Source: Roseomonas sp. (lineage in GTDB: Bacteria; Pseudomonadota; Alphaproteobacteria; Acetobacterales; Acetobacteraceae). Taken from it: 64,000 nucleotides of DNA. Of this stretch, positions 1 through 64,000 are shown in pieces. The translations under genes were made by a program, and so were the position numbers. Under the pieces are notes generated by a model. That model was not told the DNA's origin. It did not search any database and was given only the letters and a program-made list of their open reading frames with translations. The stretch's first letter is position 1, and every line of letters starts with the position of its first letter. The stretch lies in the NCBI GenBank assembly GCA_020249925.1, contig JADCER010000005.1, positions 310,001-374,000 on the forward strand, read 5' to 3'.

Positions 1-264
1 CGCATCAATATCGCGATCATACCACATATTGATGGCGCCAGAGGCACCCGCCGCCACCGCGATGCAGAGAATGGCAATCACCGCCAGCACCGGATGCAAA
101 TGCCCCGGCGCCACCAGAAGCCCGGCGACCGCGCTGAATACCACCAGCGACATGACGCGCGGCTTGAGCAGCGCGACCCAATCGCCCACTTCCGAAATAT
201 TGTAGGAAACAGGAAGGGGGGCCGCGCCCCCCTTGCCGTTTTCGATGACTGAGTCGCTCATCAT
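1..264 (-). CDS. ctaB: Protoheme IX farnesyltransferase (heme O synthase), N-terminal part only
   Basis: The reverse strand encodes 88 codons before the window edge, beginning with two consecutive ATGs (264 or 261). The visible protein has [14 protein letters not shown] followed by a first membrane segment and [13 protein letters not shown], the polyprenyl-binding Asp-rich region typical of UbiA-type heme O synthases. The family attaches a farnesyl group to protoheme IX in the inner membrane to make heme O for terminal oxidases. It is the third gene of a ctaC-ctaD-ctaB run, 21 bp after ctaD, so it is very likely cotranscribed. The rest of the gene lies outside the window. Confidence 0.93.
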
Positions 265-285
265 AACCCCAATGACGTTGCGGCC

Positions 286-1881
286 TTACCGCATCCGAGG
301 AATTTCCTCAAAGGTATGGAAGGGCGGTGGAGACGCCACTTGCCATTCCAAGGTGGTCGCACCTTCGCCCCAGGGATTGGCTGCAGCCTTCACGCCGGAC
401 CGCATGGTCACCCAGACGATGTAGAAGAAGAACACAAAGGAAGCGACCGAAATGACCGACCCGATGGAGGCAACGAAATTCCAACCCCAAAAGGCATCCG
501 GATAATCCGGATAGCGGCGCGGCATGCCCTGATTGCCCGAGAAATGCATCGGGAAGAAGGTCAGGTTCACGCCGATAAAGGTCATCCAGAAATGGATCTT
601 GCCGAGCGTCTCAGGATATTGCCGCCCGCACATCTTGCCGATCCAGTAATAGAAACCGGCATAGATCGAGAACACCGCACCAAGCGACAGCACGTAATGG
701 AAATGCGCCACCACGTAATAGGTGTTGTGCAGGATCTGATCGATACCCGCATTGGCGAGCACCACGCCCGTCACGCCACCCACGGTAAAGAGGAAGATGA
801 AGCCCACCGCGAAGAGCATGGGCGTATCCATCCTGATGGACCCGCCCCACATGGTCGCGATCCAGGAGAAGATCTTCACCCCCGTTGGCACCGCGATCAC
901 CATCGTGGCCGCCATGAAGTAGGCGCGCGTGTCCACATCCATGCCGGAGGTGTACATATGGTGCGCCCAGACAATGAAGCCGACAAAGCCGATCGCCACC
1001 ATGGCGTAAGCCATGCCGAGGTAACCGAACACAGGCTTACGGCTGAAGGTGGAAATCACATGGCTGATGATGCCGAAGCCCGGCAGGATCATGATGTAGA
1101 CTTCCGGATGGCCGAAGAACCAGAACAGATGCTGGAACAGCACCGGGTCACCACCGCCTTCAGGGCGGAAGAAGGCCGTACCAAAATTGCGGTCCGTGAT
1201 CAGCATGGTGATCGCACCCGCCAGCACCGGCACCGCCAGCAGCAGCAGGAAGGCCGTGACCAGCATGGACCAGACAAACAGCGGCATCTTGTGCAGCGTC
1301 ATGCCAGGGGCGCGCATGTTGAAGATGGTGGTGATGAAATTGGCCGCACCCATGATGGATGAAGCGCCCGCCAAATGCAGCGAAAACAGCGCCAAATCCA
1401 TCGCCGGGCTGGAATGGAAGGTGCTGTCGGACAGCGGCGGATAGATCGTCCAGCCCGCGCCAGGGCCCTCACCCACGAAAAGGCTTGCCGCCAGCAGCAG
1501 GAAGGCCGGCACCAGCAACCAGAAGGAGATATTGTTCATGCGCGGGAAGGCCATATCCGGCGCCCCGATCATGATCGGCACGAACCAATTGCCGAAGCCC
1601 CCAATCAGCGCCGGCATGACCACAAAGAACACCATGATCAGGCCATGGGCCGAGATATAGGCATTCCACATCTGGCCATCAGAGAAAATCTGCATGCCGG
1701 GATACATGAGTTCCAGGCGCATCAGCAGCGAAATGCCGATCCCCACCACCGCCGCAACCAGCGAGAAGATGATGTAGAGCGTGCCGATATCCTTATGGTT
1801 CGTCGAAAAGAACCAGCGGGACACAAAGCCCGGCTTGTGATCGTGATGATCGTCGTGATGGGCGTGCGAAGCGGTTGCCAT
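286..1881 (-). CDS. ctaD: Cytochrome c oxidase subunit I (aa3-type)
   Basis: The 531-aa protein is the catalytic heme-copper subunit that reduces oxygen and pumps protons in the inner membrane. About 12 membrane segments are visible. Diagnostic stretches are the active-site [17 protein letters not shown] (CuB His and the cross-linked Tyr, with the Glu of the D channel), the His pair in [12 protein letters not shown] and the heme ligands in [10 protein letters not shown]. The N-terminus is unusually His/Asp-rich ([12 protein letters not shown]), as in several alphaproteobacterial homologues. Length is normal. The gene starts 23 bp after ctaC and precedes ctaB, giving the usual oxidase operon; subunit III is not in the window. 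Confidence 0.97.
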
Positions 1882-1904
1882 GTTTGTCTTCCCTCTGCCG
1901 CGCC

Positions 1905-2816
1905 TTACCGGCGGGCCTCCGCGATCTGAAGTGAATCCTGAGAAACGGGCGCGGCGGCGATCACCGGCGCACTGCCATCAGCCCGGGCGAAACGCTTTTG
2001 CGCATCGGCAACCCAGGCATCGAATTCCGCACGCGGTACGGCACGCACGGCAATCGGCATGAACCAGTGATTCGTGCCGCAAATCTGATTGCACTGCCCA
2101 TAGAAAATACCGGGGCGATCGGCACGCATCCAGGTTTCCAACGTGCGGCCGGGGATGGTGTATTTCTGCACACCCAAAGCCGGCACGAAGAAGGAATGGA
2201 TCACGTCATGGCCCGTGGTCAGCACGCGGACATTCGCACCCACCGGAATGACCAATTGATTATCCACATCAAGCTTGAAGATCTGGCCCGGCTTCAGGTC
2301 AGCTTCCTGGACCGGGTAGCTGTCAAAGGCGAAGTTCCCGTGATCCACATAGGTGTAATTCCAATACCACTGACGCCCCTGCACCGAGATCGTCATATCC
2401 GCATCCACCGCGCGATCCTGAAAATAGAGCAGGCGGAAGGATGGGATGGCGATGATCACCAGGATCAGCACCGGGATCACTGTCCAAGCAATCTCAAGCC
2501 CGGTGTGATGGCTGGTCGTGGACGGAACCGGGTTGCGATCGGCGCTGAAGCGCCAGACGCAATAGGCCAGCAGCACGAGAACGAAAATCGTGATTGCGAC
2601 AATGATGAAAAAGACCAGGCTGTTCAGCGACGCGATGCGTTCCTTGATCACCCCGCCTGAGGGTTGCAAGCCCATGCCCCAGGGGGCGGGCGCGCCGACC
2701 ATGCTCTCCGCCAGGGCTGGCACCGTCAGCACCAAACCCATCGCCACGGCGGCCAGACCGGCGAAAAACCGACCCATGCCAAATGCGCGGCACTTTGCCT
2801 TCAAAACCTTCATCAA
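1905..2816 (-). CDS. ctaC: Cytochrome c oxidase subunit II (CuA subunit)
   Basis: The 303-aa protein has an N-terminal signal/anchor ([13 protein letters not shown]), two membrane helices ([20 protein letters not shown] and [20 protein letters not shown]) and a periplasmic cupredoxin domain. The CuA site is [14 protein letters not shown], with both Cys, the His and the Met present. Gln takes the place of the usual Glu between the cysteines; that residue binds through its backbone carbonyl, so CuA should be intact. The subunit accepts electrons from cytochrome c. It is the first gene of the oxidase operon; its promoter should lie in the 166-bp gap 2817-2982, in which I see no other gene. Confidence 0.96.
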
Positions 2817-2982
2817 CCCATCCCTTATCGGTCGTGAAAATCACGCCGTTTCAAGATTTTAACCTTCGACCCACCAAGGCCTTCAGCCCAGGAGTCCCAA
2901 ACTTGGGCGGACCATAATGGCGCCTCCCGCACCGCACAAGGGCGGAGATGCGGAAAAGCGGCATAATCCATTTTCCAACATC

Positions 2983-3306
2983 TCAGGCCTCTGCCTCAGC
3001 GGCTTCTTCCTCACTGATGTGATCAACCATATCGGCCAACATGGACCGGATATGTTCATCGCCGACCACATAAAACACCTGCCGTCCGCGACGATCCGCC
3101 TGTAACAATCGCGCCGCACGCAACAGGCGCAAATGATGCGAGACCAGCGACGCCGAAATACCCAGCTTCTCGGCCATTTCATTCACCGCTGCCGGTTCAT
3201 CCCGGCAGGCCAGAATGATCTTAAGGCGTGTCGGGTCGCTCATCAGCCGAAAGGTCTCGGCCAATTCAACCACCAAATCATCACCAATCCGAAAACGCCC
3301 TCGCAT
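2983..3306 (-). CDS. ArsR/SmtB-family metal-sensing repressor with intact alpha-5 zinc site
   Basis: The start is placed at the ATG at 3306 (107 aa) because the upstream extension in this frame is not family-like. The winged helix is clear: ETFRLMSDPTRLKIILAC, then SASLVSHHLRLLRAARLL as recognition helix, then a wing. The last helix carries D83, H85, H96 and E99 with exactly the spacing of SmtB D104/H106/H117/E120, the alpha-5 zinc site, so Zn(II) or a similar ion is the likely signal. The gene is divergent from a TroA-type metal uptake operon. A perfect ArsR-type inverted repeat covers the start codon of that operon, so it is the probable target. ArsR proteins normally derepress efflux or storage genes, so control of an uptake operon is atypical. 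Confidence 0.88.
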   Translation of the reverse strand: MRGRFRIGDDLVVELAETFRLMSDPTRLKIILACRDEPAAVNEMAEKLGISASLVSHHLRLLRAARLLQADRRGRQVFYVVGDEHIRSMLADMVDHISEEEAAEAEA

Positions 3307-3453
3307 GGGATCATCGCCCCTAAACCAGGCTGTACATGGCGTCGGCAGGTCGGTTTCCGCAAGACATGGTCCGAAAAGGACTTGACGAAGGGGCAAGCAA
3401 GACCAAGTTTGCCCACAGGATAAGTCACTGAAAAACAAGGAATATATGCAGAA

Positions 3454-4421
3454 ATGAACAGTTGTTCAGCCATTACACGCCGGGCCCTTGGCCTTGGGCT
3501 TTTTGCGCTGACACCCTTTCCTGCGCTGGCGCAGAACCGCACCCAGCCCCGCGCGCTTTCCACTGTTGCCATGGTGGGCGATCTGGTCCGCGATATCGGC
3601 GTGGGCAGCATCCGCGCCGAAACCCTGATTGGGGAGGGGGTGGACCCGCATCTCTTTCGCCCCACCCGGGCCGATACGGCGCGGCTGCTGGCCGCCGATA
3701 TCATCTTCGCCAATGGCCACCGCCTGGAAGGCCGCATGGGCGATGTGCTGGCCCGCGCCGCCGCCAATGGCAAACCGGTGGTCATGGTGGCGGAAACCCT
3801 GCCGCGGGCAAAACTGCGCGCGAATCCTGACTATCCGGACGCCGCCGACCCACATGTCTGGATGGATCCGGTCCTGTGGGCTGAAGCCGCGGGCAGCATC
3901 GCCGTTGCACTTGCCCGCCTGATGCCTGATCAGGCGAGTGCTTTTGAAGCCAATCTGACCGCGCTCCGCCAGCGCCTGGCGGCGCTGCACGGCTATGGCG
4001 CACGCGTGATGGCGAGCATCCCGGCACGCCAACGCCTTTTGGTCACCGCGCATGATGCCTTCGCTTATTTTGCCGCGCGCTATGGGCTGGAAGTGGATAG
4101 CATCCAGGGGCTGTCCACCGAATCGGAAGCCAACCTTGCGCGCATTGAAGCGATTGTGCGCGGCCTGGTGGATCGCCGCATCCCGGCGGTCTTTGCCGAA
4201 ACCTCGGTCCCTGATCGTGCCGTGCGCGCGCTGATTGAAGGCGCAGGGGCGCGCGGCCAGCGCGTGGCCTTGGGCGGTACGCTATTCTCCGATTCGCTCG
4301 GCAAGCCCGGCACCTATGAAGGCACCTATCACGGCATGATGGACCATAACTTCACGACCATCGCCCGCGCCCTGGGTGGGGAAGCACCGGCACGCGGCAT
4401 GCTTGGCAGGCTTGCCACCGC

Positions 4422-4425
<4 letters not shown>
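3454..4425 (+). CDS. TroA/ZnuA-type metal ABC transporter, periplasmic binding protein
   Basis: The 323-aa protein begins with a cleavable signal peptide (cut predicted after ALA at residue 26), so the mature protein is periplasmic. It belongs to the cluster A-I metal-binding family. The predicted ligands are H66 (DPHLF), H134 (DPHVWMDP), H200 (TAHDAF) and D280 (FSDSLG), nearly the same numbers as TroA H68/H133/H199/D279. Three His plus Asp favours Zn or Zn/Mn over the Mn-type set with Glu at the third position. There is no His-rich loop. It overlaps the ATPase gene by 4 bp (ATGA) and begins a four-gene operon. The metal is inferred. Confidence 0.9.
3455..3468. promoter_or_regulatory. ArsR/SmtB-type operator overlapping the start codon of the metal uptake operon
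   Basis: TGAACA-GT-TGTTCA is a perfect 6-2-6 inverted repeat. It matches the core of the 12-2-12 operators known for SmtB/CzrA-type repressors. It begins on the second base of the ATG at 3454, so bound repressor would block transcription elongation or translation initiation of the binding-protein gene. The divergent ArsR gene starts 149 bp to the left. Binding is inferred, not shown. Confidence 0.6.
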
Positions 4426-5179
<754 letters not shown>

Positions 5180-5183
<4 letters not shown>

Positions 5184-6568
5184 GCATTGGCTATAACACG
5201 CTAGTCGTTCTGGCGGGTTGCGCCTTGCTTGGGCTTGCCTGCGGCACGGTCGGTGCTTTCGCGTTGCTGCGCGGGCGGGCTTTGATGGCCGATGCGGTCG
5301 GCCATGCCGCACTGCCAGGCGTGGTGCTGGCGGCGATGATTGTCGCCACCTTTGGCGGCAATCCGCGCACGCTGCCGCCCTTGTTGGCGGGCGCGCTGGT
5401 CGCGGGCGTGCTGGGTGTGCTGGCGGTGCAGGCACTCACGCGCGGGCGACGCATTCGTGAAGATGCTGCCATCGCGATTGTGCTTTCAAGTTTTTATGCG
5501 CTTGGCGTTGCGCTGCTGTCCTATGTGCAGACCATGCCGCAGGCAGCGCAAGCCGGGCTTGGCAAATTCATTCTGGGTCAGGCGGCGGCGATGCGCGCGG
5601 AAGATGCGCTTTGGGCGGGCGGCATCGCCGCTTTCTGCGTCGTGATCTGTCTGGCGCTATTCCAGCGCCTGCGCGCGGCTTGTTTTGATCCCGATTACGC
5701 GCGCGTCATGGGGCTTTCGGTCGCGCGCACCGATCTCGCCTTGCTTGGGTTGATCGTGATTGTCGCGGTGGCGGGCTTGCAGGCGGTGGGGCTGGTGCTG
5801 GTGGTGGCCTTGCTCATTCTGCCGGCGGCGACGGCGCGCTTGCTCACGCATCGGCTGCCCGTGCTGTTGCTGGTTTCGGCGCTGCTCGGCGCCTTGGCGG
5901 GGGCTTTGGGCGCGGCAGCGTCCGCCTTTGAACCGGAATGGCCAACCGGCGCGGCGGTGGTGCTGGCGGGCGCGATTTTCTTCACGCTCGCCCTGCTGCT
6001 GGCGCCAGAGCGCGGCTTGCTGCCCGAAGCCTGGCGCCGCACGCGCCGGCGTATTGCCGCGACCGAATCGCATTTCCTGCGCGCCGCCTGGGAAGCGCAG
6101 GAAGCCGCCGGCGCTGGCCCCGGCACAGCCGGGGATCGCTGGACACCGATTGCCGCCCTGGCCGCCGCGCGCGGTTGGTCTGAAGCCTATGCGTCGCGCT
6201 TGGCACTTTGGCTTGGGCTGCGCGGCTTGGTCGCGCGCGCGGATCGCGAAATCCACCTGACCCCGCGCGGTGCCGCCGCCGCGAGGCGTGCCGTGCGCGC
6301 GCATCGCGCGGTGGAGCTTCACCTGCTCGGCCTTGGTGCGACAGATATCGCGGGCGCGGATCGCTTGGCGGATTTGGTCGAACATGGCCTGCCGGCCGAT
6401 ATGGCGACACGGTTATTGGCGGAGCCTTCATCGCTGCCTGCATCGCCCCATGCTTTGGGGCCCGGAGCATTTTCTAGCCAAGCGGATACGCTTGGCGACT
6501 CGGAAAATGCGACAAGACAAAATTTCAGTGTTCGTCCGCTGCGCGGACGCGAAGCGGATGGGCACTGA
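5180..6568 (+). CDS. Metal ABC transporter permease fused to a DtxR-like C-terminal domain (TroC type)
   Basis: Start is the GTG at 5180, overlapping the ATPase stop. Residues about 1-280 form an ABC-3 permease with 7-9 hydrophobic segments and the conserved CFDPDYARVMGL loop that contacts the ATPase. Residues about 290-430 look like a winged helix plus DtxR/MntR dimerisation region (HLTPRGAAAARRAV, HRAVELHLL, DRLADLVEHGLP). Such fusions are known in TroC/MntC-type permeases and are thought to couple cytosolic metal sensing to transport. The last 34 or so residues are unrelated to the family: they are translated from a palindromic repeat at 6464-6570, and the stop codon lies inside that repeat. 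Confidence 0.88.
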
Positions 6569-6570
6569 AC
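6464..6570. repeat. Composite palindromic (REP-like) element at the 3' end of the permease gene
   Basis: Two nested hairpins stand side by side. Hairpin 1 pairs GCATTTTC (6467-6474) with GAAAATGC (6503-6510), and inside it GCCAAGCG with CGCTTGGC around a GATA loop. Hairpin 2 pairs TTCAGTG (6524-6530) with CACTGAA (6563-6569), and inside it CGTCCGC with GCGGACG. Both are partly translated as the C-terminal tail of the upstream permease. The form resembles short mobile palindromes of alphaproteobacteria. I saw no second copy in the window. Confidence 0.7.
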
Positions 6571-6571
6571 A

Positions 6572-7507
6572 ATGACGGTTGAGGATTTTCTGCGGCTCGA
6601 TCTGCCTGCCTTGCTGGCTGCGATTCTCGCGTGTGGCTTGTGCGGTTTGCTTGGGTCTTTCCTGGTGCTGCGGCGCGATAGTTTGCTCGGTGATGCGCTA
6701 TCCCATGCGGTGCTGCCGGGCATCATTGCTGGCTTTGCGATCACTGGCGCGCGGGCAGGCTTGCCCATGCTGTTGGGTGCTTTGGCGGCGGCCTTGGCGG
6801 CGGTGTTTCTGATCAGCCTGGTGCGGCGTGTCGCCAGGCTGGAATCGGGTGCGGCCACGGGTGCCGTCTTCACCAGCTTCTTCGCCCTTGGCCTGATGCT
6901 GATTGAAGCGACCGGCGCGCGCAGCGTTGATCTTGATCTTGATTGCGTGCTGTTCGGCCAATTGGAGAGCCTTGTTTGGCTGGAAGCGCAGGGTTTTTCC
7001 TCCTTGCTTGATCCCACCGCACTGGCTTCCCTGCCGCGCCAGATATTCCTGTTGGCGGCATTGAGCCTTGTGCTGGCCGGGCTGGTCGCGCTGCTCTGGC
7101 GGCCCTTGCATTTGCTCTGTTTTGATCCCGATTACGCTGCCGCCATTGGCCTGCCGGCGCGTGGTTTGGAGTTAGCGCTGAATTTGATGGTGGCGGCTGC
7201 GGCGGTCGCGGCTTTTGAAGCGGTGGGCAGCATTCTGGTGGTGGCGATGCTGGTGTGCCCAGCGGCAGCGATACGATTACTTACGGATTCCTATCGCGCG
7301 CAGGTTTTGGGCGGTGCGGCTTTGGGGGCAGCGCTTGGCGCCCTTGGTTATACGCTGGCCGGGCCCTTGCCGGCGGCTTTTGGGCAAGCGTTTTCGCTGA
7401 ATGCGGCGGGGGTCATCGGCACACTGGGTGGACTTGCGGTGGCGGCCGCGATGCTGCTGCGCCAGTGGCGTTCCGCCGCACCGAAATCAGCGATTATTTC
7501 AGGATAA
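6572..7507 (+). CDS. Metal ABC transporter permease (TroD/ZnuB type)
   Basis: The 311-aa protein is an ABC-3 family permease with about eight to nine membrane segments, the GLLGSFLVLRRDSLLGDALSH opening and the CFDPDYAAAIGLPARG coupling loop. It lacks the DtxR-like extension of the first permease, so the pair fits a TroCD heterodimer. It begins three bases after the stop of the upstream gene and closes the operon. Its 3' end overlaps the convergent OmpA-like gene by 14 bp. Confidence 0.92.
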   Translation: MTVEDFLRLDLPALLAAILACGLCGLLGSFLVLRRDSLLGDALSHAVLPGIIAGFAITGARAGLPMLLGALAAALAAVFLISLVRRVARLESGAATGAVFTSFFALGLMLIEATGARSVDLDLDCVLFGQLESLVWLEAQGFSSLLDPTALASLPRQIFLLAALSLVLAGLVALLWRPLHLLCFDPDYAAAIGLPARGLELALNLMVAAAAVAAFEAVGSILVVAMLVCPAAAIRLLTDSYRAQVLGGAALGAALGALGYTLAGPLPAAFGQAFSLNAAGVIGTLGGLAVAAAMLLRQWRSAAPKSAIISG

Positions 7508-8609
7508 TTTCCACGCGCCGGTTCTGCGGTTCGCGCACGCCATCGGCGGTGGCGACCAGGGGCTGAGTTTCACCCAAGGCAGTGATGCTGATGTCCTGAC
7601 GCGCAACGCCGCGCTTGATCAATTCCTCCGCCACGGTTTCCGCGCGGCGACGCGATAGCGCCATATTGTACTGCGGCGTGCCGGTGCGATCAGCATGGCC
7701 CGCCAATTCAATCCGTGTGGGCTGGGCGCGGGCGGCTTCCGCAGCCTCACCAATGATCTGGCGGGCACGCGCGGTCAGATCGGCGCGGTTCCAATCGAAG
7801 AAAACAAGAAAGCTCCGCGCGGCGACGGGTGCCGCGACGGCAGCGGGCGCAGCGGCGGGGGCATTGAAGGCATAGCGCAGCCCCACCAGGAAGGATTGGT
7901 TGCGGCTTTCCGTATCCGCCTTGCCGGAGAGCACCGTGGCGCCGGCAGCATTGACGTAGCTGACCGGGATGCTCGGCCCCAGGCTTTCGAGGTAACGATA
8001 CTCGGCGGTAAGGGTCAGCCCTGGCACCTGGCTGATCTGCAGACCAAGGCCAACGATACCCTGAAAGGCAAAGGCGCCGCCCGTATCATCGGCGCGGAGC
8101 CGCAAGGTGCCATTGCCGGGCCGGCCATTGAGATCATTGAAGCTGGTGACAAGATAGCCGGCACCAATCCCGACATAGGGCAGGAAGGGGCCGATCCGCA
8201 CCAGATCCACCAACGCATTGCCCATCAGCCCATAGCTTTCCTGCCGACCGCTATGCCCACCGGGCGTGGCCAAGCCAGCGGCGCCATTGGCGCTATCCAC
8301 CTCATTGCTGCGGAAGCTGCCTTCAATTTCCAGCCGGATGCCATTGCTGAAGCCCCAGCCAAGGCTGAGCAGACCCACGCCGCCAAAATCAAAGCCAAGC
8401 TGCCCGCCATTGGGCTGGCCAAGCGCCGTCATTCCCTGGTTCAGGCTGTTATCCAGGCGAAACTTGGCGTCATCGAGGTAATTCATGCCAATCGCGCCGG
8501 CGATATAGGGCCCTTCAATGAATTGCGCGCGCGCCGGTCCCGCTGCACCAAGCCCGAGGGTCAGGGCGGCGGCGGAAACGATGCCAAGATGAGGTTGGGC
8601 GAAGTTCAT
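7494..8609 (-). CDS. Outer-membrane beta-barrel protein with OmpA peptidoglycan-binding domain
   Basis: A signal peptide ending in GPARA-Q is followed by an eight-stranded barrel-like domain (about residues 27-230, beginning with FIEGPYIAGAIGMNYLDDA) and a C-terminal OmpA domain (SFLVFFDWNRADLT, then ELAGHADRTGTPQYNMALS with the Asp/Arg pair that binds diaminopimelate). The family anchors the outer membrane to peptidoglycan. The ATG at 8609 is used here; a TTG at 8618 in frame is possible, with AGGAA about 12 nt upstream of it. The gene is convergent with the metal permease and overlaps it by 14 bp. Confidence 0.9.
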   Translation of the reverse strand: MNFAQPHLGIVSAAALTLGLGAAGPARAQFIEGPYIAGAIGMNYLDDAKFRLDNSLNQGMTALGQPNGGQLGFDFGGVGLLSLGWGFSNGIRLEIEGSFRSNEVDSANGAAGLATPGGHSGRQESYGLMGNALVDLVRIGPFLPYVGIGAGYLVTSFNDLNGRPGNGTLRLRADDTGGAFAFQGIVGLGLQISQVPGLTLTAEYRYLESLGPSIPVSYVNAAGATVLSGKADTESRNQSFLVGLRYAFNAPAAAPAAVAAPVAARSFLVFFDWNRADLTARARQIIGEAAEAARAQPTRIELAGHADRTGTPQYNMALSRRRAETVAEELIKRGVARQDISITALGETQPLVATADGVREPQNRRVEIILK

Positions 8610-8664
8610 GGCATTCAAACTACCGGCAGTTTCCTAACAAAAGAAGACCAAAGCGCCCCGGTCC

Positions 8665-9807
8665 TCATGATTTTTGCATTGCAATGGCAGCCAGCGGGCC
8701 AAGTGCGGCCGCATCATCCATGCCGGCCAGCGCGCCCAGCGGCAAAAGCCGGTTGGCATGGCCCAGTTTGCGCCCCCGCCGGGCTTCCGCCTTGCCGTAA
8801 AGATGCGGGGCAATCCCCCGCTGCCCTTGCAGCCCTGGCCAGGCGGCCATGCCTTCAGGCCCGATCAGATTGCGCATCACCGCATCATGGTGGCGATCCG
8901 GCACGCCGAGCGGCAGCCCGACGACCGCACGAATATGCTGTTCGAATTGGGAAGTGGTGCAGGCATCCATGGTCCAATGCCCGGAATTATGCGGGCGCGG
9001 CGCGATTTCATTGCCGATCAGCCGGCCATCGGGCAGCAGGAACATCTCGAGCGCCACCAGCCCGACCAGATCAAGCCCGCGCGCCACCGCGGCAACGTGG
9101 TCGCGCGCCGCGGCGGCGATCGCGGGCGCCACGCGCGCCGGCGCATAGCTGATATCGAGGATATGGTGCCGATGCGCGTTTTCGGTCGCGTCAAACACGG
9201 CCAGCGCCCCATCCGCGCCGCGCGCGGCAATGGCGGAAAGCTCCAGCGTGAAGGGCACAAAGCCTTCCAGGATCAGCGGGCGGGGGGCGAGCCTTGCCCA
9301 GGCTGCCGCCAGATCATCGGGGTGCCTCAACACCGCCTGACCGCGACCATCATAGCCAAGCCGCGTCGTTTTCAGGACGGCAGGCAGGCCAAGTTCGGCC
9401 ACCGCCGCCTGCAATTCGCCCTCCGTGCGCACGGCGCGCCAGGGGGCGACGGGCACGCCGATGCCTTCCAGAAATGCCTTTTCCTGCAAGCGATCCTGAC
9501 AAATGCCAAGCGCCTTTTCGCCGGGCCGGCAGGTCACGCGCCGGGCCAGGATTTCCACCGTTGCGGCTGGGACATTTTCAAATTCGAAGGTGACAACATG
9601 CACCTGAGACGCGAATCGGGCCAAAGCCTCATGGTCTTCATAGGCGGCCACGGTGCGGGCGGCGGCCACCTGCATGCCGGGTTCATGCGCGCCAGGGGCA
9701 TAGATATGGCAGCGATAGCCAAGCCGCGCCGCCGCCATGGCAGACATGCGCCCAAGCTGCCCGCCGCCCAGAATGCCCAGCATGGCGCCGGGCGGCAGGG
9801 GGGTCAT
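8665..9807 (-). CDS. purK: N5-carboxyaminoimidazole ribonucleotide synthase
   Basis: The 380-aa ATP-grasp enzyme carries out the ATP- and bicarbonate-dependent carboxylation of AIR to N5-CAIR in purine synthesis. It shows the N-terminal [16 protein letters not shown] motif, the ATP-grasp core ([18 protein letters not shown]) and [20 protein letters not shown] followed by [12 protein letters not shown], all typical of PurK. It overlaps purE by 4 bp (ATGA) and is translated after it. Confidence 0.96.
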
Positions 9808-10289
9808 ACCGGGCTCTCCGGCACGCTTTCGGTCTGGGCCGCGCGCCAGGCGATCAGGCGTTCCGCCAGCGCCGCATCTTCCAAGGCCAGGATCGAAGCC
9901 GCCAGCAACGCCGCATTCACCGCCCCCGCCCGCCCGATCGCGAGGGTCCCCACCGGCACACCGGCTGGCATTTGCACAATGGACAGCAGGCTATCCACCC
10001 CGGCCAAAGCCGCACTTTGCACCGGCACGCCCAGCACGGGCAGATGCGTCATGGAAGCGGCCATGCCGGGCAGATGGGCGGCACCCCCGGCGCCCGCGAT
10101 GATGACCTTCAGCCCCCGCCCCGCCGCCTGCTTCGCGTAATCAAACAAGCGTTCTGGCGTGCGATGGGCGGAAACCACGCGGGTTTCATGGGGAATACTC
10201 AGTTTTTCCAGGGTTTCCGCCGTGTGGCGCAGCGTTTCCCAATCCGAACGGCTGCCCATGATCACGCCAACCAAAGGTATTCCGGCCAT
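9804..10289 (-). CDS. purE: N5-carboxyaminoimidazole ribonucleotide mutase
   Basis: The 161-aa class I PurE moves the carboxyl group of N5-CAIR to give CAIR. Family marks are [10 protein letters not shown], the catalytic-His region [24 protein letters not shown] and PVLGVPVQS. It lies between a DUF465 gene (12 bp upstream) and purK (4-bp overlap), so the three are probably one transcript. Confidence 0.97.
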
Positions 10290-10301
10290 ATCCAGCCCCT
10301 T

Positions 10302-10502
10302 TCAGGCGATGATATCGGGCAAAAGCTGGCTATCGAGCCAGGCGATTTCGTCCTTCAGCTTCAGCTTGCGCTTTTTCAGCCGCTGCAACTGCAATTGATC
10401 CACCGGCCCGGCATCCAGCCGCGCGATCACGGTATCCAAATCCCGATGCTCGGTTCGGAGTTCATGCAGGCGGCGGAGCAGGGCTTCTCGGTCAGCGATC
10501 AT
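10302..10502 (-). CDS. DUF465/YdcH-family small protein
   Basis: The 66-aa protein starts at the ATG at 10502; the longer open frame upstream is not family-like. It is almost entirely charged helix, with the family ending VDQLQLQRLKKRKLKLKDEI. The function of the family is unknown. It sits 12 bp before purE on the same strand, and a second member of the same family is divergent at 10620. Confidence 0.85.
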   Translation of the reverse strand: MIADREALLRRLHELRTEHRDLDTVIARLDAGPVDQLQLQRLKKRKLKLKDEIAWLDSQLLPDIIA

Positions 10503-10619
10503 CGCGGGGCCAGGGTGAAATCTCTTGATGCTTTTTAAGGGCGGTTTGGAGTAGCATGCTCTGGCTGCCCGGGACAGGGCCAACCGCCCGGGCGGCATCA
10601 CAGCAAAGGATGCCACGGT

Positions 10620-10796
10620 ATGCGCTTGGATGCCCGGATCGCTTCCCTCAATAACCGTCACGCCGCGCTTGAGGCGCAGATTTTTCAGGAAGACCAGCGA
10701 CCGAGGCCAGACGCCGAAACCCTTGCCCGACTTAAGCGCGAAAAGCTGCGGCTGAAGGAGGAGATGGAGCGGCTGCGTTCAGGACAACCGCACTAA
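10620..10796 (+). CDS. Second DUF465/YdcH-family small protein, divergent
   Basis: This 58-aa gene begins MRLDARIASLNNRHAALEAQ and ends with ARLKREKLRLKEEMERL, the same Lys/Arg-rich helical end as the divergent neighbour at 10302. The two starts face each other across 117 bp. Function is unknown. The gene is short but the family resemblance is strong, and it ends 13 bp before the convergent TrcR gene. Confidence 0.85.
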   Translation: MRLDARIASLNNRHAALEAQIFQEDQRPRPDAETLARLKREKLRLKEEMERLRSGQPH

Positions 10797-10809
10797 ATCC
10801 TACTGCGAA

Positions 10810-11361
10810 TCACGCCGCAGCGCCTTCTGCGGCCTGCGCTTCCACAGCGGCGAGCGTACCCACCGCGGCATTAAGCTCGCCCTGCGTGCAAAGGCCCAGG
10901 ATAACGGGATCGCGCGGCTTGATATTCGCGCTGTTCCAATGGGTCTTGTCACGCACCTTGGCGATGGTTTCCTTGGTGGTGCCAAGCAGCTTCACAATGG
11001 TTGCTTCCGGCACCTGCGGGAAGTTGCGGAGCAGCCAGGCAATCGCATCCGGCCTATCATTGCGCTTGGAAACGGGCGTATAGCGCCCGCCCTTCGCCTT
11101 GGATTTCGGCAAATGGCTCACTTGCCGGACCATTTGCAGCCGCGCTTCGCTATCCGCTTCACAGCGCTGGATTTCTTCGCGCGTCAATTGACCATTGGTG
11201 ATCGGGTCATAGCCGATGATCCCCTGCGCCACTTCGCCATCGGCAATGGCCTGGATTTCAAGCGGGTGCATGCCGACAAATTCGGCGATCTGGTCAAAAG
11301 TAAGCGCGGTCTTGTCAATCAGCCACACGGCGGTGGCCTTGGGCATCAAGGGCTGGTTCAT
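10810..11361 (-). CDS. DUF1013 protein, TrcR-type cell-cycle transcriptional regulator
   Basis: The 183-aa protein matches the alphaproteobacterial DUF1013 family, named TrcR for a cell-cycle regulator that acts with RNA polymerase. Visible marks are TAVWLIDKTALTFDQIAEF, a helix-turn-helix-like opening, then PDAIAWLLRNFPQVPEATIVKLLGT, a second sigma-region-like helix set, and the Ala-rich end. Length is normal. It is a single gene; role here is by family. Confidence 0.85.
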   Translation of the reverse strand: MNQPLMPKATAVWLIDKTALTFDQIAEFVGMHPLEIQAIADGEVAQGIIGYDPITNGQLTREEIQRCEADSEARLQMVRQVSHLPKSKAKGGRYTPVSKRNDRPDAIAWLLRNFPQVPEATIVKLLGTTKETIAKVRDKTHWNSANIKPRDPVILGLCTQGELNAAVGTLAAVEAQAAEGAAA

Positions 11362-11468
11362 GGCATAACCTCAAGGGGCGGGCGGGCGAGAGAAACCCCC
11401 GCCTTGTTGCGGTTCCTATAGAGAGAGGCGCGGCCAGGGTCAAAACCCAGCCGCGGGAGGAGGATAAA

Positions 11469-11663
11469 ATGGCCCCGATCGAAGAAGAAGACCGCCCCCG
11501 GCGGGCGCCGCGTTTCCAGCCCATGGTGTTTGATGGCTGGGATGTGGCGCAACTGCGGGAATATATCGAGGCTTTGCAGGCCGAAATCAGCCGCGCCGAG
11601 GCAGCGATTGGCGCGCGGGACGCCCAACGCTTGGCGGCGGAGGCTTTTTTCAAGAAAGGGTGA
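11469..11663 (+). CDS. DUF1192-family small protein
   Basis: The 64-aa protein contains the family core FDGWDVAQLREYIEALQAEI followed by a coiled coil and FFKKG at the end. The family is found in alphaproteobacteria; function is unknown. It has a GAGGAGG ribosome binding site 5-10 bases before the ATG, and a strong hairpin right after its stop codon. Confidence 0.88.
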   Translation: MAPIEEEDRPRRAPRFQPMVFDGWDVAQLREYIEALQAEISRAEAAIGARDAQRLAAEAFFKKG

Positions 11664-11664
11664 G

Positions 11665-11688
11665 GCCCCGCCCGTTGCCGGGCGGGGC
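11665..11688. terminator. Bidirectional terminator hairpin between DUF1192 and hsp20 genes
   Basis: A perfect 10-bp GC stem, GCCCCGCCCG-TTGC-CGGGCGGGGC, lies two bases after the DUF1192 stop and 11 bases before the convergent hsp20 stop. There is no U tract, so termination strength is inferred from the stem and its place between convergent genes. Confidence 0.65.
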
Positions 11689-11698
11689 GCAATCATGG

Positions 11699-12163
11699 TC
11701 ACGCCGCTTGGGCAGGCGCTTCCGGCAGCGCTGCCGGGCGGCTGGCCTGCACCGGGATCTGGCGCGGCTTCAGCGCTTCGGGCACTTCATGGCGCAGCGC
11801 AATATGCAGCAAGCCGTTTTCAAGCTTGGCACCGCTGACCACGATATGGTCCGCCAGGACAAAGCGGCGCTCAAAACCACGGCCGGCAATGCCGCGATGC
11901 AGGAAGCGGCGGGTTTCATCGGGCGCGGCCTGGGCGCGACCCACCACCGTCAGCGTGTTCTGATGGGCGGTGATGTCCAGATCAGCCTCGGCAAAACCGG
12001 CAACCGCCATGGTCAGCACATAGCTGTCATCGCTAGTCTTTTCGATATTGTAGGGCGGGTAACCCCCGGGATCGGCACCAGTCCGGGCCGTATCCATCAG
12101 CCGCGCCAGGCGATCAAAGCCAATGGCGGTGCGGAAAAGGGGGGAGAAATCAATAGCATTCAT
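11699..12163 (-). CDS. Small heat shock protein (Hsp20/IbpA type)
   Basis: The start is the ATG at 12163, eight bases after AAGGAG; the longer frame upstream is not family-like. The 154-aa protein opens MNAIDFSPLFRTAIGFDRL, typical of IbpA/HspH, and carries the alpha-crystallin domain (PPYNIEKTSDDSYVLTMAV through LENGLLHIALRHEVPE). It is an ATP-independent holdase that keeps unfolded proteins soluble. The 204-bp gap upstream holds its promoter; I could not find a convincing heat-shock promoter there by eye. Confidence 0.93.
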   Translation of the reverse strand: MNAIDFSPLFRTAIGFDRLARLMDTARTGADPGGYPPYNIEKTSDDSYVLTMAVAGFAEADLDITAHQNTLTVVGRAQAAPDETRRFLHRGIAGRGFERRFVLADHIVVSGAKLENGLLHIALRHEVPEALKPRQIPVQASRPAALPEAPAQAA

Positions 12164-12367
12164 AGCAGGGACACTCCTTCGCAAAGCAAGGTCCGTTGAG
12201 GCCAGCGAACTGCACCCGATATGCCCCCATCTGGGCGGCAAGAGGCTTGGTCCGCACCAGGGGCCCGAATGGCGCCCCTTGGTGATCAAGACATGGAAAT
12301 CGTCCCGCCGCCAATCAAGGGGCGGCAGCTTCCATCCTCCGGATTTTTGCAAAGCGCGCCCTGTGCT

Positions 12368-12781
12368 TCAGGCGGCGCGGAAAGTGATAGGCTTCGCCCC
12401 TTCCCACAGCACCGCCCTGCCAGTCTTCGCCAGGCGGTCCAGGCCTTCACGAATGGTCAGGAAGTGGTTGCCGGCCAATTGGCCTGCCTTGCTGGCAAAG
12501 CAGGTGGGGCCATAGGCGACCAGGATTTCCGTCTCGCTCATCGAACCGGGATGCACAATGATCTGCCCTGGTGCTGGGTAGCTGGTCGCGTTTTCCCAGG
12601 GGATGGAAAGCTCGCGTTCACCCATCGGGATCCAGCAGGCTTCGCCGGACCAGCGCACATGAATAATGCGGTCCTGATAGGGCAGCAGGGCGCGGAAGCG
12701 CGCGCAGGTCTTGGGTGCGGCGGCGTCTTCAAAAAACGCCTCGAAAATCTCGCCACCAATATCAATGATGATGTCAGCCAT
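12368..12781 (-). CDS. DUF3830 family protein (cyclophilin-like fold)
   Basis: The 137-aa protein matches DUF3830: it opens with a beta strand and EIFEAFFEDAAAPKTCARF, and has HVRWSGEACWIPMG, SYPAPGQIIVHPG and ILVAYGPTCFASKAGQLAGN. The family is thought to have a cyclophilin-like fold and often sits beside hydrolase or transport genes; its substrate is unknown. The gene is alone here, between hsp20 and a helicase on the same strand. Confidence 0.82.
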   Translation of the reverse strand: MADIIIDIGGEIFEAFFEDAAAPKTCARFRALLPYQDRIIHVRWSGEACWIPMGERELSIPWENATSYPAPGQIIVHPGSMSETEILVAYGPTCFASKAGQLAGNHFLTIREGLDRLAKTGRAVLWEGAKPITFRAA

Positions 12782-12825
12782 CTGCTTCCCCCATGTCGCG
12801 CCGGCGCCACGCCAGCGCGCGGGGG

Positions 12826-14667
12826 TTACGCGACCCGGCCGCGCTTGCCAAGCCGGGGGGCGCCGCCGGGGCGCTTGCGCCCTTCCTGGCCGGGGGCAGG
12901 TTTGGCCTTCTTTTCAAAGCGCTTGGGCGGCTTGCCCGGCTTGCCTGGCTTGGGCGGCCTGGGGGCAGAGGCTGCCTTGGCAGGCCTCGCCTCACGCATG
13001 GGCGCGGCGCGTTCGGGCTTTGGTGGCGCTTCCCGCGCGGCTTGCCGGAAGGGCTGCATGGGCTGGATTTGGATATCCTCCCGATCATCGGCGCTGTTTT
13101 GCCGGGCGGCGGCGGCGAAGCGTTCCGCGGCATAGGGCGCGATTTCCACCATGGTTTCCTGGCCCAGGATGCGGATGCGCCCGATCTCCTGGCGCGTCAG
13201 ATGCCCGCGCCGGCACAAAAACGGCAGCAGCCAACGCGGATCAGCATTGCCATTCCGCCCGATATTGAGCCGGAACCACACGCCTTCCCCGCCACGCGGC
13301 GCATCGGCATCAGGCGCTTCCCGCCGCGCTTCGCGCCTTTCGGGCTTTTGTTCGGCAATTTCCTCGGGCGCCGGCAAGGGGGCGCGCAGCATTTTTATCA
13401 GCGCCGCAGCCAGGGTTTCGCTGGTGATATCGCTACCGGCCAGCAGGCGCTGGGCAAGTGCCAGATCATCTTCCGAAGCCTCTTCCGCCAAAACGCCGCG
13501 CGCCTGTTCGGCCAAGCGTTCGGCATCGCGCGCGCGCACCGCGTCAGCCGATGGCGCCGGCCCCCAGGTTGCCGCAACCTTGGCGGCACCGATCAACCGT
13601 TCCGCCATGCGACGGCGCGGATGCGGCACCAGCAAAACACTGGTGCCCTTGCGCCCGGCGCGGCCGGTGCGGCCACTGCGATGCAGCAGGGTTTCGGAAT
13701 CGCGCGGCAATTCTGCGTGGATAACCAAATCCAGTTCCGGCAAATCAATGCCACGCGCCGCGACATCGGTCGCGACACAAACGCGGGAACGGCCATCGCG
13801 CAGCGCCTGCAAGGCGCGCAGCCGCTCCGCCTGCGTCAATTCGCCGGAAAGCGCCACGGCGGGAAAGCCGCGCTCGGCCAGATTGCCATGCAGCCGCGCC
13901 ACCGCCGCGCGAGTTGCGCAAAACACCATCGCCAGCGGCGGGTTTTCCAGGCGCAGCAAATTCACCACCGCGCGTTCAATTTCATGCGGTGCAACCAGCA
14001 TGGCGCGATAGGTGATATCGCCATGCGCTTCTCCGCCGCCGCCCACTTCAAGGCGCAGCGCATCGCGCTGATAGCTTTTCGCCAGTGCGGCAATGGCGCG
14101 CGGCACGGTCGCCGAAAACATGAGCGTGCGACGTTCCGGCGGCAGGCGATCCAGGATTGCTTCCAATTCTTCCCGAAAGCCGAGGTCCAGCATCTCATCG
14201 GCTTCATCCAGCACCACAACGCGCAGCGCATCGGGCTTCAGATTGCCGCGTTCCAGATGATCACAAAGCCGGCCAGGCGTGCCCACAATGATATGCGCGC
14301 CGGCGAGCAATTGACGCTTTTCCGCAATGGGATCCATGCCGCCAACGCCGGATGCAATGCGCCCGCCGGCGGGCGCGTAGAGCCAGGTGAGCTCGGCCTT
14401 CACCTGCAAGGCCAATTCGCGCGTGGGCGCGACGACGATAGCGAGCGGCGCGCCAGGTGGCGGCAGGCGGTCAGCGCCGCCCAGCAATTCCGGCGCGATG
14501 GAAAGGCCAAAAGCAACCGTCTTGCCCGAGCCGGTTTGGGCCGAGACAAGCAAATCCCGCCCGGCGGCGTCTTCCGCGAGGACTGCGTTTTGTACGGGGG
14601 TGGGGGCGGCATAGCCGCGTGATGTCAGCGCCGATTGCAGCGCCGCAGGGATACCTGAAAAGGACAT
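12826..14667 (-). CDS. DEAD-box ATP-dependent RNA helicase (DeaD/CsdA-like)
   Basis: The 613-aa protein has all helicase motifs: Q motif with TPVQ near residue 25, AQTGSGKT (43-50), PTREL, VGTPGRL, DEAD (154-157), SAT and HRSGRTGRAGR. Behind the core, around residues 475-550, is a DbpA-like RNA-binding domain (GVWFRLNIGRNGNADPRWLL, LPFLCRRGHLTRQEIG). The last 70 residues are a Lys/Arg/Pro/Gly-rich disordered tail. Such enzymes remodel rRNA or mRNA, often in ribosome assembly or cold adaptation; the target is not shown by the sequence. Confidence 0.93.
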   Translation of the reverse strand: MSFSGIPAALQSALTSRGYAAPTPVQNAVLAEDAAGRDLLVSAQTGSGKTVAFGLSIAPELLGGADRLPPPGAPLAIVVAPTRELALQVKAELTWLYAPAGGRIASGVGGMDPIAEKRQLLAGAHIIVGTPGRLCDHLERGNLKPDALRVVVLDEADEMLDLGFREELEAILDRLPPERRTLMFSATVPRAIAALAKSYQRDALRLEVGGGGEAHGDITYRAMLVAPHEIERAVVNLLRLENPPLAMVFCATRAAVARLHGNLAERGFPAVALSGELTQAERLRALQALRDGRSRVCVATDVAARGIDLPELDLVIHAELPRDSETLLHRSGRTGRAGRKGTSVLLVPHPRRRMAERLIGAAKVAATWGPAPSADAVRARDAERLAEQARGVLAEEASEDDLALAQRLLAGSDITSETLAAALIKMLRAPLPAPEEIAEQKPERREARREAPDADAPRGGEGVWFRLNIGRNGNADPRWLLPFLCRRGHLTRQEIGRIRILGQETMVEIAPYAAERFAAAARQNSADDREDIQIQPMQPFRQAAREAPPKPERAAPMREARPAKAASAPRPPKPGKPGKPPKRFEKKAKPAPGQEGRKRPGGAPRLGKRGRVA

Positions 14668-14803
14668 GGGGAGTTTGGTCTCGGAAAAAGCAAGCCTTTC
14701 CTTGCGCCCCGGCGCCGTGCCGCGTCAAGCTTTGCGTGGTTTTGGGCATTGATCCCGGCGCATGGCTGGGTCACGGTAGGCGGCATTGAAAAGGAGGAAC
14801 ACC

Positions 14804-15415
14804 ATGCAAGAAACCATCATATTCCCGGGGAAAGTCGAATGGTCGGGCGAAAATCCGGGGATTTCCCTGAAGGAGGACCCGAATGGCCCCTTCACCACAC
14901 TCGCCAGTTTTTTCCGCGTGGTGCTTTCCCCCCATGGCGCCGGCCATGCGCTGGTGCTGATGCAATCCCCGCATGAGGCGAACCCGCCGGAAGCGGCCGC
15001 GAATTGGTGCCTGACGGATAATGAAACCCTCGCGCGCTGGCTGATTGCAGAATACCTCAGCCATTTCGGCGCCTTTCGCGGCATTGCGGGGCTTTCGGGC
15101 CTGCGGTTTCGCAAGCTGGATGAGGTGAAAAGCGCGGGCGATCCGCGCAGCCATTACAGCGAAAGCGTGCGCGCGGGGGATATGACGGTTTCCATGGCGT
15201 GGCAGGGCCTGGGTGAGCCCTTTTGCTTCGCCTTCGCGCCACCGCAATCCGCGACCGGCAAGCATGTGATGCCGAGCCTGTTTATCGGCTGCGAAAGCGC
15301 CGCCGTGACGGTGAATGGTGTTCGCCGCCCCGGCGCGCCGATTCCGCGCGAAGTGGCGGGGCGCAAGATCAGCACCGCGATGCTCGCCTTCTGCGAGACA
15401 TGGCTGCGCGTTTAG
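14804..15415 (+). CDS. Conserved hypothetical protein, 203 aa
   Basis: Start is the ATG at 14804, preceded by AAGGAGG; a TTG 18 bases upstream is less likely. I do not recognise the family. The protein is soluble, with no signal peptide or membrane helix, and begins MQETIIFPGKVEWSGENPGI. It has a mixed alpha/beta look, with HALVLMQSPHEANPP and SLFIGCESAAVTVNGVRRPG as possible conserved parts. It is convergent with the HMG-CoA lyase gene (6 bp between stops). Confidence 0.7.
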   Translation: MQETIIFPGKVEWSGENPGISLKEDPNGPFTTLASFFRVVLSPHGAGHALVLMQSPHEANPPEAAANWCLTDNETLARWLIAEYLSHFGAFRGIAGLSGLRFRKLDEVKSAGDPRSHYSESVRAGDMTVSMAWQGLGEPFCFAFAPPQSATGKHVMPSLFIGCESAAVTVNGVRRPGAPIPREVAGRKISTAMLAFCETWLRV

Positions 15416-15421
15416 TCGCGT

Positions 15422-16378
15422 TTAGGCCGCGCGGTATTGCCGGAGCGATCCGGCATGCATGATCCGCCCCGCGAGTGGGCGGCCAATGATGCGTTCCGCA
15501 AGCCGCGCGGCTTCAATCAGCCGGTCAAGGTCAATGCCGGTATCAATGCCCATCTCGTGACAGAGAAATACCATATCTTCCGTGCAGATATTCCCAGCAC
15601 CGCGCGCATCACCATGCCCGGCAAAGGGGCAACCGCCCAAGCCCGCCACGGAGCTGTCAAATAGCGAAACACCCATTTCAAGCGCCGCCAGCACATTGGC
15701 GGTGCCAAGCCCGCGCGTATCATGCAAATGCAGCCCCACTTCCACATCGGGGAGTTTTTCGCGCAGCATGCCGACAAGGCGGCGCACCGCCTGCGGATTG
15801 GCCCAGCCCATGGTGTCGGCGAAATAGAGCTTTTTCAGGTCAATGCCGCGTTCCGCACAAACCCGATGCGCCCAGAGCAATTCCTGCACCGGCCTTTCGG
15901 GCGGAATCTCGCCTTCATAATTGCAGCCAAAGGCGGTCATTACCAAGGCGCGTTCCACTGTGACGCCGGCTTCAGCGTAAAGATCAAGCCAGCGCACCAC
16001 ACGATCACGCATTTCGGCGGCAGTGCAGTTATTGTTGCGCTTGGCGAAGGCATCCGATGTGTAAAGGCTGATCTTGCCGACCAGATCAACGCCTTGTGCG
16101 GCGCGCGCACGGTTGAAACCCTGTTCATTCAGCCAAAGCGCTTCATAACGAACGCCAGGGCGCTTTTTGATGGCAGCGAAAAACGCGTCTGAATCTACCA
16201 TTTGCGGCACCGCCTTGGGGGAGACGAAGGACGCCACCTGAATGGCGGTGAGGCCGGTTTCCGCCAGCGCTTCCACCAGCGCGACGCGATCGGCCAAGGG
16301 ATAGATCACGGGTTCGATCTGGAAGCCCTCACGCGGGCCTTCTTCGTGGAAATGGACATGCTTTGGCAGATCAGACAT
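15422..16378 (-). CDS. Hydroxymethylglutaryl-CoA lyase family protein
   Basis: The 318-aa TIM-barrel protein starts HVHFHEEGPREGFQIEPVIY, the DxxRDG-like opening of the HMGL family (here GPREGFQ). It also has the divalent-metal HLHDTRGLGTANVLAALEMG and VAGLGGCPFAGHGDARGAGN, containing the active-site Cys. HMG-CoA lyases split HMG-CoA into acetyl-CoA and acetoacetate. In these bacteria such genes often pair with CaiB CoA-transferases and Bug proteins, as here (divergent at 16487), so the true substrate may be another 3-hydroxy-3-methyl acyl-CoA. Confidence 0.88.
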   Translation of the reverse strand: MSDLPKHVHFHEEGPREGFQIEPVIYPLADRVALVEALAETGLTAIQVASFVSPKAVPQMVDSDAFFAAIKKRPGVRYEALWLNEQGFNRARAAQGVDLVGKISLYTSDAFAKRNNNCTAAEMRDRVVRWLDLYAEAGVTVERALVMTAFGCNYEGEIPPERPVQELLWAHRVCAERGIDLKKLYFADTMGWANPQAVRRLVGMLREKLPDVEVGLHLHDTRGLGTANVLAALEMGVSLFDSSVAGLGGCPFAGHGDARGAGNICTEDMVFLCHEMGIDTGIDLDRLIEAARLAERIIGRPLAGRIMHAGSLRQYRAA

Positions 16379-16486
16379 GGCGGTTTCCCTATTCAGGCAG
16401 ATGTTGACAGCCTGGCCCGGCGCGATGACGCTTAGCGGTGACTATGGCGCTGCCCGCGACGCCGCGCCAGAGCCGAGGGAAACGCC

Positions 16487-17470
16487 ATGAAACACACCAT
16501 CATGCCGCGCCGCGCGGCGCTTTTGGGGGCTTTGGGCTTGGCGGGGGCGGGCAGCGCCGCGGCGCAACCGGCCGGGCGCTGGCCGGATCGGCCCATTCGC
16601 TTCATTGTTGCTTTCCCCGCCGGCAGCGGCACGGATGTCACCACGCGCAATTTCACCGATGCGCTGAGTGCGGAACTTGGGCAGCCGGTTGTCGTGGATA
16701 ATCGCGGTGGTGCCAATGGGTTCATCGCATCCGAAGCGGTCGCGCGGGCGCGACCTGATGGTTACACTTTCCTCTCCACCGCCAATACCACGCATGGATC
16801 AAACCCGGCGCTGTTTCATCGCCTGCCCTATGATCCCGTGGCCGATTTCGCGCCGGTTGCGCTGATCGGTGTGGGCGTATTGCTGGTGGTGGTCAATAAT
16901 GATTTGCCGGTGCGCAGCATGCGTGAGCTTGCCGATTACGCGCGCGCTAATCCTGGAAAGCTCAATTTCGCCTCCGGCAGTGCCTCATCCCGCGTGGCGG
17001 GGGAGATGTTCAAAGCCATGGCCGGGGTGGATATGGTGAATGTCACCTACCGCTCAAACCCGCTTGGCATCACGGATGTGATTGGCGGCGTGGCACAGGT
17101 AATGTTTGTGGATGCCACAACCTCCATGCCGCAGGCGCGCGAAGGCCGCGTGCGCGCGATTGGTGTCACCAGCCGTCAACGCGTTGCCATGATGCCTGAT
17201 CTGCCGACGGTCGAAGAACAGGGCTTCCCCGGTTATGAAATGCTCTCCTGGAATGCGATCTATGCGCCTTCCGGCACGCCGCCCGAAATCGTCACGCGCG
17301 TGAATGGCCTGGTGAATGAGATCATGGCGCGCCCCGCGGTACGCGAACGCCTGACCGCAAGCGGCATGGTGCTGCGCCCGGGATCGCCTGATGATCTCGC
17401 GCGTTTCCAAGCCGCCGAGATCGAGAAATGGAAGCGCTTGGTGCGCGAAGCTGGGATTGAATTGCAATGA
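16487..17470 (+). CDS. Bug-family tripartite tricarboxylate transporter substrate-binding protein
   Basis: The 327-aa protein has a twin-Arg-like signal (MPRRAALLGALGLAGAGSAAA-Q) and the Bug/TctC fold: WPDRPIRFIVAFPAGSGTD, QPVVVDNRGGANGFIASE, GYTFLSTANTTH, LNFASGSASS and AIGVTSRQR. These periplasmic proteins bind carboxylates or related small acids. It overlaps the downstream CaiB gene by 4 bp, so the ligand is likely the acid activated by that enzyme. No TctA/TctB membrane partner lies nearby, as is common for Bug proteins. Confidence 0.93.
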   Translation: MKHTIMPRRAALLGALGLAGAGSAAAQPAGRWPDRPIRFIVAFPAGSGTDVTTRNFTDALSAELGQPVVVDNRGGANGFIASEAVARARPDGYTFLSTANTTHGSNPALFHRLPYDPVADFAPVALIGVGVLLVVVNNDLPVRSMRELADYARANPGKLNFASGSASSRVAGEMFKAMAGVDMVNVTYRSNPLGITDVIGGVAQVMFVDATTSMPQAREGRVRAIGVTSRQRVAMMPDLPTVEEQGFPGYEMLSWNAIYAPSGTPPEIVTRVNGLVNEIMARPAVRERLTASGMVLRPGSPDDLARFQAAEIEKWKRLVREAGIELQ

Positions 17471-18594
17471 CGGGCGTATTGTCTGGTGTGAGCGTGGTGG
17501 AGCTTGGCCAGGTACTGGCCGGGCCCTTTGCAGGCGCGATTTTCGCTGATCTTGGCGCCGATGTGATCAAGGTCGAAAAACCCGATGGTGGCGATGATGC
17601 GCGCCGCATGGGCCCCGATTTTCGCCATGGCGATGCGCTGAATTTCCATGAATTCAATCGCGGCAAGAAATCCGTCACCCTTGATCTGAAATCACCGGAG
17701 GGGGTGGAGGCTTTGCATGGCTTGCTCGCCCATGCCGATATCATGCTGCATAATCTCCGCCCCGGCGCGGCGGAGGCGTTGGGGATTGGCGCGCAAGCAG
17801 TAACCGCGCGGCATCCGCATTTGATCTATTGTGAGATGTCGGCTTTTGGCCATGTCGGGCCGGAAAAGCTGCGCCCCGGTTATGAACCGCTATTGCAGGC
17901 ATTCGGTGGGCTTTCTTCCATCACTGGGGAACCGAATGGGCCGCCGGTGCGCATGGGGGCATCTGTGGTTGATCAGGGGACGGGGCTTTGGACCGTGCTT
18001 GGCGCGCTCGCCATGCTGGAACGGCGCCACCGCACGGGGCAGGGTGGTGTGGTGAATACATCGCTGTTCGAAACAGCGCTGTTGTGGGCGGGGCAGAAGA
18101 TCAGCGCCTATGTGAATATGGGCAAGCTGCCGGAACGCCATGCCTCTGGCCATCCCAATCTGACACCTTATGAGGCGTTTGATGCGGCGGATGGGCCAGT
18201 GCTGGTCTGTTGCGGCAATGATCGCTTGTTCGCGAAATTCGCCGCTGAATTGGGCCATGCAGAATGGGCGAGTGATGAAAGGTTTTCGACCAATCGCGCC
18301 AGGCTGAAACATAAGGCGCTGCTGCTGCCGATGATCGCCGCACTGATGCGCATCACGCCGCGCGCCGAATGGCTGGAACGCTTGGCGCGTATTGGCGTGC
18401 CTTGCGCGCCGGTGAATAGCATTCCAGAAGTGCTGGCCGAACCGCAAACCCAGGCGCTTGGCATGGTGCAACCCGTACCGAATGAGGATTTTTCGCTGGT
18501 TGCCATGCCGCTTTCCTTCAATGGCGAAAGGCCGCGCATGGCCGGCCCAGCGCCACGGCTTGGCGCGCATAATGCAGAGGTTTTGAAGGGCTGA
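17467..18594 (+). CDS. CaiB/BaiF family CoA-transferase (class III)
   Basis: The 375-aa enzyme begins LSGVSVVELGQVLAGPFAG and has LGADVIKVEKPDGGDDARR, NRGKKSVTLDLKSPEG, the active-site Asp region (HADIMLHNLRPG) and GYEPLLQAFGGLSSITGEP. Class III enzymes move CoA between carboxylic acids. It is translationally coupled to the Bug protein and divergent from HMG-CoA lyase, suggesting a small route: uptake of an organic acid, CoA activation and lyase cleavage. The acid is unknown. Confidence 0.94.
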   Translation: MTGVLSGVSVVELGQVLAGPFAGAIFADLGADVIKVEKPDGGDDARRMGPDFRHGDALNFHEFNRGKKSVTLDLKSPEGVEALHGLLAHADIMLHNLRPGAAEALGIGAQAVTARHPHLIYCEMSAFGHVGPEKLRPGYEPLLQAFGGLSSITGEPNGPPVRMGASVVDQGTGLWTVLGALAMLERRHRTGQGGVVNTSLFETALLWAGQKISAYVNMGKLPERHASGHPNLTPYEAFDAADGPVLVCCGNDRLFAKFAAELGHAEWASDERFSTNRARLKHKALLLPMIAALMRITPRAEWLERLARIGVPCAPVNSIPEVLAEPQTQALGMVQPVPNEDFSLVAMPLSFNGERPRMAGPAPRLGAHNAEVLKG

Positions 18595-18614
18595 TTGGCA
18601 AATCACACGACGAT

Positions 18615-19574
18615 TTATGCTGCCAGGATAGCCTCCACAATCTCCTGCACCTCCAAGGCTTCGCGTAAAGTGGCCAGCCGATGCGCTTCCCCGCGCGTCA
18701 TTGCAGCAACCTCCGCCAATTGGCCTTTCAGCACCATGGGGCGCATTTTCTCATTGGGCAGCGCATCCGGCGCCTGCGCCCAATGGCCATCCGCGCCCAG
18801 CCTTTCGGCAAAGGACCAATCACGCAGCCGGATGGCGCCATTCAACGTCCAGGTATTGTGATCATCCTTGGCTGTGGTGCCGACTGAGCCTTGCAGCGTA
18901 ACCGGCACGCTACCCGCCATCAGCCGCGCGGTAATGGCGGACTCCGCGCCATCGCCAGCTGGATAGGTGACTTGCGCTTCCAATAGCTTCAGCGGACCCA
19001 ATTGCCGGCGCGTGAGGAACAGAAAGTGGGAGACAACTTCGCGCGTAAACCCGCCCTCGGCCCGTTTCGCGAGCCAGCTTGCCGCCGCCTGCTGCCAGCC
19101 GCGCGGCCAAGTGGGGAAGGCGACTTCAATGGCAAGGCTTTCAGGCGTGATTGCCGCGCGCCAGGCGGAAAGCTGCGCCACGGCGGGCGAGGACGCCATG
19201 GGGAAATTCACCGCCGCCCGGGCGCCGGCTGCCTCTGCCCGCGCGACAAAGGCGCGCGCCTCCGCAAGCGATGTCGCGAGCGGTTTTTCGATAAAAACAC
19301 TGCGACCCGCCGCAATGGCCGCATCAGCCAGCGGAATATGCGCGGCTGGCGGGGCTGCGATGTAAAGACAATCACAGGCGGTGATCACCGCATCCGGTGT
19401 GGCCAGCATGCGCGGCGCGCCGGTGATGCCAGCCAAACGCGTCGCCGCCGCCGGTGCGGGGTCCCAGACCGCGACGGGGGTGACGCTTTCGGCGGCATGG
19501 TCCAGAGCAGCGCGCAGCAGGCGCTCACCCATGATGCCAAGGCCGATGATACCAAGTGAGACGGGCGGTGCCAT
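18615..19574 (-). CDS. Gfo/Idh/MocA family NAD(P)-dependent oxidoreductase
   Basis: Start at the ATG at 19574 (319 aa); a TTG at 19592 is also in frame but the ATG has AGGA about 11 bases upstream. The N-terminal Rossmann domain shows SLGIIGLGIMGERLL, then VFIEKPLATSLAEA with the family EKP lysine, and FTREVVSHFLFLTRR in the second domain. Members oxidise or reduce sugars, inositols and other alcohols. It is convergent with the CaiB gene. Substrate unknown. Confidence 0.88.
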   Translation of the reverse strand: MAPPVSLGIIGLGIMGERLLRAALDHAAESVTPVAVWDPAPAAATRLAGITGAPRMLATPDAVITACDCLYIAAPPAAHIPLADAAIAAGRSVFIEKPLATSLAEARAFVARAEAAGARAAVNFPMASSPAVAQLSAWRAAITPESLAIEVAFPTWPRGWQQAAASWLAKRAEGGFTREVVSHFLFLTRRQLGPLKLLEAQVTYPAGDGAESAITARLMAGSVPVTLQGSVGTTAKDDHNTWTLNGAIRLRDWSFAERLGADGHWAQAPDALPNEKMRPMVLKGQLAEVAAMTRGEAHRLATLREALEVQEIVEAILAA

Positions 19575-19661
19575 TTGAATGCTGTCCTGCAAGGGGCTTG
19601 TGACAAAGCCTGACTGCCATCACCATGGCCGAACCGCAACCCAAAGGCCGGAAGGGCGCGC

Positions 19662-20408
19662 ATGGTCCAGAAAATCCCCGAAGCGGGCTATCGCTTCATT
19701 CCTGGTGTCTATCAATATAGTGCGGGCGTTGCCGCCGAGCCTGGCTTTCGCCTGGAACGCGTGCGCTTTGCTGAACCTGTGCCGCTGATGGCAGGTTTCG
19801 CGCGCATCGCATCCCATCTTGCGGCACTCGGGCGGCCGAAGCTTGCCTTTGCAGCCTGCGAATTGCGCTCTCCCGCGCCTTTCACGGAAGAAGGTTTTGC
19901 GGCGTTCAATCGGGTTTATGGCGGAGTGCTGACTGAATGGGGCTTGTTTCGCGATGGGCTGAACCCCGTGGCGCGCAGCAATGTCTGCCCGGAAATCGCC
20001 CCACCGGCCGAGCCTTGCTTTCACGCCTTTGTCTATACCGTGCCGGATGCCGGCGCCGCGCCATCCTTCGCGGTGGCTGGCAGTGGAGAAGCCGCCGAAG
20101 GCAAGGGTGATTACCGCAGCAATACGGTCGCCCTTGGCGATACCTCAGCGGCAGGCATGCTCGCCAAGGCGCGTTGGGTGCTTGGGGAAATGGAACGCCG
20201 CATGGGGTTACTCGGCGCCAATTGGCGCGCAACCACCGGTGTGCAGGCCTATACGGTGCACGATATAGGGCCGTTTTTTGCCGAGGAAATCGTCCGCCGC
20301 GGCGCCGCGCGCCATGGGCTGACTTGGCAATATTGCCGTCCGCCCGTGGTTGATCTGGAGTTTGAGATGGATTGTCGCGGCATTGCGCGAGAGCAGGTGA
20401 TCGCATGA
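19662..20408 (+). CDS. Unknown protein with RidA/YjgF-like features
   Basis: The 248-aa soluble protein is not a family I can name. Its last 90 residues read like a RidA (YjgF) unit: ALGDTSAAGMLAKARWVLGE, then GVQAYTVHDI and PPVVDLEFEMDCRGI at the end. The first half, with RIASHLAALGRPKLAFAACE and EWGLFRDGLNPVARSNV, could be a second degenerate copy. RidA proteins hydrolyse reactive enamines and imines, but no catalytic Arg can be assigned with certainty. It faces away from the oxidoreductase and precedes a methyltransferase by 42 bp. Confidence 0.6.
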   Translation: MVQKIPEAGYRFIPGVYQYSAGVAAEPGFRLERVRFAEPVPLMAGFARIASHLAALGRPKLAFAACELRSPAPFTEEGFAAFNRVYGGVLTEWGLFRDGLNPVARSNVCPEIAPPAEPCFHAFVYTVPDAGAAPSFAVAGSGEAAEGKGDYRSNTVALGDTSAAGMLAKARWVLGEMERRMGLLGANWRATTGVQAYTVHDIGPFFAEEIVRRGAARHGLTWQYCRPPVVDLEFEMDCRGIAREQVIA

Positions 20409-20450
20409 GGCGCGTTTTCGCGCTGGGATCATTCACGCCGGAGATGCAGC

Positions 20451-21116
20451 ATGTCTGACGCGCCGGGATATGCGATGGGCAGTGACCATGAATTCACGCA
20501 AGACTGGTTTTCGCGCCATATTCCGGCATGGGATCAAATCCTGGAAGCATTGAAGCCCACCAGAATTCTTGAAATTGGTTCCTTCGAAGGGCGCTCGGCC
20601 TGCTATCTGATCGAAAAATGTCCGAGCCTGGTCACAAGCCCGGTTTCAATCACCTGTATTGACACCTGGGAGGGAGGCATCGAACACCAGGCCGGCGGTT
20701 TTGTTGAGGCTGTGATGACAGATGTGGAACGCCGCTTTGATCACAATACGCGCCTCGCGCTTGGGCGAACCGCGGGGCCTGTTTCCTTGCGCAAGGAAAA
20801 GCAGCTTTCGCGCGATGCCTTGGCGGCCCTTATTGCTTCTGGCCAAATGGAAAGCTTCGATCTCATTTACATTGACGGGTCGCATGAGGCGACGGATGTG
20901 CTGACTGATGCCATCTTGGCCTTCCCCTTGCTCCGCATCGGGGGGACCTTGATTTTTGATGATTATATCTGGTCCGACCAGATTCCAGAAAGGCGTGAGC
21001 CTTCGCGGATGCCAAAGCCTGCGATTGATGCTTTCGTGAATGTTTTTCATCGAAAGCTGGAGATTCATCAATCGCTGCCGCTATGGCAGCTCTATGTGCA
21101 AAAGGTCGCTCGTTAA
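20451..21116 (+). CDS. Class I SAM-dependent methyltransferase (Methyltransf_24 type)
   Basis: The 221-aa protein has motif I ILEIGSFEGRSACYL (residues 39-53), a following acidic segment (ITCIDTWEGGIEHQ), the LIYIDGSHEATDVLTD motif and GGTLIFDDYIW, typical of cephalosporin hydroxylase-like or Methyltransf_24 enzymes that act in sugar, lipopolysaccharide or secondary metabolism. The substrate is unknown. No glycan cluster is nearby. Its stop is 39 bp before the amidase start. Confidence 0.85.
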   Translation: MSDAPGYAMGSDHEFTQDWFSRHIPAWDQILEALKPTRILEIGSFEGRSACYLIEKCPSLVTSPVSITCIDTWEGGIEHQAGGFVEAVMTDVERRFDHNTRLALGRTAGPVSLRKEKQLSRDALAALIASGQMESFDLIYIDGSHEATDVLTDAILAFPLLRIGGTLIFDDYIWSDQIPERREPSRMPKPAIDAFVNVFHRKLEIHQSLPLWQLYVQKVAR

Positions 21117-21155
21117 GATGACGCCAAAACCCATCCTGCCAATAGAAGAAACATC

Positions 21156-22460
21156 ATGCCCAATCCGCTGATCCAAGACCCCGGCCGCATTCGTGATCTT
21201 TCCGCCGCCATGGCGAAAGGCGAGATCACTGCCGAAACCCTGGTGCGCCGCTATCTGGACCGCATCGCCGCCGTTGATGGCCAGGTGAAGGCCTGGATTC
21301 ATGTGCTGGCCGATGCTGCCCTTGCCGAAGCACGCGCGTTGGATGCGGAACGCAAGGCAGGCAGGCTGCGCGGGCCGCTGCATGGCATCCCTGTTGGTAT
21401 CAAGGATGTGATTGATGTGCGCGGCCTGCCGACGCGCGCCAATAGTCCCTCCCGCGCCGATATCGCGCCTGCCAGCGCCGATGCCACGGTGGTTGCGCAT
21501 CTGCGTGCGGCGGGCGCGATTGTTTTGGGCAAGCTGCACACCACAGAATATGCTTTCTTCCAAAGCCTGCCGCCCACGCGCAACCCGTGGGATTTGGCGC
21601 GCACGCCGGGCGGGTCTTCCGCCGGTTCTGGTGCTGCGATTGCCGCTGGCATGGTGCCATTGGCGCTTGGCACGCAAACCGCAGGCAGTGTCAATCGCCC
21701 GGCGGCCTATACCGGCGTTTGTGCTTTCAAACCCTCAACACTCGCGATTGGTGGGGTTGGGGTCGTGCCGCTGGCACCTTCCTTTGACACGGTCGGCGCT
21801 TTCGGCGCCAGCGCGCAGGATGCGGCTTACTTGGCTGCGGGCTACGCGGCGGATCATCTGCGGCTTGCCAGCCGCCCCGCCACCACGCCGCGTATTGTGC
21901 TGCTGCAAGACCCGTTGATCGAAAAGCTGCAAAAGCCCGCAACAGCGGCGCGTGTTGCCGCGCTCGCGGAACAGCTTGGCGCCGCCGGCCTCACGCTGCA
22001 TCGCGCCAGCGCCGGCGCGGGGTTCGAGGAAATGGTCGCGCGCCATCGCCGCGTCATGCTGGCGGAGCTTGGCCGCACCCATGCCGGGCTGCCGCGCGAC
22101 CGGATTGCGACGGCCGTTGCCGATGGCATTGCTGAGGGCCTCGCCATCCCGGATGAGGAATATCACGCCGCACTTCGTGACCTTGCTGGCTTTCGCGCCC
22201 GCTTCTGGGCGGGCTTTGCGCCAGATGATTTCATCCTGACCCCCGCCGCGCCGGATGTTGCGCCGGAAGCCGGCAGCACGGGCGATCCTTCCTTTGTGAT
22301 CCCAACCACGGTGCTGGGCGGGCCGGTGGTGACGCTGCGCGCAGGCCTCGCCACCGATAGCGGCATGCCGGTGGGCGCGCTGCTCTTTGGCCGGCCGGGG
22401 GCGGATGCGGCCATGGCGTCCTTCCTGTTCTCGGCCCCCGCGACCGCGCTGGATCTTTAA
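21156..22460 (+). CDS. Amidase signature family hydrolase
   Basis: The 434-aa protein carries the Ser-cisSer-Lys triad of the family: K83 in VGIKDVIDVRG, the Ser-rich loop PGGSSAGSGAAIAAGM (151-166) and the nucleophile S178 in TQTAGSVNRPA. No signal peptide. These enzymes split amides (for example indoleacetamide, malonamide, allophanate) to acids and ammonia; length fits small-molecule amidases better than GatA. No GatBC partner is present. Confidence 0.92.
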   Translation: MPNPLIQDPGRIRDLSAAMAKGEITAETLVRRYLDRIAAVDGQVKAWIHVLADAALAEARALDAERKAGRLRGPLHGIPVGIKDVIDVRGLPTRANSPSRADIAPASADATVVAHLRAAGAIVLGKLHTTEYAFFQSLPPTRNPWDLARTPGGSSAGSGAAIAAGMVPLALGTQTAGSVNRPAAYTGVCAFKPSTLAIGGVGVVPLAPSFDTVGAFGASAQDAAYLAAGYAADHLRLASRPATTPRIVLLQDPLIEKLQKPATAARVAALAEQLGAAGLTLHRASAGAGFEEMVARHRRVMLAELGRTHAGLPRDRIATAVADGIAEGLAIPDEEYHAALRDLAGFRARFWAGFAPDDFILTPAAPDVAPEAGSTGDPSFVIPTTVLGGPVVTLRAGLATDSGMPVGALLFGRPGADAAMASFLFSAPATALDL

Positions 22461-22557
22461 CGCCCAAAGCTTGCCGCGCCCGGCCATCCGGCACATCTAC
22501 AGGCCAGCGCGGCTTTCGTGGTAACAGGCGGGCCGGTTTCGGCGCGCAGGAGGCGTT

Positions 22558-23328
22558 TTGAGTTTCTGGGGTAAAATGCTGGGCGGTGTGGCAGGCTTCG
22601 CCATGGGTGGCCCCTTGGGCGCCATGGTGGGGGCGGCGCTTGGCCATGCCGCGGATGCCGGCGCGCTGGGCGGCAAGGGCAGCGCCATTTCCGCTGCAAC
22701 GCCAGACCTGATGGCGTTTTTTGGCAGCAAGGAAAATCTGTTTTCCTTTTCCGTTGTTGTGCTCTCTGCCAAGCTTGCCAAGGTGGATGGGCCGATCAAG
22801 CGGGAAGAAATCGCGGCCTTCCGCAACCTGTTCCATGTGCCGGCAGAAGCGCTGGGTGAGGTCGGGCGCCTGTTCGATCAGGCACGCGAATCCGCCGATG
22901 GGTGGGAACCTTTCGCGGAAAAGCTGGGCGAGGCCTTTGCCGACAATAAGGCCATGCTGGAAGATGTGCTGGTGGCCTTGGTGCAGATTGCGCGTGCCGA
23001 TGGGCCGGTGGCGAAATCCGAAGGCGATATGCTGCGCGGCATTCATGCGCGCTTTGGCCTGGATGCCGCCGCCTGGGAACGTGCCAAGGGCGGCACGCGC
23101 CGCGCCGCGCCGGAAGCGCAAGGCGAAGACCCCTATTCCATGCTGGGCCTGACCAGACAGGCGAGTGATGAGGAAGTGCGCCTTGCCTGGCGGAAGCTGA
23201 TGCGGGAAAACCATCCGGATAGCTTGGCATCCCGCGGCGTGCCGCAAGAATTCGTCAAGCGCGCCACGGAACAAGTGGCGCAGATCAACGCCGCCTGGGA
23301 CAAGATCAAGCGCGAGCGGGGCTTGTAG
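22558..23328 (+). CDS. DjlA-like TerB plus J-domain co-chaperone
   Basis: The TTG at 22558 is chosen since AGGAGG ends four bases before it; the next ATG (22576) is too far away. The 256-aa protein opens with a Gly-rich hydrophobic helix (MLGGVAGFAMGGPLGAMVGA), has a TerB domain about residues 50-170 (SVVVLSAKLAKVDGPIKREE and LVALVQIARADGPV) and ends in a J domain with HPD at residues 219-221. This is the layout of DjlA, a membrane-tethered DnaK co-chaperone. The following amidase gene begins four bases after its stop. Confidence 0.9.
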   Translation: MSFWGKMLGGVAGFAMGGPLGAMVGAALGHAADAGALGGKGSAISAATPDLMAFFGSKENLFSFSVVVLSAKLAKVDGPIKREEIAAFRNLFHVPAEALGEVGRLFDQARESADGWEPFAEKLGEAFADNKAMLEDVLVALVQIARADGPVAKSEGDMLRGIHARFGLDAAAWERAKGGTRRAAPEAQGEDPYSMLGLTRQASDEEVRLAWRKLMRENHPDSLASRGVPQEFVKRATEQVAQINAAWDKIKRERGL

Positions 23329-23332
23329 CGCC

Positions 23333-24010
23333 TTGCGCATCCGTGACGTGCCAAGCCCAAATCACGAAGCGCGGCCCGATGGCGCGGTGATTGATACGCT
23401 GATCCTGCATTACACGGGCATGCGTTCGGGGCAGGAGGCGATTGCGCGCCTGCGCGACCCCACCGCCAAGGTTTCCGCGCATTATGTCGTGGAAGAAGAT
23501 GGCGCGGTGTTTCGCCTGGTGGCGGAAACCCGCCGCGCCGCGCATGCCGGCATTTCGCATTGGCGCGGGCGCAGCGGGCTGAACGCGAATAGCATCGGGA
23601 TTGAGATCGTGAACCCCGGCCATGAATGGGGCTATCGCCCCTTTCCCGCGCTGCAAATGGCGGCGGTGTGTGATTTGTGCCTGGGGATCATGGCGCGCCA
23701 CCCGATTGAGCAACGCAACGTGGTGGCGCATTCGGATATCGCGCCCGATCGCAAGCAGGACCCTGGTGAGTTGTTTGATTGGCAGGGGCTTGCGGCGAAT
23801 GGCGTTGGGCTTTGGCCGGGGGCTGATGCAGCGCCGGCGGATGAGACTGCTTTGCTGCCGCTGCTTGGCGCCATTGGCTATCGCACCGATTTGCCGCTTT
23901 CCGTTTTGCTGACAGCGTTTCAGCGCCATTGGCTGCCCGGACGCGCTGATGGGATTGCGGATGCGCCGACGCGGGCAAGGGTGGCGGCGGTGGCGCGCGT
24001 GTTTGCGTAG
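23333..24010 (+). CDS. N-acetylmuramoyl-L-alanine amidase (Amidase_2, AmiD-like)
   Basis: A TTG start at 23333 gives 225 aa with RIRDVPSPNHEARPDGAVID at the N-terminus. Zinc-binding and catalytic features of Amidase_2 are present: LILHYTG (first His), YVVEEDGAVFRLV, NSIGIEIVNPGHEWGY and VVAHSDIAPDRKQDPGELFDW (second His, Asp). The enzyme splits the amide between muramic acid and the peptide stem, in cell-wall recycling. No signal peptide is seen, so it may act on cytosolic anhydro-muropeptides like AmpD. It is probably cotranscribed with the DjlA-like gene. Confidence 0.9.
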   Translation: MRIRDVPSPNHEARPDGAVIDTLILHYTGMRSGQEAIARLRDPTAKVSAHYVVEEDGAVFRLVAETRRAAHAGISHWRGRSGLNANSIGIEIVNPGHEWGYRPFPALQMAAVCDLCLGIMARHPIEQRNVVAHSDIAPDRKQDPGELFDWQGLAANGVGLWPGADAAPADETALLPLLGAIGYRTDLPLSVLLTAFQRHWLPGRADGIADAPTRARVAAVARVFA

Positions 24011-24014
24011 GCGG

Positions 24015-24581
24015 ATGCACTGCGCCGCCGATATCGCTGATTTCATCGCGCATAACCCGCGCATGATGCGCTGCCTTGCGGTACTCGCCGCGCATGGCCC
24101 TGTGGGTGCTTGGATTGGCGCGGGCTTTGTGCGCAACGCCGTGTGGGATCATCTTTCCGGGCAGGATACGGAAGCCCTGCCGCCCGCTGATCTGGATGTG
24201 GTGTTTCATGATCCGTTCAATTTGGCTGCGGAACAGGATGCGGCGTTTGAGGGCGCGTTGCGCACCGCCGCGCCCGACCTTCCATGGTCTGTGCGCAATC
24301 AGGCGCGGATGCATGAACGCAACGGCCATCGCCCCTATCGCGATGTCGCCGACGCCCTGGCGCATTGGCCGGAAACCGCAACGGCCATTGCCGCGCGCCT
24401 TGGGCGGAATGGGGTTGAGATTCTCGCACCTTTTGGCGTGGCGGATGTGCTGGCAATGATCCTCCGTCCAACGCCGGCCTTCCGCACCAAGCCCGAAGTG
24501 GTACGTGCACGGCTGGAAGCGAAGGGCTGGCGCAGGCGCTGGCCAAAGCTGCGCGTGATTGGGCTTGGCGATTCCGTTTGA
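24015..24581 (+). CDS. Nucleotidyltransferase family protein (DUF925 type)
   Basis: Start at the ATG at 24015, four bases after the amidase stop; 188 aa. The family marks are GAWIGAGFVRNAVWDHLSG, then PPADLDVVFHDP (acidic metal site) and ARMHERNGHRPYRDVADALA. These proteins are predicted small nucleotidyltransferases with unknown acceptors. It is the last gene before the injection-system island. Confidence 0.88.
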   Translation: MHCAADIADFIAHNPRMMRCLAVLAAHGPVGAWIGAGFVRNAVWDHLSGQDTEALPPADLDVVFHDPFNLAAEQDAAFEGALRTAAPDLPWSVRNQARMHERNGHRPYRDVADALAHWPETATAIAARLGRNGVEILAPFGVADVLAMILRPTPAFRTKPEVVRARLEAKGWRRRWPKLRVIGLGDSV

Positions 24582-24610
24582 TTGCCGCAATCCCACAGCG
24601 CCAGATTCAG

Positions 24611-24742
24611 CAAGCGTCTGATGGCCGCGCAGCCGCTGGGTCGTGAGTGATCAAGAGTTGGCGGAAAGTCCAGGCTCTACAGCAATAAGAGGCTGGCCAA
24701 GGGCCGGCCGGGGTAACCGCCGGGAAAGGGCCACAGAAATCA
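24611..24742 (+). ncRNA. RNase P RNA (rnpB)-like 5' domain, probably a truncated remnant
   Basis: Two blocks in the right order match bacterial RNase P RNA: GGCGGAAAGTCCAGGCTC (24660-24677; usual GGAGGAAAGTCCGGGCTC) and GGGAAAGGGCCACAGAAA (24722-24739; usual GGGAAAGTGCCACAGAAA), with a GC-rich hairpin between them (GCTGGCC, GGCCGGC). The conserved 3' strand, which ends with ACAGAACCCGGCTTA, is not found in the following 500 bases. So this looks like a diverged, truncated copy rather than the functional gene. It borders the injection-system block and may be a relic of an insertion. Confidence 0.5.
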
Positions 24743-24813
24743 CGCCACTGCAGCGAGGCGGCATTGGGTCTGACGGTGGTTCACCCTTGCGCAAGCCCGT
24801 ACTGATTTCTGTG
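24732..24813. repeat. Perfect 11-bp inverted repeat closing a 60-nt loop
   Basis: CACAGAAATCA (24732-24742) and TGATTTCTGTG (24803-24813) pair perfectly. The loop includes a smaller palindrome CTTGCGCAAG near 24786. The left arm overlaps the end of the rnpB-like block. It could be an RNA structure or the trace of a mobile element. From here to 25117 I see no gene: the open frames in this stretch have no family-like sequence. Confidence 0.55.
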
Positions 24814-25117
24814 ACGATGTCGCCTTCGACGAGGTTCACATTGGTCAGCATACATTCTTATTGCTGTACCGGGGATACGCGCTTAGGGCTGCGCAGGGAC
24901 CCAGAAAGCGCGGACGAACCAATGGCGGTGACCGCTAAAACCATTTGCGTCCATCCATTCGTGATACGTAATGGTGCAGAAGCTCTTGCAGCGACCGCCC
25001 AGCCGCGTTCAGTGACTAAAACCAAACCGGCAACGTGAGCCACACGCATCACGTTGCCCATTTGTTCGCATCGCTACATTAAATTGATACGATTCGAAGG
25101 TGATATGAGTATTTGGC

Positions 25118-25147
25118 TTGACAGTCTTGGAATTTAGTCTCTAGCCT
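25118..25147 (+). promoter_or_regulatory. Candidate promoter of the injection-system operon
   Basis: TTGACA at 25118-25123 is a perfect -35 hexamer. A weak -10 (TAGCCT, 25142-25147) follows at 18 bp spacing. It lies about 170 bp before the first operon gene, in an AT-rich stretch (25060-25160) that contrasts with the GC-rich surroundings. The -10 fit is poor, so this is a suggestion. Confidence 0.35.
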
Positions 25148-25319
25148 TCGATCAAATAGAGGTTTTTCAGAGAAGATCGCTACAATTATCGCTTCGGGAC
25201 GCCGTCAGCGATGTCCCTTGAAAATCGGCAAAAAGCACCAAAGGAGAGGGAATGATTGCTTCGTTGAATATTTTTTCCTCACGCAGGTGGCCGCTTATGT
25301 CGCCCGAGGTGATTTGACC

Positions 25320-25901
25320 ATGATTGATCGGGCGCTCAATTACCTCCGTGAGCAGCTCAATGATCACCTTGCTGCTGCCTCACAAACGGATATTGACGCC
25401 GATCAGAACCATGTTGTTTTTCCCAAGCGGGACAAGCCGGAGCCCGAGTTCAAATTGGGCGCCGTCACATTATTGCTTGCTGGTGTCCAGCATGAACCCA
25501 TACTACGCGCAGCTGATATGCATTTGGCGGCGGGGGCTGACGGCAGTGCTGTTCGTGTCAGCCCTACTCTCCGGCTGCAATTGATGGTGTTGGCCGCGGC
25601 GCGCCACGGCGATTACGCCGAATCCCTCCGCGCATTATCCCTCATCGCGGCTTGGGGCCAGGCGCATCCGGTGATTGACCGCAACACAGCACCCAAGCTT
25701 GACCCAAATATTGATCGCCTAACGCTGGAATTCGTAAGTCTCACGATCACGGAACAGAATGAATTATGGAGCTCCCTCGGAACGGGATATCTGCCGTCTC
25801 TTCTGTATAGGATCAGGGTTCTCGGCTTCGCTAGCGCTATTGGTCAGACCACGCAGCCGATTGCGCAACTTGATCGCATCCTGGTGCGCCATGAAAGTTA
25901 A
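25320..25901 (+). CDS. eCIS DUF4255 protein (Pvc16-like cap/terminator)
   Basis: The ATG at 25320, nine bases after GAGGT, gives 193 aa. The sequence fits the DUF4255 (Pvc16 N-terminal) family: MIDRALNYLREQLNDHL at the start, then FKLGAVTLLLAGVQHEPIL and SPTLRLQLMVLAAARHGDYAE. In PVC/Afp particles this protein caps the end of the sheath and tube. Here it is first in the operon instead of last. It overlaps the next gene by 11 bp. No membrane segment. Confidence 0.8.
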   Translation: MIDRALNYLREQLNDHLAAASQTDIDADQNHVVFPKRDKPEPEFKLGAVTLLLAGVQHEPILRAADMHLAAGADGSAVRVSPTLRLQLMVLAAARHGDYAESLRALSLIAAWGQAHPVIDRNTAPKLDPNIDRLTLEFVSLTITEQNELWSSLGTGYLPSLLYRIRVLGFASAIGQTTQPIAQLDRILVRHES

Positions 25902-26934
25902 GCCGCTTTTTACGCTGCGGGTCACTCATACCCATAAGGGCGCCCGCTTGCCGACAATCTCGGTGTCTGGCGCAACCGCCGCCGTACTTTCAGGGCTTGG
26001 TATGGGGGTAAAGCGCTTGGGTGAAAGCCTCCTCGTTTATGCCGAAACAGATGGCAATGGTGCGACCAGAACAACGCTATCAGGCAAGGTGACGTTGAGA
26101 TTTCTTCTCTCTGAAGTTGATTCGGCTTTCGTGGCACTTACTGATTTGAGCCTCTTCCAGGGTCTCTCGGCACCGCTTTTTTCGAATACCCAAGGCGGAC
26201 TTACCCTTGAGCTGTTGGATCAGACACTGCGTGGCACTGAACAGGTTATCGCCTACCGGGAAGGTCCGCAACGCGTGCTTCTGACGGGGCGCCCGGCGCC
26301 CAAGACGGAGGTATCTGAAATAATAGCGAAAAGCAACAAGGGCCTTGTTGACATTCAAAGCTATGACAGAACCGCAAATGCCGTTGACCTGACTGGTTCA
26401 GGGCTTCAGAAAGGTATCCCCATAGAGCTGGCCTATCCGGTAAAAACGCGACGTCCGATTGGCGCCATGGCCGAGATAGCCATTACTCTTGAGCAGCCTG
26501 ATATCGATACCTGGCTGCGGGAAGGCGGGCGTAATTTTGTGATCCCGTTCGTGGCTAGAAGCGTGCTCTGGTGCTGGTACATTGCCGTACCGCTCGCCAT
26601 TCCCGCCAATTCTGTTGCTGTCACGCTGCCATCAGAATCAAGCCAGTTACGCGGCCTTGCCATTGCGGGCGATCCTGCGGACCTTACGGCAGCACCGGAC
26701 GAAGCTGACCCTCAGGCCAAAATACTCGCTGCCCGCCTTAAGGGCCGACGTTTGCTGCGCTTTCGATCAACCGGACCAGTGATCCTGGACAGTGCCGCAA
26801 TTTCCGGAATTGCCCTCAAGATCGAAGAAAAAACCTGTATCCGGCATCTGCCAAACCCTGCGCCAGAAGCCTTCGGCCAAATTGGCCCACCCGGGCGGCG
26901 TGTGGAAATTCTCCATGCCACGGTGATTGTCTAG
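25891..26934 (+). CDS. Uncharacterised eCIS-operon protein, 347 aa
   Basis: The ATG at 25891 overlaps the DUF4255 gene end by 11 bp, so the two are translationally coupled. I recognise no family. The protein appears beta-rich, without signal peptide, membrane helix or coiled coil; strand-like stretches include FTLRVTHTHKGARLPTISVS and VKTRRPIGAMAEIAITLEQP. Its place between the cap gene and the sheath suggests a structural or assembly role, for instance a cap partner; that is inference only. Confidence 0.65.
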   Translation: MKVKPLFTLRVTHTHKGARLPTISVSGATAAVLSGLGMGVKRLGESLLVYAETDGNGATRTTLSGKVTLRFLLSEVDSAFVALTDLSLFQGLSAPLFSNTQGGLTLELLDQTLRGTEQVIAYREGPQRVLLTGRPAPKTEVSEIIAKSNKGLVDIQSYDRTANAVDLTGSGLQKGIPIELAYPVKTRRPIGAMAEIAITLEQPDIDTWLREGGRNFVIPFVARSVLWCWYIAVPLAIPANSVAVTLPSESSQLRGLAIAGDPADLTAAPDEADPQAKILAARLKGRRLLRFRSTGPVILDSAAISGIALKIEEKTCIRHLPNPAPEAFGQIGPPGRRVEILHATVIV

Positions 26935-27031
26935 AGCCCATGGCGATCATGACACATAACACCATGATTTGCGGAACTTCTCAGCAACCCAGCGCTGCCG
27001 TTGCGGCAGACACCATTCGCAAGAGGCTAAC

Positions 27032-28444
27032 ATGAGCACCTATAGAACCCCTGGCGTATTTGTGGAGGAAATAGCGCTCCTGCCCCCTTCGGTAGCAGAA
27101 GTCAAAAGCGCCGTTCCTGCATTCCTAGGATATACCAAGCTAGGCAAGGGAAAGATCAAACGCATCACAACGATGCTTGAATATGAGGCCATATTTGGCG
27201 GGCCGCCAGAGAGCAAACTGACGATTTCGGAGGGGAAAGACTCAATTCTTTCAGTTGCCCTGACTTCGCAAACTTCCCAGTCTCCTGCCACTCCGCCTGC
27301 AGATCCTGCCACTCCGGCTGCAGATCCTCCCCCCCCGTCACCCTCTGCGAAACCCTTTCCTCCCTTCCTGCTTTATTATTCGTTGCGACACTATTTTATG
27401 AACGGGGGCGGCCCCTGCTGGATTGTATCAGTGGGCAGTTATGAAGACAGCCCCAGCAAGGATCATTTTGTCACTGAACTGAAGTCTCTTGAGCAGCAGG
27501 ACGAGCCAACGATCCTTGTCTGCCCGGACGCAACGCTCCTGGCGCCAGATGATTTCGCAGCAGTATGCAACGAAGTCCTCAAGCATTGTGCGAAATTGAT
27601 GGACCGCTTTGCCGTGCTGGACGTGTTGGGCGGAAACGTAAATGAGTTTCGCAACAAAATCGGTACCTCCAACCTTTCCTATGGGGCTGCATATCACCCC
27701 TATGTCCAGACCGTCCTCAGCCCCATCTATAAGGAATCCGACATCACCGTAGTACCGCTCAAAGCCAATGGCGAGCCAGATAAAACAGACAGTCTGGACA
27801 AAATCAAAACGACCAAGACTGATCTTTATGCGCGCGTGAAGAAAGCCTTAGAAAAGGAGCGAATCACTCTACCGCCTTCTGCGGCAATGGCTGGCATCTA
27901 CTGTTCCGTTGACAGGGATAGGGGCGTTTGGAAAGCACCCGCCAATGTCAGCATGAATGGTGTCATCGCGCCGGTGAAGTTCATCACCGATGAAGAACAG
28001 GGAGACCTCAACATTGACGTGAATGCTGGGAAGTCAATCAATGCGATCCGCGCCTTCACGGGCAAGGGCGTACTTGTATGGGGTTCGCGCACGCTTGCGG
28101 GTAACGACAATGAATGGCGCTATGTACCGGTCCGCCGCTTGTTCATCATGGTCGAAGAATCGGTAAAGAAAGCGAGTGCCTTTGCCGTCTTCGAGCCAAA
28201 TGTCGCCGCCACATGGCTCAAGGTGAAGGGGATGGTCGAAAGCTACCTCTACAGCCTTTGGGAGCGTGGGGCTCTGGCGGGGTCTAAGGCTGAGCAAGCC
28301 TATTTCGTGAATATAGGGCTCGGCAAAACGATGACACCGCAGGATGTTTTGGAGGGGCGCATGATCGTCGAAGTTGGCTTGGCCGCCGTGCGTCCCGCCG
28401 AATTCATCGTACTCCGCTTCATGCATCGCCTGCAGCAGGCCTGA
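27032..28444 (+). CDS. eCIS contractile sheath protein
   Basis: Start at the ATG at 27032 after AGAGG; 470 aa. The N-terminus STYRTPGVFVEEI and VKSAVPAFLGYT is the hallmark of phage and eCIS sheath proteins. The C-terminal part, with INAIRAFTGKGVLVWGSRTL, YVPVRRLFIMVEESVKKASA and LWERGALAG, fits the conserved sheath core. Its contraction drives the inner tube. A Pro/Ala-rich insert (about residues 85-112), containing a tandem heptapeptide, splits the N-terminal half. There is only one sheath gene, whereas PVC and Afp have three. Confidence 0.95.
   Translation: MSTYRTPGVFVEEIALLPPSVAEVKSAVPAFLGYTKLGKGKIKRITTMLEYEAIFGGPPESKLTISEGKDSILSVALTSQTSQSPATPPADPATPAADPPPPSPSAKPFPPFLLYYSLRHYFMNGGGPCWIVSVGSYEDSPSKDHFVTELKSLEQQDEPTILVCPDATLLAPDDFAAVCNEVLKHCAKLMDRFAVLDVLGGNVNEFRNKIGTSNLSYGAAYHPYVQTVLSPIYKESDITVVPLKANGEPDKTDSLDKIKTTKTDLYARVKKALEKERITLPPSAAMAGIYCSVDRDRGVWKAPANVSMNGVIAPVKFITDEEQGDLNIDVNAGKSINAIRAFTGKGVLVWGSRTLAGNDNEWRYVPVRRLFIMVEESVKKASAFAVFEPNVAATWLKVKGMVESYLYSLWERGALAGSKAEQAYFVNIGLGKTMTPQDVLEGRMIVEVGLAAVRPAEFIVLRFMHRLQQA
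27284..27325 (+). repeat. 21-bp tandem duplication inside the sheath gene
   Basis: Two adjacent 21-base units (27284-27304 and 27305-27325) differ by one base and encode PATPPAD and PATPAAD. They form the core of the Pro-rich insert in the sheath protein. In-frame repeats of this kind can change length by slippage. Confidence 0.85.
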
Positions 28445-28471
28445 ACCTAATCAGCCCAAGGAGAATAATCC

Positions 28472-28945
28472 ATGGCCGTCAGCCCATCTGACATCAAGCA
28501 GGCTTATCCCCTGCCAGTGTACAATTACCGTGTTGAAATCGGCGGTGATGCCGTTGCCTTTTCTGAGGTAACAGGCCTGTCGATTTCCCATGAGGTAACG
28601 ACCTTCAAGGAAAGCCCAATAAGCGGGGGCAGCGCCGGCCCACGTGTTTTCCTCATGCCCTCTCAGGCTAAGGAAGCAACGGTGACCCTGAAGAAGGGAT
28701 TTGTACGTACCGAATCTGTCAAGCGTCTTTACAACTGGATCAGTTCCATCGCCCTGAATCAGGTAGAAAAGCGTGATATTTTTGTCCGTCTTTGCGATGA
28801 AGCAGGTGAGCCGGTGATCAGTTGGAAAATCCTGAACGCTTTTCCCGTAAAGCTGGACGCGCCGGGTTTTGATGCGAAGTCGAATGATGTCGCTGTAGAA
28901 ACCATTGAAATGCGCGCGGACCGCGTCATGATCGAGGAAGCTTGA
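28472..28945 (+). CDS. eCIS inner tube protein 1 (gp19 family)
   Basis: The 157-aa protein matches the tail-tube family: YPLPVYNYRVEIGGDAVAFSEVTGLS, then an ATVTLKKGFVRT strand and WKILNAFPVKLDAPGFDAKS near the end. It is the first of three tube paralogues after the sheath. By comparison with PVC (Pvc1, Pvc5, Pvc6), one paralogue should polymerise as the main tube and the others form the tube start near the baseplate; which does which cannot be told here. Confidence 0.92.
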   Translation: MAVSPSDIKQAYPLPVYNYRVEIGGDAVAFSEVTGLSISHEVTTFKESPISGGSAGPRVFLMPSQAKEATVTLKKGFVRTESVKRLYNWISSIALNQVEKRDIFVRLCDEAGEPVISWKILNAFPVKLDAPGFDAKSNDVAVETIEMRADRVMIEEA

Positions 28946-28964
28946 ACGGTGGGGGACATCAGCC

Positions 28965-29414
28965 ATGGCCGAGGCAACCGCGGAACAGCGTAATCGCTAC
29001 CCGCTTCCGACTTACAACTTCCGCGTGAGCATCGGCTCTGCCTTGATTGGCTGCAGCGAAGTGTCTGGCCTTTCCATCGGATATGAGACAACGACCTATC
29101 GCCATGGTCTGAGTACCTGGGAAGGGGAGGAACTGATCCGGTTCAATCGCCCGAAATTCGCGCCCATCACACTCAAAAAGGGCATGGTGATTGGCATGAC
29201 CGCGCTATTGGATTGGCTGAACGGCGATCCTGAGCCGCAACCCATGGAAATCAATCTTTGTGACGCCGAAGGCCTGCCCGCAATCATTTGGCGAATTGCC
29301 AAGGCCGTGCCGGTAAAGCTTGAGGCGCCAACGCTGTCCGCCAGCGCCAATGAGGCAGCTATTGAAACGCTGGAAGTTATGGTCGCCGGTATGCGGCTTG
29401 AGCATGTGGGCTAA
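28965..29414 (+). CDS. eCIS inner tube protein 2 (gp19 family)
   Basis: The 149-aa paralogue of the preceding gene shares YPLPTYNFRVSIGSALIGCSEVSGLS, PITLKKGMVIG and IAKAVPVKLEAPTLSASANE. It lies 19 bp downstream with its own ATG at 28965. Being similar but not identical, it may be a tube-initiation ring protein (Pvc5/Afp5-like) or the main tube. Confidence 0.9.
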   Translation: MAEATAEQRNRYPLPTYNFRVSIGSALIGCSEVSGLSIGYETTTYRHGLSTWEGEELIRFNRPKFAPITLKKGMVIGMTALLDWLNGDPEPQPMEINLCDAEGLPAIIWRIAKAVPVKLEAPTLSASANEAAIETLEVMVAGMRLEHVG

Positions 29415-29417
29415 ACA

Positions 29418-29861
29418 ATGACCTTGCCACTCTCCTCGCGCTTCGCGGTCGTTTTTTTTGCGCTAGGTGTGGTTCCAAACCCTATAGATTTGCGTTTTCA
29501 GCGAGTGAGTGGGCTTTCGGCGAGCATTTCAACCGTCACTGTGCGTGAAGGCGGACAACAGCTTTATACGCACCGTCTGCCTGACATGGTGTCCTACGAA
29601 AACCTTGTACTTGAACGTGGTTTCATGGTGGGTTCTCCGCTGAATATTGAATTTAATGTGGCCTTCTCGCTCATGAAATTCGCGCCATCCAACGTCATGA
29701 TAACGCTGTTGAACGAAGATGCTGTGCCAATTGCGGGTTGGATGTTCGTGCAAGCCTTCCCCGTGCGTTGGGCTACTGCCGATTTGGATGCATCACGTGA
29801 TGAGGTTCTGATCGACACTTTGGAACTGGCCTATACTCGTATGCAAGCGATCAGGATTTAG
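29418..29861 (+). CDS. eCIS inner tube-like protein 3 (gp19 family)
   Basis: The 147-aa protein is the most divergent of the three, with RFAVVFFALGVVPNPIDLRF replacing the usual start, yet keeps FQRVSGLSASISTVTVREGG, YENLVLERGFMVG and the end VQAFPVRWATADLDASRDE, the same final motif as the other two. It fits a Pvc6/Afp6-like adapter between tube and hub. It starts three bases after the previous stop. Confidence 0.85.
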   Translation: MTLPLSSRFAVVFFALGVVPNPIDLRFQRVSGLSASISTVTVREGGQQLYTHRLPDMVSYENLVLERGFMVGSPLNIEFNVAFSLMKFAPSNVMITLLNEDAVPIAGWMFVQAFPVRWATADLDASRDEVLIDTLELAYTRMQAIRI

Positions 29862-29865
29862 TCCC

Positions 29866-30024
29866 GTGCCCGTTGTCATTCAGGAATTGGTTGTTCGGGT
29901 TATCGTGGAAGACGGCAACACGCCGCAAACACCATCAGCGCCTACCACGATGGATCACAGCGCCATTGTTGAAGCTGCCGTGCAGGAAACATTGCGCGTA
30001 CTACGCCGGGAGCAGGAGCGGTAA
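29866..30024 (+). CDS. DUF5908-family microprotein of the eCIS operon
   Basis: A GTG at 29866 opens 52 codons between the third tube gene (4 bp before) and the LysM hub gene (2 bp after), so the frame fills the gap almost exactly. The protein begins PVVIQELVVRVIVEDG and ends in a charged helix (QETLRVLRREQER). The opening PxxIxELxxRVxV pattern is that of DUF5908, a small family repeatedly found in eCIS loci at this place. Role unknown. Confidence 0.75.
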   Translation: MPVVIQELVVRVIVEDGNTPQTPSAPTTMDHSAIVEAAVQETLRVLRREQER

Positions 30025-30026
30025 GC

Positions 30027-30728
30027 ATGGAGTTCCCCGATAGCTTCAAACTGACAAAGCTGAAGATCGAGGCTTTCGATAAGGCAGAGCGTATACTACC
30101 AGCGAAGAAGACGTTCTACGCGCTGTTTAACCCCGAGTCTCTTTCGCATGAGTTTTCACGATCCTTCGCAGTGGCCCAAGATGTTAATGGTTCCACACAA
30201 TCGCCAAAGGCGGGCCAAGTCCAACCAAGTACTTTGAAGCTAAAGCTAATTCTTGATGGTAGTGGCGTTTCGGAGATGGGCGTTTTTAATACCTTCGAAC
30301 CCGCAAAACCCTCAGTCGACGAACAGATCGAAGAGTTTCTCGTATTGGCCTATGACATCAATGGCGCTATCCATCAGCAAAACTTTCTTATTTTGAGTTA
30401 CGGGAATATCAACGTAAACTGTCGACTGAGTCGGGTGACGGTCAATCAGCAGTCCTTCAACCGACAGGGCCGTACGACGCGCGCCGAACTCGACATTGAA
30501 TTGGTACATGATTTATCGGCTTCTGATGAAGCCAAAAGAATACACTTTACCTCACCCGATGTATCTCACACGCTTACCGTACGCGCCGGCGATACGCTTC
30601 CGCTGCTGACTGAGCAAGTGTATGAGTCTGATAGACATCATCTGGCAGTTGCGCGTTTCAATGGGCTTGATCATTTGCGATCCGTTGATCCGGGCGTGAT
30701 CTTGCGCTTTCCGCCTTTGGCGCGATGA
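30027..30728 (+). CDS. eCIS hub/tube-initiator protein with LysM domain (Pvc7-like)
   Basis: The 233-aa protein opens with KLTKLKIEAFDKAERILPAK and FYALFNPESLSHEFS, the standard start of the CIS tube/LysM family, and ends with a LysM-like unit (SHTLTVRAGDTLPLLTEQVY through DPGVILRFPPL). Pvc7/Afp7 joins the tube to the spike and baseplate. It is followed after 7 bases by the spike gene. Confidence 0.9.
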   Translation: MEFPDSFKLTKLKIEAFDKAERILPAKKTFYALFNPESLSHEFSRSFAVAQDVNGSTQSPKAGQVQPSTLKLKLILDGSGVSEMGVFNTFEPAKPSVDEQIEEFLVLAYDINGAIHQQNFLILSYGNINVNCRLSRVTVNQQSFNRQGRTTRAELDIELVHDLSASDEAKRIHFTSPDVSHTLTVRAGDTLPLLTEQVYESDRHHLAVARFNGLDHLRSVDPGVILRFPPLAR

Positions 30729-30735
30729 GGTCACC

Positions 30736-32385
30736 ATGTCGGGCTACACCTACACCATCATGATTGCAGGACAGCCGGTGGATATCGGGACCCCTATCGC
30801 GGCCATGGATGTACTGGTTGAGGTGAATCGCATTCCCCGCGCTTCTATTGTCTTTGGTGAGACTTTTGATCCCTCAACGCAAAACTGGAAGCTGGCCGAC
30901 ACCAATCAAATGGGCGTGGGTAAGGCAATTGAACTTCTGGCCCGTGATGCGGCGGGAACCGAGATAAGCCTCTTTAAGGGCGTCATCCACCGCCTCTCGC
31001 TTGAAGTTCGTGCGGGGGGGGCAACACTCAGTCTTGAAGCCTTCGCAGGGGCGCAACGCCTCACGCAAGGAAGGCGCAGTACCAGCTTCGCCGACACGAC
31101 CGACATTGATGCCATTCGCAGCATTGTTGAGGGTGCTGGACTGACTTTGAAGAGCGCGGAGGCACCTTCTGGCGCACCGAAGCACGAGACTTTAGTGCAG
31201 CATGATTGCACCGATTGGGATTTCATCCTGTCGCGCGCCGATGCCATTGGATTGCTTGTCATGGCCGAACAGGACACGGTCAGCCTGACGCGCATGCAGA
31301 TCGCAGCGGGGGCCGGCGCGAAGCTGGAATTCGGACGAACAACTATTCTGGAAGCTGCGCTTGAATTTGATGGAACCGGCCAACATCCGGCCGTGGAAGC
31401 ATGTGCCTGGGATGTGTCTCAATTGGCGCCCGCATCACCCGCAGCGGCAAATGATCCCGGTGCAGCACAAGGAACGGAGGCCCCAGGGCAGATCGGAAGC
31501 GCCCTCAAGCTGCCGGATTTACGGCTTACGCATCCCGGGATACTCCCTTCGGAGGAGCTTCAGGTTTGGGCCGATGCACGGCTTCAGCGCAGGCGTCTTG
31601 CCATGGTTCGCGGAAGGCTCTCCTTGCCGGGAACTGGTGATTATAAGCCGCTTGATGTGCTGGAAATATTGCGCGCTGGTGCCAGCTTCAGTGGCCGCGC
31701 CCTGATCACTGGCATAAGACACCGAATCACGCCGGCACTTTGGCGCACAGATCTGCAGCTTGGTCTGCCTTCAACACCAGCCATTGAACTGATACGGCTC
31801 CAGGCGCCTGCGGCTGCGGGCCTGCTACCCGCGGCATCGGGCCTGTACCTCGGCGTCGTGGCTGCCTTTGAGGAGGATCCGCAGGGCGAGTATCGCCTGC
31901 GCATCAGCCTTCCCTTGCTAGGTGAGGGTGAGCGCGGGTTGCTCTGGGCGCGACTGGCAACAACAAGCGCAGGCCCCAAAGCTGGCCATGTCTTCAGGCC
32001 CTCCGTTGGTGATGAGGTGGTTGTCGGCTTTCTTGGCGATGATCCGCGTCAGCCTATCGTGCTTGGTGCATTGCACAGCAGCAAAAATGCGCCGGATGGA
32101 GATTTTGAAATACCTTCAGAGGAAAACCTGCATAAGGGCATCCTGCTCTCCAGCGGTGCGGCACTTGCGTTCCGGGATGAGGATGGAAAGCCCGCGGCTA
32201 CCTTGCGTACCAAGCGCGGCGTGTTCACGATTGATGATGATACGAAGACGCTGACACTAGAGGATGAGGACGGGAATAGCCTTACCCTGACTAGTGATGG
32301 CATTACGATCAAGTCGGCCAAGGATTTGGTCTTGGAGGCAAGCGGCAAGGTCACGATCAAGGGGCAGGAGGTCGAGATCGCATGA
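30736..32385 (+). CDS. eCIS spike protein (VgrG/Pvc8-like)
   Basis: The 549-aa protein has a gp27-like phage late control D region (about 1-340, with VQHDCTDWDFILSRADAIGL), an OB-fold gp5-like region (about 370-455, GLYLGVVAAFEEDPQGEYRL and FRPSVGDEVVVGFLGDDPRQ, then PIVLGALHSSKNA) and a C-terminal beta-prism with repeating SLTLTSDGITIKSAKDLVLE strands. It forms the trimeric spike under the tube. It overlaps the gp25 gene by 4 bp (ATGA). Confidence 0.94.
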   Translation: MSGYTYTIMIAGQPVDIGTPIAAMDVLVEVNRIPRASIVFGETFDPSTQNWKLADTNQMGVGKAIELLARDAAGTEISLFKGVIHRLSLEVRAGGATLSLEAFAGAQRLTQGRRSTSFADTTDIDAIRSIVEGAGLTLKSAEAPSGAPKHETLVQHDCTDWDFILSRADAIGLLVMAEQDTVSLTRMQIAAGAGAKLEFGRTTILEAALEFDGTGQHPAVEACAWDVSQLAPASPAAANDPGAAQGTEAPGQIGSALKLPDLRLTHPGILPSEELQVWADARLQRRRLAMVRGRLSLPGTGDYKPLDVLEILRAGASFSGRALITGIRHRITPALWRTDLQLGLPSTPAIELIRLQAPAAAGLLPAASGLYLGVVAAFEEDPQGEYRLRISLPLLGEGERGLLWARLATTSAGPKAGHVFRPSVGDEVVVGFLGDDPRQPIVLGALHSSKNAPDGDFEIPSEENLHKGILLSSGAALAFRDEDGKPAATLRTKRGVFTIDDDTKTLTLEDEDGNSLTLTSDGITIKSAKDLVLEASGKVTIKGQEVEIA

Positions 32386-32798
32386 GCGACATTGCGGATT
32401 TTCTTGGTCGCGGCTGGTCTTTTCCGCCCAGTTTCTCCCCAGATGGCGCGGAGATTGAAACGGTCGCCGGCCCAAAAGATATTCAGGAAAGTCTTTGTAT
32501 CCTATTCTCCACTGAACCGGGAGAAAGGGTCATGCGCAGCGATTACGGCTGCGGACTCCAGCCACTGGTTTTTGCCGAAATGGACCAGGAACTTGTAACC
32601 ACATTGCGCGACCAGGTTACGAGGGCCGTGCTGATGCACGAACCTCGCATAGCGCCCGAGCGTGTTGATGTTTCTGATGATCCGAACCAGCATGGTGTAT
32701 TGCTTGTCTCGCTTACCTACAGCATCCGGGGCAGCAATTCACGCTACAATCTCGTCTTTCCATTCTATCTGCGCGAAGCCAGCGCAATATTACGATAA
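32382..32798 (+). CDS. Baseplate wedge protein, GPW/gp25 family (Pvc9-like)
   Basis: The 138-aa protein has the gp25 core: ETVAGPKDIQESLCILFSTE, PGERVMRSDYGCGLQPLVF and LMHEPRIAPERVDVSDDP, with the EPR motif that binds sheath in the baseplate. It starts the baseplate-sheath contact. Length is normal. Overlap of 4 bp with the spike gene. Confidence 0.95.
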   Translation: MSDIADFLGRGWSFPPSFSPDGAEIETVAGPKDIQESLCILFSTEPGERVMRSDYGCGLQPLVFAEMDQELVTTLRDQVTRAVLMHEPRIAPERVDVSDDPNQHGVLLVSLTYSIRGSNSRYNLVFPFYLREASAILR

Positions 32799-32812
32799 GG
32801 GGGTAGTTGCGC

Positions 32813-33247
32813 ATGGCGGATCACGTGGTCATCAATGGCGATACGGCACAGTTCCTGCCAAGCTTTGGCGCGGCTACTGTTGTGGTACAGCCAGGCACAA
32901 TGAGTGGCAGCGGCCCGGCGACAAAAAGCGGCAAGGCCTTCTGCCTGGCAGGTGATGAGGCACAGCTTTCCGTGCCCGGCTGTACCTATATGACGCCGGT
33001 CTATTCCATTCCCGGTGTCGGTACCCTGGCGATCAAGGCGCTTGCTTCCGACCAGCAAAGCACAAAGGCAAAACACCAGGGCAAGGCGCTCATCCTTGTT
33101 GGTGGCCAATTCGAAGCGGTTTTTCGTGTATCTTCACCCGCCATGCAGCCGCCCCCTGGCACGGCCCCGCCTGTGCCGGATGCAACGCCTGAGTATTCGG
33201 GAAAGGGCATGTTTATCACCACGAACATGACCTTCAGCGCAACATGA
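32813..33247 (+). CDS. PAAR-like spike tip protein (Pvc10-like)
   Basis: Start at the ATG at 32813 after AAGGGGG; 144 aa. The order after gp25 is that of Pvc10. It has the short beta repeats, with the ACL-like CLAGDEAQLSVPGCTYMTP and GKALILVGGQFEAVF, plus a Pro-rich linker, and no long domain behind the tip. The predicted role is sealing the spike trimer. Weak sequence conservation makes this partly positional. Confidence 0.7.
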   Translation: MADHVVINGDTAQFLPSFGAATVVVQPGTMSGSGPATKSGKAFCLAGDEAQLSVPGCTYMTPVYSIPGVGTLAIKALASDQQSTKAKHQGKALILVGGQFEAVFRVSSPAMQPPPGTAPPVPDATPEYSGKGMFITTNMTFSAT

Positions 33248-33281
33248 TCCGGCAGCTGCGCACAGCAAGTGGTGAACGGCC

Positions 33282-36200
33282 ATGACGCTGGTTCAGCTTG
33301 GGCGCGTGAACCGTGACGGGAGCAGCCAAGGTGCACGCCGACGTAAGGCTTTGGACCCAGCAACTGCGTTGATTGACGATCGCGGTATTGCCGAGCAGCT
33401 GTTGTTCGCCCAGCAGATAGCTGGCAAAATTCGTAATGTTGATGATTTTAACCGCATAAGCGGTTACTGGTCAGGCTTCCTTAAAGATCTCACCGCTGAG
33501 GAGGTTGCCCTCTTTCTTCAGGATCCTTCGAGTCTGCCAGCAGACAGGCAGGAAAGACTGCGGCGCCCACACCTGACCTTGTTTTGGACATTCCTGCACC
33601 TGCTGCGGCATGTGCGTGATGGGCTTGGTGGGCTGACCGCGCGACATCTTGATCATCACTTCAGGACAATCCTTGGGCTGACACCGGAAGGGCCTTTACC
33701 GGATGAGGCTTTTCTTGTGCTGGGCGCCCAGCCGCGCCTCTCGGCGCTTGACGTTCCTGCCGGCCTGGTCTTCGCGGGTGGACGAGATTCCGCTGGCCGG
33801 ATACGCCCCTATGCGCTTACGGCGCCGGCAAAGATCAACCAAGCACGGGTGGCTGAAATACGCACGCTTCGTGTCGAAAAAGACGTCATCGGGCTTGGCG
33901 ATGTATGGGGTGACAAATTCAATGGGTCGTCGGAGCAGAGAATTCTCTTCTTGCTCTGCCTGACCTATGGCAGGCCGCGGCCAGGCGATGGGCTGCCAAG
34001 TGGTGCGCCCGGTCTGCCAACGCGTACTCAGGACCCAAAGGACCCATACGGCGAGGAATATGCAAAGGAGGTAGCCAGCTGGCTGGGCCAAGTGCTGAAG
34101 ACACTTCGCTTTGCGCCGGACAAAATGTTTCTTCAATTGCACGAATTGCGGCGAATTGTCTTTCTACAAGCACGGCGCAACCGGGAAACGCCAGAGGATC
34201 AAGCGAAAATCGACGATATTCTGATTTCAGCAGGCAGAAAACGTACTAATGATGAAAATTTCTCACTCCGGTCCGATGATGAATGGAACTTCGAAAAGAG
34301 GTTAACGGAAGCCTGCGGTGACATCCCCCTGAATGAGTTACCAGATAACCCTACACTGGAAGCGTTGGCGCTACAGATCGACCGCCCGGATGTTGTTCAA
34401 TTCTTCAAACGAAACTTGAATTTCTTTGACCAGAACACCTTTGTCCAGATGATGCAACACAAGCGTGCCATTGATAGCGATTGGGCGGAGGTAAATGGGC
34501 TACTTCAAAGCGCTGGGAGATTGCGCAACAAGGATCCCAAGTTTCATCTGAAGATCGAGAAGCCCGATGCGATGATGGATAATCTCACGACGGCTCTTGG
34601 TGGCGCCCCTATCTTCAGCGAGCTTGCTCTCGGCAAGATAGAGACTCTTGAAGACCTGGTAGAGTTCTTGGGCGTTATTGAGTCTTGGTTCGCGCTGCCT
34701 GGAGAGGCGCTGACCACGCTACTGACCACCCTCAACAAGCGCGTAGCCGAGACCAACAAGCCCGTGGGCGGGACCGCACCTGATGCAGCGGAATGGGACG
34801 CAGCACTTGCCTTGCTTGCCCGCGCGCATGCTGAACGTTTTTATGCCGAAACGCGGCAGGAATTGGCGGCACTTCTTCGTGAGAAGCAATACTTAGCGGC
34901 CGTCTTGGCGCGCGTTACGGGCGAGGATCCAGCACTTGACAACGCTACCCTGTCGGAACGCGCCGCGAGCTTCCTGCCGCGCGATGAAGGAATACAGCTC
35001 ACAAAGGCGCTTGACGAAGCCACCGAGCCTCGGGAACCGAGTATCGGCTGGCCCGATACTATTGCGCTACTTGAAAGGGCACAAAGGCGGCGTGAGAATA
35101 AGCCGCCGCCCGTTGCGCAGCGTGAGACATGGCTTGCATTGCACCCCAAGGCGGATGCCATTGGGGATGGTAAGGTACCCTGGTCGCTTTTTGGTGATGT
35201 CGCGCACAATGCTGCGCCCTGTATAGGCTTCGCCATTGGTACGCCTATGCTCAAACTCTCTCACGGCACGCGTCGCGTCACGCTTTCATTGGATTTCCTC
35301 AATCCATTATCGGAAGCGCTACCAGAACCCAACACAGCCTTTCGCTTGGAATTAAGCACGGCCAAAGGTTGGTTCGTCCCGGCAGCGCCAGAATTCGAAT
35401 GGAAAGACAAGAAACTATCTGTTTCTGTCACGCTTAAGGCAAGTGACCCGGCACTGGCACCGCCGCCCTTGGGGGAAAGCCTTTCCAGCGCCAGGGATCC
35501 AATCGCTAGGCTGATGCTGGTACCAGAAGCAGATCGGACCAAGGCGCGCGCCGCACGGGTATATGACAAATGCCGCATGCTTCGCATCAGCAGCGCATCA
35601 ATCGAAATAAGCGTATTGGGCGAAAGCAATGACAAGCCGGCGCTGTTTCCTCTCGTGATCGAAACCGATAGTGGTGTGGTGAATGGTGCCAAGCCTTTTC
35701 TGCCCTTTGGTCCCACTCCCGGCAGTGGCGCAACCATGGTGCTCAGCCACCCGGAGATTCTGGAGAAGCAACTTACAGGCATTGATATCCGTTGTGGCTT
35801 TGTGGGTGCGCCAAAGAGTATCAAGGCGCATTTTGGCCCTTATGGCGACGCGGAATGGGTACCGAAGGTCAATGTCGCACTTGTTGATGATGGCCTGGGT
35901 GGAAAAGACCTAGGCGATAAGCCACTCTTCTCAGTTGATGATGGCAGTGCTGTCCAGCAAATCAAGCCGGACTTAGCCGCGCCCGCTCAACCCGCAAGGC
36001 CTGACGATCAAACGCCGAACAATAGCCCGCGCACCTGGTCGCGCCATTTACGCCTGACGCTCACGCAGGATTTCAAGCACGCGGAATACCCAAGCCTTGC
36101 CGCGCAAAAGGCAGCCGAATTGGCGATAGATTTACGGCGCGGAAAAACGTCTGAAGGAAAGGAGCTCGATCCTAAGACCTATGTCCTGCCGCCCCCTTAT

Positions 36201-37583
36201 ACGCCGCAAATCAAATTCATCGGCTTGAATTATAAGGCAAGTGAAACCTTTTACTTCACGAAAGCCGAGGCACAAGGCGGTTGCGTCTGCTATCACATCC
36301 ATCCCTTCGGGCATGAGGGGGTGAGGGCGAGCGCCAACCCCAAGCAAGGCATCCCCTTCCTGCCCGCCTATGATGAAGAAGGCGAAATGCTGATCGGTAT
36401 CGCCAATGCCAAGCTGCCGCAAAGCCTGAATCTGCTTGCAATGCTCGCCCCCGGGACAGGTGATCTGGACCTTACACCCCCGTTGGTCCGCTGGAGCATT
36501 CTTGGGCCGGAGGGCTGGCAGCCGTTGACAGGCGAAGCCGCGCCTGAGGATGAAACTGCGGGCTTGCGCCGCAGCGGCCTACTGCGCTTTGCCCTGCCGG
36601 AGACCAACGCAAGCCCGCGTTTGCCACAAGGGCTGACCTGGTTGCGCGCCAGTGTTGTGGAGAATGGCGGCGCTTTGGGCAAGGCCGTAGCCTTGCATGC
36701 ACAGGCCGTGCGCGTCAGGCTGCAACCGGAAGGCGTCGCTGCGGATCATTTTGGCGCGGCCCTACCAGCCGGCAGCATTACCCGTTCGGTTTCTACCGTC
36801 CCTGGTCTTGCCCGGGTGGAACAACCCTATGCGTCCTTTGGCGGCCGGGCGGCCGAAGCGCCACAGGTTTTTGCGCACCGGTCCGCGGAACGCTTGCGGC
36901 ATCGCCGCCGTGCCGTGACCCCGTGGGATTATGAACATCTGATACTCGCGCGCTTTCCCGACATTTACAAGGTAAAGTGCATTTCTGCGCGCGATGTCGA
37001 TCCGCCCGGCCTTGTGCGCGTGATTGTCATTCCAAGGCTTGATAGTGGCGGAGAGGATCTGCGCCGCCCACGCGCATCAGCACAAATGCTGGCCGATATC
37101 ACGGATTATCTGGCGCCGCTGCAGCCCGCAACTGCCGGACTTGTCGTGCAAAATCCCCGCTTCGTTCAGGTGAAGGTGCGCAGCGTGGTACGCTTCAAAT
37201 CGGATCGTGATCTGCGCTTTGATATTGAAAGGCTTGAAGCTGCGATCAGTCGCTTCCTTTCCCCCTGGGCCTATAATGGGGATAACGAAATTGTGATTGG
37301 CGCACGGATACATGCCAATAGCCTAGTCGCCTTTATTGATGCGCAGGATTATGTGGATTACGTCGCTTCGGTGCGGCTTTTCAAGAGCATTGATGGTGGA
37401 GAAACATTCTCTGCATCCGATGATGTCATAGAAGTGACGTACGAAGATACCATCCTGATTGCGGCTGACCGCCACCAGATTGATGTTGAGGGCATATCCC
37501 TTGATACGCCGCAAGAGCTTGGCGGTATCGGGTTCATGCGCATTCAACTTGATTTTCGTGTCGGAGGGTCAGCGATAGCATGA
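33282..37583 (+). CDS. Large baseplate protein, gp6/baseplate J type (Pvc11-like)
   Basis: At 1433 aa this is the largest structural gene. The last 300 residues carry the baseplate J signature (AERLRHRRRAVTPWDYEHLI, FPDIYKVKCISARD, PGLVRVIVIPRL), as in Pvc11. The first two-thirds are helical, with charged segments such as LRRIVFLQARRNRETPEDQA, then beta-rich. No signal peptide. Its stop overlaps a possible micro-ORF (ATGA). Confidence 0.9.
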   Translation: MTLVQLGRVNRDGSSQGARRRKALDPATALIDDRGIAEQLLFAQQIAGKIRNVDDFNRISGYWSGFLKDLTAEEVALFLQDPSSLPADRQERLRRPHLTLFWTFLHLLRHVRDGLGGLTARHLDHHFRTILGLTPEGPLPDEAFLVLGAQPRLSALDVPAGLVFAGGRDSAGRIRPYALTAPAKINQARVAEIRTLRVEKDVIGLGDVWGDKFNGSSEQRILFLLCLTYGRPRPGDGLPSGAPGLPTRTQDPKDPYGEEYAKEVASWLGQVLKTLRFAPDKMFLQLHELRRIVFLQARRNRETPEDQAKIDDILISAGRKRTNDENFSLRSDDEWNFEKRLTEACGDIPLNELPDNPTLEALALQIDRPDVVQFFKRNLNFFDQNTFVQMMQHKRAIDSDWAEVNGLLQSAGRLRNKDPKFHLKIEKPDAMMDNLTTALGGAPIFSELALGKIETLEDLVEFLGVIESWFALPGEALTTLLTTLNKRVAETNKPVGGTAPDAAEWDAALALLARAHAERFYAETRQELAALLREKQYLAAVLARVTGEDPALDNATLSERAASFLPRDEGIQLTKALDEATEPREPSIGWPDTIALLERAQRRRENKPPPVAQRETWLALHPKADAIGDGKVPWSLFGDVAHNAAPCIGFAIGTPMLKLSHGTRRVTLSLDFLNPLSEALPEPNTAFRLELSTAKGWFVPAAPEFEWKDKKLSVSVTLKASDPALAPPPLGESLSSARDPIARLMLVPEADRTKARAARVYDKCRMLRISSASIEISVLGESNDKPALFPLVIETDSGVVNGAKPFLPFGPTPGSGATMVLSHPEILEKQLTGIDIRCGFVGAPKSIKAHFGPYGDAEWVPKVNVALVDDGLGGKDLGDKPLFSVDDGSAVQQIKPDLAAPAQPARPDDQTPNNSPRTWSRHLRLTLTQDFKHAEYPSLAAQKAAELAIDLRRGKTSEGKELDPKTYVLPPPYTPQIKFIGLNYKASETFYFTKAEAQGGCVCYHIHPFGHEGVRASANPKQGIPFLPAYDEEGEMLIGIANAKLPQSLNLLAMLAPGTGDLDLTPPLVRWSILGPEGWQPLTGEAAPEDETAGLRRSGLLRFALPETNASPRLPQGLTWLRASVVENGGALGKAVALHAQAVRVRLQPEGVAADHFGAALPAGSITRSVSTVPGLARVEQPYASFGGRAAEAPQVFAHRSAERLRHRRRAVTPWDYEHLILARFPDIYKVKCISARDVDPPGLVRVIVIPRLDSGGEDLRRPRASAQMLADITDYLAPLQPATAGLVVQNPRFVQVKVRSVVRFKSDRDLRFDIERLEAAISRFLSPWAYNGDNEIVIGARIHANSLVAFIDAQDYVDYVASVRLFKSIDGGETFSASDDVIEVTYEDTILIAADRHQIDVEGISLDTPQELGGIGFMRIQLDFRVGGSAIA

Positions 37584-37630
37584 CCGAAACGCGCAAATGG
37601 AACGTCACTGGCGACGGCAAGGAGCCTTGA
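37580..37630 (+). CDS. Possible 16-aa micro-ORF between baseplate and fibre genes
   Basis: ATG overlaps the baseplate stop in ATGA and the frame ends TGA four bases before the fibre ATG; the peptide is MTETRKWNVTGDGKEP. The exact fit and the AAGGAG inside its 3' end, serving as ribosome binding site of the fibre gene, suggest a coupling leader. It may also be noise. Confidence 0.3.
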   Translation: MTETRKWNVTGDGKEP

Positions 37631-37633
37631 ACC

Positions 37634-39505
37634 ATGGATATTGAACAGAACAAGCAATCCCGCGAAGCGCTGAAGAGTTATTTTGTTCCCAACGCCATTC
37701 CGACAGCGCAGCAGTTTGCCTTGCTGATTGACAGCATGCTGAACCAGCGCAGCGACGGGCTGGTTAAGCCTGCAGCAGGGCCATTAAGTATCCAAGCAAC
37801 AGGCGCACCGACCGGGCTGCGCCCCGTGCTGAATCTTTATGAGAACCTGAGCGATGCGGACCCAAGTTTTTCCCTGGCGCTCGGCCCAGGTGTAAACAAT
37901 ACGCGGCCAGCACTGACCGTGCTGGGTGCGCCGAATGCAGCCTTGCTTTCGATTGACCGTGCCAGTGGCAATGTGGGGATCGGCACCACAGACCCCAAGG
38001 CAAAGCTGGAGGTGACTGGCAACGCAGTCATCTCCGGCAATATCGGTGTTGGAACGCCAACGCCGCGCGCGAAGCTGGAAGTGGTTGGCGGTGCCATCAT
38101 GCCGGCGGAAGGAAATGCGGCAACGGCAGGGATCGCCTTCCCGCCCGGAGCGAGCGCAGACCAAGCCTATATCAGATGGTATGCGCGTAGTGGAGAGCAC
38201 ACTACCCTGGAAATTGGCAATTCGAACGACAGTGAGGATCACATTTCTTTGATGTCTTCCGGCAATGTCGGTATTGGTACGCGGGAGCCACGGGCAAAGC
38301 TGGAAATTGCCGGTAACATTAGAGTGGGCGATTTGGCCATGGGGCCATGGCCGGGCAATCCGGCCTATGCCTTTCTCGGTTCAGCACAACAGAACCAAAT
38401 GGATGGAGGGAATTACGGGTTACTTTTTGGTGTGACTGCTGATGTTGGTACAACGTTTCTCAATGGAAGCACGCAAATTGCCTTCAGGATACGCAATGCT
38501 GACCAAATGCGGCTGACGTCAGAGGGAAATTTTGGTATTGGTACCGTTACACCGCGGGCGAAATTGGAAGTGGTTGGCCCAGCGCGGATTGGCGATTTGG
38601 CGATGGGCCCTTGGCCGCCAAATACTACCGGATATGTCTTCCTTGGCTCTGCGTTACAGGACCAGGCCCAAGATGGAAATTATGGCTTGCTCTTTGGCAC
38701 AAATAATGACGTTGGCACTACGGTTTTGAATGGATCCAGTTCGATCGCATTTCGTATACGAAATGGCGATCAAATGCGCCTTACTTCGCAGGGAAATTTT
38801 GGCATTGGTACCACTGCGCCGCGGGCGAAGCTTGAAGTGTTTGGCGGTGCAATCATGCCGGCAGCTGGCGATGGTGAGGCTGCTGGCATCCTCTTTCCGC
38901 CCGATGCTTTTGGGGGCGGCGGAGACCGCGCATGGATTCGTTGGCTACGGCGCGGGGCTTCGGGCGAGAGAACAACACTTGAAATCGGGGTTGCCAATGA
39001 CGCAGACGACCACATCGCGCTGATGCCTTCCGGAAATGTGGGTATCGGTACCCGCGAGCCCGCTGCTAAGCTACATGTGAAAGGTGCTCTGCTCGCCGAC
39101 AACATCTTTTCAGGAGGCGGCTTCCGGGTGGGGGTCGGGCAGTCCAACTCAGATTGGGTCGATGAACCTGTTGCTACTGGCAACATGGGCATATCGATCT
39201 CGGTGAAAACAGATGACGCAGGCTTTACGGAAGCGCCATTTTATTTCACATCGCTAGCAGGCAACTCATCGCATTGGGCAATTATCGGCACAACCAGCAT
39301 ATATGAGCCTACCAAAAATGGATTTAAGGTATTTTTGCGATGGAGACACGACACTAGGCTGACGGCTGCGGAGGCAAGGAGCATAGGACTCAAGATCAAC
39401 TGGCTTGGGGTCCAGATTGGGCAAAGATTTACTTTGGTACCACGCGGCGTTTTACCAACGGACAATAGACTAACGGACAATAGCTTAACGTTGCCCGGAG
39501 ACTAA
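37634..39505 (+). CDS. Modular tail fibre / receptor-binding protein
   Basis: The 623-aa protein has a helical N-terminus (residues 1-45, with SREALKSYFVPNAIPTAQQF), which should bind the baseplate. Six copies of the fibre motif G-N-x-GIGT-x-x-P-x-AKLEV begin at residues 112, 136, 211, 299, 388 and 468. Between them longer modules are arranged X-Y-Y-X (X: 152-219 and 404-476; Y: 230-317 and 318-403). The C-terminal 140 residues (from about 485) are a unique globular part that may contact the target. Pvc13/Afp13 fibres occupy this position. No peptidase S74 domain is visible. Confidence 0.85.
   Translation: MDIEQNKQSREALKSYFVPNAIPTAQQFALLIDSMLNQRSDGLVKPAAGPLSIQATGAPTGLRPVLNLYENLSDADPSFSLALGPGVNNTRPALTVLGAPNAALLSIDRASGNVGIGTTDPKAKLEVTGNAVISGNIGVGTPTPRAKLEVVGGAIMPAEGNAATAGIAFPPGASADQAYIRWYARSGEHTTLEIGNSNDSEDHISLMSSGNVGIGTREPRAKLEIAGNIRVGDLAMGPWPGNPAYAFLGSAQQNQMDGGNYGLLFGVTADVGTTFLNGSTQIAFRIRNADQMRLTSEGNFGIGTVTPRAKLEVVGPARIGDLAMGPWPPNTTGYVFLGSALQDQAQDGNYGLLFGTNNDVGTTVLNGSSSIAFRIRNGDQMRLTSQGNFGIGTTAPRAKLEVFGGAIMPAAGDGEAAGILFPPDAFGGGGDRAWIRWLRRGASGERTTLEIGVANDADDHIALMPSGNVGIGTREPAAKLHVKGALLADNIFSGGGFRVGVGQSNSDWVDEPVATGNMGISISVKTDDAGFTEAPFYFTSLAGNSSHWAIIGTTSIYEPTKNGFKVFLRWRHDTRLTAAEARSIGLKINWLGVQIGQRFTLVPRGVLPTDNRLTDNSLTLPGD
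38321..38842 (+). repeat. Tandem 264-bp repeat inside the fibre gene
   Basis: Two units start at 38321 and 38585. Both encode R-(V/I)-GDLAMGPWP, then a FLGSA...NYGLLFG segment, DVGTT-x-LNGS, IAFRIRN-x-DQMRLTS and the GIGT motif. Flanking X modules at 38087-38290 and 38843-39061 also match each other. The layout implies duplication within the gene. Confidence 0.85.
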
Positions 39506-39515
39506 CGTTGCCCGG
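39457..39515 (+). repeat. Short tandem duplications at the fibre stop codon
   Basis: AACGGACAATAG occurs at 39457-39468 and 39472-39483 (period 15), and AACGTTGCCCGG at 39487-39498 and 39504-39515 (period 17). The stop codon TAA (39503-39505) sits at the start of the last unit. Confidence 0.8.
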
Positions 39516-39558
39516 CACTTTCCCATAACCCACCTGACCATGAGGTACGCTTTCCGTT

Positions 39559-39768
39559 ATGACAACCCCAGCCCCCACCCTCCGTGATCAAATGAATGAG
39601 CGCCTTGAAAAGCTCCGTGCCGAATTCGCACGTGGGCAAGAAAGGCTCTCCCAATTGGAAGCGGAAGCGGCGCAGCTGCGCCAGACCATGCTGCGCATCT
39701 CCGGCGCCATTCAGGTGCTGGAAGAAGAACTGGGCGCCAAAGCCCCGGACGCTGCTGGCGATGGCTGA
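39559..39768 (+). CDS. Small coiled-coil protein of the eCIS operon
   Basis: The 69-aa protein is one long charged helix with heptads (LRDQMNERLEKLRAEFARGQ and LSQLEAEAAQLRQTMLRISG) and no membrane segment. Its stop overlaps the next gene by 8 bp. It could be a chaperone or trimerisation partner for the fibre just upstream, but no family is recognised. Confidence 0.65.
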   Translation: MTTPAPTLRDQMNERLEKLRAEFARGQERLSQLEAEAAQLRQTMLRISGAIQVLEEELGAKAPDAAGDG

Positions 39769-41749
39769 AGCCATTACCCAGCCGGTCCTGTCCGCCGGGC
39801 CCGCCGAGCATATACTGCTCGATTACGCGGCGCTGCGCGCGGATGCCATCAAGGAACTGGAACGCCTGACGGATACGCGCTGGACCGATTTCAACGCGCA
39901 TGATCCTGGCATCACCATCCTTGAAGCACTCTGCTACGCCTTGACCGACTTTGGTTACCGTCTTTTCCATCCCTTGCCGGATTTGCTGACGCCCAAACCG
40001 GGTGAAGTCGCGCCACCAAGCGTCTTTGCCGGCCCCATTGCGAGCCTTTCCTGCCGCGCTGTCACCGTGGATGATTTGCGCGCTGCCGCGATTGATGTGC
40101 CGGGGGTACGCAATGCCTGGGTTGAACCGGCATTGCCGCCCCTGCAGGTGCCGCTGCATGATCCGGCCAAAAACACACTCGAGCTGCTGCCTTCAGATCA
40201 GCCGACACCCGATGGCAGCACGCGCCTCGCGCTGAAGGGGCTTTGGCGCGTGCTTGTGGAACCGGAAGGTGGTGTTTCGCCAAACCAGGTCGAAGCCGAT
40301 GTTGCCGCAAGGCTGCATGGTGAACGCGCCCTGGGTGAGGATTTTGCGGAAATACTTGTTCTGGGTGAGTACGGCGTAAAACTAGATCTCGCCATCGAAC
40401 TCACACCGGATGCGCAAGGGGAAGCGGTATTGAACGCCATTGGCGCCAGGTTTGATGCGTATTTTTCGCCCACCATCCCTCGGCGCAGCGCCGCCGAGGT
40501 GCTTGCGCTTGGGGATCCTGCTGCCTTGGTGGAAGGCCCCATGCCGCGCCGCGGCTTGCCAGATCGCGCCGCCCTGGCTGCAGCGCGGCGACACCGGGCG
40601 ATTTATCGTTCAGATTTGATACGAGAAGCCATGGCGGTGCCCGGTGTTGCCGCAGTTCGGCATATCATTTTCATGGAAAGAAAAGAACATTGGTCGCTGC
40701 CTATACCGGATGATCGGGTGCCTGTCCTGGATCGCGCTGCAAGCATATTTGCCGTTTTCTCACCGGGTGGCGATTTGGTGACGATACCATTTAAGCGACC
40801 CACCAGCGCAAAGACACGCCCTGCATTGCGCGGTTCAGAAATGGATCGGGCGCCGGCTGCCGGGCGCTGGCGCAACCCCGCGGCCTTCCGCCCTATCGCT
40901 GCGGACCTGCCGCCGACCTATGCTGTTGGTGAAGGCACGCTCACGGCTAGCGCGCCCGTGGAACGCCGTGTCGCGGCGTCACGGCTGCGCGGCTACCTAG
41001 GTATTTTCGACATCATCTTGGCTGGGCATTTCGCTCAGCTTGCGGAGTTGCCGGCGTTATTCGGGGCCGGGGGGGGAGCGAAACCCTATCCGGTAGGTGA
41101 TGTGCAGGAACTGCTGCCACACGTGAATGCACCGAAGATCCTTACTGATAGCGATGACCTCAGGGGTCTTGTTGAAAATGAAGATGCGGCTGATGCCCTA
41201 CGGCGGCGCAATGCGTTGCTCAATCACCTCTTGGCGCGCTTTGGTGAGGATTTGCCCAATGATCCCCTCGCCGAAGAGCTGATCACGCGGAAGGAGGCGT
41301 TTTTGCAAGCACTTCCCATGATTGGCGGTAGCCGCGGCGGTGGCGTTGACCTTCTTGCGCTACCCAATGAAGTATCCGACCCGCCGCTGGTACGGCGCAT
41401 CATGGTTGAACTCGGGCTTTCGGTAGATGAGAAGCCCCTGCTGCTGGAACATATTCTGCTGCGACCTCAGCCGGGCGATGTTGGTCAGCCGGCACCATTG
41501 CTGGATTTGGTTACCCGAGCGGATCCGTTTTCCCTTCAGTTGACTGTTGTTTTGCCGAAAATTGAACCGGGGAACACCGTAAAGGAAAAGCGTATCACGG
41601 CGGCCATTCGTAACGCCTTGCCCGCACATCTGGTTTGTTGGCTGGTCTGGCTGGAACCAAAAGAAATGGAGGAAGCCCGTATCGACTATCACACTTGGCT
41701 GGCCGCCACGCGGCGCGCCCGGCGCGCCCGTTTCGGCATGAAGGAATAG
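39761..41749 (+). CDS. Baseplate protein, Pvc12-like
   Basis: The ATG at 39761 gives 662 aa; the longer reading frame upstream belongs to the shadow of the coiled-coil gene. The N-terminus has IKELERLTDTRWTDFNAHDP and GITILEALCYALTDFGYRLF, typical of the second eCIS baseplate protein (Pvc12/Afp12). The C-terminus has LLLEHILLRPQPG. It pairs with the Pvc11-like protein to form the wedge. Confidence 0.88.
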   Translation: MAEAITQPVLSAGPAEHILLDYAALRADAIKELERLTDTRWTDFNAHDPGITILEALCYALTDFGYRLFHPLPDLLTPKPGEVAPPSVFAGPIASLSCRAVTVDDLRAAAIDVPGVRNAWVEPALPPLQVPLHDPAKNTLELLPSDQPTPDGSTRLALKGLWRVLVEPEGGVSPNQVEADVAARLHGERALGEDFAEILVLGEYGVKLDLAIELTPDAQGEAVLNAIGARFDAYFSPTIPRRSAAEVLALGDPAALVEGPMPRRGLPDRAALAAARRHRAIYRSDLIREAMAVPGVAAVRHIIFMERKEHWSLPIPDDRVPVLDRAASIFAVFSPGGDLVTIPFKRPTSAKTRPALRGSEMDRAPAAGRWRNPAAFRPIAADLPPTYAVGEGTLTASAPVERRVAASRLRGYLGIFDIILAGHFAQLAELPALFGAGGGAKPYPVGDVQELLPHVNAPKILTDSDDLRGLVENEDAADALRRRNALLNHLLARFGEDLPNDPLAEELITRKEAFLQALPMIGGSRGGGVDLLALPNEVSDPPLVRRIMVELGLSVDEKPLLLEHILLRPQPGDVGQPAPLLDLVTRADPFSLQLTVVLPKIEPGNTVKEKRITAAIRNALPAHLVCWLVWLEPKEMEEARIDYHTWLAATRRARRARFGMKE

Positions 41750-41753
41750 GGCC

Positions 41754-43556
41754 GTGAGCGAATTCGCCACGCTGGATCGCAAGGCACGCGCTACCCGCGA
41801 TCGGCTTGTGGATTTGCTTGGCATTGGCAGGACTGCCCCGCTTGCGGATCTGCCGGTGCGGGTAGAGCCGCCAAAGGTAACCTTCGGCGGCGAGGCGTTA
41901 GTGTTGGTGGATGAAACCCAGCCCGATGTTGATTATGAGCTGCGGGACAAGGATGGCAATGAAATCGATACTCGCATGCGGTTTTCGGGAAATGGCAAGG
42001 CCATGTCCTTTAGTGTGGCTAATATTCAGGAAAAGACCAGCTTCACCATTCGGGCTGTCAAGAAGCAGTTGCCGGGTCGCGAACAGGTGCGGGGCCGCGA
42101 AACGGTATTGCGCGCAAAGCCAGAGGTTGAGGTCGGCCTTTCGAGTGAGCTTTTGGCGCGGTTTCAGGCTTCCCCTGACCTCGGCCCCAGGCCGATAGTC
42201 TTGGACTTCAATGGCTCAGTGACAGTGGATGTGTTGGAAAGCCAGGCTGGGGCAGAGTATCGCCTGGTCGCTTGGCCGATAAGGGATGCCCCAAAGCCTG
42301 ATGATCTTGGCGCCTTGGCAAGTGACAACGTGTTTTCATCAGGCGACTGGATCTCGGGCAATGGCTTAACCATCAGCTTGCCTAGCAAGAATTTCGTTGC
42401 TGACACGCTTTTGCGTGTCAGGGTGCAGAAGACGGCGGCTTTGGGTGGGGCGGAAACAACATTGCTCACGACGCCACTTCCCGTCTTGGTACGCCCCGAT
42501 CCCGCGCTTGCGCTCGCGCTGGTCCCCGCTGATCCGCCGGGTTTTGGTGCCACACCCGCTTTGCGCGTCCGCGGCGCATCAGAAGAAGTCGAGTACCGGG
42601 TCTTTCTGAGACCCCTCCGCGATTCGGAATTCAACCCGGATCGCGATGAAGAAACTGTCACGCTGGCTGTTGCAGGCGGTCTGCCGGAAGTGAAGGTGAA
42701 AAATCCCTCTCTGCCTTCAGATCCTTTGAATCCGCCCGGCTTCAATCTGGTGCAAGCAGATGGGCGCCGTAACCGTGCGGGGCTTGATCTGGCGCTGCCC
42801 CCGCTAAGCAGTGATAGTCTGGTTTTTGTTTCCGCCACCAAAAAACATGATGAAATCATTGCGGGGCGGGACGTGGAAAGTGTCGTCGCGCTCACGTCCA
42901 TGCCGATCATATTGGTACAGCCAAATCCGGCACCCGACTTGATTTTGCTTTGCACCGTCGGATCACAAGGGAGCATCGGCGCCATTACCCTCCTGGGCGG
43001 AGAGCCTGGGGTAACATATGCCATCAGGGTCGCACCCAATGGGCCAGACCTTCCGATGGCTGGCTATATTCATCGCCGCGATGACAATGACGAAAAGCAA
43101 AACAAGGGCCTTGGGCAGCTACGGCTTGGGATGGATTTCATTTTGGCTGAAGCAGCGGCAGGCAAGCCTGCAGATACGAACTACGCCTTCCTTCCCCCTG
43201 CACCGCCGCGGCTGGAAGCGCCTGACCTTCCATTCGGTACAAGCCTGTTGGTGACCGCGCGCAGGGTTCGTACCGGACTGGAAGCCACGTTTTCTGAAGC
43301 CTTAACATTGATTGCGCCACCCAAGGCCGAATTGAATGCAGACGCGACGCGCGTGGTTGTGGGCGAAAGCCGCGCAAGCCAATCCTACGTTTTGCTTCGG
43401 GGCGGCATCGCCACGAGACCAAGCAGAGGCAACGGCGCCGACCTGGGCCTGGATGTACCGCCGGGTCGTGGGCCGATCATCCTGCGCATCACGGAAACTG
43501 CACCGGGACCATCCATCGGGTGGGAGTTGGCTTTAAAGGCTGCGGAGCCTAATTGA
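41754..43556 (+). CDS. Uncharacterised 600-aa beta-rich eCIS protein
   Basis: GTG start at 41754, four bases after the baseplate stop. I recognise no family. After a short helix (FATLDRKARATRDRLVDLLG) the protein reads as a row of about five beta-sandwich units of 90-110 residues with similar beginnings, for instance VEPPKVTFGGEALVLVDETQ, DFNGSVTVDVLESQAGAEYR and LGGEPGVTYAIRV. It has no signal peptide. The position between baseplate and tape measure suggests a particle surface or adhesive protein. Confidence 0.6.
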   Translation: MSEFATLDRKARATRDRLVDLLGIGRTAPLADLPVRVEPPKVTFGGEALVLVDETQPDVDYELRDKDGNEIDTRMRFSGNGKAMSFSVANIQEKTSFTIRAVKKQLPGREQVRGRETVLRAKPEVEVGLSSELLARFQASPDLGPRPIVLDFNGSVTVDVLESQAGAEYRLVAWPIRDAPKPDDLGALASDNVFSSGDWISGNGLTISLPSKNFVADTLLRVRVQKTAALGGAETTLLTTPLPVLVRPDPALALALVPADPPGFGATPALRVRGASEEVEYRVFLRPLRDSEFNPDRDEETVTLAVAGGLPEVKVKNPSLPSDPLNPPGFNLVQADGRRNRAGLDLALPPLSSDSLVFVSATKKHDEIIAGRDVESVVALTSMPIILVQPNPAPDLILLCTVGSQGSIGAITLLGGEPGVTYAIRVAPNGPDLPMAGYIHRRDDNDEKQNKGLGQLRLGMDFILAEAAAGKPADTNYAFLPPAPPRLEAPDLPFGTSLLVTARRVRTGLEATFSEALTLIAPPKAELNADATRVVVGESRASQSYVLLRGGIATRPSRGNGADLGLDVPPGRGPIILRITETAPGPSIGWELALKAAEPN

Positions 43557-43557
43557 T

Positions 43558-45447
43558 ATGGACCGCTTGCCGGAACCGCCCCGTCACGTCATCCGGCGCC
43601 AATACATTGAATTGCGCACGCGTAATGGTACGTCAGCGCGTGGGCTTGGACAGCGTGTCGAAGCGCTAGCACTCGGGCCCTTGCGCCGCGTGCTGGAGCG
43701 GGCCCTGCACCAAATGGATCCCGGCGCAGCCCTGACCAGGGTTGAACGATTGGAAATCGAATTGGGGCCGATCTCGGTCGAGGCATTGGAAACCGAACTG
43801 CCCGCTGCCCTTGCGCGCGCTTTACCGAGCGCGCTGGCCCAATGCCTGCCCGCCAGAACGTTGCGAGATGCGGACACCAAGGAAAGCGCCACGCCACCGC
43901 CGATGGATGCGTCCGAAAGGGCTGCGGCCTTGCTGCGTCAGCTTGCGCGCGAAGGTCATGTCCCCTGGTGGTATGATCAAGAACGCGATCCACCAGCCGT
44001 GTCTGGCGCCTGGTCGGGGGCATCTGCCGGGCCATTACTCGCACGTATCCTGGCGTGGCTGATTGAAACTTCGCCGAAATTGGCTGCAGAATCATTGTAC
44101 GCCTTGCTGCCGCTACCAGTGGCCCGCTACCGCCTTGCCGTGGCACTGGACGGACAGCTCCTCGTCCGGGCTGCTGCGCTTTTGTCGCCAGCGACCACAA
44201 TACTGCCGTTGTCGGCGATTGAGGCAGCGATCATGGCCTTACCTGAAGGTGCCGTGCTTTCTCCCCCCGCACGTGCAACGCGCGCACGCGACCTGCTTCT
44301 GACCGCCCTTGCCAGCCGCCCCATTGCCGATACTGAAACGCTTCGGAAACGCATTGCTTCGGCGTTGCTGCAACGATTTCCCGCAGCCTATGCGGAACCC
44401 ATTCAAGCCATCCTCCTGGCCAGCTGGACTGAGGGGCTATCTGCGGAAGCAATATCAGCCAAGATCGCTACTGCCTTGCGTCCTGCAGTACCGGTCCAGA
44501 CAGATTCTTCCAAAACTACTGCCTTGGCGATCGCCTTGCGTGATGCGGCTGAAGCGATGCCGGAGCTTTCATCACTTCTGAATTTGTTGGCCGAGGCCGC
44601 ATACGCCTTGCCCGAAGCCGATGCCGCCCTTGCAGCGCTGCGCGACATGCGCGCGACGGACGCCCCATTACCCGATGCGGGGACCTTGGCTGCCTTGCTC
44701 ACCCCCTTCATCCTGGCGAGGCAGCCAGCGGCACCATTGCTGGAACAACTTCTTGTGCCGCTTAGATCGCAATTGGCCAAGGCCGGAGGCATCACCGAAG
44801 AACAAATCTCCATCGATGTTCAGCAAGGCGCGCCTGAGCAAGCGGCCTTGAAATTGAATAGCGCAGATTTTTTGCCGCTGCGCGCCCAAGCGGCGAAGGT
44901 CACGCAAACCCCTGCACTGCGCAATCGTACGGGTCGATGGGCGGATGAAGCCATCACCATTGAGGATGCTGGACTGATCCTGCTTTGGCCCTTTCTGTCG
45001 GGTTTCTTCAAGACTCTGGAACTGCTGACACCCAAACGGGCTTGGCGCGATACCGCGGCGCCGCATCGTGCTGCGCTTCTGCTGGACCATGTGGCACGCG
45101 GTACCCTGATTGCCGAAGAAGCCCATATGCCACTGATCAAACTGCTTGTCGGCCTGCCGATACAAGCCGTTCTTGACCCAGTCGCGCCGCTTGATGCGGC
45201 GGAGCGTGCAGCTTGCCACTCGTTTCTCGAAGCCATGCTTGAGCATCTTGCGCCTCTGGGTCGCCTGACCCTGGAAGGGTTGCGTGGCAGCTGGCTTCTG
45301 CGTCCGGGCCTGCTTGAAAGGCGCGACGGCTTGCCACTGCTGCGCATTGAGCGCCGTGGTTATGATGTTCTGATGGATCGCTTGCCCTGGCCACGGGACT
45401 GGGTGCGCCTTCCTTGGATGGCCGAACCGCTCAGGGTGGAATGGTGA
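43558..45447 (+). CDS. eCIS tape measure protein (Pvc14-like)
   Basis: The 629-aa protein begins RHVIRRQYIELRTRNGTSA and GLGQRVEALALGPLRRVLER, the known start of CIS tape measure proteins. The body is Ala/Leu-rich helix. The C-terminal part has a GLILLWPFLSGFFKTLELL core and ends in RLPWPRDWVRLPWM. It sets tube length inside the particle. ATG follows the previous stop by one base, and its end overlaps the AAA+ gene. Confidence 0.88.
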   Translation: MDRLPEPPRHVIRRQYIELRTRNGTSARGLGQRVEALALGPLRRVLERALHQMDPGAALTRVERLEIELGPISVEALETELPAALARALPSALAQCLPARTLRDADTKESATPPPMDASERAAALLRQLAREGHVPWWYDQERDPPAVSGAWSGASAGPLLARILAWLIETSPKLAAESLYALLPLPVARYRLAVALDGQLLVRAAALLSPATTILPLSAIEAAIMALPEGAVLSPPARATRARDLLLTALASRPIADTETLRKRIASALLQRFPAAYAEPIQAILLASWTEGLSAEAISAKIATALRPAVPVQTDSSKTTALAIALRDAAEAMPELSSLLNLLAEAAYALPEADAALAALRDMRATDAPLPDAGTLAALLTPFILARQPAAPLLEQLLVPLRSQLAKAGGITEEQISIDVQQGAPEQAALKLNSADFLPLRAQAAKVTQTPALRNRTGRWADEAITIEDAGLILLWPFLSGFFKTLELLTPKRAWRDTAAPHRAALLLDHVARGTLIAEEAHMPLIKLLVGLPIQAVLDPVAPLDAAERAACHSFLEAMLEHLAPLGRLTLEGLRGSWLLRPGLLERRDGLPLLRIERRGYDVLMDRLPWPRDWVRLPWMAEPLRVEW

Positions 45448-46847
45448 CGCCGCCGCAGGACATGGTCGGCCACGTTGCGCGCCAATCCGCGCGCAACGCC
45501 AGCCAAGCCAATGCGATTGATCTTGAAGCAGAACTCACCTGGCTCTCACGGGTGATTGAACGCCGCTTCCAAGCCTATTTCGATACGGGCGAAGCTCCGC
45601 CAGGCGGTGATGAAGCGATGGTCCTGGGGGGCAGCCCCGAATTGAAGGCGGGATCCGCCTACGCCGACTTACTCGTGCAGCTTGGCTGCGACGTTGTGGA
45701 AAGGCTTGCCTTGATACTGGCTCTTGCACCCCATATTCGCCCGCAAGTGCTTGATGTATTCCATACGCGCAATCAGGCGCTTGATCGGCGCTTCACGGAA
45801 TTTGCCGTTCTTCGGCAAGGAAGTGACGAAGCATTATGGCCCACCCTGGATACGCTTGCTTTCCTGGTTGGTGGCGCTGATCTGGCGCTCCGTTTTCCGC
45901 TGCTGCGCTTGATTGGGGCAGACCACGCCTTCGTGCGGCTGGGCGTACTGCGCCCCTTGCCTGCCACGCCGGATGAGCCAATGCATCGCGCCGTGCTGCG
46001 CATTGGTGAGGAATGGCTACATCGCCTCACACTCGGCGGAACACCAAAACCGGCTGAAGGGGTACAGTTTCCCGCACAGCGGCTTACGACAAAGCTTGGC
46101 TGGGATGATCTGGTGCTGCATCCAGTCACGCGCGACCAAGTTGGGGAAATTGAAGCCTGGATCGCCCATGGCACGACACTTCTGGACGATTGGGGCATGA
46201 GGCGCCTTTTACGCCCAGGCTATCGTGCGTTGTTTCACGGTCCACCAGGTACGGGCAAGACCATGACGGCAGGATTGCTGGGCCGCGCCACGGGTCGGGA
46301 TGTGTACCGCATTGACCTTGCGGCTGTCGTATCGAAATTCATCGGTGAGACGGGGAAGAATCTTGCACGGCTTTTTGATGTGGCGCAGGACAAGGATTGG
46401 ATCCTTTTCTTTGACGAGGCTGATGCGCTGTTCGGCAAACGCGGTGAAACCCGCGATGCGCATGACCGCTACGCCAATCAGGAAGTTTCCTTTCTGCTGC
46501 AACGAATCGAAACTTTTGATGGCGTGACGATCCTGGCGAGCAATTTCCGCGAAAATATCGACGAAGCCTTTGCCCGCCGCTTTGACTCAATCATCTATTT
46601 TCCAATGCCACGACCGGAAGAACGCTTGCGGCTTTGGCGTAGTGCCATGCCTGCTCGGGCTGTCTTGGCGAAAGATGCGGATCTGGAGGCCCTGGCGCGC
46701 GAGTATCCCCTCACAGGAGGCGCGATTACGAATATCATCCGCCATGCCTCGCTGCAGGCGCTGAAGGACGGTGGCCGCCCGATAAGCCAATCGCATCTGC
46801 TTCAGGCAATACGGCGTGAACATGCCAAGGAGGGGCGCGGCACATGA
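45441..46847 (+). CDS. eCIS AAA+ ATPase (Pvc15-like)
   Basis: Start at the ATG at 45441, overlapping the tape measure stop by 7 bp; a GTG at 45444 would also fit. The 468-aa protein has an N-terminal helical domain and an AAA+ core: Walker A GPPGTGKT (267-274), Walker B LFFDEADALFGKRGE (near 325) and ILASNFRENIDEAFARRFD with the sensor and Arg finger. Pvc15 is needed for assembly and is thought to load cargo. It overlaps the cargo gene by 4 bp. Confidence 0.94.
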   Translation: MVTPPQDMVGHVARQSARNASQANAIDLEAELTWLSRVIERRFQAYFDTGEAPPGGDEAMVLGGSPELKAGSAYADLLVQLGCDVVERLALILALAPHIRPQVLDVFHTRNQALDRRFTEFAVLRQGSDEALWPTLDTLAFLVGGADLALRFPLLRLIGADHAFVRLGVLRPLPATPDEPMHRAVLRIGEEWLHRLTLGGTPKPAEGVQFPAQRLTTKLGWDDLVLHPVTRDQVGEIEAWIAHGTTLLDDWGMRRLLRPGYRALFHGPPGTGKTMTAGLLGRATGRDVYRIDLAAVVSKFIGETGKNLARLFDVAQDKDWILFFDEADALFGKRGETRDAHDRYANQEVSFLLQRIETFDGVTILASNFRENIDEAFARRFDSIIYFPMPRPEERLRLWRSAMPARAVLAKDADLEALAREYPLTGGAITNIIRHASLQALKDGGRPISQSHLLQAIRREHAKEGRGT

Positions 46848-49800
46848 AGGCGGCTGCACCCGCCCTGCCGCAAAGGGCTGTACAGCGCCCCGTCCCCGCG
46901 CGTACCGCGGAACGGCGAACAACGGCCCAGCCAACACGCCAGGTGGCGCAATCGCCCCCACAGGCGGCGCGCCCCTCCCCCGCCCCAGTCTTGAGCGGTG
47001 GGGCTAGCTTGCGCGTGCGTGCCAAGCTTGTGGTCGGCGCCCCCAACGATCCGGCCGAAGTCTCCGCTGACCGTTTTGCCGCACAAACGGTACGCGCGCT
47101 ACCCAGTAATATCGCCAGCGCTGGTGCGATGGCCCGACGCGACCCTAGCCCGGCCATTCCCTTGGGGTCTTCATTGCTCAGGCGTGAACCGGCGCGCGCC
47201 GGCGGCGTTGGCGTTCCCGATGCCATGGCGCCCGCCATCCGCGATGCAACTGAGGGCGGGCACCCTATGCCTGCATCGCTCCGCGATCGCTTCGAAAGAG
47301 CAACGGGGCGTGACCTATCCGCAGTGCGTTTGCGTCATGACCCGGCAGCAGCCCAGACCGCCAAGGCCTTGGGTGCCCGGGCCTATACGCGTGGCAGCAC
47401 CATTGTTTTCGCGCATGGCGAATACGCACCCGAAACGGGTATCGGCGCCAGCCTTCTGGCCCATGAGCTTGCGCATGTGGCGCAAATCGGCGCAGCGCCG
47501 CCATTGGAAACAAGCGTAGCTCAACCGCGTGCCCCGCCGACAGCCGAAATGATCCACCGCGCGCCAAATGATGCGGGTAGCACCGGCTTTCTCGGCAGCG
47601 TTGTGGACCAGGCCCTCAGTCTTTTGCCGGATGTTTTTGCGAATACGCTGCGCGGGATCCGTCGCGCCGGAGGCTTGTTGCCTTGGCTTGGCGGCTTGAT
47701 CCGTGATGGCGTCAAGTCAGTCTTGACCACTATCGGGGACTCAAGCCCCGCCTTGGCGGAAGCGATTGCCGCAATCGGAAGCATCGGTGGCCGAGTTTCT
47801 GCGATCCTAGGCGCCTTGGCTGGCGGGGATTGCGAACCGCTCTTTACTGCGCTCGAGCAATTGAAGACCACCATCCAGGACGCCGCAGGCGATGCCTGGG
47901 CTAAGCTGACCGAATTCCTGAAACCGGTCGGTGATTTCCTGGACAACATCAATACGCGTTTCCTGGCCCCCGCAATTGATACCGTGAAGGGCCTTGCCGG
48001 CTCCGCTTGGGAGCGCATTCAGCAATTGGCCGGCGATCTGTGGGATCTGACCCAGCCGGTGCGGGAATTTGGCAGCTGGGCTTGGCGTGAACTCAAACGC
48101 TGGATCGGCCTTGGGGAGGAAACGGATTCTGGCGGCAATGAATCCGGCGGCATTCTTGGCTGGTTGAAGATCAAGGCGAATGAGGTTTGGACCACACTGA
48201 AGGAAGCCGCCGAACCGGTATTGCGCCCACTGCGGGAAGTCGCAAAGGGTGTGTCCGCTTACCTGCCCCTCAATGCCATCAAAATCATCAAGACCAAGGC
48301 AGCCGCCTGGCTTGAGCATACCGCCGCGGGCATGAATGCGCTTCATGCCCCCGCAACAACGGGTAGCGCCGCCGGGCAGCAGACCCTGCGCGGCGTATTG
48401 TTGCCCGCAGTGATCGGCGCGATCGCTGGCCTCAGAGAAAGCGCAAATGGCGCCGCAAACTGGGTTGCCGAGAGCATTGGTTCCCTTGGCGGCAATGTCA
48501 CCGCCTTCCTGGGCAGCATGACCGAGCACCCGATATTCGCAGCGATGGCGGGCGGCCTGGCATGGCTGCGTGGTGCAGCGGTGCGCGCGACACTTTTCGC
48601 CAATAATATGGTGCGTGGCGCCTTTGGCTTGATTGATCAGGGATTGGCTACCTTTGGTAGCTTCATTCAGCGCATGCTGGATGGCCTTATCCAGGTGGCA
48701 GATACGGTGCTTGACTTGCCGGGGCGTTTTGGCGCGCTGGTCCTTGGGCCCGTATGGAACGCCATTCCAGCCTGCATTCGTAACCCTGTGATGGATTTCA
48801 TCACCAAACAAATCCTGGGCCGCCTTCCGGTGTTTTCCTCGCTCATGCAGGTTCCGGATTTCTGGGAGAAATGTCAGGCCACGGCGATGCGAATCATCCG
48901 CACCATTTTCGCGGATGGCAATATCATGGGCGGTATCTTCACCTTCTTCTGCGCCATGCTGGATCTGATCGGGCTACCCTCGCAATTGGTCACCTCAATC
49001 ATTGCCAAAGCGGCAACAGCACTCTCGGATATCCTAAAGGATCCGATTGGCTTCCTCATCAATCTGCTTAGCGCCGTAAAGAGCGGGTTTGGGCTGTTCT
49101 TCGACAATATAGGGACCCATTTGCTGGGCGGAGTTGCCGGCTGGCTCTTTGCTGAGGTGCAGAAAGCTGGGCTGACGCCGCCCGCGGAATTGAGCCTTGG
49201 GGAGGTTTTCCGCTTCACGCTGGACGTGCTGGGACTTGGCCTGGAGTTCTTCATAGCCCGCGTTGAAAAAATCAGCCCGGCTGCAGGCAACATGCTGCGC
49301 ACTGGCGCCGCCATCATTGGTGAAGGGCTGGAATGGCTGACTGATCTGGTAACCGAAGGCCCGGCTTCCCTTTGGCGTCATTTGCAGGATTCACTCTCTG
49401 ACCTTTGGGAGGCTGCTATCGGTGCTGTAGTCGGCTGGGTCAGCACCCAAGTGACCAAGAAAATGATCCCGCGCCTATTGGCCATGCTGGATCCCACGGG
49501 CATCGGTGCCGTCGTAAACAGCCTGATCACCTTCTATAACGCCATGCAGGCTGCAGTCGAATACCTGCAGCCAATGCTTGAGATCGTGCATAGTGTAGTT
49601 GATGGTATCGGCCAGATCGCGCAGGGTGCCTTGGAAGGTGGCGCAGTATTTGTCGAAGGCGCATTGGCGCGCAGTGTGCCTATAGCGGTCGGCTTCCTGG
49701 CTCATCAGGTTGGCCTTGGTACCCTTGGCAAGCGCATTGCCGAAACAATCGAGGCATTACGCGAGAAAATCGCCACTGCCGTTGATAAATTGCTGGAGCG

Positions 49801-50746
49801 CAGCAAGGCCTTTTTGATGCGTATTGGCAGCGCAATTGGCAATTGGTTCGCGGGGCTGACAAAGAAGGTTGATAGTGACGATGGTGGACATACGCTGCTG
49901 TTCAAGAGGGAAGGTGATCGACCGGTACTCAAGATTCGAAGTGTTGAGCAAAGTGTTGGGGATTTCCTCGACGCTGCAGCTTCCAATGACAAAGTCAAAC
50001 AGGACTCAGAACGGCAGAAATTAATGACGGACGCGAAGGCCCTGGTTAAAGAGATCAATCAAGATGCGACCACCTGTGACAAGGCAGGTGACAGTGAGAA
50101 ACCGAACCTGCAGAAGAAGATATCCGAGAATGAAGAAAAATTAGCGAAAATGATTCAATCGATTCTAAAGGGCGTCTCGATAAGTGACTTCGATGAACGT
50201 TATAAGCTTGAGGGTATGGTTGCAACATACGGAGCGTTGAACGATCTACAAAGCGGAGACGACATGGAAGCTGACCATCAGCCACAGGCCTCTCTCTTAA
50301 AATACGCCGCGAACCTGCCAGCGTTCAAATTTCGCGAAATAGAAAACACGAAAGACGAGGTATATGTGTTAAGGAAGGCTATCGGTGGGAAACGCGCTGA
50401 TGGAGCCCTTGCAATCAATTTACACAAGAATCGTCATAAGGCGGGCCGAACATGGTTCTATAAAAGTAATACAACAGACGTTTTGCCGGCCGCCAAAGCA
50501 GCTGTTAATAGCGAAGCGAAGGCGCATTCGGAGGACTACCCTTCACAAAGGAAGGCAATCATTAAGGTATTCCGCGATCATTTGGGTAAAGATGTTGAGG
50601 TGATGCGTAAGGCGCTGAACGAGCCCATTAATTCCAATGTCTGGCAGGACATAAAGAGCGAGGATCAACGCGGAAAAATCATAAAACAGGTCCGCAACGG
50701 TCTCAGTAAGATGGAAGGCCAAGATCTGAACAAATACGAGAATTAA
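46844..50746 (+). CDS. DUF4157 eCIS cargo protein with candidate C-terminal nuclease
   Basis: The 1300-aa protein has a disordered Pro/Ala/Arg-rich N-terminus (1-55), the motif NDPAEVSADRFAAQTVRAL (68-86) and a DUF4157 domain (about 138-215) with intact HELAH (207-211). DUF4157 is common in eCIS effectors. Residues about 240-1010 are amphipathic, Trp-containing helices in loose repeats (LPWLGGLIRDGVKSVLTT). The tail, about residue 1015 to the end, is hydrophilic. EADH (1142-1145) and HKNRH (1194-1198) look like an HNH-type metal site. The DNA from about 49,880 on is lower in GC, suggesting a swapped toxin tip. Nuclease function is inferred. Confidence 0.8.
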   Translation: MKAAAPALPQRAVQRPVPARTAERRTTAQPTRQVAQSPPQAARPSPAPVLSGGASLRVRAKLVVGAPNDPAEVSADRFAAQTVRALPSNIASAGAMARRDPSPAIPLGSSLLRREPARAGGVGVPDAMAPAIRDATEGGHPMPASLRDRFERATGRDLSAVRLRHDPAAAQTAKALGARAYTRGSTIVFAHGEYAPETGIGASLLAHELAHVAQIGAAPPLETSVAQPRAPPTAEMIHRAPNDAGSTGFLGSVVDQALSLLPDVFANTLRGIRRAGGLLPWLGGLIRDGVKSVLTTIGDSSPALAEAIAAIGSIGGRVSAILGALAGGDCEPLFTALEQLKTTIQDAAGDAWAKLTEFLKPVGDFLDNINTRFLAPAIDTVKGLAGSAWERIQQLAGDLWDLTQPVREFGSWAWRELKRWIGLGEETDSGGNESGGILGWLKIKANEVWTTLKEAAEPVLRPLREVAKGVSAYLPLNAIKIIKTKAAAWLEHTAAGMNALHAPATTGSAAGQQTLRGVLLPAVIGAIAGLRESANGAANWVAESIGSLGGNVTAFLGSMTEHPIFAAMAGGLAWLRGAAVRATLFANNMVRGAFGLIDQGLATFGSFIQRMLDGLIQVADTVLDLPGRFGALVLGPVWNAIPACIRNPVMDFITKQILGRLPVFSSLMQVPDFWEKCQATAMRIIRTIFADGNIMGGIFTFFCAMLDLIGLPSQLVTSIIAKAATALSDILKDPIGFLINLLSAVKSGFGLFFDNIGTHLLGGVAGWLFAEVQKAGLTPPAELSLGEVFRFTLDVLGLGLEFFIARVEKISPAAGNMLRTGAAIIGEGLEWLTDLVTEGPASLWRHLQDSLSDLWEAAIGAVVGWVSTQVTKKMIPRLLAMLDPTGIGAVVNSLITFYNAMQAAVEYLQPMLEIVHSVVDGIGQIAQGALEGGAVFVEGALARSVPIAVGFLAHQVGLGTLGKRIAETIEALREKIATAVDKLLERSKAFLMRIGSAIGNWFAGLTKKVDSDDGGHTLLFKREGDRPVLKIRSVEQSVGDFLDAAASNDKVKQDSERQKLMTDAKALVKEINQDATTCDKAGDSEKPNLQKKISENEEKLAKMIQSILKGVSISDFDERYKLEGMVATYGALNDLQSGDDMEADHQPQASLLKYAANLPAFKFREIENTKDEVYVLRKAIGGKRADGALAINLHKNRHKAGRTWFYKSNTTDVLPAAKAAVNSEAKAHSEDYPSQRKAIIKVFRDHLGKDVEVMRKALNEPINSNVWQDIKSEDQRGKIIKQVRNGLSKMEGQDLNKYEN

Positions 50747-50927
50747 TCCTTCTGGTACCGCACTGGTTGCTTAAGAGTTCGCTTAGTATATAAACTGCCC
50801 GCAATGAAAAATTTATTGCTCATTGGCTACATTCAAGCTATCCGCAGTGCTCATTGCTATGGTGTGGTAAGCGCAGCCGGCAGCCACCATAGGAGACCCG
50901 GCAATAAAAACACGGAAAGGCGCATGA

Positions 50928-52604
50928 ATGCTGACGATCGAAAATCTTTCTGGTGCTTTTCTGAGCGTCCTGATCGGAAACCTATGTCTGATCGCATTGC
51001 TCGGCGCTTTGGTGCTTGCTGCCTATCGCCGCCGGATTAGGGCACTCATGCGGGGCGGGGACAGCATTGCGGTCCCCCTGCCGGCGGAAAGACCCGGTCA
51101 GACCAAGCTGCGCTTCGCGACCATAGAACCCCAGCAAAACACTCAAACAAGGTCCGCAGCACGAGACATGCCCCTCGCCGTCTTCGCCATTGAGCTTTTT
51201 GGCGGAGTCTGCTTTGCGATGCTCGCCGCCTTGCTCTGGCTAAAATCATCGGGCAGCCCCATCCTTCCAATGCGTCTTTTCGCTTTAACTTTGACGTTTC
51301 TTCTACCCGTTTTGGTGGTTATCGCGCTTCTGGTTGGTCCTGACCGACGCAAGCAATCGCTCCTCCTGCTCGGAGCTTTTGTTGTTTTCATCATCTTCGG
51401 CGCTATCTTGGTGCTACGGCAGCCAGATGATGGACTAATGGTGCTTTCGCAGATTCTATTTTATGTCATCATCAGAATTGGTGGCACGGCATTCGCGCCA
51501 CTTCTTGGCCTTTTCAATCGAAGTCTGCGTGCACTATGGCCCATTCTACTCATGCTCATTTTCCTTTCTACCCTTGGAATTCTCGCGCAATTGGCATTGA
51601 GGTCCATGTTTCTCGAGCAAATGGACCACCTTTATGTGTCGGCAGCGACATCAATAGGCTTGGGTGTACGAACCGCTCTTGTATTAGCGCACCTCCCAGG
51701 ATTTCTCCTTGGCATCATGCTTTCATGGCTGCTCATCGCACGCCTTGCTGCCTGGCACCATCAAGGGCGCCTCGGTGATCAGGCTCTCCTGCACAACGCC
51801 GTCTGGGGTGCAGCCAGTCTCAATTTGTTTCTCTGGCTGTTCGTAAGTTTCCGTCCCGCGACACTATTCGATATTGTTGAGATTTTTGCGCTAGCCTGCC
51901 TTCCACTGCTGATTTATCTGGGTATCACCAAAATCGGCTATTACTTCCTCTACAGGAAGGTACATTCCATACTAGGCAGGCCGCTGCTTTACCTCCGCGT
52001 CTTCGGCTATTCGCGCCGCGCCTCACGCCTCGCAGATCTTTTGCGTGCACGTTGGCGCTACCGGGGTTCGCTCAGGCTAATTGCAGCGCGAGATCTGGCT
52101 AGCCGTGTGATCACACCCGTTATGTTGCGTGCCTTCCTTTTGCGACGCCTTAGAGAGTTTTTCATCGGGACGGAAGCTGATCTTGAACAAAAAATAGCGT
52201 CTCTCAGAACCAGTCGTGACCCGGACGGTAGCTTCCGGACCGAATTGCTATTCTGCAATGGTGGAAGCTGGCGAGAGACTGTAAGGCGACTGATGACGGA
52301 TAGTCATGGTGTTGTTATGGATCTACGTTCCTTCAATCGGCAGAATCGCGGCTGCGTCTTTGAATTGCAGACACTAGTCGATTTTGTGAGTGTCTCCCGC
52401 ATTATGCTAATTGTGGACTCGCGCCCAGGTCCGGCTCAGACTGATATAATTTTTCTGCAGGAAATCATGACGGAAGCTTGGGCGCATCTTGCGGTAACCT
52501 CACCCAATCATGCAATCGCCGATCCTGTACTCCGATTGGTTGACGCCGCAGCGGGCGATGCCAAGGCGGTAGGCTTCATTATCCAGGAATTGGAGGCGCT
52601 TTAG
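50928..52604 (+). CDS. Polytopic membrane protein with large cytosolic C-terminal domain, unknown family
   Basis: The ATG at 50928 has GGAAAGG seven bases upstream; 558 aa. About nine membrane segments lie in residues 8-345, for example LCLIALLGALVLAAY and LFALTLTFLLPVLVVIALLV. Residues 350-558 are soluble, opening with LYLRVFGYSRRASRLADLLR and with a Rossmann-like alternation around HGVVMDLRSFNRQNRGC and VSRIMLIVDSRPG. I have no secure family; a TIR- or SLOG-like nucleotide-binding fold is a guess. It follows the cargo gene with a 181-bp gap in which I see no gene. Confidence 0.7.
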   Translation: MLTIENLSGAFLSVLIGNLCLIALLGALVLAAYRRRIRALMRGGDSIAVPLPAERPGQTKLRFATIEPQQNTQTRSAARDMPLAVFAIELFGGVCFAMLAALLWLKSSGSPILPMRLFALTLTFLLPVLVVIALLVGPDRRKQSLLLLGAFVVFIIFGAILVLRQPDDGLMVLSQILFYVIIRIGGTAFAPLLGLFNRSLRALWPILLMLIFLSTLGILAQLALRSMFLEQMDHLYVSAATSIGLGVRTALVLAHLPGFLLGIMLSWLLIARLAAWHHQGRLGDQALLHNAVWGAASLNLFLWLFVSFRPATLFDIVEIFALACLPLLIYLGITKIGYYFLYRKVHSILGRPLLYLRVFGYSRRASRLADLLRARWRYRGSLRLIAARDLASRVITPVMLRAFLLRRLREFFIGTEADLEQKIASLRTSRDPDGSFRTELLFCNGGSWRETVRRLMTDSHGVVMDLRSFNRQNRGCVFELQTLVDFVSVSRIMLIVDSRPGPAQTDIIFLQEIMTEAWAHLAVTSPNHAIADPVLRLVDAAAGDAKAVGFIIQELEAL

Positions 52605-52818
52605 CACGCCGTTGTGGCAGCCAGGTCTATAGTGCCGCAGATGGAAACGACTGGCACTTCTTGCCTGTAATGAGCACCTCCTACTGATCATATCCTTCAG
52701 AGCATCATTCTCAATGAGCCAATCGGGCACTGATACCACACGGTGCAGGAATTGACTTGCGGAATGTGGCGCCCTGGCAATATCCTTCATCTGCACCCTG
52801 CAACGAACGGAGAAGGCG

Positions 52819-53649
52819 ATGCTTTCATTTGATCGGCTTAAACTTCTCTTTCCACGCGCGCAGGCAGAACATCTTGCGTCCATAGCCGAATTGGGCGACG
52901 CATTGCTGGATGGCTTCAAGGTCTCGCGCAAGCCATTGCGTTGGCAGTTCTTTCTCGCACAGATGGCTCATGAATCTGGTGGGCTTTCAATGCTTGAGGA
53001 AAACCTGAACTACCGCGCCGAGAGTATTTTTAAGACCTGGCCGACGCGCTTCCCATCAATTGCGGATTCCGAACCATTCGCCCGCAGCCCAGAAAAGCTG
53101 GCCAACCGGGTCTATTCCGATAGAATGGGCAATGGCTCTTCCGAAACGGGGGATGGCTGGCGCTTCAGGGGCCGAGGGTACATTCAATTGACTGGACGGG
53201 ATGCCTATCGAAAGGTTGGCACCATCACCGGTTTGGATCTTGAAGCCCAACCGGAATTGGCGCTGGATCCTGAGCATGCCTTTCATGTAGCCTGCGGCTT
53301 CTGGAGCTGGAAGAAGCTCAATGATACCTGTGATACGGGTGATTTTCTTGCTGTGACCAAAATCATCAATGGCGGTACGCATGGCCAGACGGATCGGGAG
53401 GCTTGGTTGGACAAGGTTCGTCGTGTTTTCGCCGATCCTCTTCCCGTGCACGAACAGCCACCAGCCGACGAGGTAATTGCGGTTCAACGCGCATTGCAAT
53501 TGAAAGGCTATACCCAAATTGGGGCAGCCGATGGGGATTTAGGGCCGCGCACCATAGCGGCCGTCACGAGCTTTCGTATCAAGACCGGGCTGCCCAAGGG
53601 CCTTATTGACGCGAAGCTTCGGCAGGCACTGGGTATCACTAAGCGCTAG
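52819..53649 (+). CDS. GH19 endolysin with peptidoglycan-binding domain
   Basis: The 276-aa protein has a glycoside hydrolase 19 domain (about 1-195): AQMAHESGGLSMLEENLNYR with the catalytic Glu at 52, GDGWRFRGRGYIQLTG and FWSWKKLNDTCDTGD, FLAVTKIINGG. Residues about 205-270 form a peptidoglycan-binding unit (VQRALQLKGYTQIGAADGDL, TIAAVTSFRIKTGLP). GH19 enzymes in phages split peptidoglycan glycan strands. There is no signal peptide, so release needs a holin or lysis. GGAGAAGG lies before the ATG. The 214-bp gap before it (52605-52818) holds no gene that I can support. Confidence 0.92.
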   Translation: MLSFDRLKLLFPRAQAEHLASIAELGDALLDGFKVSRKPLRWQFFLAQMAHESGGLSMLEENLNYRAESIFKTWPTRFPSIADSEPFARSPEKLANRVYSDRMGNGSSETGDGWRFRGRGYIQLTGRDAYRKVGTITGLDLEAQPELALDPEHAFHVACGFWSWKKLNDTCDTGDFLAVTKIINGGTHGQTDREAWLDKVRRVFADPLPVHEQPPADEVIAVQRALQLKGYTQIGAADGDLGPRTIAAVTSFRIKTGLPKGLIDAKLRQALGITKR

Positions 53650-53663
53650 AGGAGAATCTGCAG

Positions 53664-54578
53664 ATGCCATCGCCATCCTTACTTGAAACGAAGTGGCAGA
53701 TCGCGCGGCGCTGGGCCGCAGAGGCGAGGCAGCAGCAAGCGAGCCATACCCGTCAGGCCAGACTTGCATTGGGGTTTGCTGTAGCGGCTGCTGTTTCGGG
53801 CGCATTCGCAGCAGTGATTAACATGGAAGGAACGGAAGGTTCGCCGTTTTCTCTGTCAGGCCTTTTTGCGCTGATCGCGGGCGCCGCAGCCGCCATGAGT
53901 ACTTTTTTTGGCCGGCATATACTGAGTGAACGGTCGCAAGCAAAATGGATCGTTGCGAGGGCTACGGCCGAAAACCTCCAGTCAGAATGCTATAAATTCG
54001 CCGCAAAAATCGGCACTTATGCGGATTCCAAAATTGAGGCCGCTAAATCATTCGATACGCGAACGAATGAACTTGTGGCCGCAGCAAGGGAAAAGGGAAT
54101 CGAGCCCCCGGCGAAGGCAGTCTCCTCTTCCTCCCGACTGGCGCCGACGGAGGGTATGTCTGCAGAATGGTATGCCGAGAATAGGCTTGCGCAGCAGAAG
54201 GATTGGTATGTTTCACGGAGTGAAGAACACCGGAATAAGGCAAGATTAGCGCAGAGATTGGGCTTGGTGTTTGGGATCTTGGCAGCCCTGCTTGGTTTCC
54301 TCGGCAGTGTTACGCAGGGTTGGCTTTCCATCACCCCCTTTGTTGGTGCGACGACAACGATTGCGACGGCTGTTGCTTTATTCGCTTCAGTGGATCGCCA
54401 TGTATTTTTGGCCAGCAGTTATGGCGGCTACGCTGAGGCGATTGGAAGTTTACTCGCGCGGTTTGGGGAAGGCTTGGTCAGGGAAGAGGAGTTGGTCGTG
54501 GAAGGCGAAACGCTGCTTACTTCCGAATATGCCGCCTGGGCAGCGCGTATGACCATGGCACCAAATCAACCTGAATGA
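53664..54578 (+). CDS. DUF4231/SLATT-type membrane protein
   Basis: The 304-aa protein has AGGAG before the ATG and two hydrophobic pairs: about residues 34-52 and 64-82 (LGFAVAAAVSGAFAAVI, FALIAGAAAAMSTFF), and about 200-217 and 222-245 (LGLVFGILAALLGFLGS, TTIATAVALFASVD). They are linked by charged helices (WIVARATAENLQSECYKFAA, EEHRNKARLAQRLGL). This fits DUF4231, part of the SLATT two-helix group that is thought to form pores in some defence systems. Beside the endolysin it could act as a holin, or it could protect from the cargo. Confidence 0.72.
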   Translation: MPSPSLLETKWQIARRWAAEARQQQASHTRQARLALGFAVAAAVSGAFAAVINMEGTEGSPFSLSGLFALIAGAAAAMSTFFGRHILSERSQAKWIVARATAENLQSECYKFAAKIGTYADSKIEAAKSFDTRTNELVAAAREKGIEPPAKAVSSSSRLAPTEGMSAEWYAENRLAQQKDWYVSRSEEHRNKARLAQRLGLVFGILAALLGFLGSVTQGWLSITPFVGATTTIATAVALFASVDRHVFLASSYGGYAEAIGSLLARFGEGLVREEELVVEGETLLTSEYAAWAARMTMAPNQPE

Positions 54579-54718
54579 TCAGTCCCAGCTGAGAAATAAA
54601 GACGGTGAATTTTTGAGTTGCCAGCGCGGTACCGCGCCACGTGACATTCGGGATAGGTGATGCCAGTGCGTTGGAGAGTTCCGGCACCTCACTGCCCCCA
54701 ACTGTATTGATTGCGCTG

Positions 54719-54767
54719 CATGGGCTTGGGCCCATGTGAAAGCCTTCGCGCATCATTCGCGGCTTTC
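54719..54767. repeat. Two adjacent hairpins after the SLATT gene
   Basis: CATGGGC-TTGG-GCCCATG (54719-54736) is a perfect 7-bp stem. It is followed by GAAAGCC (54738-54744) pairing with GGCTTTC (54761-54767), with an inner TCGCG pair. They lie 140 bp after the last operon gene and may terminate transcription, though no U tract follows. From 54579 to 54718 I see no gene. Confidence 0.5.
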
Positions 54768-54824
54768 ATTTCCGCCCTGCTTTCGCCGATTGGAAAAATT
54801 TTTGATACATCCAAAGGATCTGCC

Positions 54825-54863
54825 ATCAGAAGGTCGGGGGTTCAAATCCCTCACCCGGCACCA
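54825..54863 (+). pseudogene. tRNA 3'-end fragment (likely attachment-site relic)
   Basis: The stretch contains AGAAGGTC, a T arm GGGGG-TTCAAAT-CCCTC, the 3' acceptor strand ACCCGGC and ACCA. A tRNA would need GCCGGGT at its 5' end, a D arm and an anticodon arm; none of these occurs in the 60 bases before it. Integrating elements often recombine into tRNA 3' ends and leave such a copy. It ends nine bases before the stop codon of the metY fusion gene on the other strand. Confidence 0.7.
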
Positions 54864-54871
54864 GCACCCCC

Positions 54872-56671
54872 CTATCCCCCCAGCGCCATATCCAAATCGC
54901 GGATCAAATCCGCCGCATCCTCAAGCCCGATGGAAAGCCGCACCACATCCGGCCCGGCGCCCGCGGCCAGTCGCTGTTCTTCGGTCAATTGCCGATGCGT
55001 GGTGGAAGCCGGGTGCAGGATCAGGCTGCGTGTATCGCCAACATTCGCCAAATGCGAAAATAGTCGCACATTTTCAACCAGGCGAATGCCCGCTTCAAAC
55101 CCGCCCTTCACGCCAAAGGTGAAAACCGAACCAGGGCCTTTCGGCAAATAGCGCTTGGCGAGTGCATGGAAGGGGCTGGTCGGCAACCCGGCGTAGGATA
55201 CCCAAGCCACCTTTTCATGACGTGCCAGAAACTCCGCCACCTGCTGCGCATTGGCAACATGGCGTTCCATGCGCAGATGCAGCGTTTCAATCCCGGTGAT
55301 GGTAAGCCAGGCATTCATCGGCGAAAGCGTTGGGCCGAAATCACGCAACGCCACGGCGCGCGCCTTGGTGGTGAAGGCGAAATCGCCGAAATTCTCGTAA
55401 AACTTCAGCCCATGATAAGCAGGTTCGGGGTCCGCCATGCTCGGGAATTTACCATTGGCGTAATTGAACTTGCCGGATTCGACAATCATCCCACCCAGTG
55501 AATTGCCATGCCCGCCGAGAAACTTTGTCAGCGAGTGGGTGATGATATCCGCGCCATGTTCGAAGGGCCGGCACAAATAGGGGGAGGCGAGCGTATTATC
55601 CACAATCAGCGGAATGCCGGCTTCATGCGCAATATCGGCAATGGCGCGTAAATCCACGACAATGCCTCCAGGATTGGCCAGGCTTTCGACAAAAATCGCC
55701 TTGCATTTCGGCGTCAGCGCACGGCGGAAATTCTCAGGCTCGACCGGGTCCACGAAATGGCAGCTCCAGCCGAGCTTCTTGAAGCTCAACGAAAATTGTG
55801 TAAGCGATCCGCCATAAAGATTGCGGCTGGCGAGGAATTCATCACCCGGTTCCAGCAGCGTGAAGAAGGTCACGAATTGCGCTGCGTGGCCTGAGGCAGT
55901 GGCAACAGCGGCACGCCCACCTTCAAGGCTCGCGACGCGCTCTTCCAGAACTGCAACGGTTGGGTTGGAAAGCCGCGTATAGACATGACCAAAATTATGC
56001 AGGTTGAACAGGGAAGCTGCGTGATCCACATCATCAAACACAAAACTCGTTGTCTGATAAATCGGCGTACCGCGCGCGCCCGTGGTGGGATCAGGTGCGG
56101 CACCTGCGTGAATACTGCGCGTGGCAAAACCGTAATCCAGATTGCGCGGCGGCAGCGGGCGCGTCTTCACCTTTCGGTCTGCCGGTGGTTCAGGCGCATG
56201 GTTGCGGATCAGGCCGGAATTGACACCACTCCAGGATAATTCGCCACCGAAACGGCTGAATTCAATCTTCGGGCAGCGATCCATGATCACCTCAAGCCCG
56301 GCCGCTTCCGCCTTGGCGGCCGCACCATCATGGCGGACGCCAAGCTGCGCCCAGAGCACCTTGGCGCCAATGGCAATCGCCTCACCGGCAATGCCTGGCA
56401 GCGCATCCGCAGCGCGAAACACATCCACCATATCCACCGGGTCCGGAATATCGCCAAGCTTGGCGTAAACCATCTCCCCCAACAGGGTTTGGCCGGCCAT
56501 GCCCGGGTTCACGGGTATGACGCGATAGCCCTTCGATTGCAGGTATTTCATGACGAAGTAGCTGGGCCGGTTCCAATTGCCGGAAGCGCCCACCAGCGCG
56601 ATTGTTTTCACCCGCTGAAGGATGGCGCGGATTTTCGCATCACTATAGGCAAGCGGTGCCGGCTGGTTCAT
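54872..56671 (-). CDS. Fusion of CoA-binding domain and O-acetylhomoserine sulfhydrylase
   Basis: The 599-aa protein joins two domains. Residues about 8-140 are a YccU-type CoA-binding Rossmann domain (TIALVGASGNWNRPSYFVMK, YRVIPVNPG, WAQLGVRHDGAAAKAEAAGL, EVIMDRCPKIE). Residues about 175-599 are a Cys/Met metabolism PLP enzyme (FATRSIHAGAAPDPTTGARG, PIYQTTSFVF, YTRLSNPTVAVLEERVASLE, IITHSLTKFLGGHG with the PLP Lys, STTHRQLTEEQRLAAG), typical of MetY, which makes homocysteine from O-acetylhomoserine and sulfide. In most bacteria the two are separate genes. The start has no clear Shine-Dalgarno. Confidence 0.92.
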   Translation of the reverse strand: MNQPAPLAYSDAKIRAILQRVKTIALVGASGNWNRPSYFVMKYLQSKGYRVIPVNPGMAGQTLLGEMVYAKLGDIPDPVDMVDVFRAADALPGIAGEAIAIGAKVLWAQLGVRHDGAAAKAEAAGLEVIMDRCPKIEFSRFGGELSWSGVNSGLIRNHAPEPPADRKVKTRPLPPRNLDYGFATRSIHAGAAPDPTTGARGTPIYQTTSFVFDDVDHAASLFNLHNFGHVYTRLSNPTVAVLEERVASLEGGRAAVATASGHAAQFVTFFTLLEPGDEFLASRNLYGGSLTQFSLSFKKLGWSCHFVDPVEPENFRRALTPKCKAIFVESLANPGGIVVDLRAIADIAHEAGIPLIVDNTLASPYLCRPFEHGADIITHSLTKFLGGHGNSLGGMIVESGKFNYANGKFPSMADPEPAYHGLKFYENFGDFAFTTKARAVALRDFGPTLSPMNAWLTITGIETLHLRMERHVANAQQVAEFLARHEKVAWVSYAGLPTSPFHALAKRYLPKGPGSVFTFGVKGGFEAGIRLVENVRLFSHLANVGDTRSLILHPASTTHRQLTEEQRLAAGAGPDVVRLSIGLEDAADLIRDLDMALGG

Positions 56672-56753
56672 GGCGCAAACCTCAGATCATGTTCAGGACC
56701 AAGGCTTTCGTTTAGCATGTTCCGAGACCCATCACCCACCCCAGGCCACCCCC

Positions 56754-57104
56754 ATGATTGCCATTATTTTTGAGGTTGAGCCGGCAGAAGGCCGGCTGGA
56801 TGATTATCTGGAACATGCCGCGGCGCTGCGGGAGGAATTGCAGCGCATGCCGGGCTTTGTTTCGGTGGAACGCTTCCGCAGCCTGACCAACCCCGCCAAG
56901 CTGCTCAGCTTGTCGCTTTGGGAAGATGAGGGCGCCGTCACGCGCTGGCGCTGCCATGCCGGGCATCGTGCCTCTCAAGCGGCCGGGCGGGATGGCATCT
57001 TCGCTGGCTACCGTCTGCGCGTGGCAGCCGTGCTGCGCGATTATGGCATGGCGGAACGGCGTGATCAGGCGCCGGCTGATAGCAACACGCTTTGGGGGCT
57101 TTGA
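56754..57104 (+). CDS. Antibiotic biosynthesis monooxygenase (ABM) family protein
   Basis: Start at the ATG at 56754 (116 aa); the longer frame upstream overlaps the promoter area of the fusion gene. The ABM dimeric ferredoxin-like fold shows in MIAIIFEVEPAEGRLDDYLE, LREELQRMPGFVSVERFRS and LLSLSLWEDEGAVTRWR, then HAGHRASQAAGRDGIFAGYR. Many such proteins act on heme or quinones, or have unknown roles. It ends seven bases before the convergent aliA stop. Confidence 0.85.
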   Translation: MIAIIFEVEPAEGRLDDYLEHAAALREELQRMPGFVSVERFRSLTNPAKLLSLSLWEDEGAVTRWRCHAGHRASQAAGRDGIFAGYRLRVAAVLRDYGMAERRDQAPADSNTLWGL

Positions 57105-57111
57105 ATGCCGT

Positions 57112-58743
57112 TTAAGCTTGCCCAAAGGCGCGCGCGATTTCCCGCAGCTTGAATTTCTGGATCTTGCCGCTTGGTGTGCGCGGTAATTCCGACAGAATTT
57201 CCAGCCGTTCAGGCATGTATTGCCGCGCCATGCGCTGCGCTTCCAGATAGGCGGTGATCTCCGGCAAGGTCAGGCTGGCGCCTTCCCGCAGGCGAACAAA
57301 GACGCAGGCGCGTTCACCAAGGCGCGCATCAGGAAAGCCAACAATCGCCACTTCGGCCACGGCGGGGTGGCGAAACAGCAGGCCCTCAACCTCCACCACC
57401 GGAATGTTTTCACCACCGCGAATGATGATGTCCTTGGATCGCCCGGCGATGCGGATATAGCCATCCGCATCCATGCGCGCGAGGTCGCCTGTATCGAACC
57501 AGCCATCAGGATCATTGGGGTTGAGTTCCGGGCGCTTCAGATAGCCGATGAAATTGGAACAGCCGCGCACCTGCAATTGCCCATCCTGACCGGTCGGTAC
57601 GCGGGCACCTTCGGCATCCACAATGCGCAGTTCAATGCCCGGCAGCGTGCAGCCATCGGTGGTGGTGGCCTTTTCCTCACCATCATCCAGTTTCGTGGTG
57701 GTAACGGCGCCGTTTTCCGACATGCCCCAGGCGGAAATGACCGCAGCGCCAAGCGTCTGCCGTGCCTTCGCGAGCAGCGCGCGCGGAATAGGCGCGCCGG
57801 CCGAGACGAAAACGCGGAGGCTCGGTGTGCCCTGGCCTGATGCGGCGACATGTTCCGTCAGATCATTCAGGAAGGGCGTGGCGCCCATGGTGAAAGTCGC
57901 ACCCTCATCGCGGATTTGCCGTGCCATTTCGGGTGCGGCGAAGATATCCTGCAAAATCGCCGTACCGCCCAACATGATGGGCAGCACAATGCCATACATG
58001 AAGCCAAGCTGATGCGCCAAAGGGGAGGGCATGTGGATCACATCATCCACGCCAAGCCCGAGCCTTCCGGCGAAATATTCCAGATTGGACAGCATGGTGT
58101 TGGAACTATGCATGACCCCCTTGGGCTCACCGGTGGTGCCGCTGGTGTAAAGCAGCTGGATCACCTCGTCCGGGCCGGGACCATCGGCGGGTGTAAAGGC
58201 CGAGGCAGGAGCAGGATGTTCAAGCAGGCGCGCAAAACCATCCGCGCCATCGCGCCCGACCACAAAAACATGCGCGAGTTTCGGCAGGTGTTCGCGCAAA
58301 TTGGCGGCCATGGCAGCGTAATCAAAGCCACGGAAACTGGCCGGCACCACCAGAATTTTGCTTTCCGCCAAGCCCAGCATGAAGCGCAATTCGCGTTCAC
58401 GGAAAATCACCATCAGCGGATTACTGATGGCACCCAGCTTCAGGCAGGCCAAATGCAGGATGGAAAATTCCCACCAATTCGGCAATTGAAAGGAAACCAC
58501 ATCACCGCGCCCAATGCCATGCGCGCGCAAGGCCGCGGCCAGCCGGTTCGATAGATCATCAATCTGCCGATAGGAAAGCCGCGTTTCCGTGCCGAGATCG
58601 GAACGGCAGGCGACAATCGCGGTCTTGTCAGGGCTGCGCGCCACGGCGCGGGCCAAATGATGCAGCAGCGTCTCATCGCGCCAAAAGCCCTGGGCGCGCA
58701 TGGCGGGGCCGCGAATGGCGATATCATTGCCCTGGACGGTCAT
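57112..58743 (-). CDS. aliA: Cyclohexanecarboxylate-CoA ligase (acyl-CoA synthetase)
   Basis: The 543-aa AMP-forming ligase has LLYTSGTTGEPKGVMHSSNT (P loop), SAWGMSENGAVTTTK, DGWFDTGDLARMDADGYIRI and GRSKDIIIRGGENIPVVEVE, and a C-terminal RTPSGKIQKFKLRE with the catalytic Lys. Alone it could be any medium acyl-CoA ligase. Its position behind badH, badI and an aliB-type dehydrogenase points to AliA, which activates cyclohexanecarboxylate. It lies 44 bp from the dehydrogenase gene. Confidence 0.85.
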   Translation of the reverse strand: MTVQGNDIAIRGPAMRAQGFWRDETLLHHLARAVARSPDKTAIVACRSDLGTETRLSYRQIDDLSNRLAAALRAHGIGRGDVVSFQLPNWWEFSILHLACLKLGAISNPLMVIFRERELRFMLGLAESKILVVPASFRGFDYAAMAANLREHLPKLAHVFVVGRDGADGFARLLEHPAPASAFTPADGPGPDEVIQLLYTSGTTGEPKGVMHSSNTMLSNLEYFAGRLGLGVDDVIHMPSPLAHQLGFMYGIVLPIMLGGTAILQDIFAAPEMARQIRDEGATFTMGATPFLNDLTEHVAASGQGTPSLRVFVSAGAPIPRALLAKARQTLGAAVISAWGMSENGAVTTTKLDDGEEKATTTDGCTLPGIELRIVDAEGARVPTGQDGQLQVRGCSNFIGYLKRPELNPNDPDGWFDTGDLARMDADGYIRIAGRSKDIIIRGGENIPVVEVEGLLFRHPAVAEVAIVGFPDARLGERACVFVRLREGASLTLPEITAYLEAQRMARQYMPERLEILSELPRTPSGKIQKFKLREIARAFGQA

Positions 58744-58787
58744 GGTTTCCTCCTGCTTTGCATCAGGCGTCTTGGCGCCTTTTCGCT

Positions 58788-59954
58788 TTACCCTTTGCGG
58801 GCATATTGCACGGCAAGGCGCCCGGCCTTTTCGCGCGCCACGATCAGTTTCATGATTTGCGCGGTGCCATCGCCGATCTCAAGCCCCATCACATCGCGCA
58901 AGCGCTGCTGATGCGGCAGATCAAGCGACCAGCCATAATGGCCATGCGTCAACAGGCATTGATGGATCACGTCCACCGCCGTCTTGGGGCCAAGCCATTT
59001 GCACATGGCGGCCTCAGACGTATGCGCCTCATCCGCGTCACGCAAACGAAGCGTATGATAGGAAAGCTGGCGAATGGCAGCGATCAGGCCTTCAGCTTCG
59101 GCTAGCGGGAATGTCACCCCCTGATATTGCGCAAGCGGCGCACCAAAGGCCTGGCGTTCCGTGATATAGGACCAGCTCTCATCGAGCGAGGCTTGCGCCG
59201 CCGCACAGCATTGCAGGCCAATCAGCGCGCGGCTGTAATCGAAACCCTGCATCACCTGCACAAAGCCCAGACCTTCTTCGCCGAGAAGATGACTCGCGGG
59301 AATACGCACCTCATCAAAAAAGATCGAACCGCGCCCGATGGCGTGGCTGCCCAGATCCTTGAAGCGCGTGGTGCTGATGCCGGGCGTATTCATGGGCACC
59401 AGAAAGGCCGACACGCCGCGCGCCCCGGCTTCCACAGGCCCGGTACGCGCAAAGACCACCGCCGCATCCGCCTGATCCGCCATGCTGATCGAGGATTTTT
59501 CACCCTTGATCACAAAGCAATCACCATCACGCCGCGCGGAAAGCGCCAGATTGGCAGCATCCGATCCGCCGCGCGGTTCGGTCAGCGCAATGCAAAACAG
59601 CGCCTCACCGGAGACAATGCGCGGAATCCAATGCCCGGCCAATTCGGGCGACGCATGCCGCGCAATGATCTGCCCATTGAGCGATGCCAATAGCGGCACA
59701 TAAGACACATTGATGTCACCATAGGCCAGCGCTTCAATGGCAAGCCCCGCCGTGACGCTTGGTTCGCCAAGCCCACCATAGCGTTCCGGCAAATCAGCGC
59801 CAATCAAGCCAAGCGCACCCATTTCCAACAGCAGGGCGCGATCCAGCCGTGCCTCTGCCTCACGCTTCATATAGCCAGGCGCGATTTTCTCCCGCGTGAA
59901 GCGCTGCGCGGTTTCCTGAAAGGCGCGTTGATCATCCGTCAAGGGGCGGGTCAT
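58788..59954 (-). CDS. aliB: Cyclohexanecarboxyl-CoA dehydrogenase-like acyl-CoA dehydrogenase
   Basis: The start is the ATG at 59954 (388 aa, normal length). Family marks are LTDDQRAFQETAQRFTREKI, GADLPERYGGLGEPSVTAGL, FCIALTEPRGGSDAANLALS and KGEKSSISMADQADAAVVFA, and a C-terminal QCLLTHGHYGWSLDLPHQQR. The FAD enzyme would make cyclohex-1-enecarboxyl-CoA from cyclohexanecarboxyl-CoA. Assignment to AliB rests mainly on the operon. It starts seven bases after the badI stop. Confidence 0.82.
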   Translation of the reverse strand: MTRPLTDDQRAFQETAQRFTREKIAPGYMKREAEARLDRALLLEMGALGLIGADLPERYGGLGEPSVTAGLAIEALAYGDINVSYVPLLASLNGQIIARHASPELAGHWIPRIVSGEALFCIALTEPRGGSDAANLALSARRDGDCFVIKGEKSSISMADQADAAVVFARTGPVEAGARGVSAFLVPMNTPGISTTRFKDLGSHAIGRGSIFFDEVRIPASHLLGEEGLGFVQVMQGFDYSRALIGLQCCAAAQASLDESWSYITERQAFGAPLAQYQGVTFPLAEAEGLIAAIRQLSYHTLRLRDADEAHTSEAAMCKWLGPKTAVDVIHQCLLTHGHYGWSLDLPHQQRLRDVMGLEIGDGTAQIMKLIVAREKAGRLAVQYARKG

Positions 59955-59961
59955 GGTGCGC

Positions 59962-60744
59962 TCACTTCTGATATTTGCGGAAATCGGGTTTACGCTTTTC
60001 GGTGAAGGCGCGCACACCTTCCTTCGATTCCTCGGTATCGTAATACATGGAAAGCGCCTGCATCCCCATATTGCTGATGCCGCGAATGTTTTCGCTATCC
60101 GCATTGAAGGAACGCTTGGCGATGGCAATCGCGGTTGGGCTGCGTTCCAAAATCTCCGCGCACCAGCGCGCCACTTCCGCATCCAATTGGTCATGCGGCA
60201 CCACAACATTCACCAGGCCCATGCGCTCAGCCTCGGCAGCCGTATAGCGGCGGCAGAGATACCAGATCTCACGCGCCTTCTTCTCACCCACAATGCGCGC
60301 CAGATAGGCCGTACCAAAACCCGGATCCACGGAGCCCACCTTGGGCCCCACCTGGCCGAATTGCGCCTTTTCGGAGGCGATGGTCAGGTCACACAGCGTC
60401 GCCAGCACATTGCCGCCACCAATGGCGTAGCCCTGCACCCGTGCGATCACGGGCTTTGGCACATCGCGGATCAGGCTTTGCAATTCCTCAACGGGCAGGC
60501 CGATCATGCCGCGGCCATCATATTGCCCATCATGCGCGCTTTGATCGCCGCCGGTGCAAAAGGCGCGATCGCCCGCGCCGGTCAGCACAATAACGCCGAT
60601 GGATTTGTCCCAACCGGCGCGGTTCAGCGCATGGATCAATTCTTCGCAGGTTTGGCCACGAAAGGCATTCATCACCTGCGGGCGATTGATCGTGATGGTC
60701 GCAACACCATCCCGCGCTTCAAACAGAATATCCTGATAGGTCAT
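59962..60744 (-). CDS. badI: 2-Ketocyclohexanecarboxyl-CoA hydrolase
   Basis: The 260-aa crotonase-fold protein agrees closely with BadI of Rhodopseudomonas palustris as I recall it: INRPQVMNAFRGQTCEELIH, GDRAFCTGGDQSAHDGQYDG, RDVPKPVIARVQGYAIGGGN, FGQVGPKVGSVDPGFGTAYL, KKAREIWYLCRRYTAAEAER and EKRKPDFRKYQK. BadI splits the alicyclic ring of 2-ketocyclohexanecarboxyl-CoA to pimeloyl-CoA. It is related to MenB. It is 11 bp after badH in the operon. Confidence 0.95.
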   Translation of the reverse strand: MTYQDILFEARDGVATITINRPQVMNAFRGQTCEELIHALNRAGWDKSIGVIVLTGAGDRAFCTGGDQSAHDGQYDGRGMIGLPVEELQSLIRDVPKPVIARVQGYAIGGGNVLATLCDLTIASEKAQFGQVGPKVGSVDPGFGTAYLARIVGEKKAREIWYLCRRYTAAEAERMGLVNVVVPHDQLDAEVARWCAEILERSPTAIAIAKRSFNADSENIRGISNMGMQALSMYYDTEESKEGVRAFTEKRKPDFRKYQK

Positions 60745-60755
60745 GATGCTGTTCC

Positions 60756-61523
60756 TCAGCCTGCCATGGTGAGGCCGCCAGAGACACTCAGCACCTGGCC
60801 GGTGACATAGGCGGCATCGTCACTCGCGAAGAACAGAATGGCGCCGGGCAGGTCTTCCGGCTCGCCAATGCGGCCCATGGGTGTGGCGCGGCGGAAGGCT
60901 TCTTCCAGCTTTTCCGGATTGCCCGCACCCCTTTTGTAATCAGCGAAAAGCGCCGTATTGGTCGCACCAGGGCAGACCACATTCACGGTAATGCCGTGGC
61001 GGGCATGCTCACGCGCGATGGTTTTGGAAAACCCAACCAGGCCCGCCTTGCAGGCAGCGTAAACTGCTTCTCCCGATGAACCGACACGCGCGGCATCGGA
61101 CGCAATGTTCACAATCCGCCCATGTCGGCGTTCCAGCATGCCGGGCAGCACTGCGTGATGCATATTGAGCGCGCCGGTCAGGTTGATCGCGATGAGCTTT
61201 TGCCAATCCGCCGGCGTCGTGTCCTTGAACAGGCGAAACACATCCCAGCCGGCATTGTTCACCAGAATGCTGATGGGGCCGAGTGCTGCTTCCGCTGCCG
61301 CAACGGCCGCCTTCACCCCTTCATGATCCGTGATGTCGCAGCGAAAGGCCTGGGCAACGCCACCCGCCTGCGTGATATCCGCTGCTGTCTTCGCAGCGCT
61401 TTCAAGGTTGATGTCAAACACCGCCACGCGGCTGCCCGCTTCCCCGAAGCGCCGGCAGGTGGCCCCGCCAATGCCGCCGCCGCCACCGGTGACGATGACC
61501 GTTTTGTTCTGAAGGCCGCGCAT
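60756..61523 (-). CDS. badH: 2-Hydroxycyclohexanecarboxyl-CoA dehydrogenase
   Basis: The 255-aa short-chain dehydrogenase has a Gly-rich cofactor loop VTGGGGGIGGATCRRF, NNAGWDVFRLF, NIASDAARVGSSGEAVYAAC with the YxxxK catalytic pair, and VVCPGATNTALFADYK. It agrees closely with BadH, which oxidises 2-hydroxycyclohexanecarboxyl-CoA to the 2-keto compound with NAD. First gene of the operon, with its start 91 bp from the divergent badR. Confidence 0.95.
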   Translation of the reverse strand: MRGLQNKTVIVTGGGGGIGGATCRRFGEAGSRVAVFDINLESAAKTAADITQAGGVAQAFRCDITDHEGVKAAVAAAEAALGPISILVNNAGWDVFRLFKDTTPADWQKLIAINLTGALNMHHAVLPGMLERRHGRIVNIASDAARVGSSGEAVYAACKAGLVGFSKTIAREHARHGITVNVVCPGATNTALFADYKRGAGNPEKLEEAFRRATPMGRIGEPEDLPGAILFFASDDAAYVTGQVLSVSGGLTMAG

Positions 61524-61552
61524 GTTTCCCCCTAGTTCGGTTCAAACGAGAT

Positions 61553-61597
61553 TTGACTGGCAGGACCAGAATGACAATACTATGATATATTAAATCA
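61553..61597. promoter_or_regulatory. badR/badH divergent promoter and candidate BadR operator
   Basis: TTGACT (61553-61558) and AATACT (61576-61581) are 17 bp apart and read toward badR. Just downstream, TGATATATTAAATCA (61583-61597) is an imperfect palindrome with four matching outer bases per side, the size of a MarR-type site. Repressor bound there would cover the badR promoter. This is by eye only. Confidence 0.42.
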
Positions 61598-61614
61598 GAA
61601 ATGGCAAGCTATTG

Positions 61615-62124
61615 ATGCAATTATCCATCGCCAACCCCGAGAGCCCGACCGCGCGCGAGGATGACGCGGCGCGTTTTGACGTCGCGAACCGGCTGTTTCT
61701 CAGGCTTTATCAGGCCTCTAACCTACTGCACAAAACCGGCACGCGGGCTGTTGCGGGCTTTGGAGCTACCACCCAGCAATGGGCGGTGATGGGGGCGCTG
61801 GCCCGCCCGGCCAGCCGAGACTCCGGACTGACGGTCAAGGAATTGATCGCCTTTCTTATGGTCAGCCGCCAAAATCTGACCGCGGTGATCGATCGGCTGG
61901 TGGCGGCCGGCCTTGTGGAAAGGCTCCGCGCCGGCGGTGATGGGCGGCTACGCCATGTGCGCCTGACGGAAGAAGGCAACCGCCAATGGGCGGCGATGGG
62001 TCCGGCCATTCGCGCCTATTACCAGGCAGCCCTTGCCGATTTCTCGACCGAGGAAGCCGTACAGCTTTTTCGCCTGCTTGATCGGCTGCGGGGCAGCCTC
62101 AACCGTATTGCGGAGCCCGAATAG
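61615..62124 (+). CDS. badR: MarR-family transcriptional regulator (BadR type)
   Basis: Start at the ATG at 61615 (a TTG directly before it is less likely); 169 aa. The winged helix is in FGATTQQWAVMGALARPASR, LTVKELIAFLMVSRQNLTAV and IDRLVAAGLVERLRAGGDGR. It is divergent from badHI-aliBA, as BadR is in Rhodopseudomonas palustris, where it represses the cluster until 2-ketocyclohexanecarboxyl-CoA binds. The role here is inferred from place and family. Confidence 0.85.
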   Translation: MQLSIANPESPTAREDDAARFDVANRLFLRLYQASNLLHKTGTRAVAGFGATTQQWAVMGALARPASRDSGLTVKELIAFLMVSRQNLTAVIDRLVAAGLVERLRAGGDGRLRHVRLTEEGNRQWAAMGPAIRAYYQAALADFSTEEAVQLFRLLDRLRGSLNRIAEPE

Positions 62125-62222
62125 CGCTTCCTGGCTTGACGGCGCGCCCCGATTTCACCTGGGCGCAAACTGTTCTATGAGCGCCCTTCGAAACCCCCTA
62201 ACCGCATCAGGTCCCAAGCCCC

Positions 62223-63902
62223 ATGGCCGCCTATCAATATGTCTATGTCATGAAGAACCTCACCAAGTCCTATCCGGGCGGGCGAGAAGTCTTCAAGGGC
62301 ATTACGCTGTCCTTCCTGCCCACCGCCAAGATCGGCGTGCTGGGGCCAAATGGCGCGGGTAAATCCACCCTCATGCGTATCATGGCCGGGCAGGATAAGG
62401 ATTTCGGCGGTGAGGCCTGGGCGGCGGAAGGGGCCAAGGTTGGCTATCTGCCGCAGGAACCGCAACTCGACCCCAATATGACGGTGGGGGAGAATGTACG
62501 CGCGGCCTTTGCCGAGCTTTCCGCGAACCTCGCCCGCTTCAATGAAATCTCCGAAAAATTCGCCGAGGAAATGAGCGAGGAGGAGATGAACACCCTGCTC
62601 GCCGAACAGGCCGAATTGCAGGAAAAGATTGATGCGGTGAATGGCTGGGAAATTGACCGGCAGGTGGATATTGCACTCGATGCGCTGCGCTGCCCGCCCG
62701 CCGATAGCGCAGTGACGCATCTCTCGGGCGGTGAACGCCGCCGTGTAGCGCTGTGCCGGCTGCTGCTCGAAAAGCCTGATCTGCTGCTGCTTGACGAACC
62801 GACCAACCATTTGGATGCGGAAAGTGTCGCCTGGCTCGAAAAGACGCTGCGCGAATATCAGGGCGCGGTGCTGATCGTCACACATGATCGCTACTTCCTG
62901 GACAATGTGACAGGCTGGATTCTGGAAGTGGATCGTGGTCGCGGCATTCCCTATGAAGGGAATTACTCTGCCTATCTGGAAGCCAAGCGCAAGCGCCTGT
63001 CGCAGGAAGAACGCGAAGAAACCGCGCGCCAGCGCCAATTGGCCGAAGAACAGGAATGGATCGGGCGCTCACCGGCGGCACGGCAGGCGAAATCCAAGGC
63101 GCGTATTGCGGCTTATGAGGATTTGCTCCGCCGCAGCCAGGAAAAGGCGCCGGACCCGACCGAAATCACCATCCCGCCCGCACCAAGGCTGGGCAATACC
63201 GTCATTGTGGCCGAGAATCTCTCCAAGGGTTTTGGTGATCGGCTGTTGATTGACAATCTTTCCTTCAAGCTGCCGCCGGGCGGCATTGTCGGCGTGATCG
63301 GCCCCAATGGCGCGGGTAAATCCACGCTGTTCAAGATGATCACGGGGGGTGAAAAGCCCGATTCCGGCAGCCTCGTGATCGGGGATAGTGTCCAGCTTGG
63401 CTATGTGGATCAAAGCCGCGATAGCCTGAATGACACGCGCACCGTTTGGGAAGAAATCTCGGACGGGTTGGATATGATCACCATCGGCAAACGCAGCATC
63501 CCCTCACGCGCCTATGTCGCAGCCTTCAACTTCAAGGGTGGGGATCAGCAAAAGCGCGTTGGCGTGCTTTCCGGCGGTGAACGCAACCGCGTGCATCTGG
63601 CAAAGATGCTCAAGCGCGAACACAACGTCATTCTGCTTGACGAACCGACCAATGATCTGGATGTGGATACGCTGCGCTCCCTCGAAGAAGCGCTGATGGA
63701 TTTCGCCGGTTGCGCGGTGATCATCAGCCACGACCGCTTTTTCCTGGATCGGCTCGCCACCCATATCCTGGCTTTCGAAGGCGATAGCCATGTCGAATGG
63801 TTTGAGGGCAATTTCCAAGCCTATGAGGAAGACAAGCGTCGGCGGCTTGGCGCGGATGCGACGGAACCGCACCGCATCAAATACCGGCCCTTGCAGCGGT
63901 GA
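62223..63902 (+). CDS. ettA: Energy-dependent translational throttle protein EttA (ABC-F)
   Basis: The 559-aa protein has two ABC domains with GPNGAGKST twice, signatures [20 protein letters not shown] and [18 protein letters not shown], Walker [13 protein letters not shown] and [11 protein letters not shown], and a linker with [20 protein letters not shown]. Opening [19 protein letters not shown] and end [10 protein letters not shown] match EttA, which gates early translation elongation by ADP/ATP level at the ribosomal E site. No membrane domain. A 98-bp gap separates it from badR. Confidence 0.96.
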
Positions 63903-64000
63903 GCAAGCCGCTTGGCGCCCTGCATACGCCGCGCGGCATCAATACCGCGCGGCTTTCCCTGCTGCCGCCGGCGCCGGAGCAATTGCCCGACCTTATTCGC
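63899..64000 (+). CDS. Probable GNAT N-acetyltransferase, N-terminal part only
   Basis: A GTG at 63899 overlaps the ettA stop by 4 bp. The 34 codons to the window edge encode [20 protein letters not shown] followed by [12 protein letters not shown]. The T-x-RL-x-L opening is typical of RimJ/RimL-like acetyltransferases. Too little is visible for a firm call. Confidence 0.55.

Follow-up and report, generated by a model that had tools for sequence, protein, structure and literature searches.

Among the contractile injection systems described so far, those of Algoriphagus machipongonensis (AlgoCIS) and of the Anabaena thylakoid stand closest to the extracellular contractile injection system (eCIS) analysed here. 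As far as the available text of the AlgoCIS papers goes (PMC8894135, PMC13314943), AlgoCIS combines a short cap protein (Alg16A, 197 aa, as against 293 aa for Pvc16; PMC8894135) with a cap adaptor that is lost on firing (PMC13314943), a plug, a Cis11 that carries the spike cage (residues 278-643 of Alg11), and Cis12. An Ig-bearing protein is bound to Cis12, and a DUF4157 protein serves as cargo; the fibre is carried on the Alg12 C-terminus (PMC13314943), and Alg19, of 1443 aa, includes a shoulder domain. The thylakoid-anchored system of Anabaena, in the accessible part of its description (PMC8894136), has a bipartite cap (Cis16A and Cis16B), the plug Cis6, a transmembrane Cis13, and a Cis12 (All3315) of 1335 aa with a 490-residue extension. 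PVC and Afp, on the other hand, have multiple sheath proteins, and their cap is a single piece of 293-295 aa.

Results

The window, by which we mean the whole stretch of 64,000 nucleotides analysed and to which all position numbers refer, carries a complete eCIS gene set at 25320-50746. It comprises 19 genes on one strand (+), a 69-aa ORF included, and is followed by three accessory genes that reach 54578, which agrees with the roughly 22 same-strand genes counted in a first-pass annotation. All the parts named there (cap, sheath, tubes, hub-spike, gp25, tip, baseplate, fibre, tape measure, AAA+ and DUF4157 proteins) are indeed present on the + strand and at the coordinates given there, the start of the second baseplate gene excepted, and the gene calls bear out its reading of one sheath gene with the cap gene first. 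We conclude, with a probability of roughly 0.86, that these genes encode a horizontally acquired and complete eCIS of the Anabaena/AlgoCIS plan. Parts were assigned by family matches, and by sequence or fold we recognise a single sheath, a cap with its cap adaptor, the plug family, a cage-bearing Cis11, a short Cis12, a fibre, a tape measure, an AAA+ protein and a DUF4157 cargo.

The set opens with a short cap protein of the Cis16A/Alg16A type (193 aa; 25320-25901, Pvc16_N E 1.4e-20), followed by a 347-aa protein (25891-26934). The latter, listed in the first-pass annotation as the first of two unknowns, is the cap adaptor known from AlgoCIS and Anabaena (Cis16B/Alg16B), as identified by family profile and fold. 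As a single query it has no match in the PDB and its identification requires the profile, of whose 18 rows 11 were added by position and not by match to the window protein. The single sequence gave no match to the genome contigs or the plasmid collection searched, and an adaptor-sized ORF between cap and sheath is missing in 5 of 22 relatives. A short cap with a separate adaptor is what characterises the AlgoCIS/Anabaena type. The sheath that follows (27029-28444) is the only sheath match in the genome, and among solved sheaths it is closest to All3325 of Anabaena (E 2.9e-120) and then to that of AlgoCIS (2.8e-114). The window system shares a common eCIS core with PVC and Afp, through its sheath, Cis11 and Cis12 matches, but differs from their type in its one sheath and in a split cap that is encoded first.

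Three gp19-type tube proteins come next (28472-28945, E 1.4e-33; 28965-29414, E 3.6e-22; 29418-29861, E 7.2e-27). Before Cis7, at the Cis6/Alg6 position, lies a 52-aa DUF5908 protein (29866-30024, PF19265 E 6.8e-11), which we take, by its position, to be the Alg6/Cis6 plug; a small plug in this place is again a trait of the AlgoCIS/Anabaena type. Plug-like short ORFs occur in 12 of the 13 relatives checked, and none was found in L023, where the gap inspected was the one after the adaptor. The tail end is completed by a CIS tube/LysM protein of the Cis7 type (30027-30728, CIS_tube E 6.5e-31), a single 549-aa hub-spike protein of the Cis8/VgrG type (30736-32385, Phage_base_V 4.5e-20), the gp25-like sheath initiator Cis9 (32382-32798, E 1.6e-24) and the spike tip Cis10 (32813-33247, CIS_spike_tip E 8.4e-49).

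The baseplate wedge protein Cis11 (1433 aa; 33282-37583) matches Alg11 at E 1.1e-102, and its best stretch, 648-1375, aligns on 282-999 of the Alg11 chain, which covers the spike cage. The family matches of the gene set also include Baseplate_J (1.7e-7). In the slot after Cis11 lies a tail fibre of 623 aa (37634-39505), whose shaft matches 8ond (1.4e-6) and 8ojn (1.2e-5); relatives also show fibre matches in this place, unlike AlgoCIS as described in the available text, which has no such separate fibre. The second wedge protein, Cis12 (661 aa; Alg12 E 2.3e-50, All3315 5.5e-49), was present as annotated, but its gene spans 39764-41749 and does not start at 39596, a position occupied by the 69-aa ORF (39559-39768). 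This ORF is a possible small coiled-coil gene with a 61% identical counterpart at the same place in L037 and none seen in six other relatives checked; its Pfam matches to ANG-1, DAHL, HrpB7, SlyX and others fall below the cut-offs and are read as coiled-coil noise. Both the plug gene and this coiled coil had been overlooked before. Downstream of Cis12 are a 600-aa Ig-like rod (41754-43556), the tape measure (43558-45447, CIS_TMP E 2.3e-74), an AAA+ ATPase of the Cis15/Pvc15 type (45441-46847, E 1.7e-25) and the cargo gene (46844-50746), which encodes an eCIS core (DUF4157, E 8.9e-26), a long linker and a C-terminal domain at about 1040-1300.

Sheath, tube, hub-spike, gp25, Cis11, Cis12, tape measure and AAA+ thus occur in one cluster, and CIS_TMP, CIS_tube, the spike tip, Pvc16_N and the eCIS core are CIS-specific families. 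Tail folds are common to all these systems and a tRNA end lies at the island junction, yet a remnant contractile-tail prophage or a T6SS is practically out of the question. A scan of flank genes reaching about 6 kb out on either side, some of which match no family, showed no capsid or terminase family, and IcmF_C (TssM), the one T6SS membrane-complex family searched, is absent from the whole genome, a control search in E. coli being positive. The first-pass view that this is neither a T6SS nor a prophage therefore holds.

The cluster sits on a genomic island of about 30 kb (24764-54848) that is missing from the sister genome G015. In blastn against the sister (L062), the last strong match on the left stops at 24628 and is followed by a weaker piece of 172 bp (76%) up to 24763; on the right, the flank matches again from 54849 onwards, 70 bp past the weaker piece. 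The island has a GC content of 0.565 against 0.630 and 0.599, and at its right edge lies a tRNA-Thr(TGT) 3' end (54825-54863, +), of which 39 bp are identical to an intact tRNA in the sister (L064); an intact tRNA-Thr copy is present on the genome's own contig C22. A comparison of 24601-25320 with 54501-55000 showed no 11-mer in common. Since the adaptor is found in none of 34 other genomes of the genus, CIS_TMP occurs in only 4 of 385 genomes of the class (own included), and the sister is without the island, the eCIS is, on these genome comparisons, judged to be horizontally acquired. The accessory genes on the island encode a 558-aa membrane protein with 8 hydrophobic segments (50928-52604), which matches no Pfam, NCBIfam or PADLOC family and has no plasmid match, a GH19-like/peptidoglycan-binding enzyme that is a candidate lysis gene (52819-53649; Glyco_hydro_19 5e-5, below cut-off, and PG_binding_1 6.9e-5), and a SLATT/DUF4231 membrane protein (53664-54578, SLATT_1 1.7e-15); none of them matches in the relatives' stretches searched.

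The gene order, which had been called unusual, turned out to be common to several phyla. From cap, adaptor, one sheath, tubes, plug, LysM tube, hub-spike, gp25 and tip to Cis11, fibre, Cis12, Ig rod and tape measure, it recurs in Rhodospirillales, Myxococcota, Cyanobacteriota and Bacteroidota. Prado228 and bog_933 (Rhodospirillales), Minicystis, Sorangium, Plesiocystis and Cyanobium share this order between cap and Ig rod, and on as far as the tape measure in contigs long enough to include it; in Minicystis and Sorangium the AAA+ gene lies upstream and divergent. A cap match upstream of the sheath is present in 20 of 22 relatives, covering four phyla (five, should L020 be correctly labelled as Williamsia). 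The locus numbers of Anabaena, to the extent that its description gives them, likewise place the adaptor before the sheath and imply a Cis11-Cis13-Cis12-Cis19 run, which matches the slots of the window.

Consequently, the first-pass claim that this bacterial group has a distinct eCIS lineage has to be corrected, and we regard such a lineage as very improbable. It draws some weight from the adaptor, which has only three close proteins, the window's own included, among the best 7997 candidates scored in the protein search. Against it stand the recurrence of order, adaptor and Ig rod in other phyla, the absence of the adaptor from the congeners and the sister without the island. The search for the same order in related genomes that the annotation had proposed did find it, but across phyla. 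In our own quick trees of sheath and hub, the neighbours of the window system are those of Rhodospirillales, Geminicoccaceae and Myxococcota; the support is weak, and none of the starred sets includes the window system.

Discussion

With the new-lineage claim corrected and both former unknowns named, as cap adaptor and as Ig rod tied to Cis12, the system as such is an ordinary one, and its points of interest are the putative Ig arm and the cargo domain. In the mechanism that we propose, the tape measure would determine how long the tube-sheath tail on the spike-bearing baseplate becomes, the cap would close the tube, and the adaptor would clamp the last sheath ring and so lock the extended state. 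The AAA+ protein may help the loading of the DUF4157 cargo, and particles would exit by lysis, for which the GH19-like enzyme is a candidate. Fibre and Ig-rod protein, the latter carried by Cis12 at its outer end, would contact the target, upon which cage and baseplate would open, the sheath contract and the adaptor be lost. The tube would then deliver the cargo; the likeness of its C-terminal domain to an HNH-type metal nuclease is confined to a motif.

Could the particle instead be retained, working from a membrane anchor or within the cytoplasm like those of Anabaena thylakoids, T6SSiv or Streptomyces? The closest solved sheath is a thylakoid-anchored one, and a membrane protein of eight segments lies on the same island. 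The latter has no match in the relatives' stretches searched, however, and a simple hydropathy scan, at the threshold chosen, detects no hydrophobic segment in the fibre, unlike the transmembrane Cis13 (PMC8894136, available text). Furthermore, because Cis12 has 661 aa as against 1335, it has no room for the 610-1100 extension described for Anabaena. The two traits of a thylakoid-anchored system are thus lacking, and retention of the particle appears decidedly unlikely; we favour release.

The 600-aa protein, the second of the former unknowns, is predicted to consist of beta sandwiches and a single helix at the N-terminus, modelled with low confidence, and to have no 200-aa shoulder (AF2, pLDDT 80). 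It has no sequence match in the PDB, and by fold it matches generic Ig/FN3 structures. Rod and Cis12 form one ORF in 8 of the 15 relatives tested, spanning three phyla (the fusion is seen in cyanobacteria, bog_933 and Plesiocystis), while in the window the rod has a gene of its own. Its N-terminal part was detected in the genomes of 17 of 21 relatives; no rod was detected in two of these genomes, nor in G317, an eCIS from the same class that is less closely related. Given the fused ORFs, the protein is very probably an arm at the outer wedge end, the place of the fibre in AlgoCIS, and can be encoded separately or fused to Cis12; it would parallel the Ig-bearing protein bound to Cis12 in AlgoCIS.

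A counterpart of the AlgoCIS fibre Alg19 or the Anabaena crown Cis19, that is, a homotrimer with its shoulder domain docked on the Cis12 C-terminus, is a possible though rather unlikely reading. According to the parts of the descriptions available, Alg19 has Ig-like folds and binds the Alg12 C-terminus, and all3315 (cis12) and all3314 (cis19) are neighbours by their numbers, which is the slot of the rod. However, no Cis19 homologue is detectable by sequence in the window system: a 15-row profile of the rod retrieved no All3314 chain from the PDB at E up to 10. The predicted rod also lacks the shoulder of the 1443-aa Alg19, and a fused ORF means one rod per Cis12, against an Alg19 trimer per vertex. 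The absence of 7b5h among the 50 matches listed in either rod fold search excludes nothing. A further candidate, the "wide connector" with which Cis12 extends to the thylakoid, was set aside since that extension is given as Cis12 residues 610-1100 (PMC8894136, available text), while in the fused protein the Cis12 segment that precedes the rod still shows a weak alignment (i-Evalue 14) to the end of All3315 (1155-1256). This segment also aligns to residues 731-840 of Alg12 (i-Evalue 0.067).

Keeping to the arm on Cis12, we give even odds to a broader view, in which a widespread eCIS class has a separable Ig-domain arm, replacing or standing beside the AlgoCIS fibre-docking tail, with a conserved N-terminal motif, a variable number of Ig-like domains, and a gene that was joined to cis12 or separated from it on several occasions; baseplate reach or target sensing would depend on the arm. 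If the arm is real, many catalogued eCIS may have, in addition to the fibre, another surface element that has escaped notice, with a bearing on the particles' target choice.

As for the cargo, its eCIS core contains a HELAH motif at 207, and the HNH-like character of the C-terminal domain refers to a DH...N...H pattern, no Pfam HNH family being listed for this end at E up to 1. The 260-residue domain, which is without a Pfam name, makes a candidate for a new eCIS effector family. In its alignment, 15 columns are invariant in 82/82 rows, and 66 of the 81 proteins in which it occurs also carry a DUF4157/eCIS core domain.

Results and discussion

The extracellular contractile injection system (eCIS) at window positions 25320-50746 is real and complete, and an ordinary representative of a known eCIS kind. 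A first-pass annotation had taken it for a distinct lineage; the system that it described is indeed real and complete, but its standing as a new lineage was wrongly read. What raises the cluster above the routine is a proposed separable Ig arm, together with an unnamed domain in the cargo. The ORF table and Pfam scans recover every component that had been named, all on a single strand and in the positions assigned to them, with hub and spike combined in a single 549-aa protein. Two ORFs had been overlooked. The first encodes 52 aa (29866-30024; DUF5908 match, E 6.8e-11) and occupies the place of the Cis6/Alg6 plug, which we take DUF5908 to be from its position. A similar ORF is present in the examined gap of 12 of 13 relatives, the exception being L023, for which this gap was the one after the adaptor. 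The second encodes a 69-aa coiled coil (39559-39768); L037 has a counterpart 61% identical to it, and none was seen in six further relatives checked. Cis12, which comes next, accordingly begins at 39764.

The gene order, with the cap before the sheath, had been called unusual, a view that did not survive comparison with 22 relatives obtained from a genome scan with the window sheath. In 20 of these, a cap match precedes the sheath; L016 has no cap match, and L023 (Geminicoccaceae) has its cap after the tubes. Further downstream, the order Cis12 (39764-41749), 600-aa Ig rod (41754-43556), tape measure recurs in seven of nine stretches, the remaining two (L038 and L043) not reaching that part, and again in L061. 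Such an order is therefore common. Judged by the locus numbers of six genes, from the adaptor onward, Anabaena has the order of the window as well: All3326 (adaptor), All3325 (sheath), All3317 (Cis11), All3316 (Cis13), All3315 (Cis12) and all3314 (Cis19). In G317, a genome of the same class with a more distant eCIS (L066, L067), the cap likewise precedes the sheath, and the adaptor, the tip and the Ig rod gave no match there. The sheath aligns in one piece in nine of the 22 relatives, in two pieces in 12 and in three in L012. We read the two-piece alignments as a putative single gene with an insert; in L014 and L020 both pieces fall within one ORF. The three consecutive sheath-like pieces of L012 (10001-13234; a Flavobacteriales bin) possibly represent more than one sheath gene.

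Among solved structures, the window sheath is closest to Anabaena All3325 (E 2.9e-120), followed by AlgoCIS (2.8e-114) and the 9r9h sheath (4.7e-106), with those of PVC and Afp more distant. Cis12 is likewise closest to its AlgoCIS (2.3e-50) and Anabaena (5.5e-49) counterparts. The shaft repeats of the 623-aa fibre (37634-39505) match the solved proteins 8ond (bd2133) and 8ojn, presumably Bdellovibrio fibres. Cis11 is closest to Alg11 (1.1e-102), and its best-aligned stretch spans the AlgoCIS spike-cage part, as delimited in PMC8894135.

Quick trees of the hub-spike protein (21 rows) and the sheath (24 rows) both put the window near Rhodospirillales, Geminicoccaceae and Myxococcota rows, with weak support around it and several long end branches. 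None of the starred sets in either tree includes the window, and its place is not fixed by them. The hub tree also groups L020, labelled Williamsia (Actinomycetota), with Fluviicola (Bacteroidota) at an SH-aLRT of 100, a sign that the bin may be mixed or wrongly labelled.

The AlphaFold2 model of the Ig rod (pLDDT 80) consists of a low-confidence N-terminal helix and a chain of beta sandwiches, its fold matches being generic Ig and FN3 rods; searches against PDB sequences, including one with a 15-row profile, gave no match. With this profile, 19 of the 21 genomes of relatives gave a match to the rod, which in 17 includes its N-terminal part. In G438 the match runs from position 38 onward, with Ig-like repeats elsewhere, G439 shows late stretches only, which may be cross-matches, and G436 and G437 gave none. 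Among 398 genomes drawn from the phylum, the own genome was the only one with a match among the candidates scored, those of the first look being partly scored. The rod's length in relatives ranges from ~415 to ~1100 residues. In Polyangia, one long ORF holds what looks like a tandem duplication, both in L042 (12158-15430; 1091 residues read) and in L105 (open frame 1096, matched twice).

Of 15 relatives with both genes at hand, eight carry Cis12 and the Ig rod as one uninterrupted reading frame. Six of the eight are cyanobacterial (one of these at a contig edge), and the others are L103, a Rhodospirillales bin, and L104, Plesiocystis. In the remaining seven relatives, as in the window, the rod has a frame of its own. 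No paper on such a fusion was noticed in the literature searched, mostly outside subscription journals. The end of Cis12 that precedes the rod in the fused protein aligns weakly with Alg12 731-840 (i-Evalue 0.067) and All3315 1155-1256 (i-Evalue 14). Because the rod follows the end of Cis12 in the fusions, and the Alg19 fibre of AlgoCIS is attached to the C-terminus of Alg12 (PMC13314943), we propose that the rod would sit at the wedge's outer end. There it may be the counterpart of Cis19/Alg19, or else an arm different from it. A fibre-anchor catalogue (PMC12923769) distinguishes five anchors. One of them, the crown type, is a domain of ~200 aa; no such domain was seen in the Ig rod model.

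The 1300-aa cargo (46844-50746) carries an eCIS core domain with HELAH, and a C-terminal domain of ~260 residues (1040-1300) that is unnamed and found in 81 proteins, 66 of which also carry the eCIS core domain in precomputed Pfam assignments. One of these, P0015, is identical to the cargo across this domain. All 82 rows agree in fifteen columns, among them D1144, H1145, N1192, R1197 and H1198, an invariance partly built in, as the rows were gathered by similarity to the domain itself. The resulting pattern, DHQPQ...N...RH, resembles that of HNH enzymes, and Pfam HNH families gave no match at E up to 1.

The presence and likeness of these parts are shown here, and the operating steps are deduced from AlgoCIS and PVC. 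By that analogy, the particle would assemble and then be locked by the adaptor (347 aa, 25891-26934), cargo loading would be aided by the AAA+ protein (compare Pvc15, PMC11495950), and lysis would release the particle. The fibre and Ig rod would then bind the target, upon which sheath firing would deliver the cargo. We favour extracellular release, because the fibre and Cis12 seem to be without thylakoid-anchoring parts.

The adaptor was not found in any of 34 other genomes of the genus, nor in 24 other genomes of the class drawn alongside, some of them incomplete; CIS_TMP occurs in four of 385 class genomes, the own one included, three of them above cut-off. In the sister genome G015, the strong left-flank match stops at window 24628 and a weaker 172-bp piece extends to 24763. 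The right-flank match restarts at 54849, lying there 70 bp past the weaker piece and 1.1 kb past the strong match, and this genome lacks ~30.1 kb of the window. Three other sisters match on the right flank and not on the left within the stretch examined, with L065 stopping almost at the junction; the site is therefore variable or lies outside these stretches. The island has a GC of 0.565 versus 0.630 and 0.599. At its right edge, the 39 bp at 54825-54863 show no difference from the 3' end of the tRNA-Thr(TGT) that sister G008 carries intact. The own genome has an intact tRNA-Thr on contig C22, where its end recurs about 8.4 kb away (~92072-100524), with an integrase match (99115-99597) between the two, as an integrative element would be arranged; the island itself gave no integrase match.

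Three genes beyond the cargo (50928-54578) belong to the same block missing from G015, and encode a membrane protein with eight hydrophobic segments, a GH19-like enzyme and a SLATT protein. No match to them was found in the relatives' stretches searched, and a lysis or effector set is possible. Immediately to the left of the island, and outside it, a stretch that matches the sister genome encodes a TerB-DnaJ protein (22558-23328) as well as an N-acetylmuramoyl-L-alanine amidase (23333-24010).
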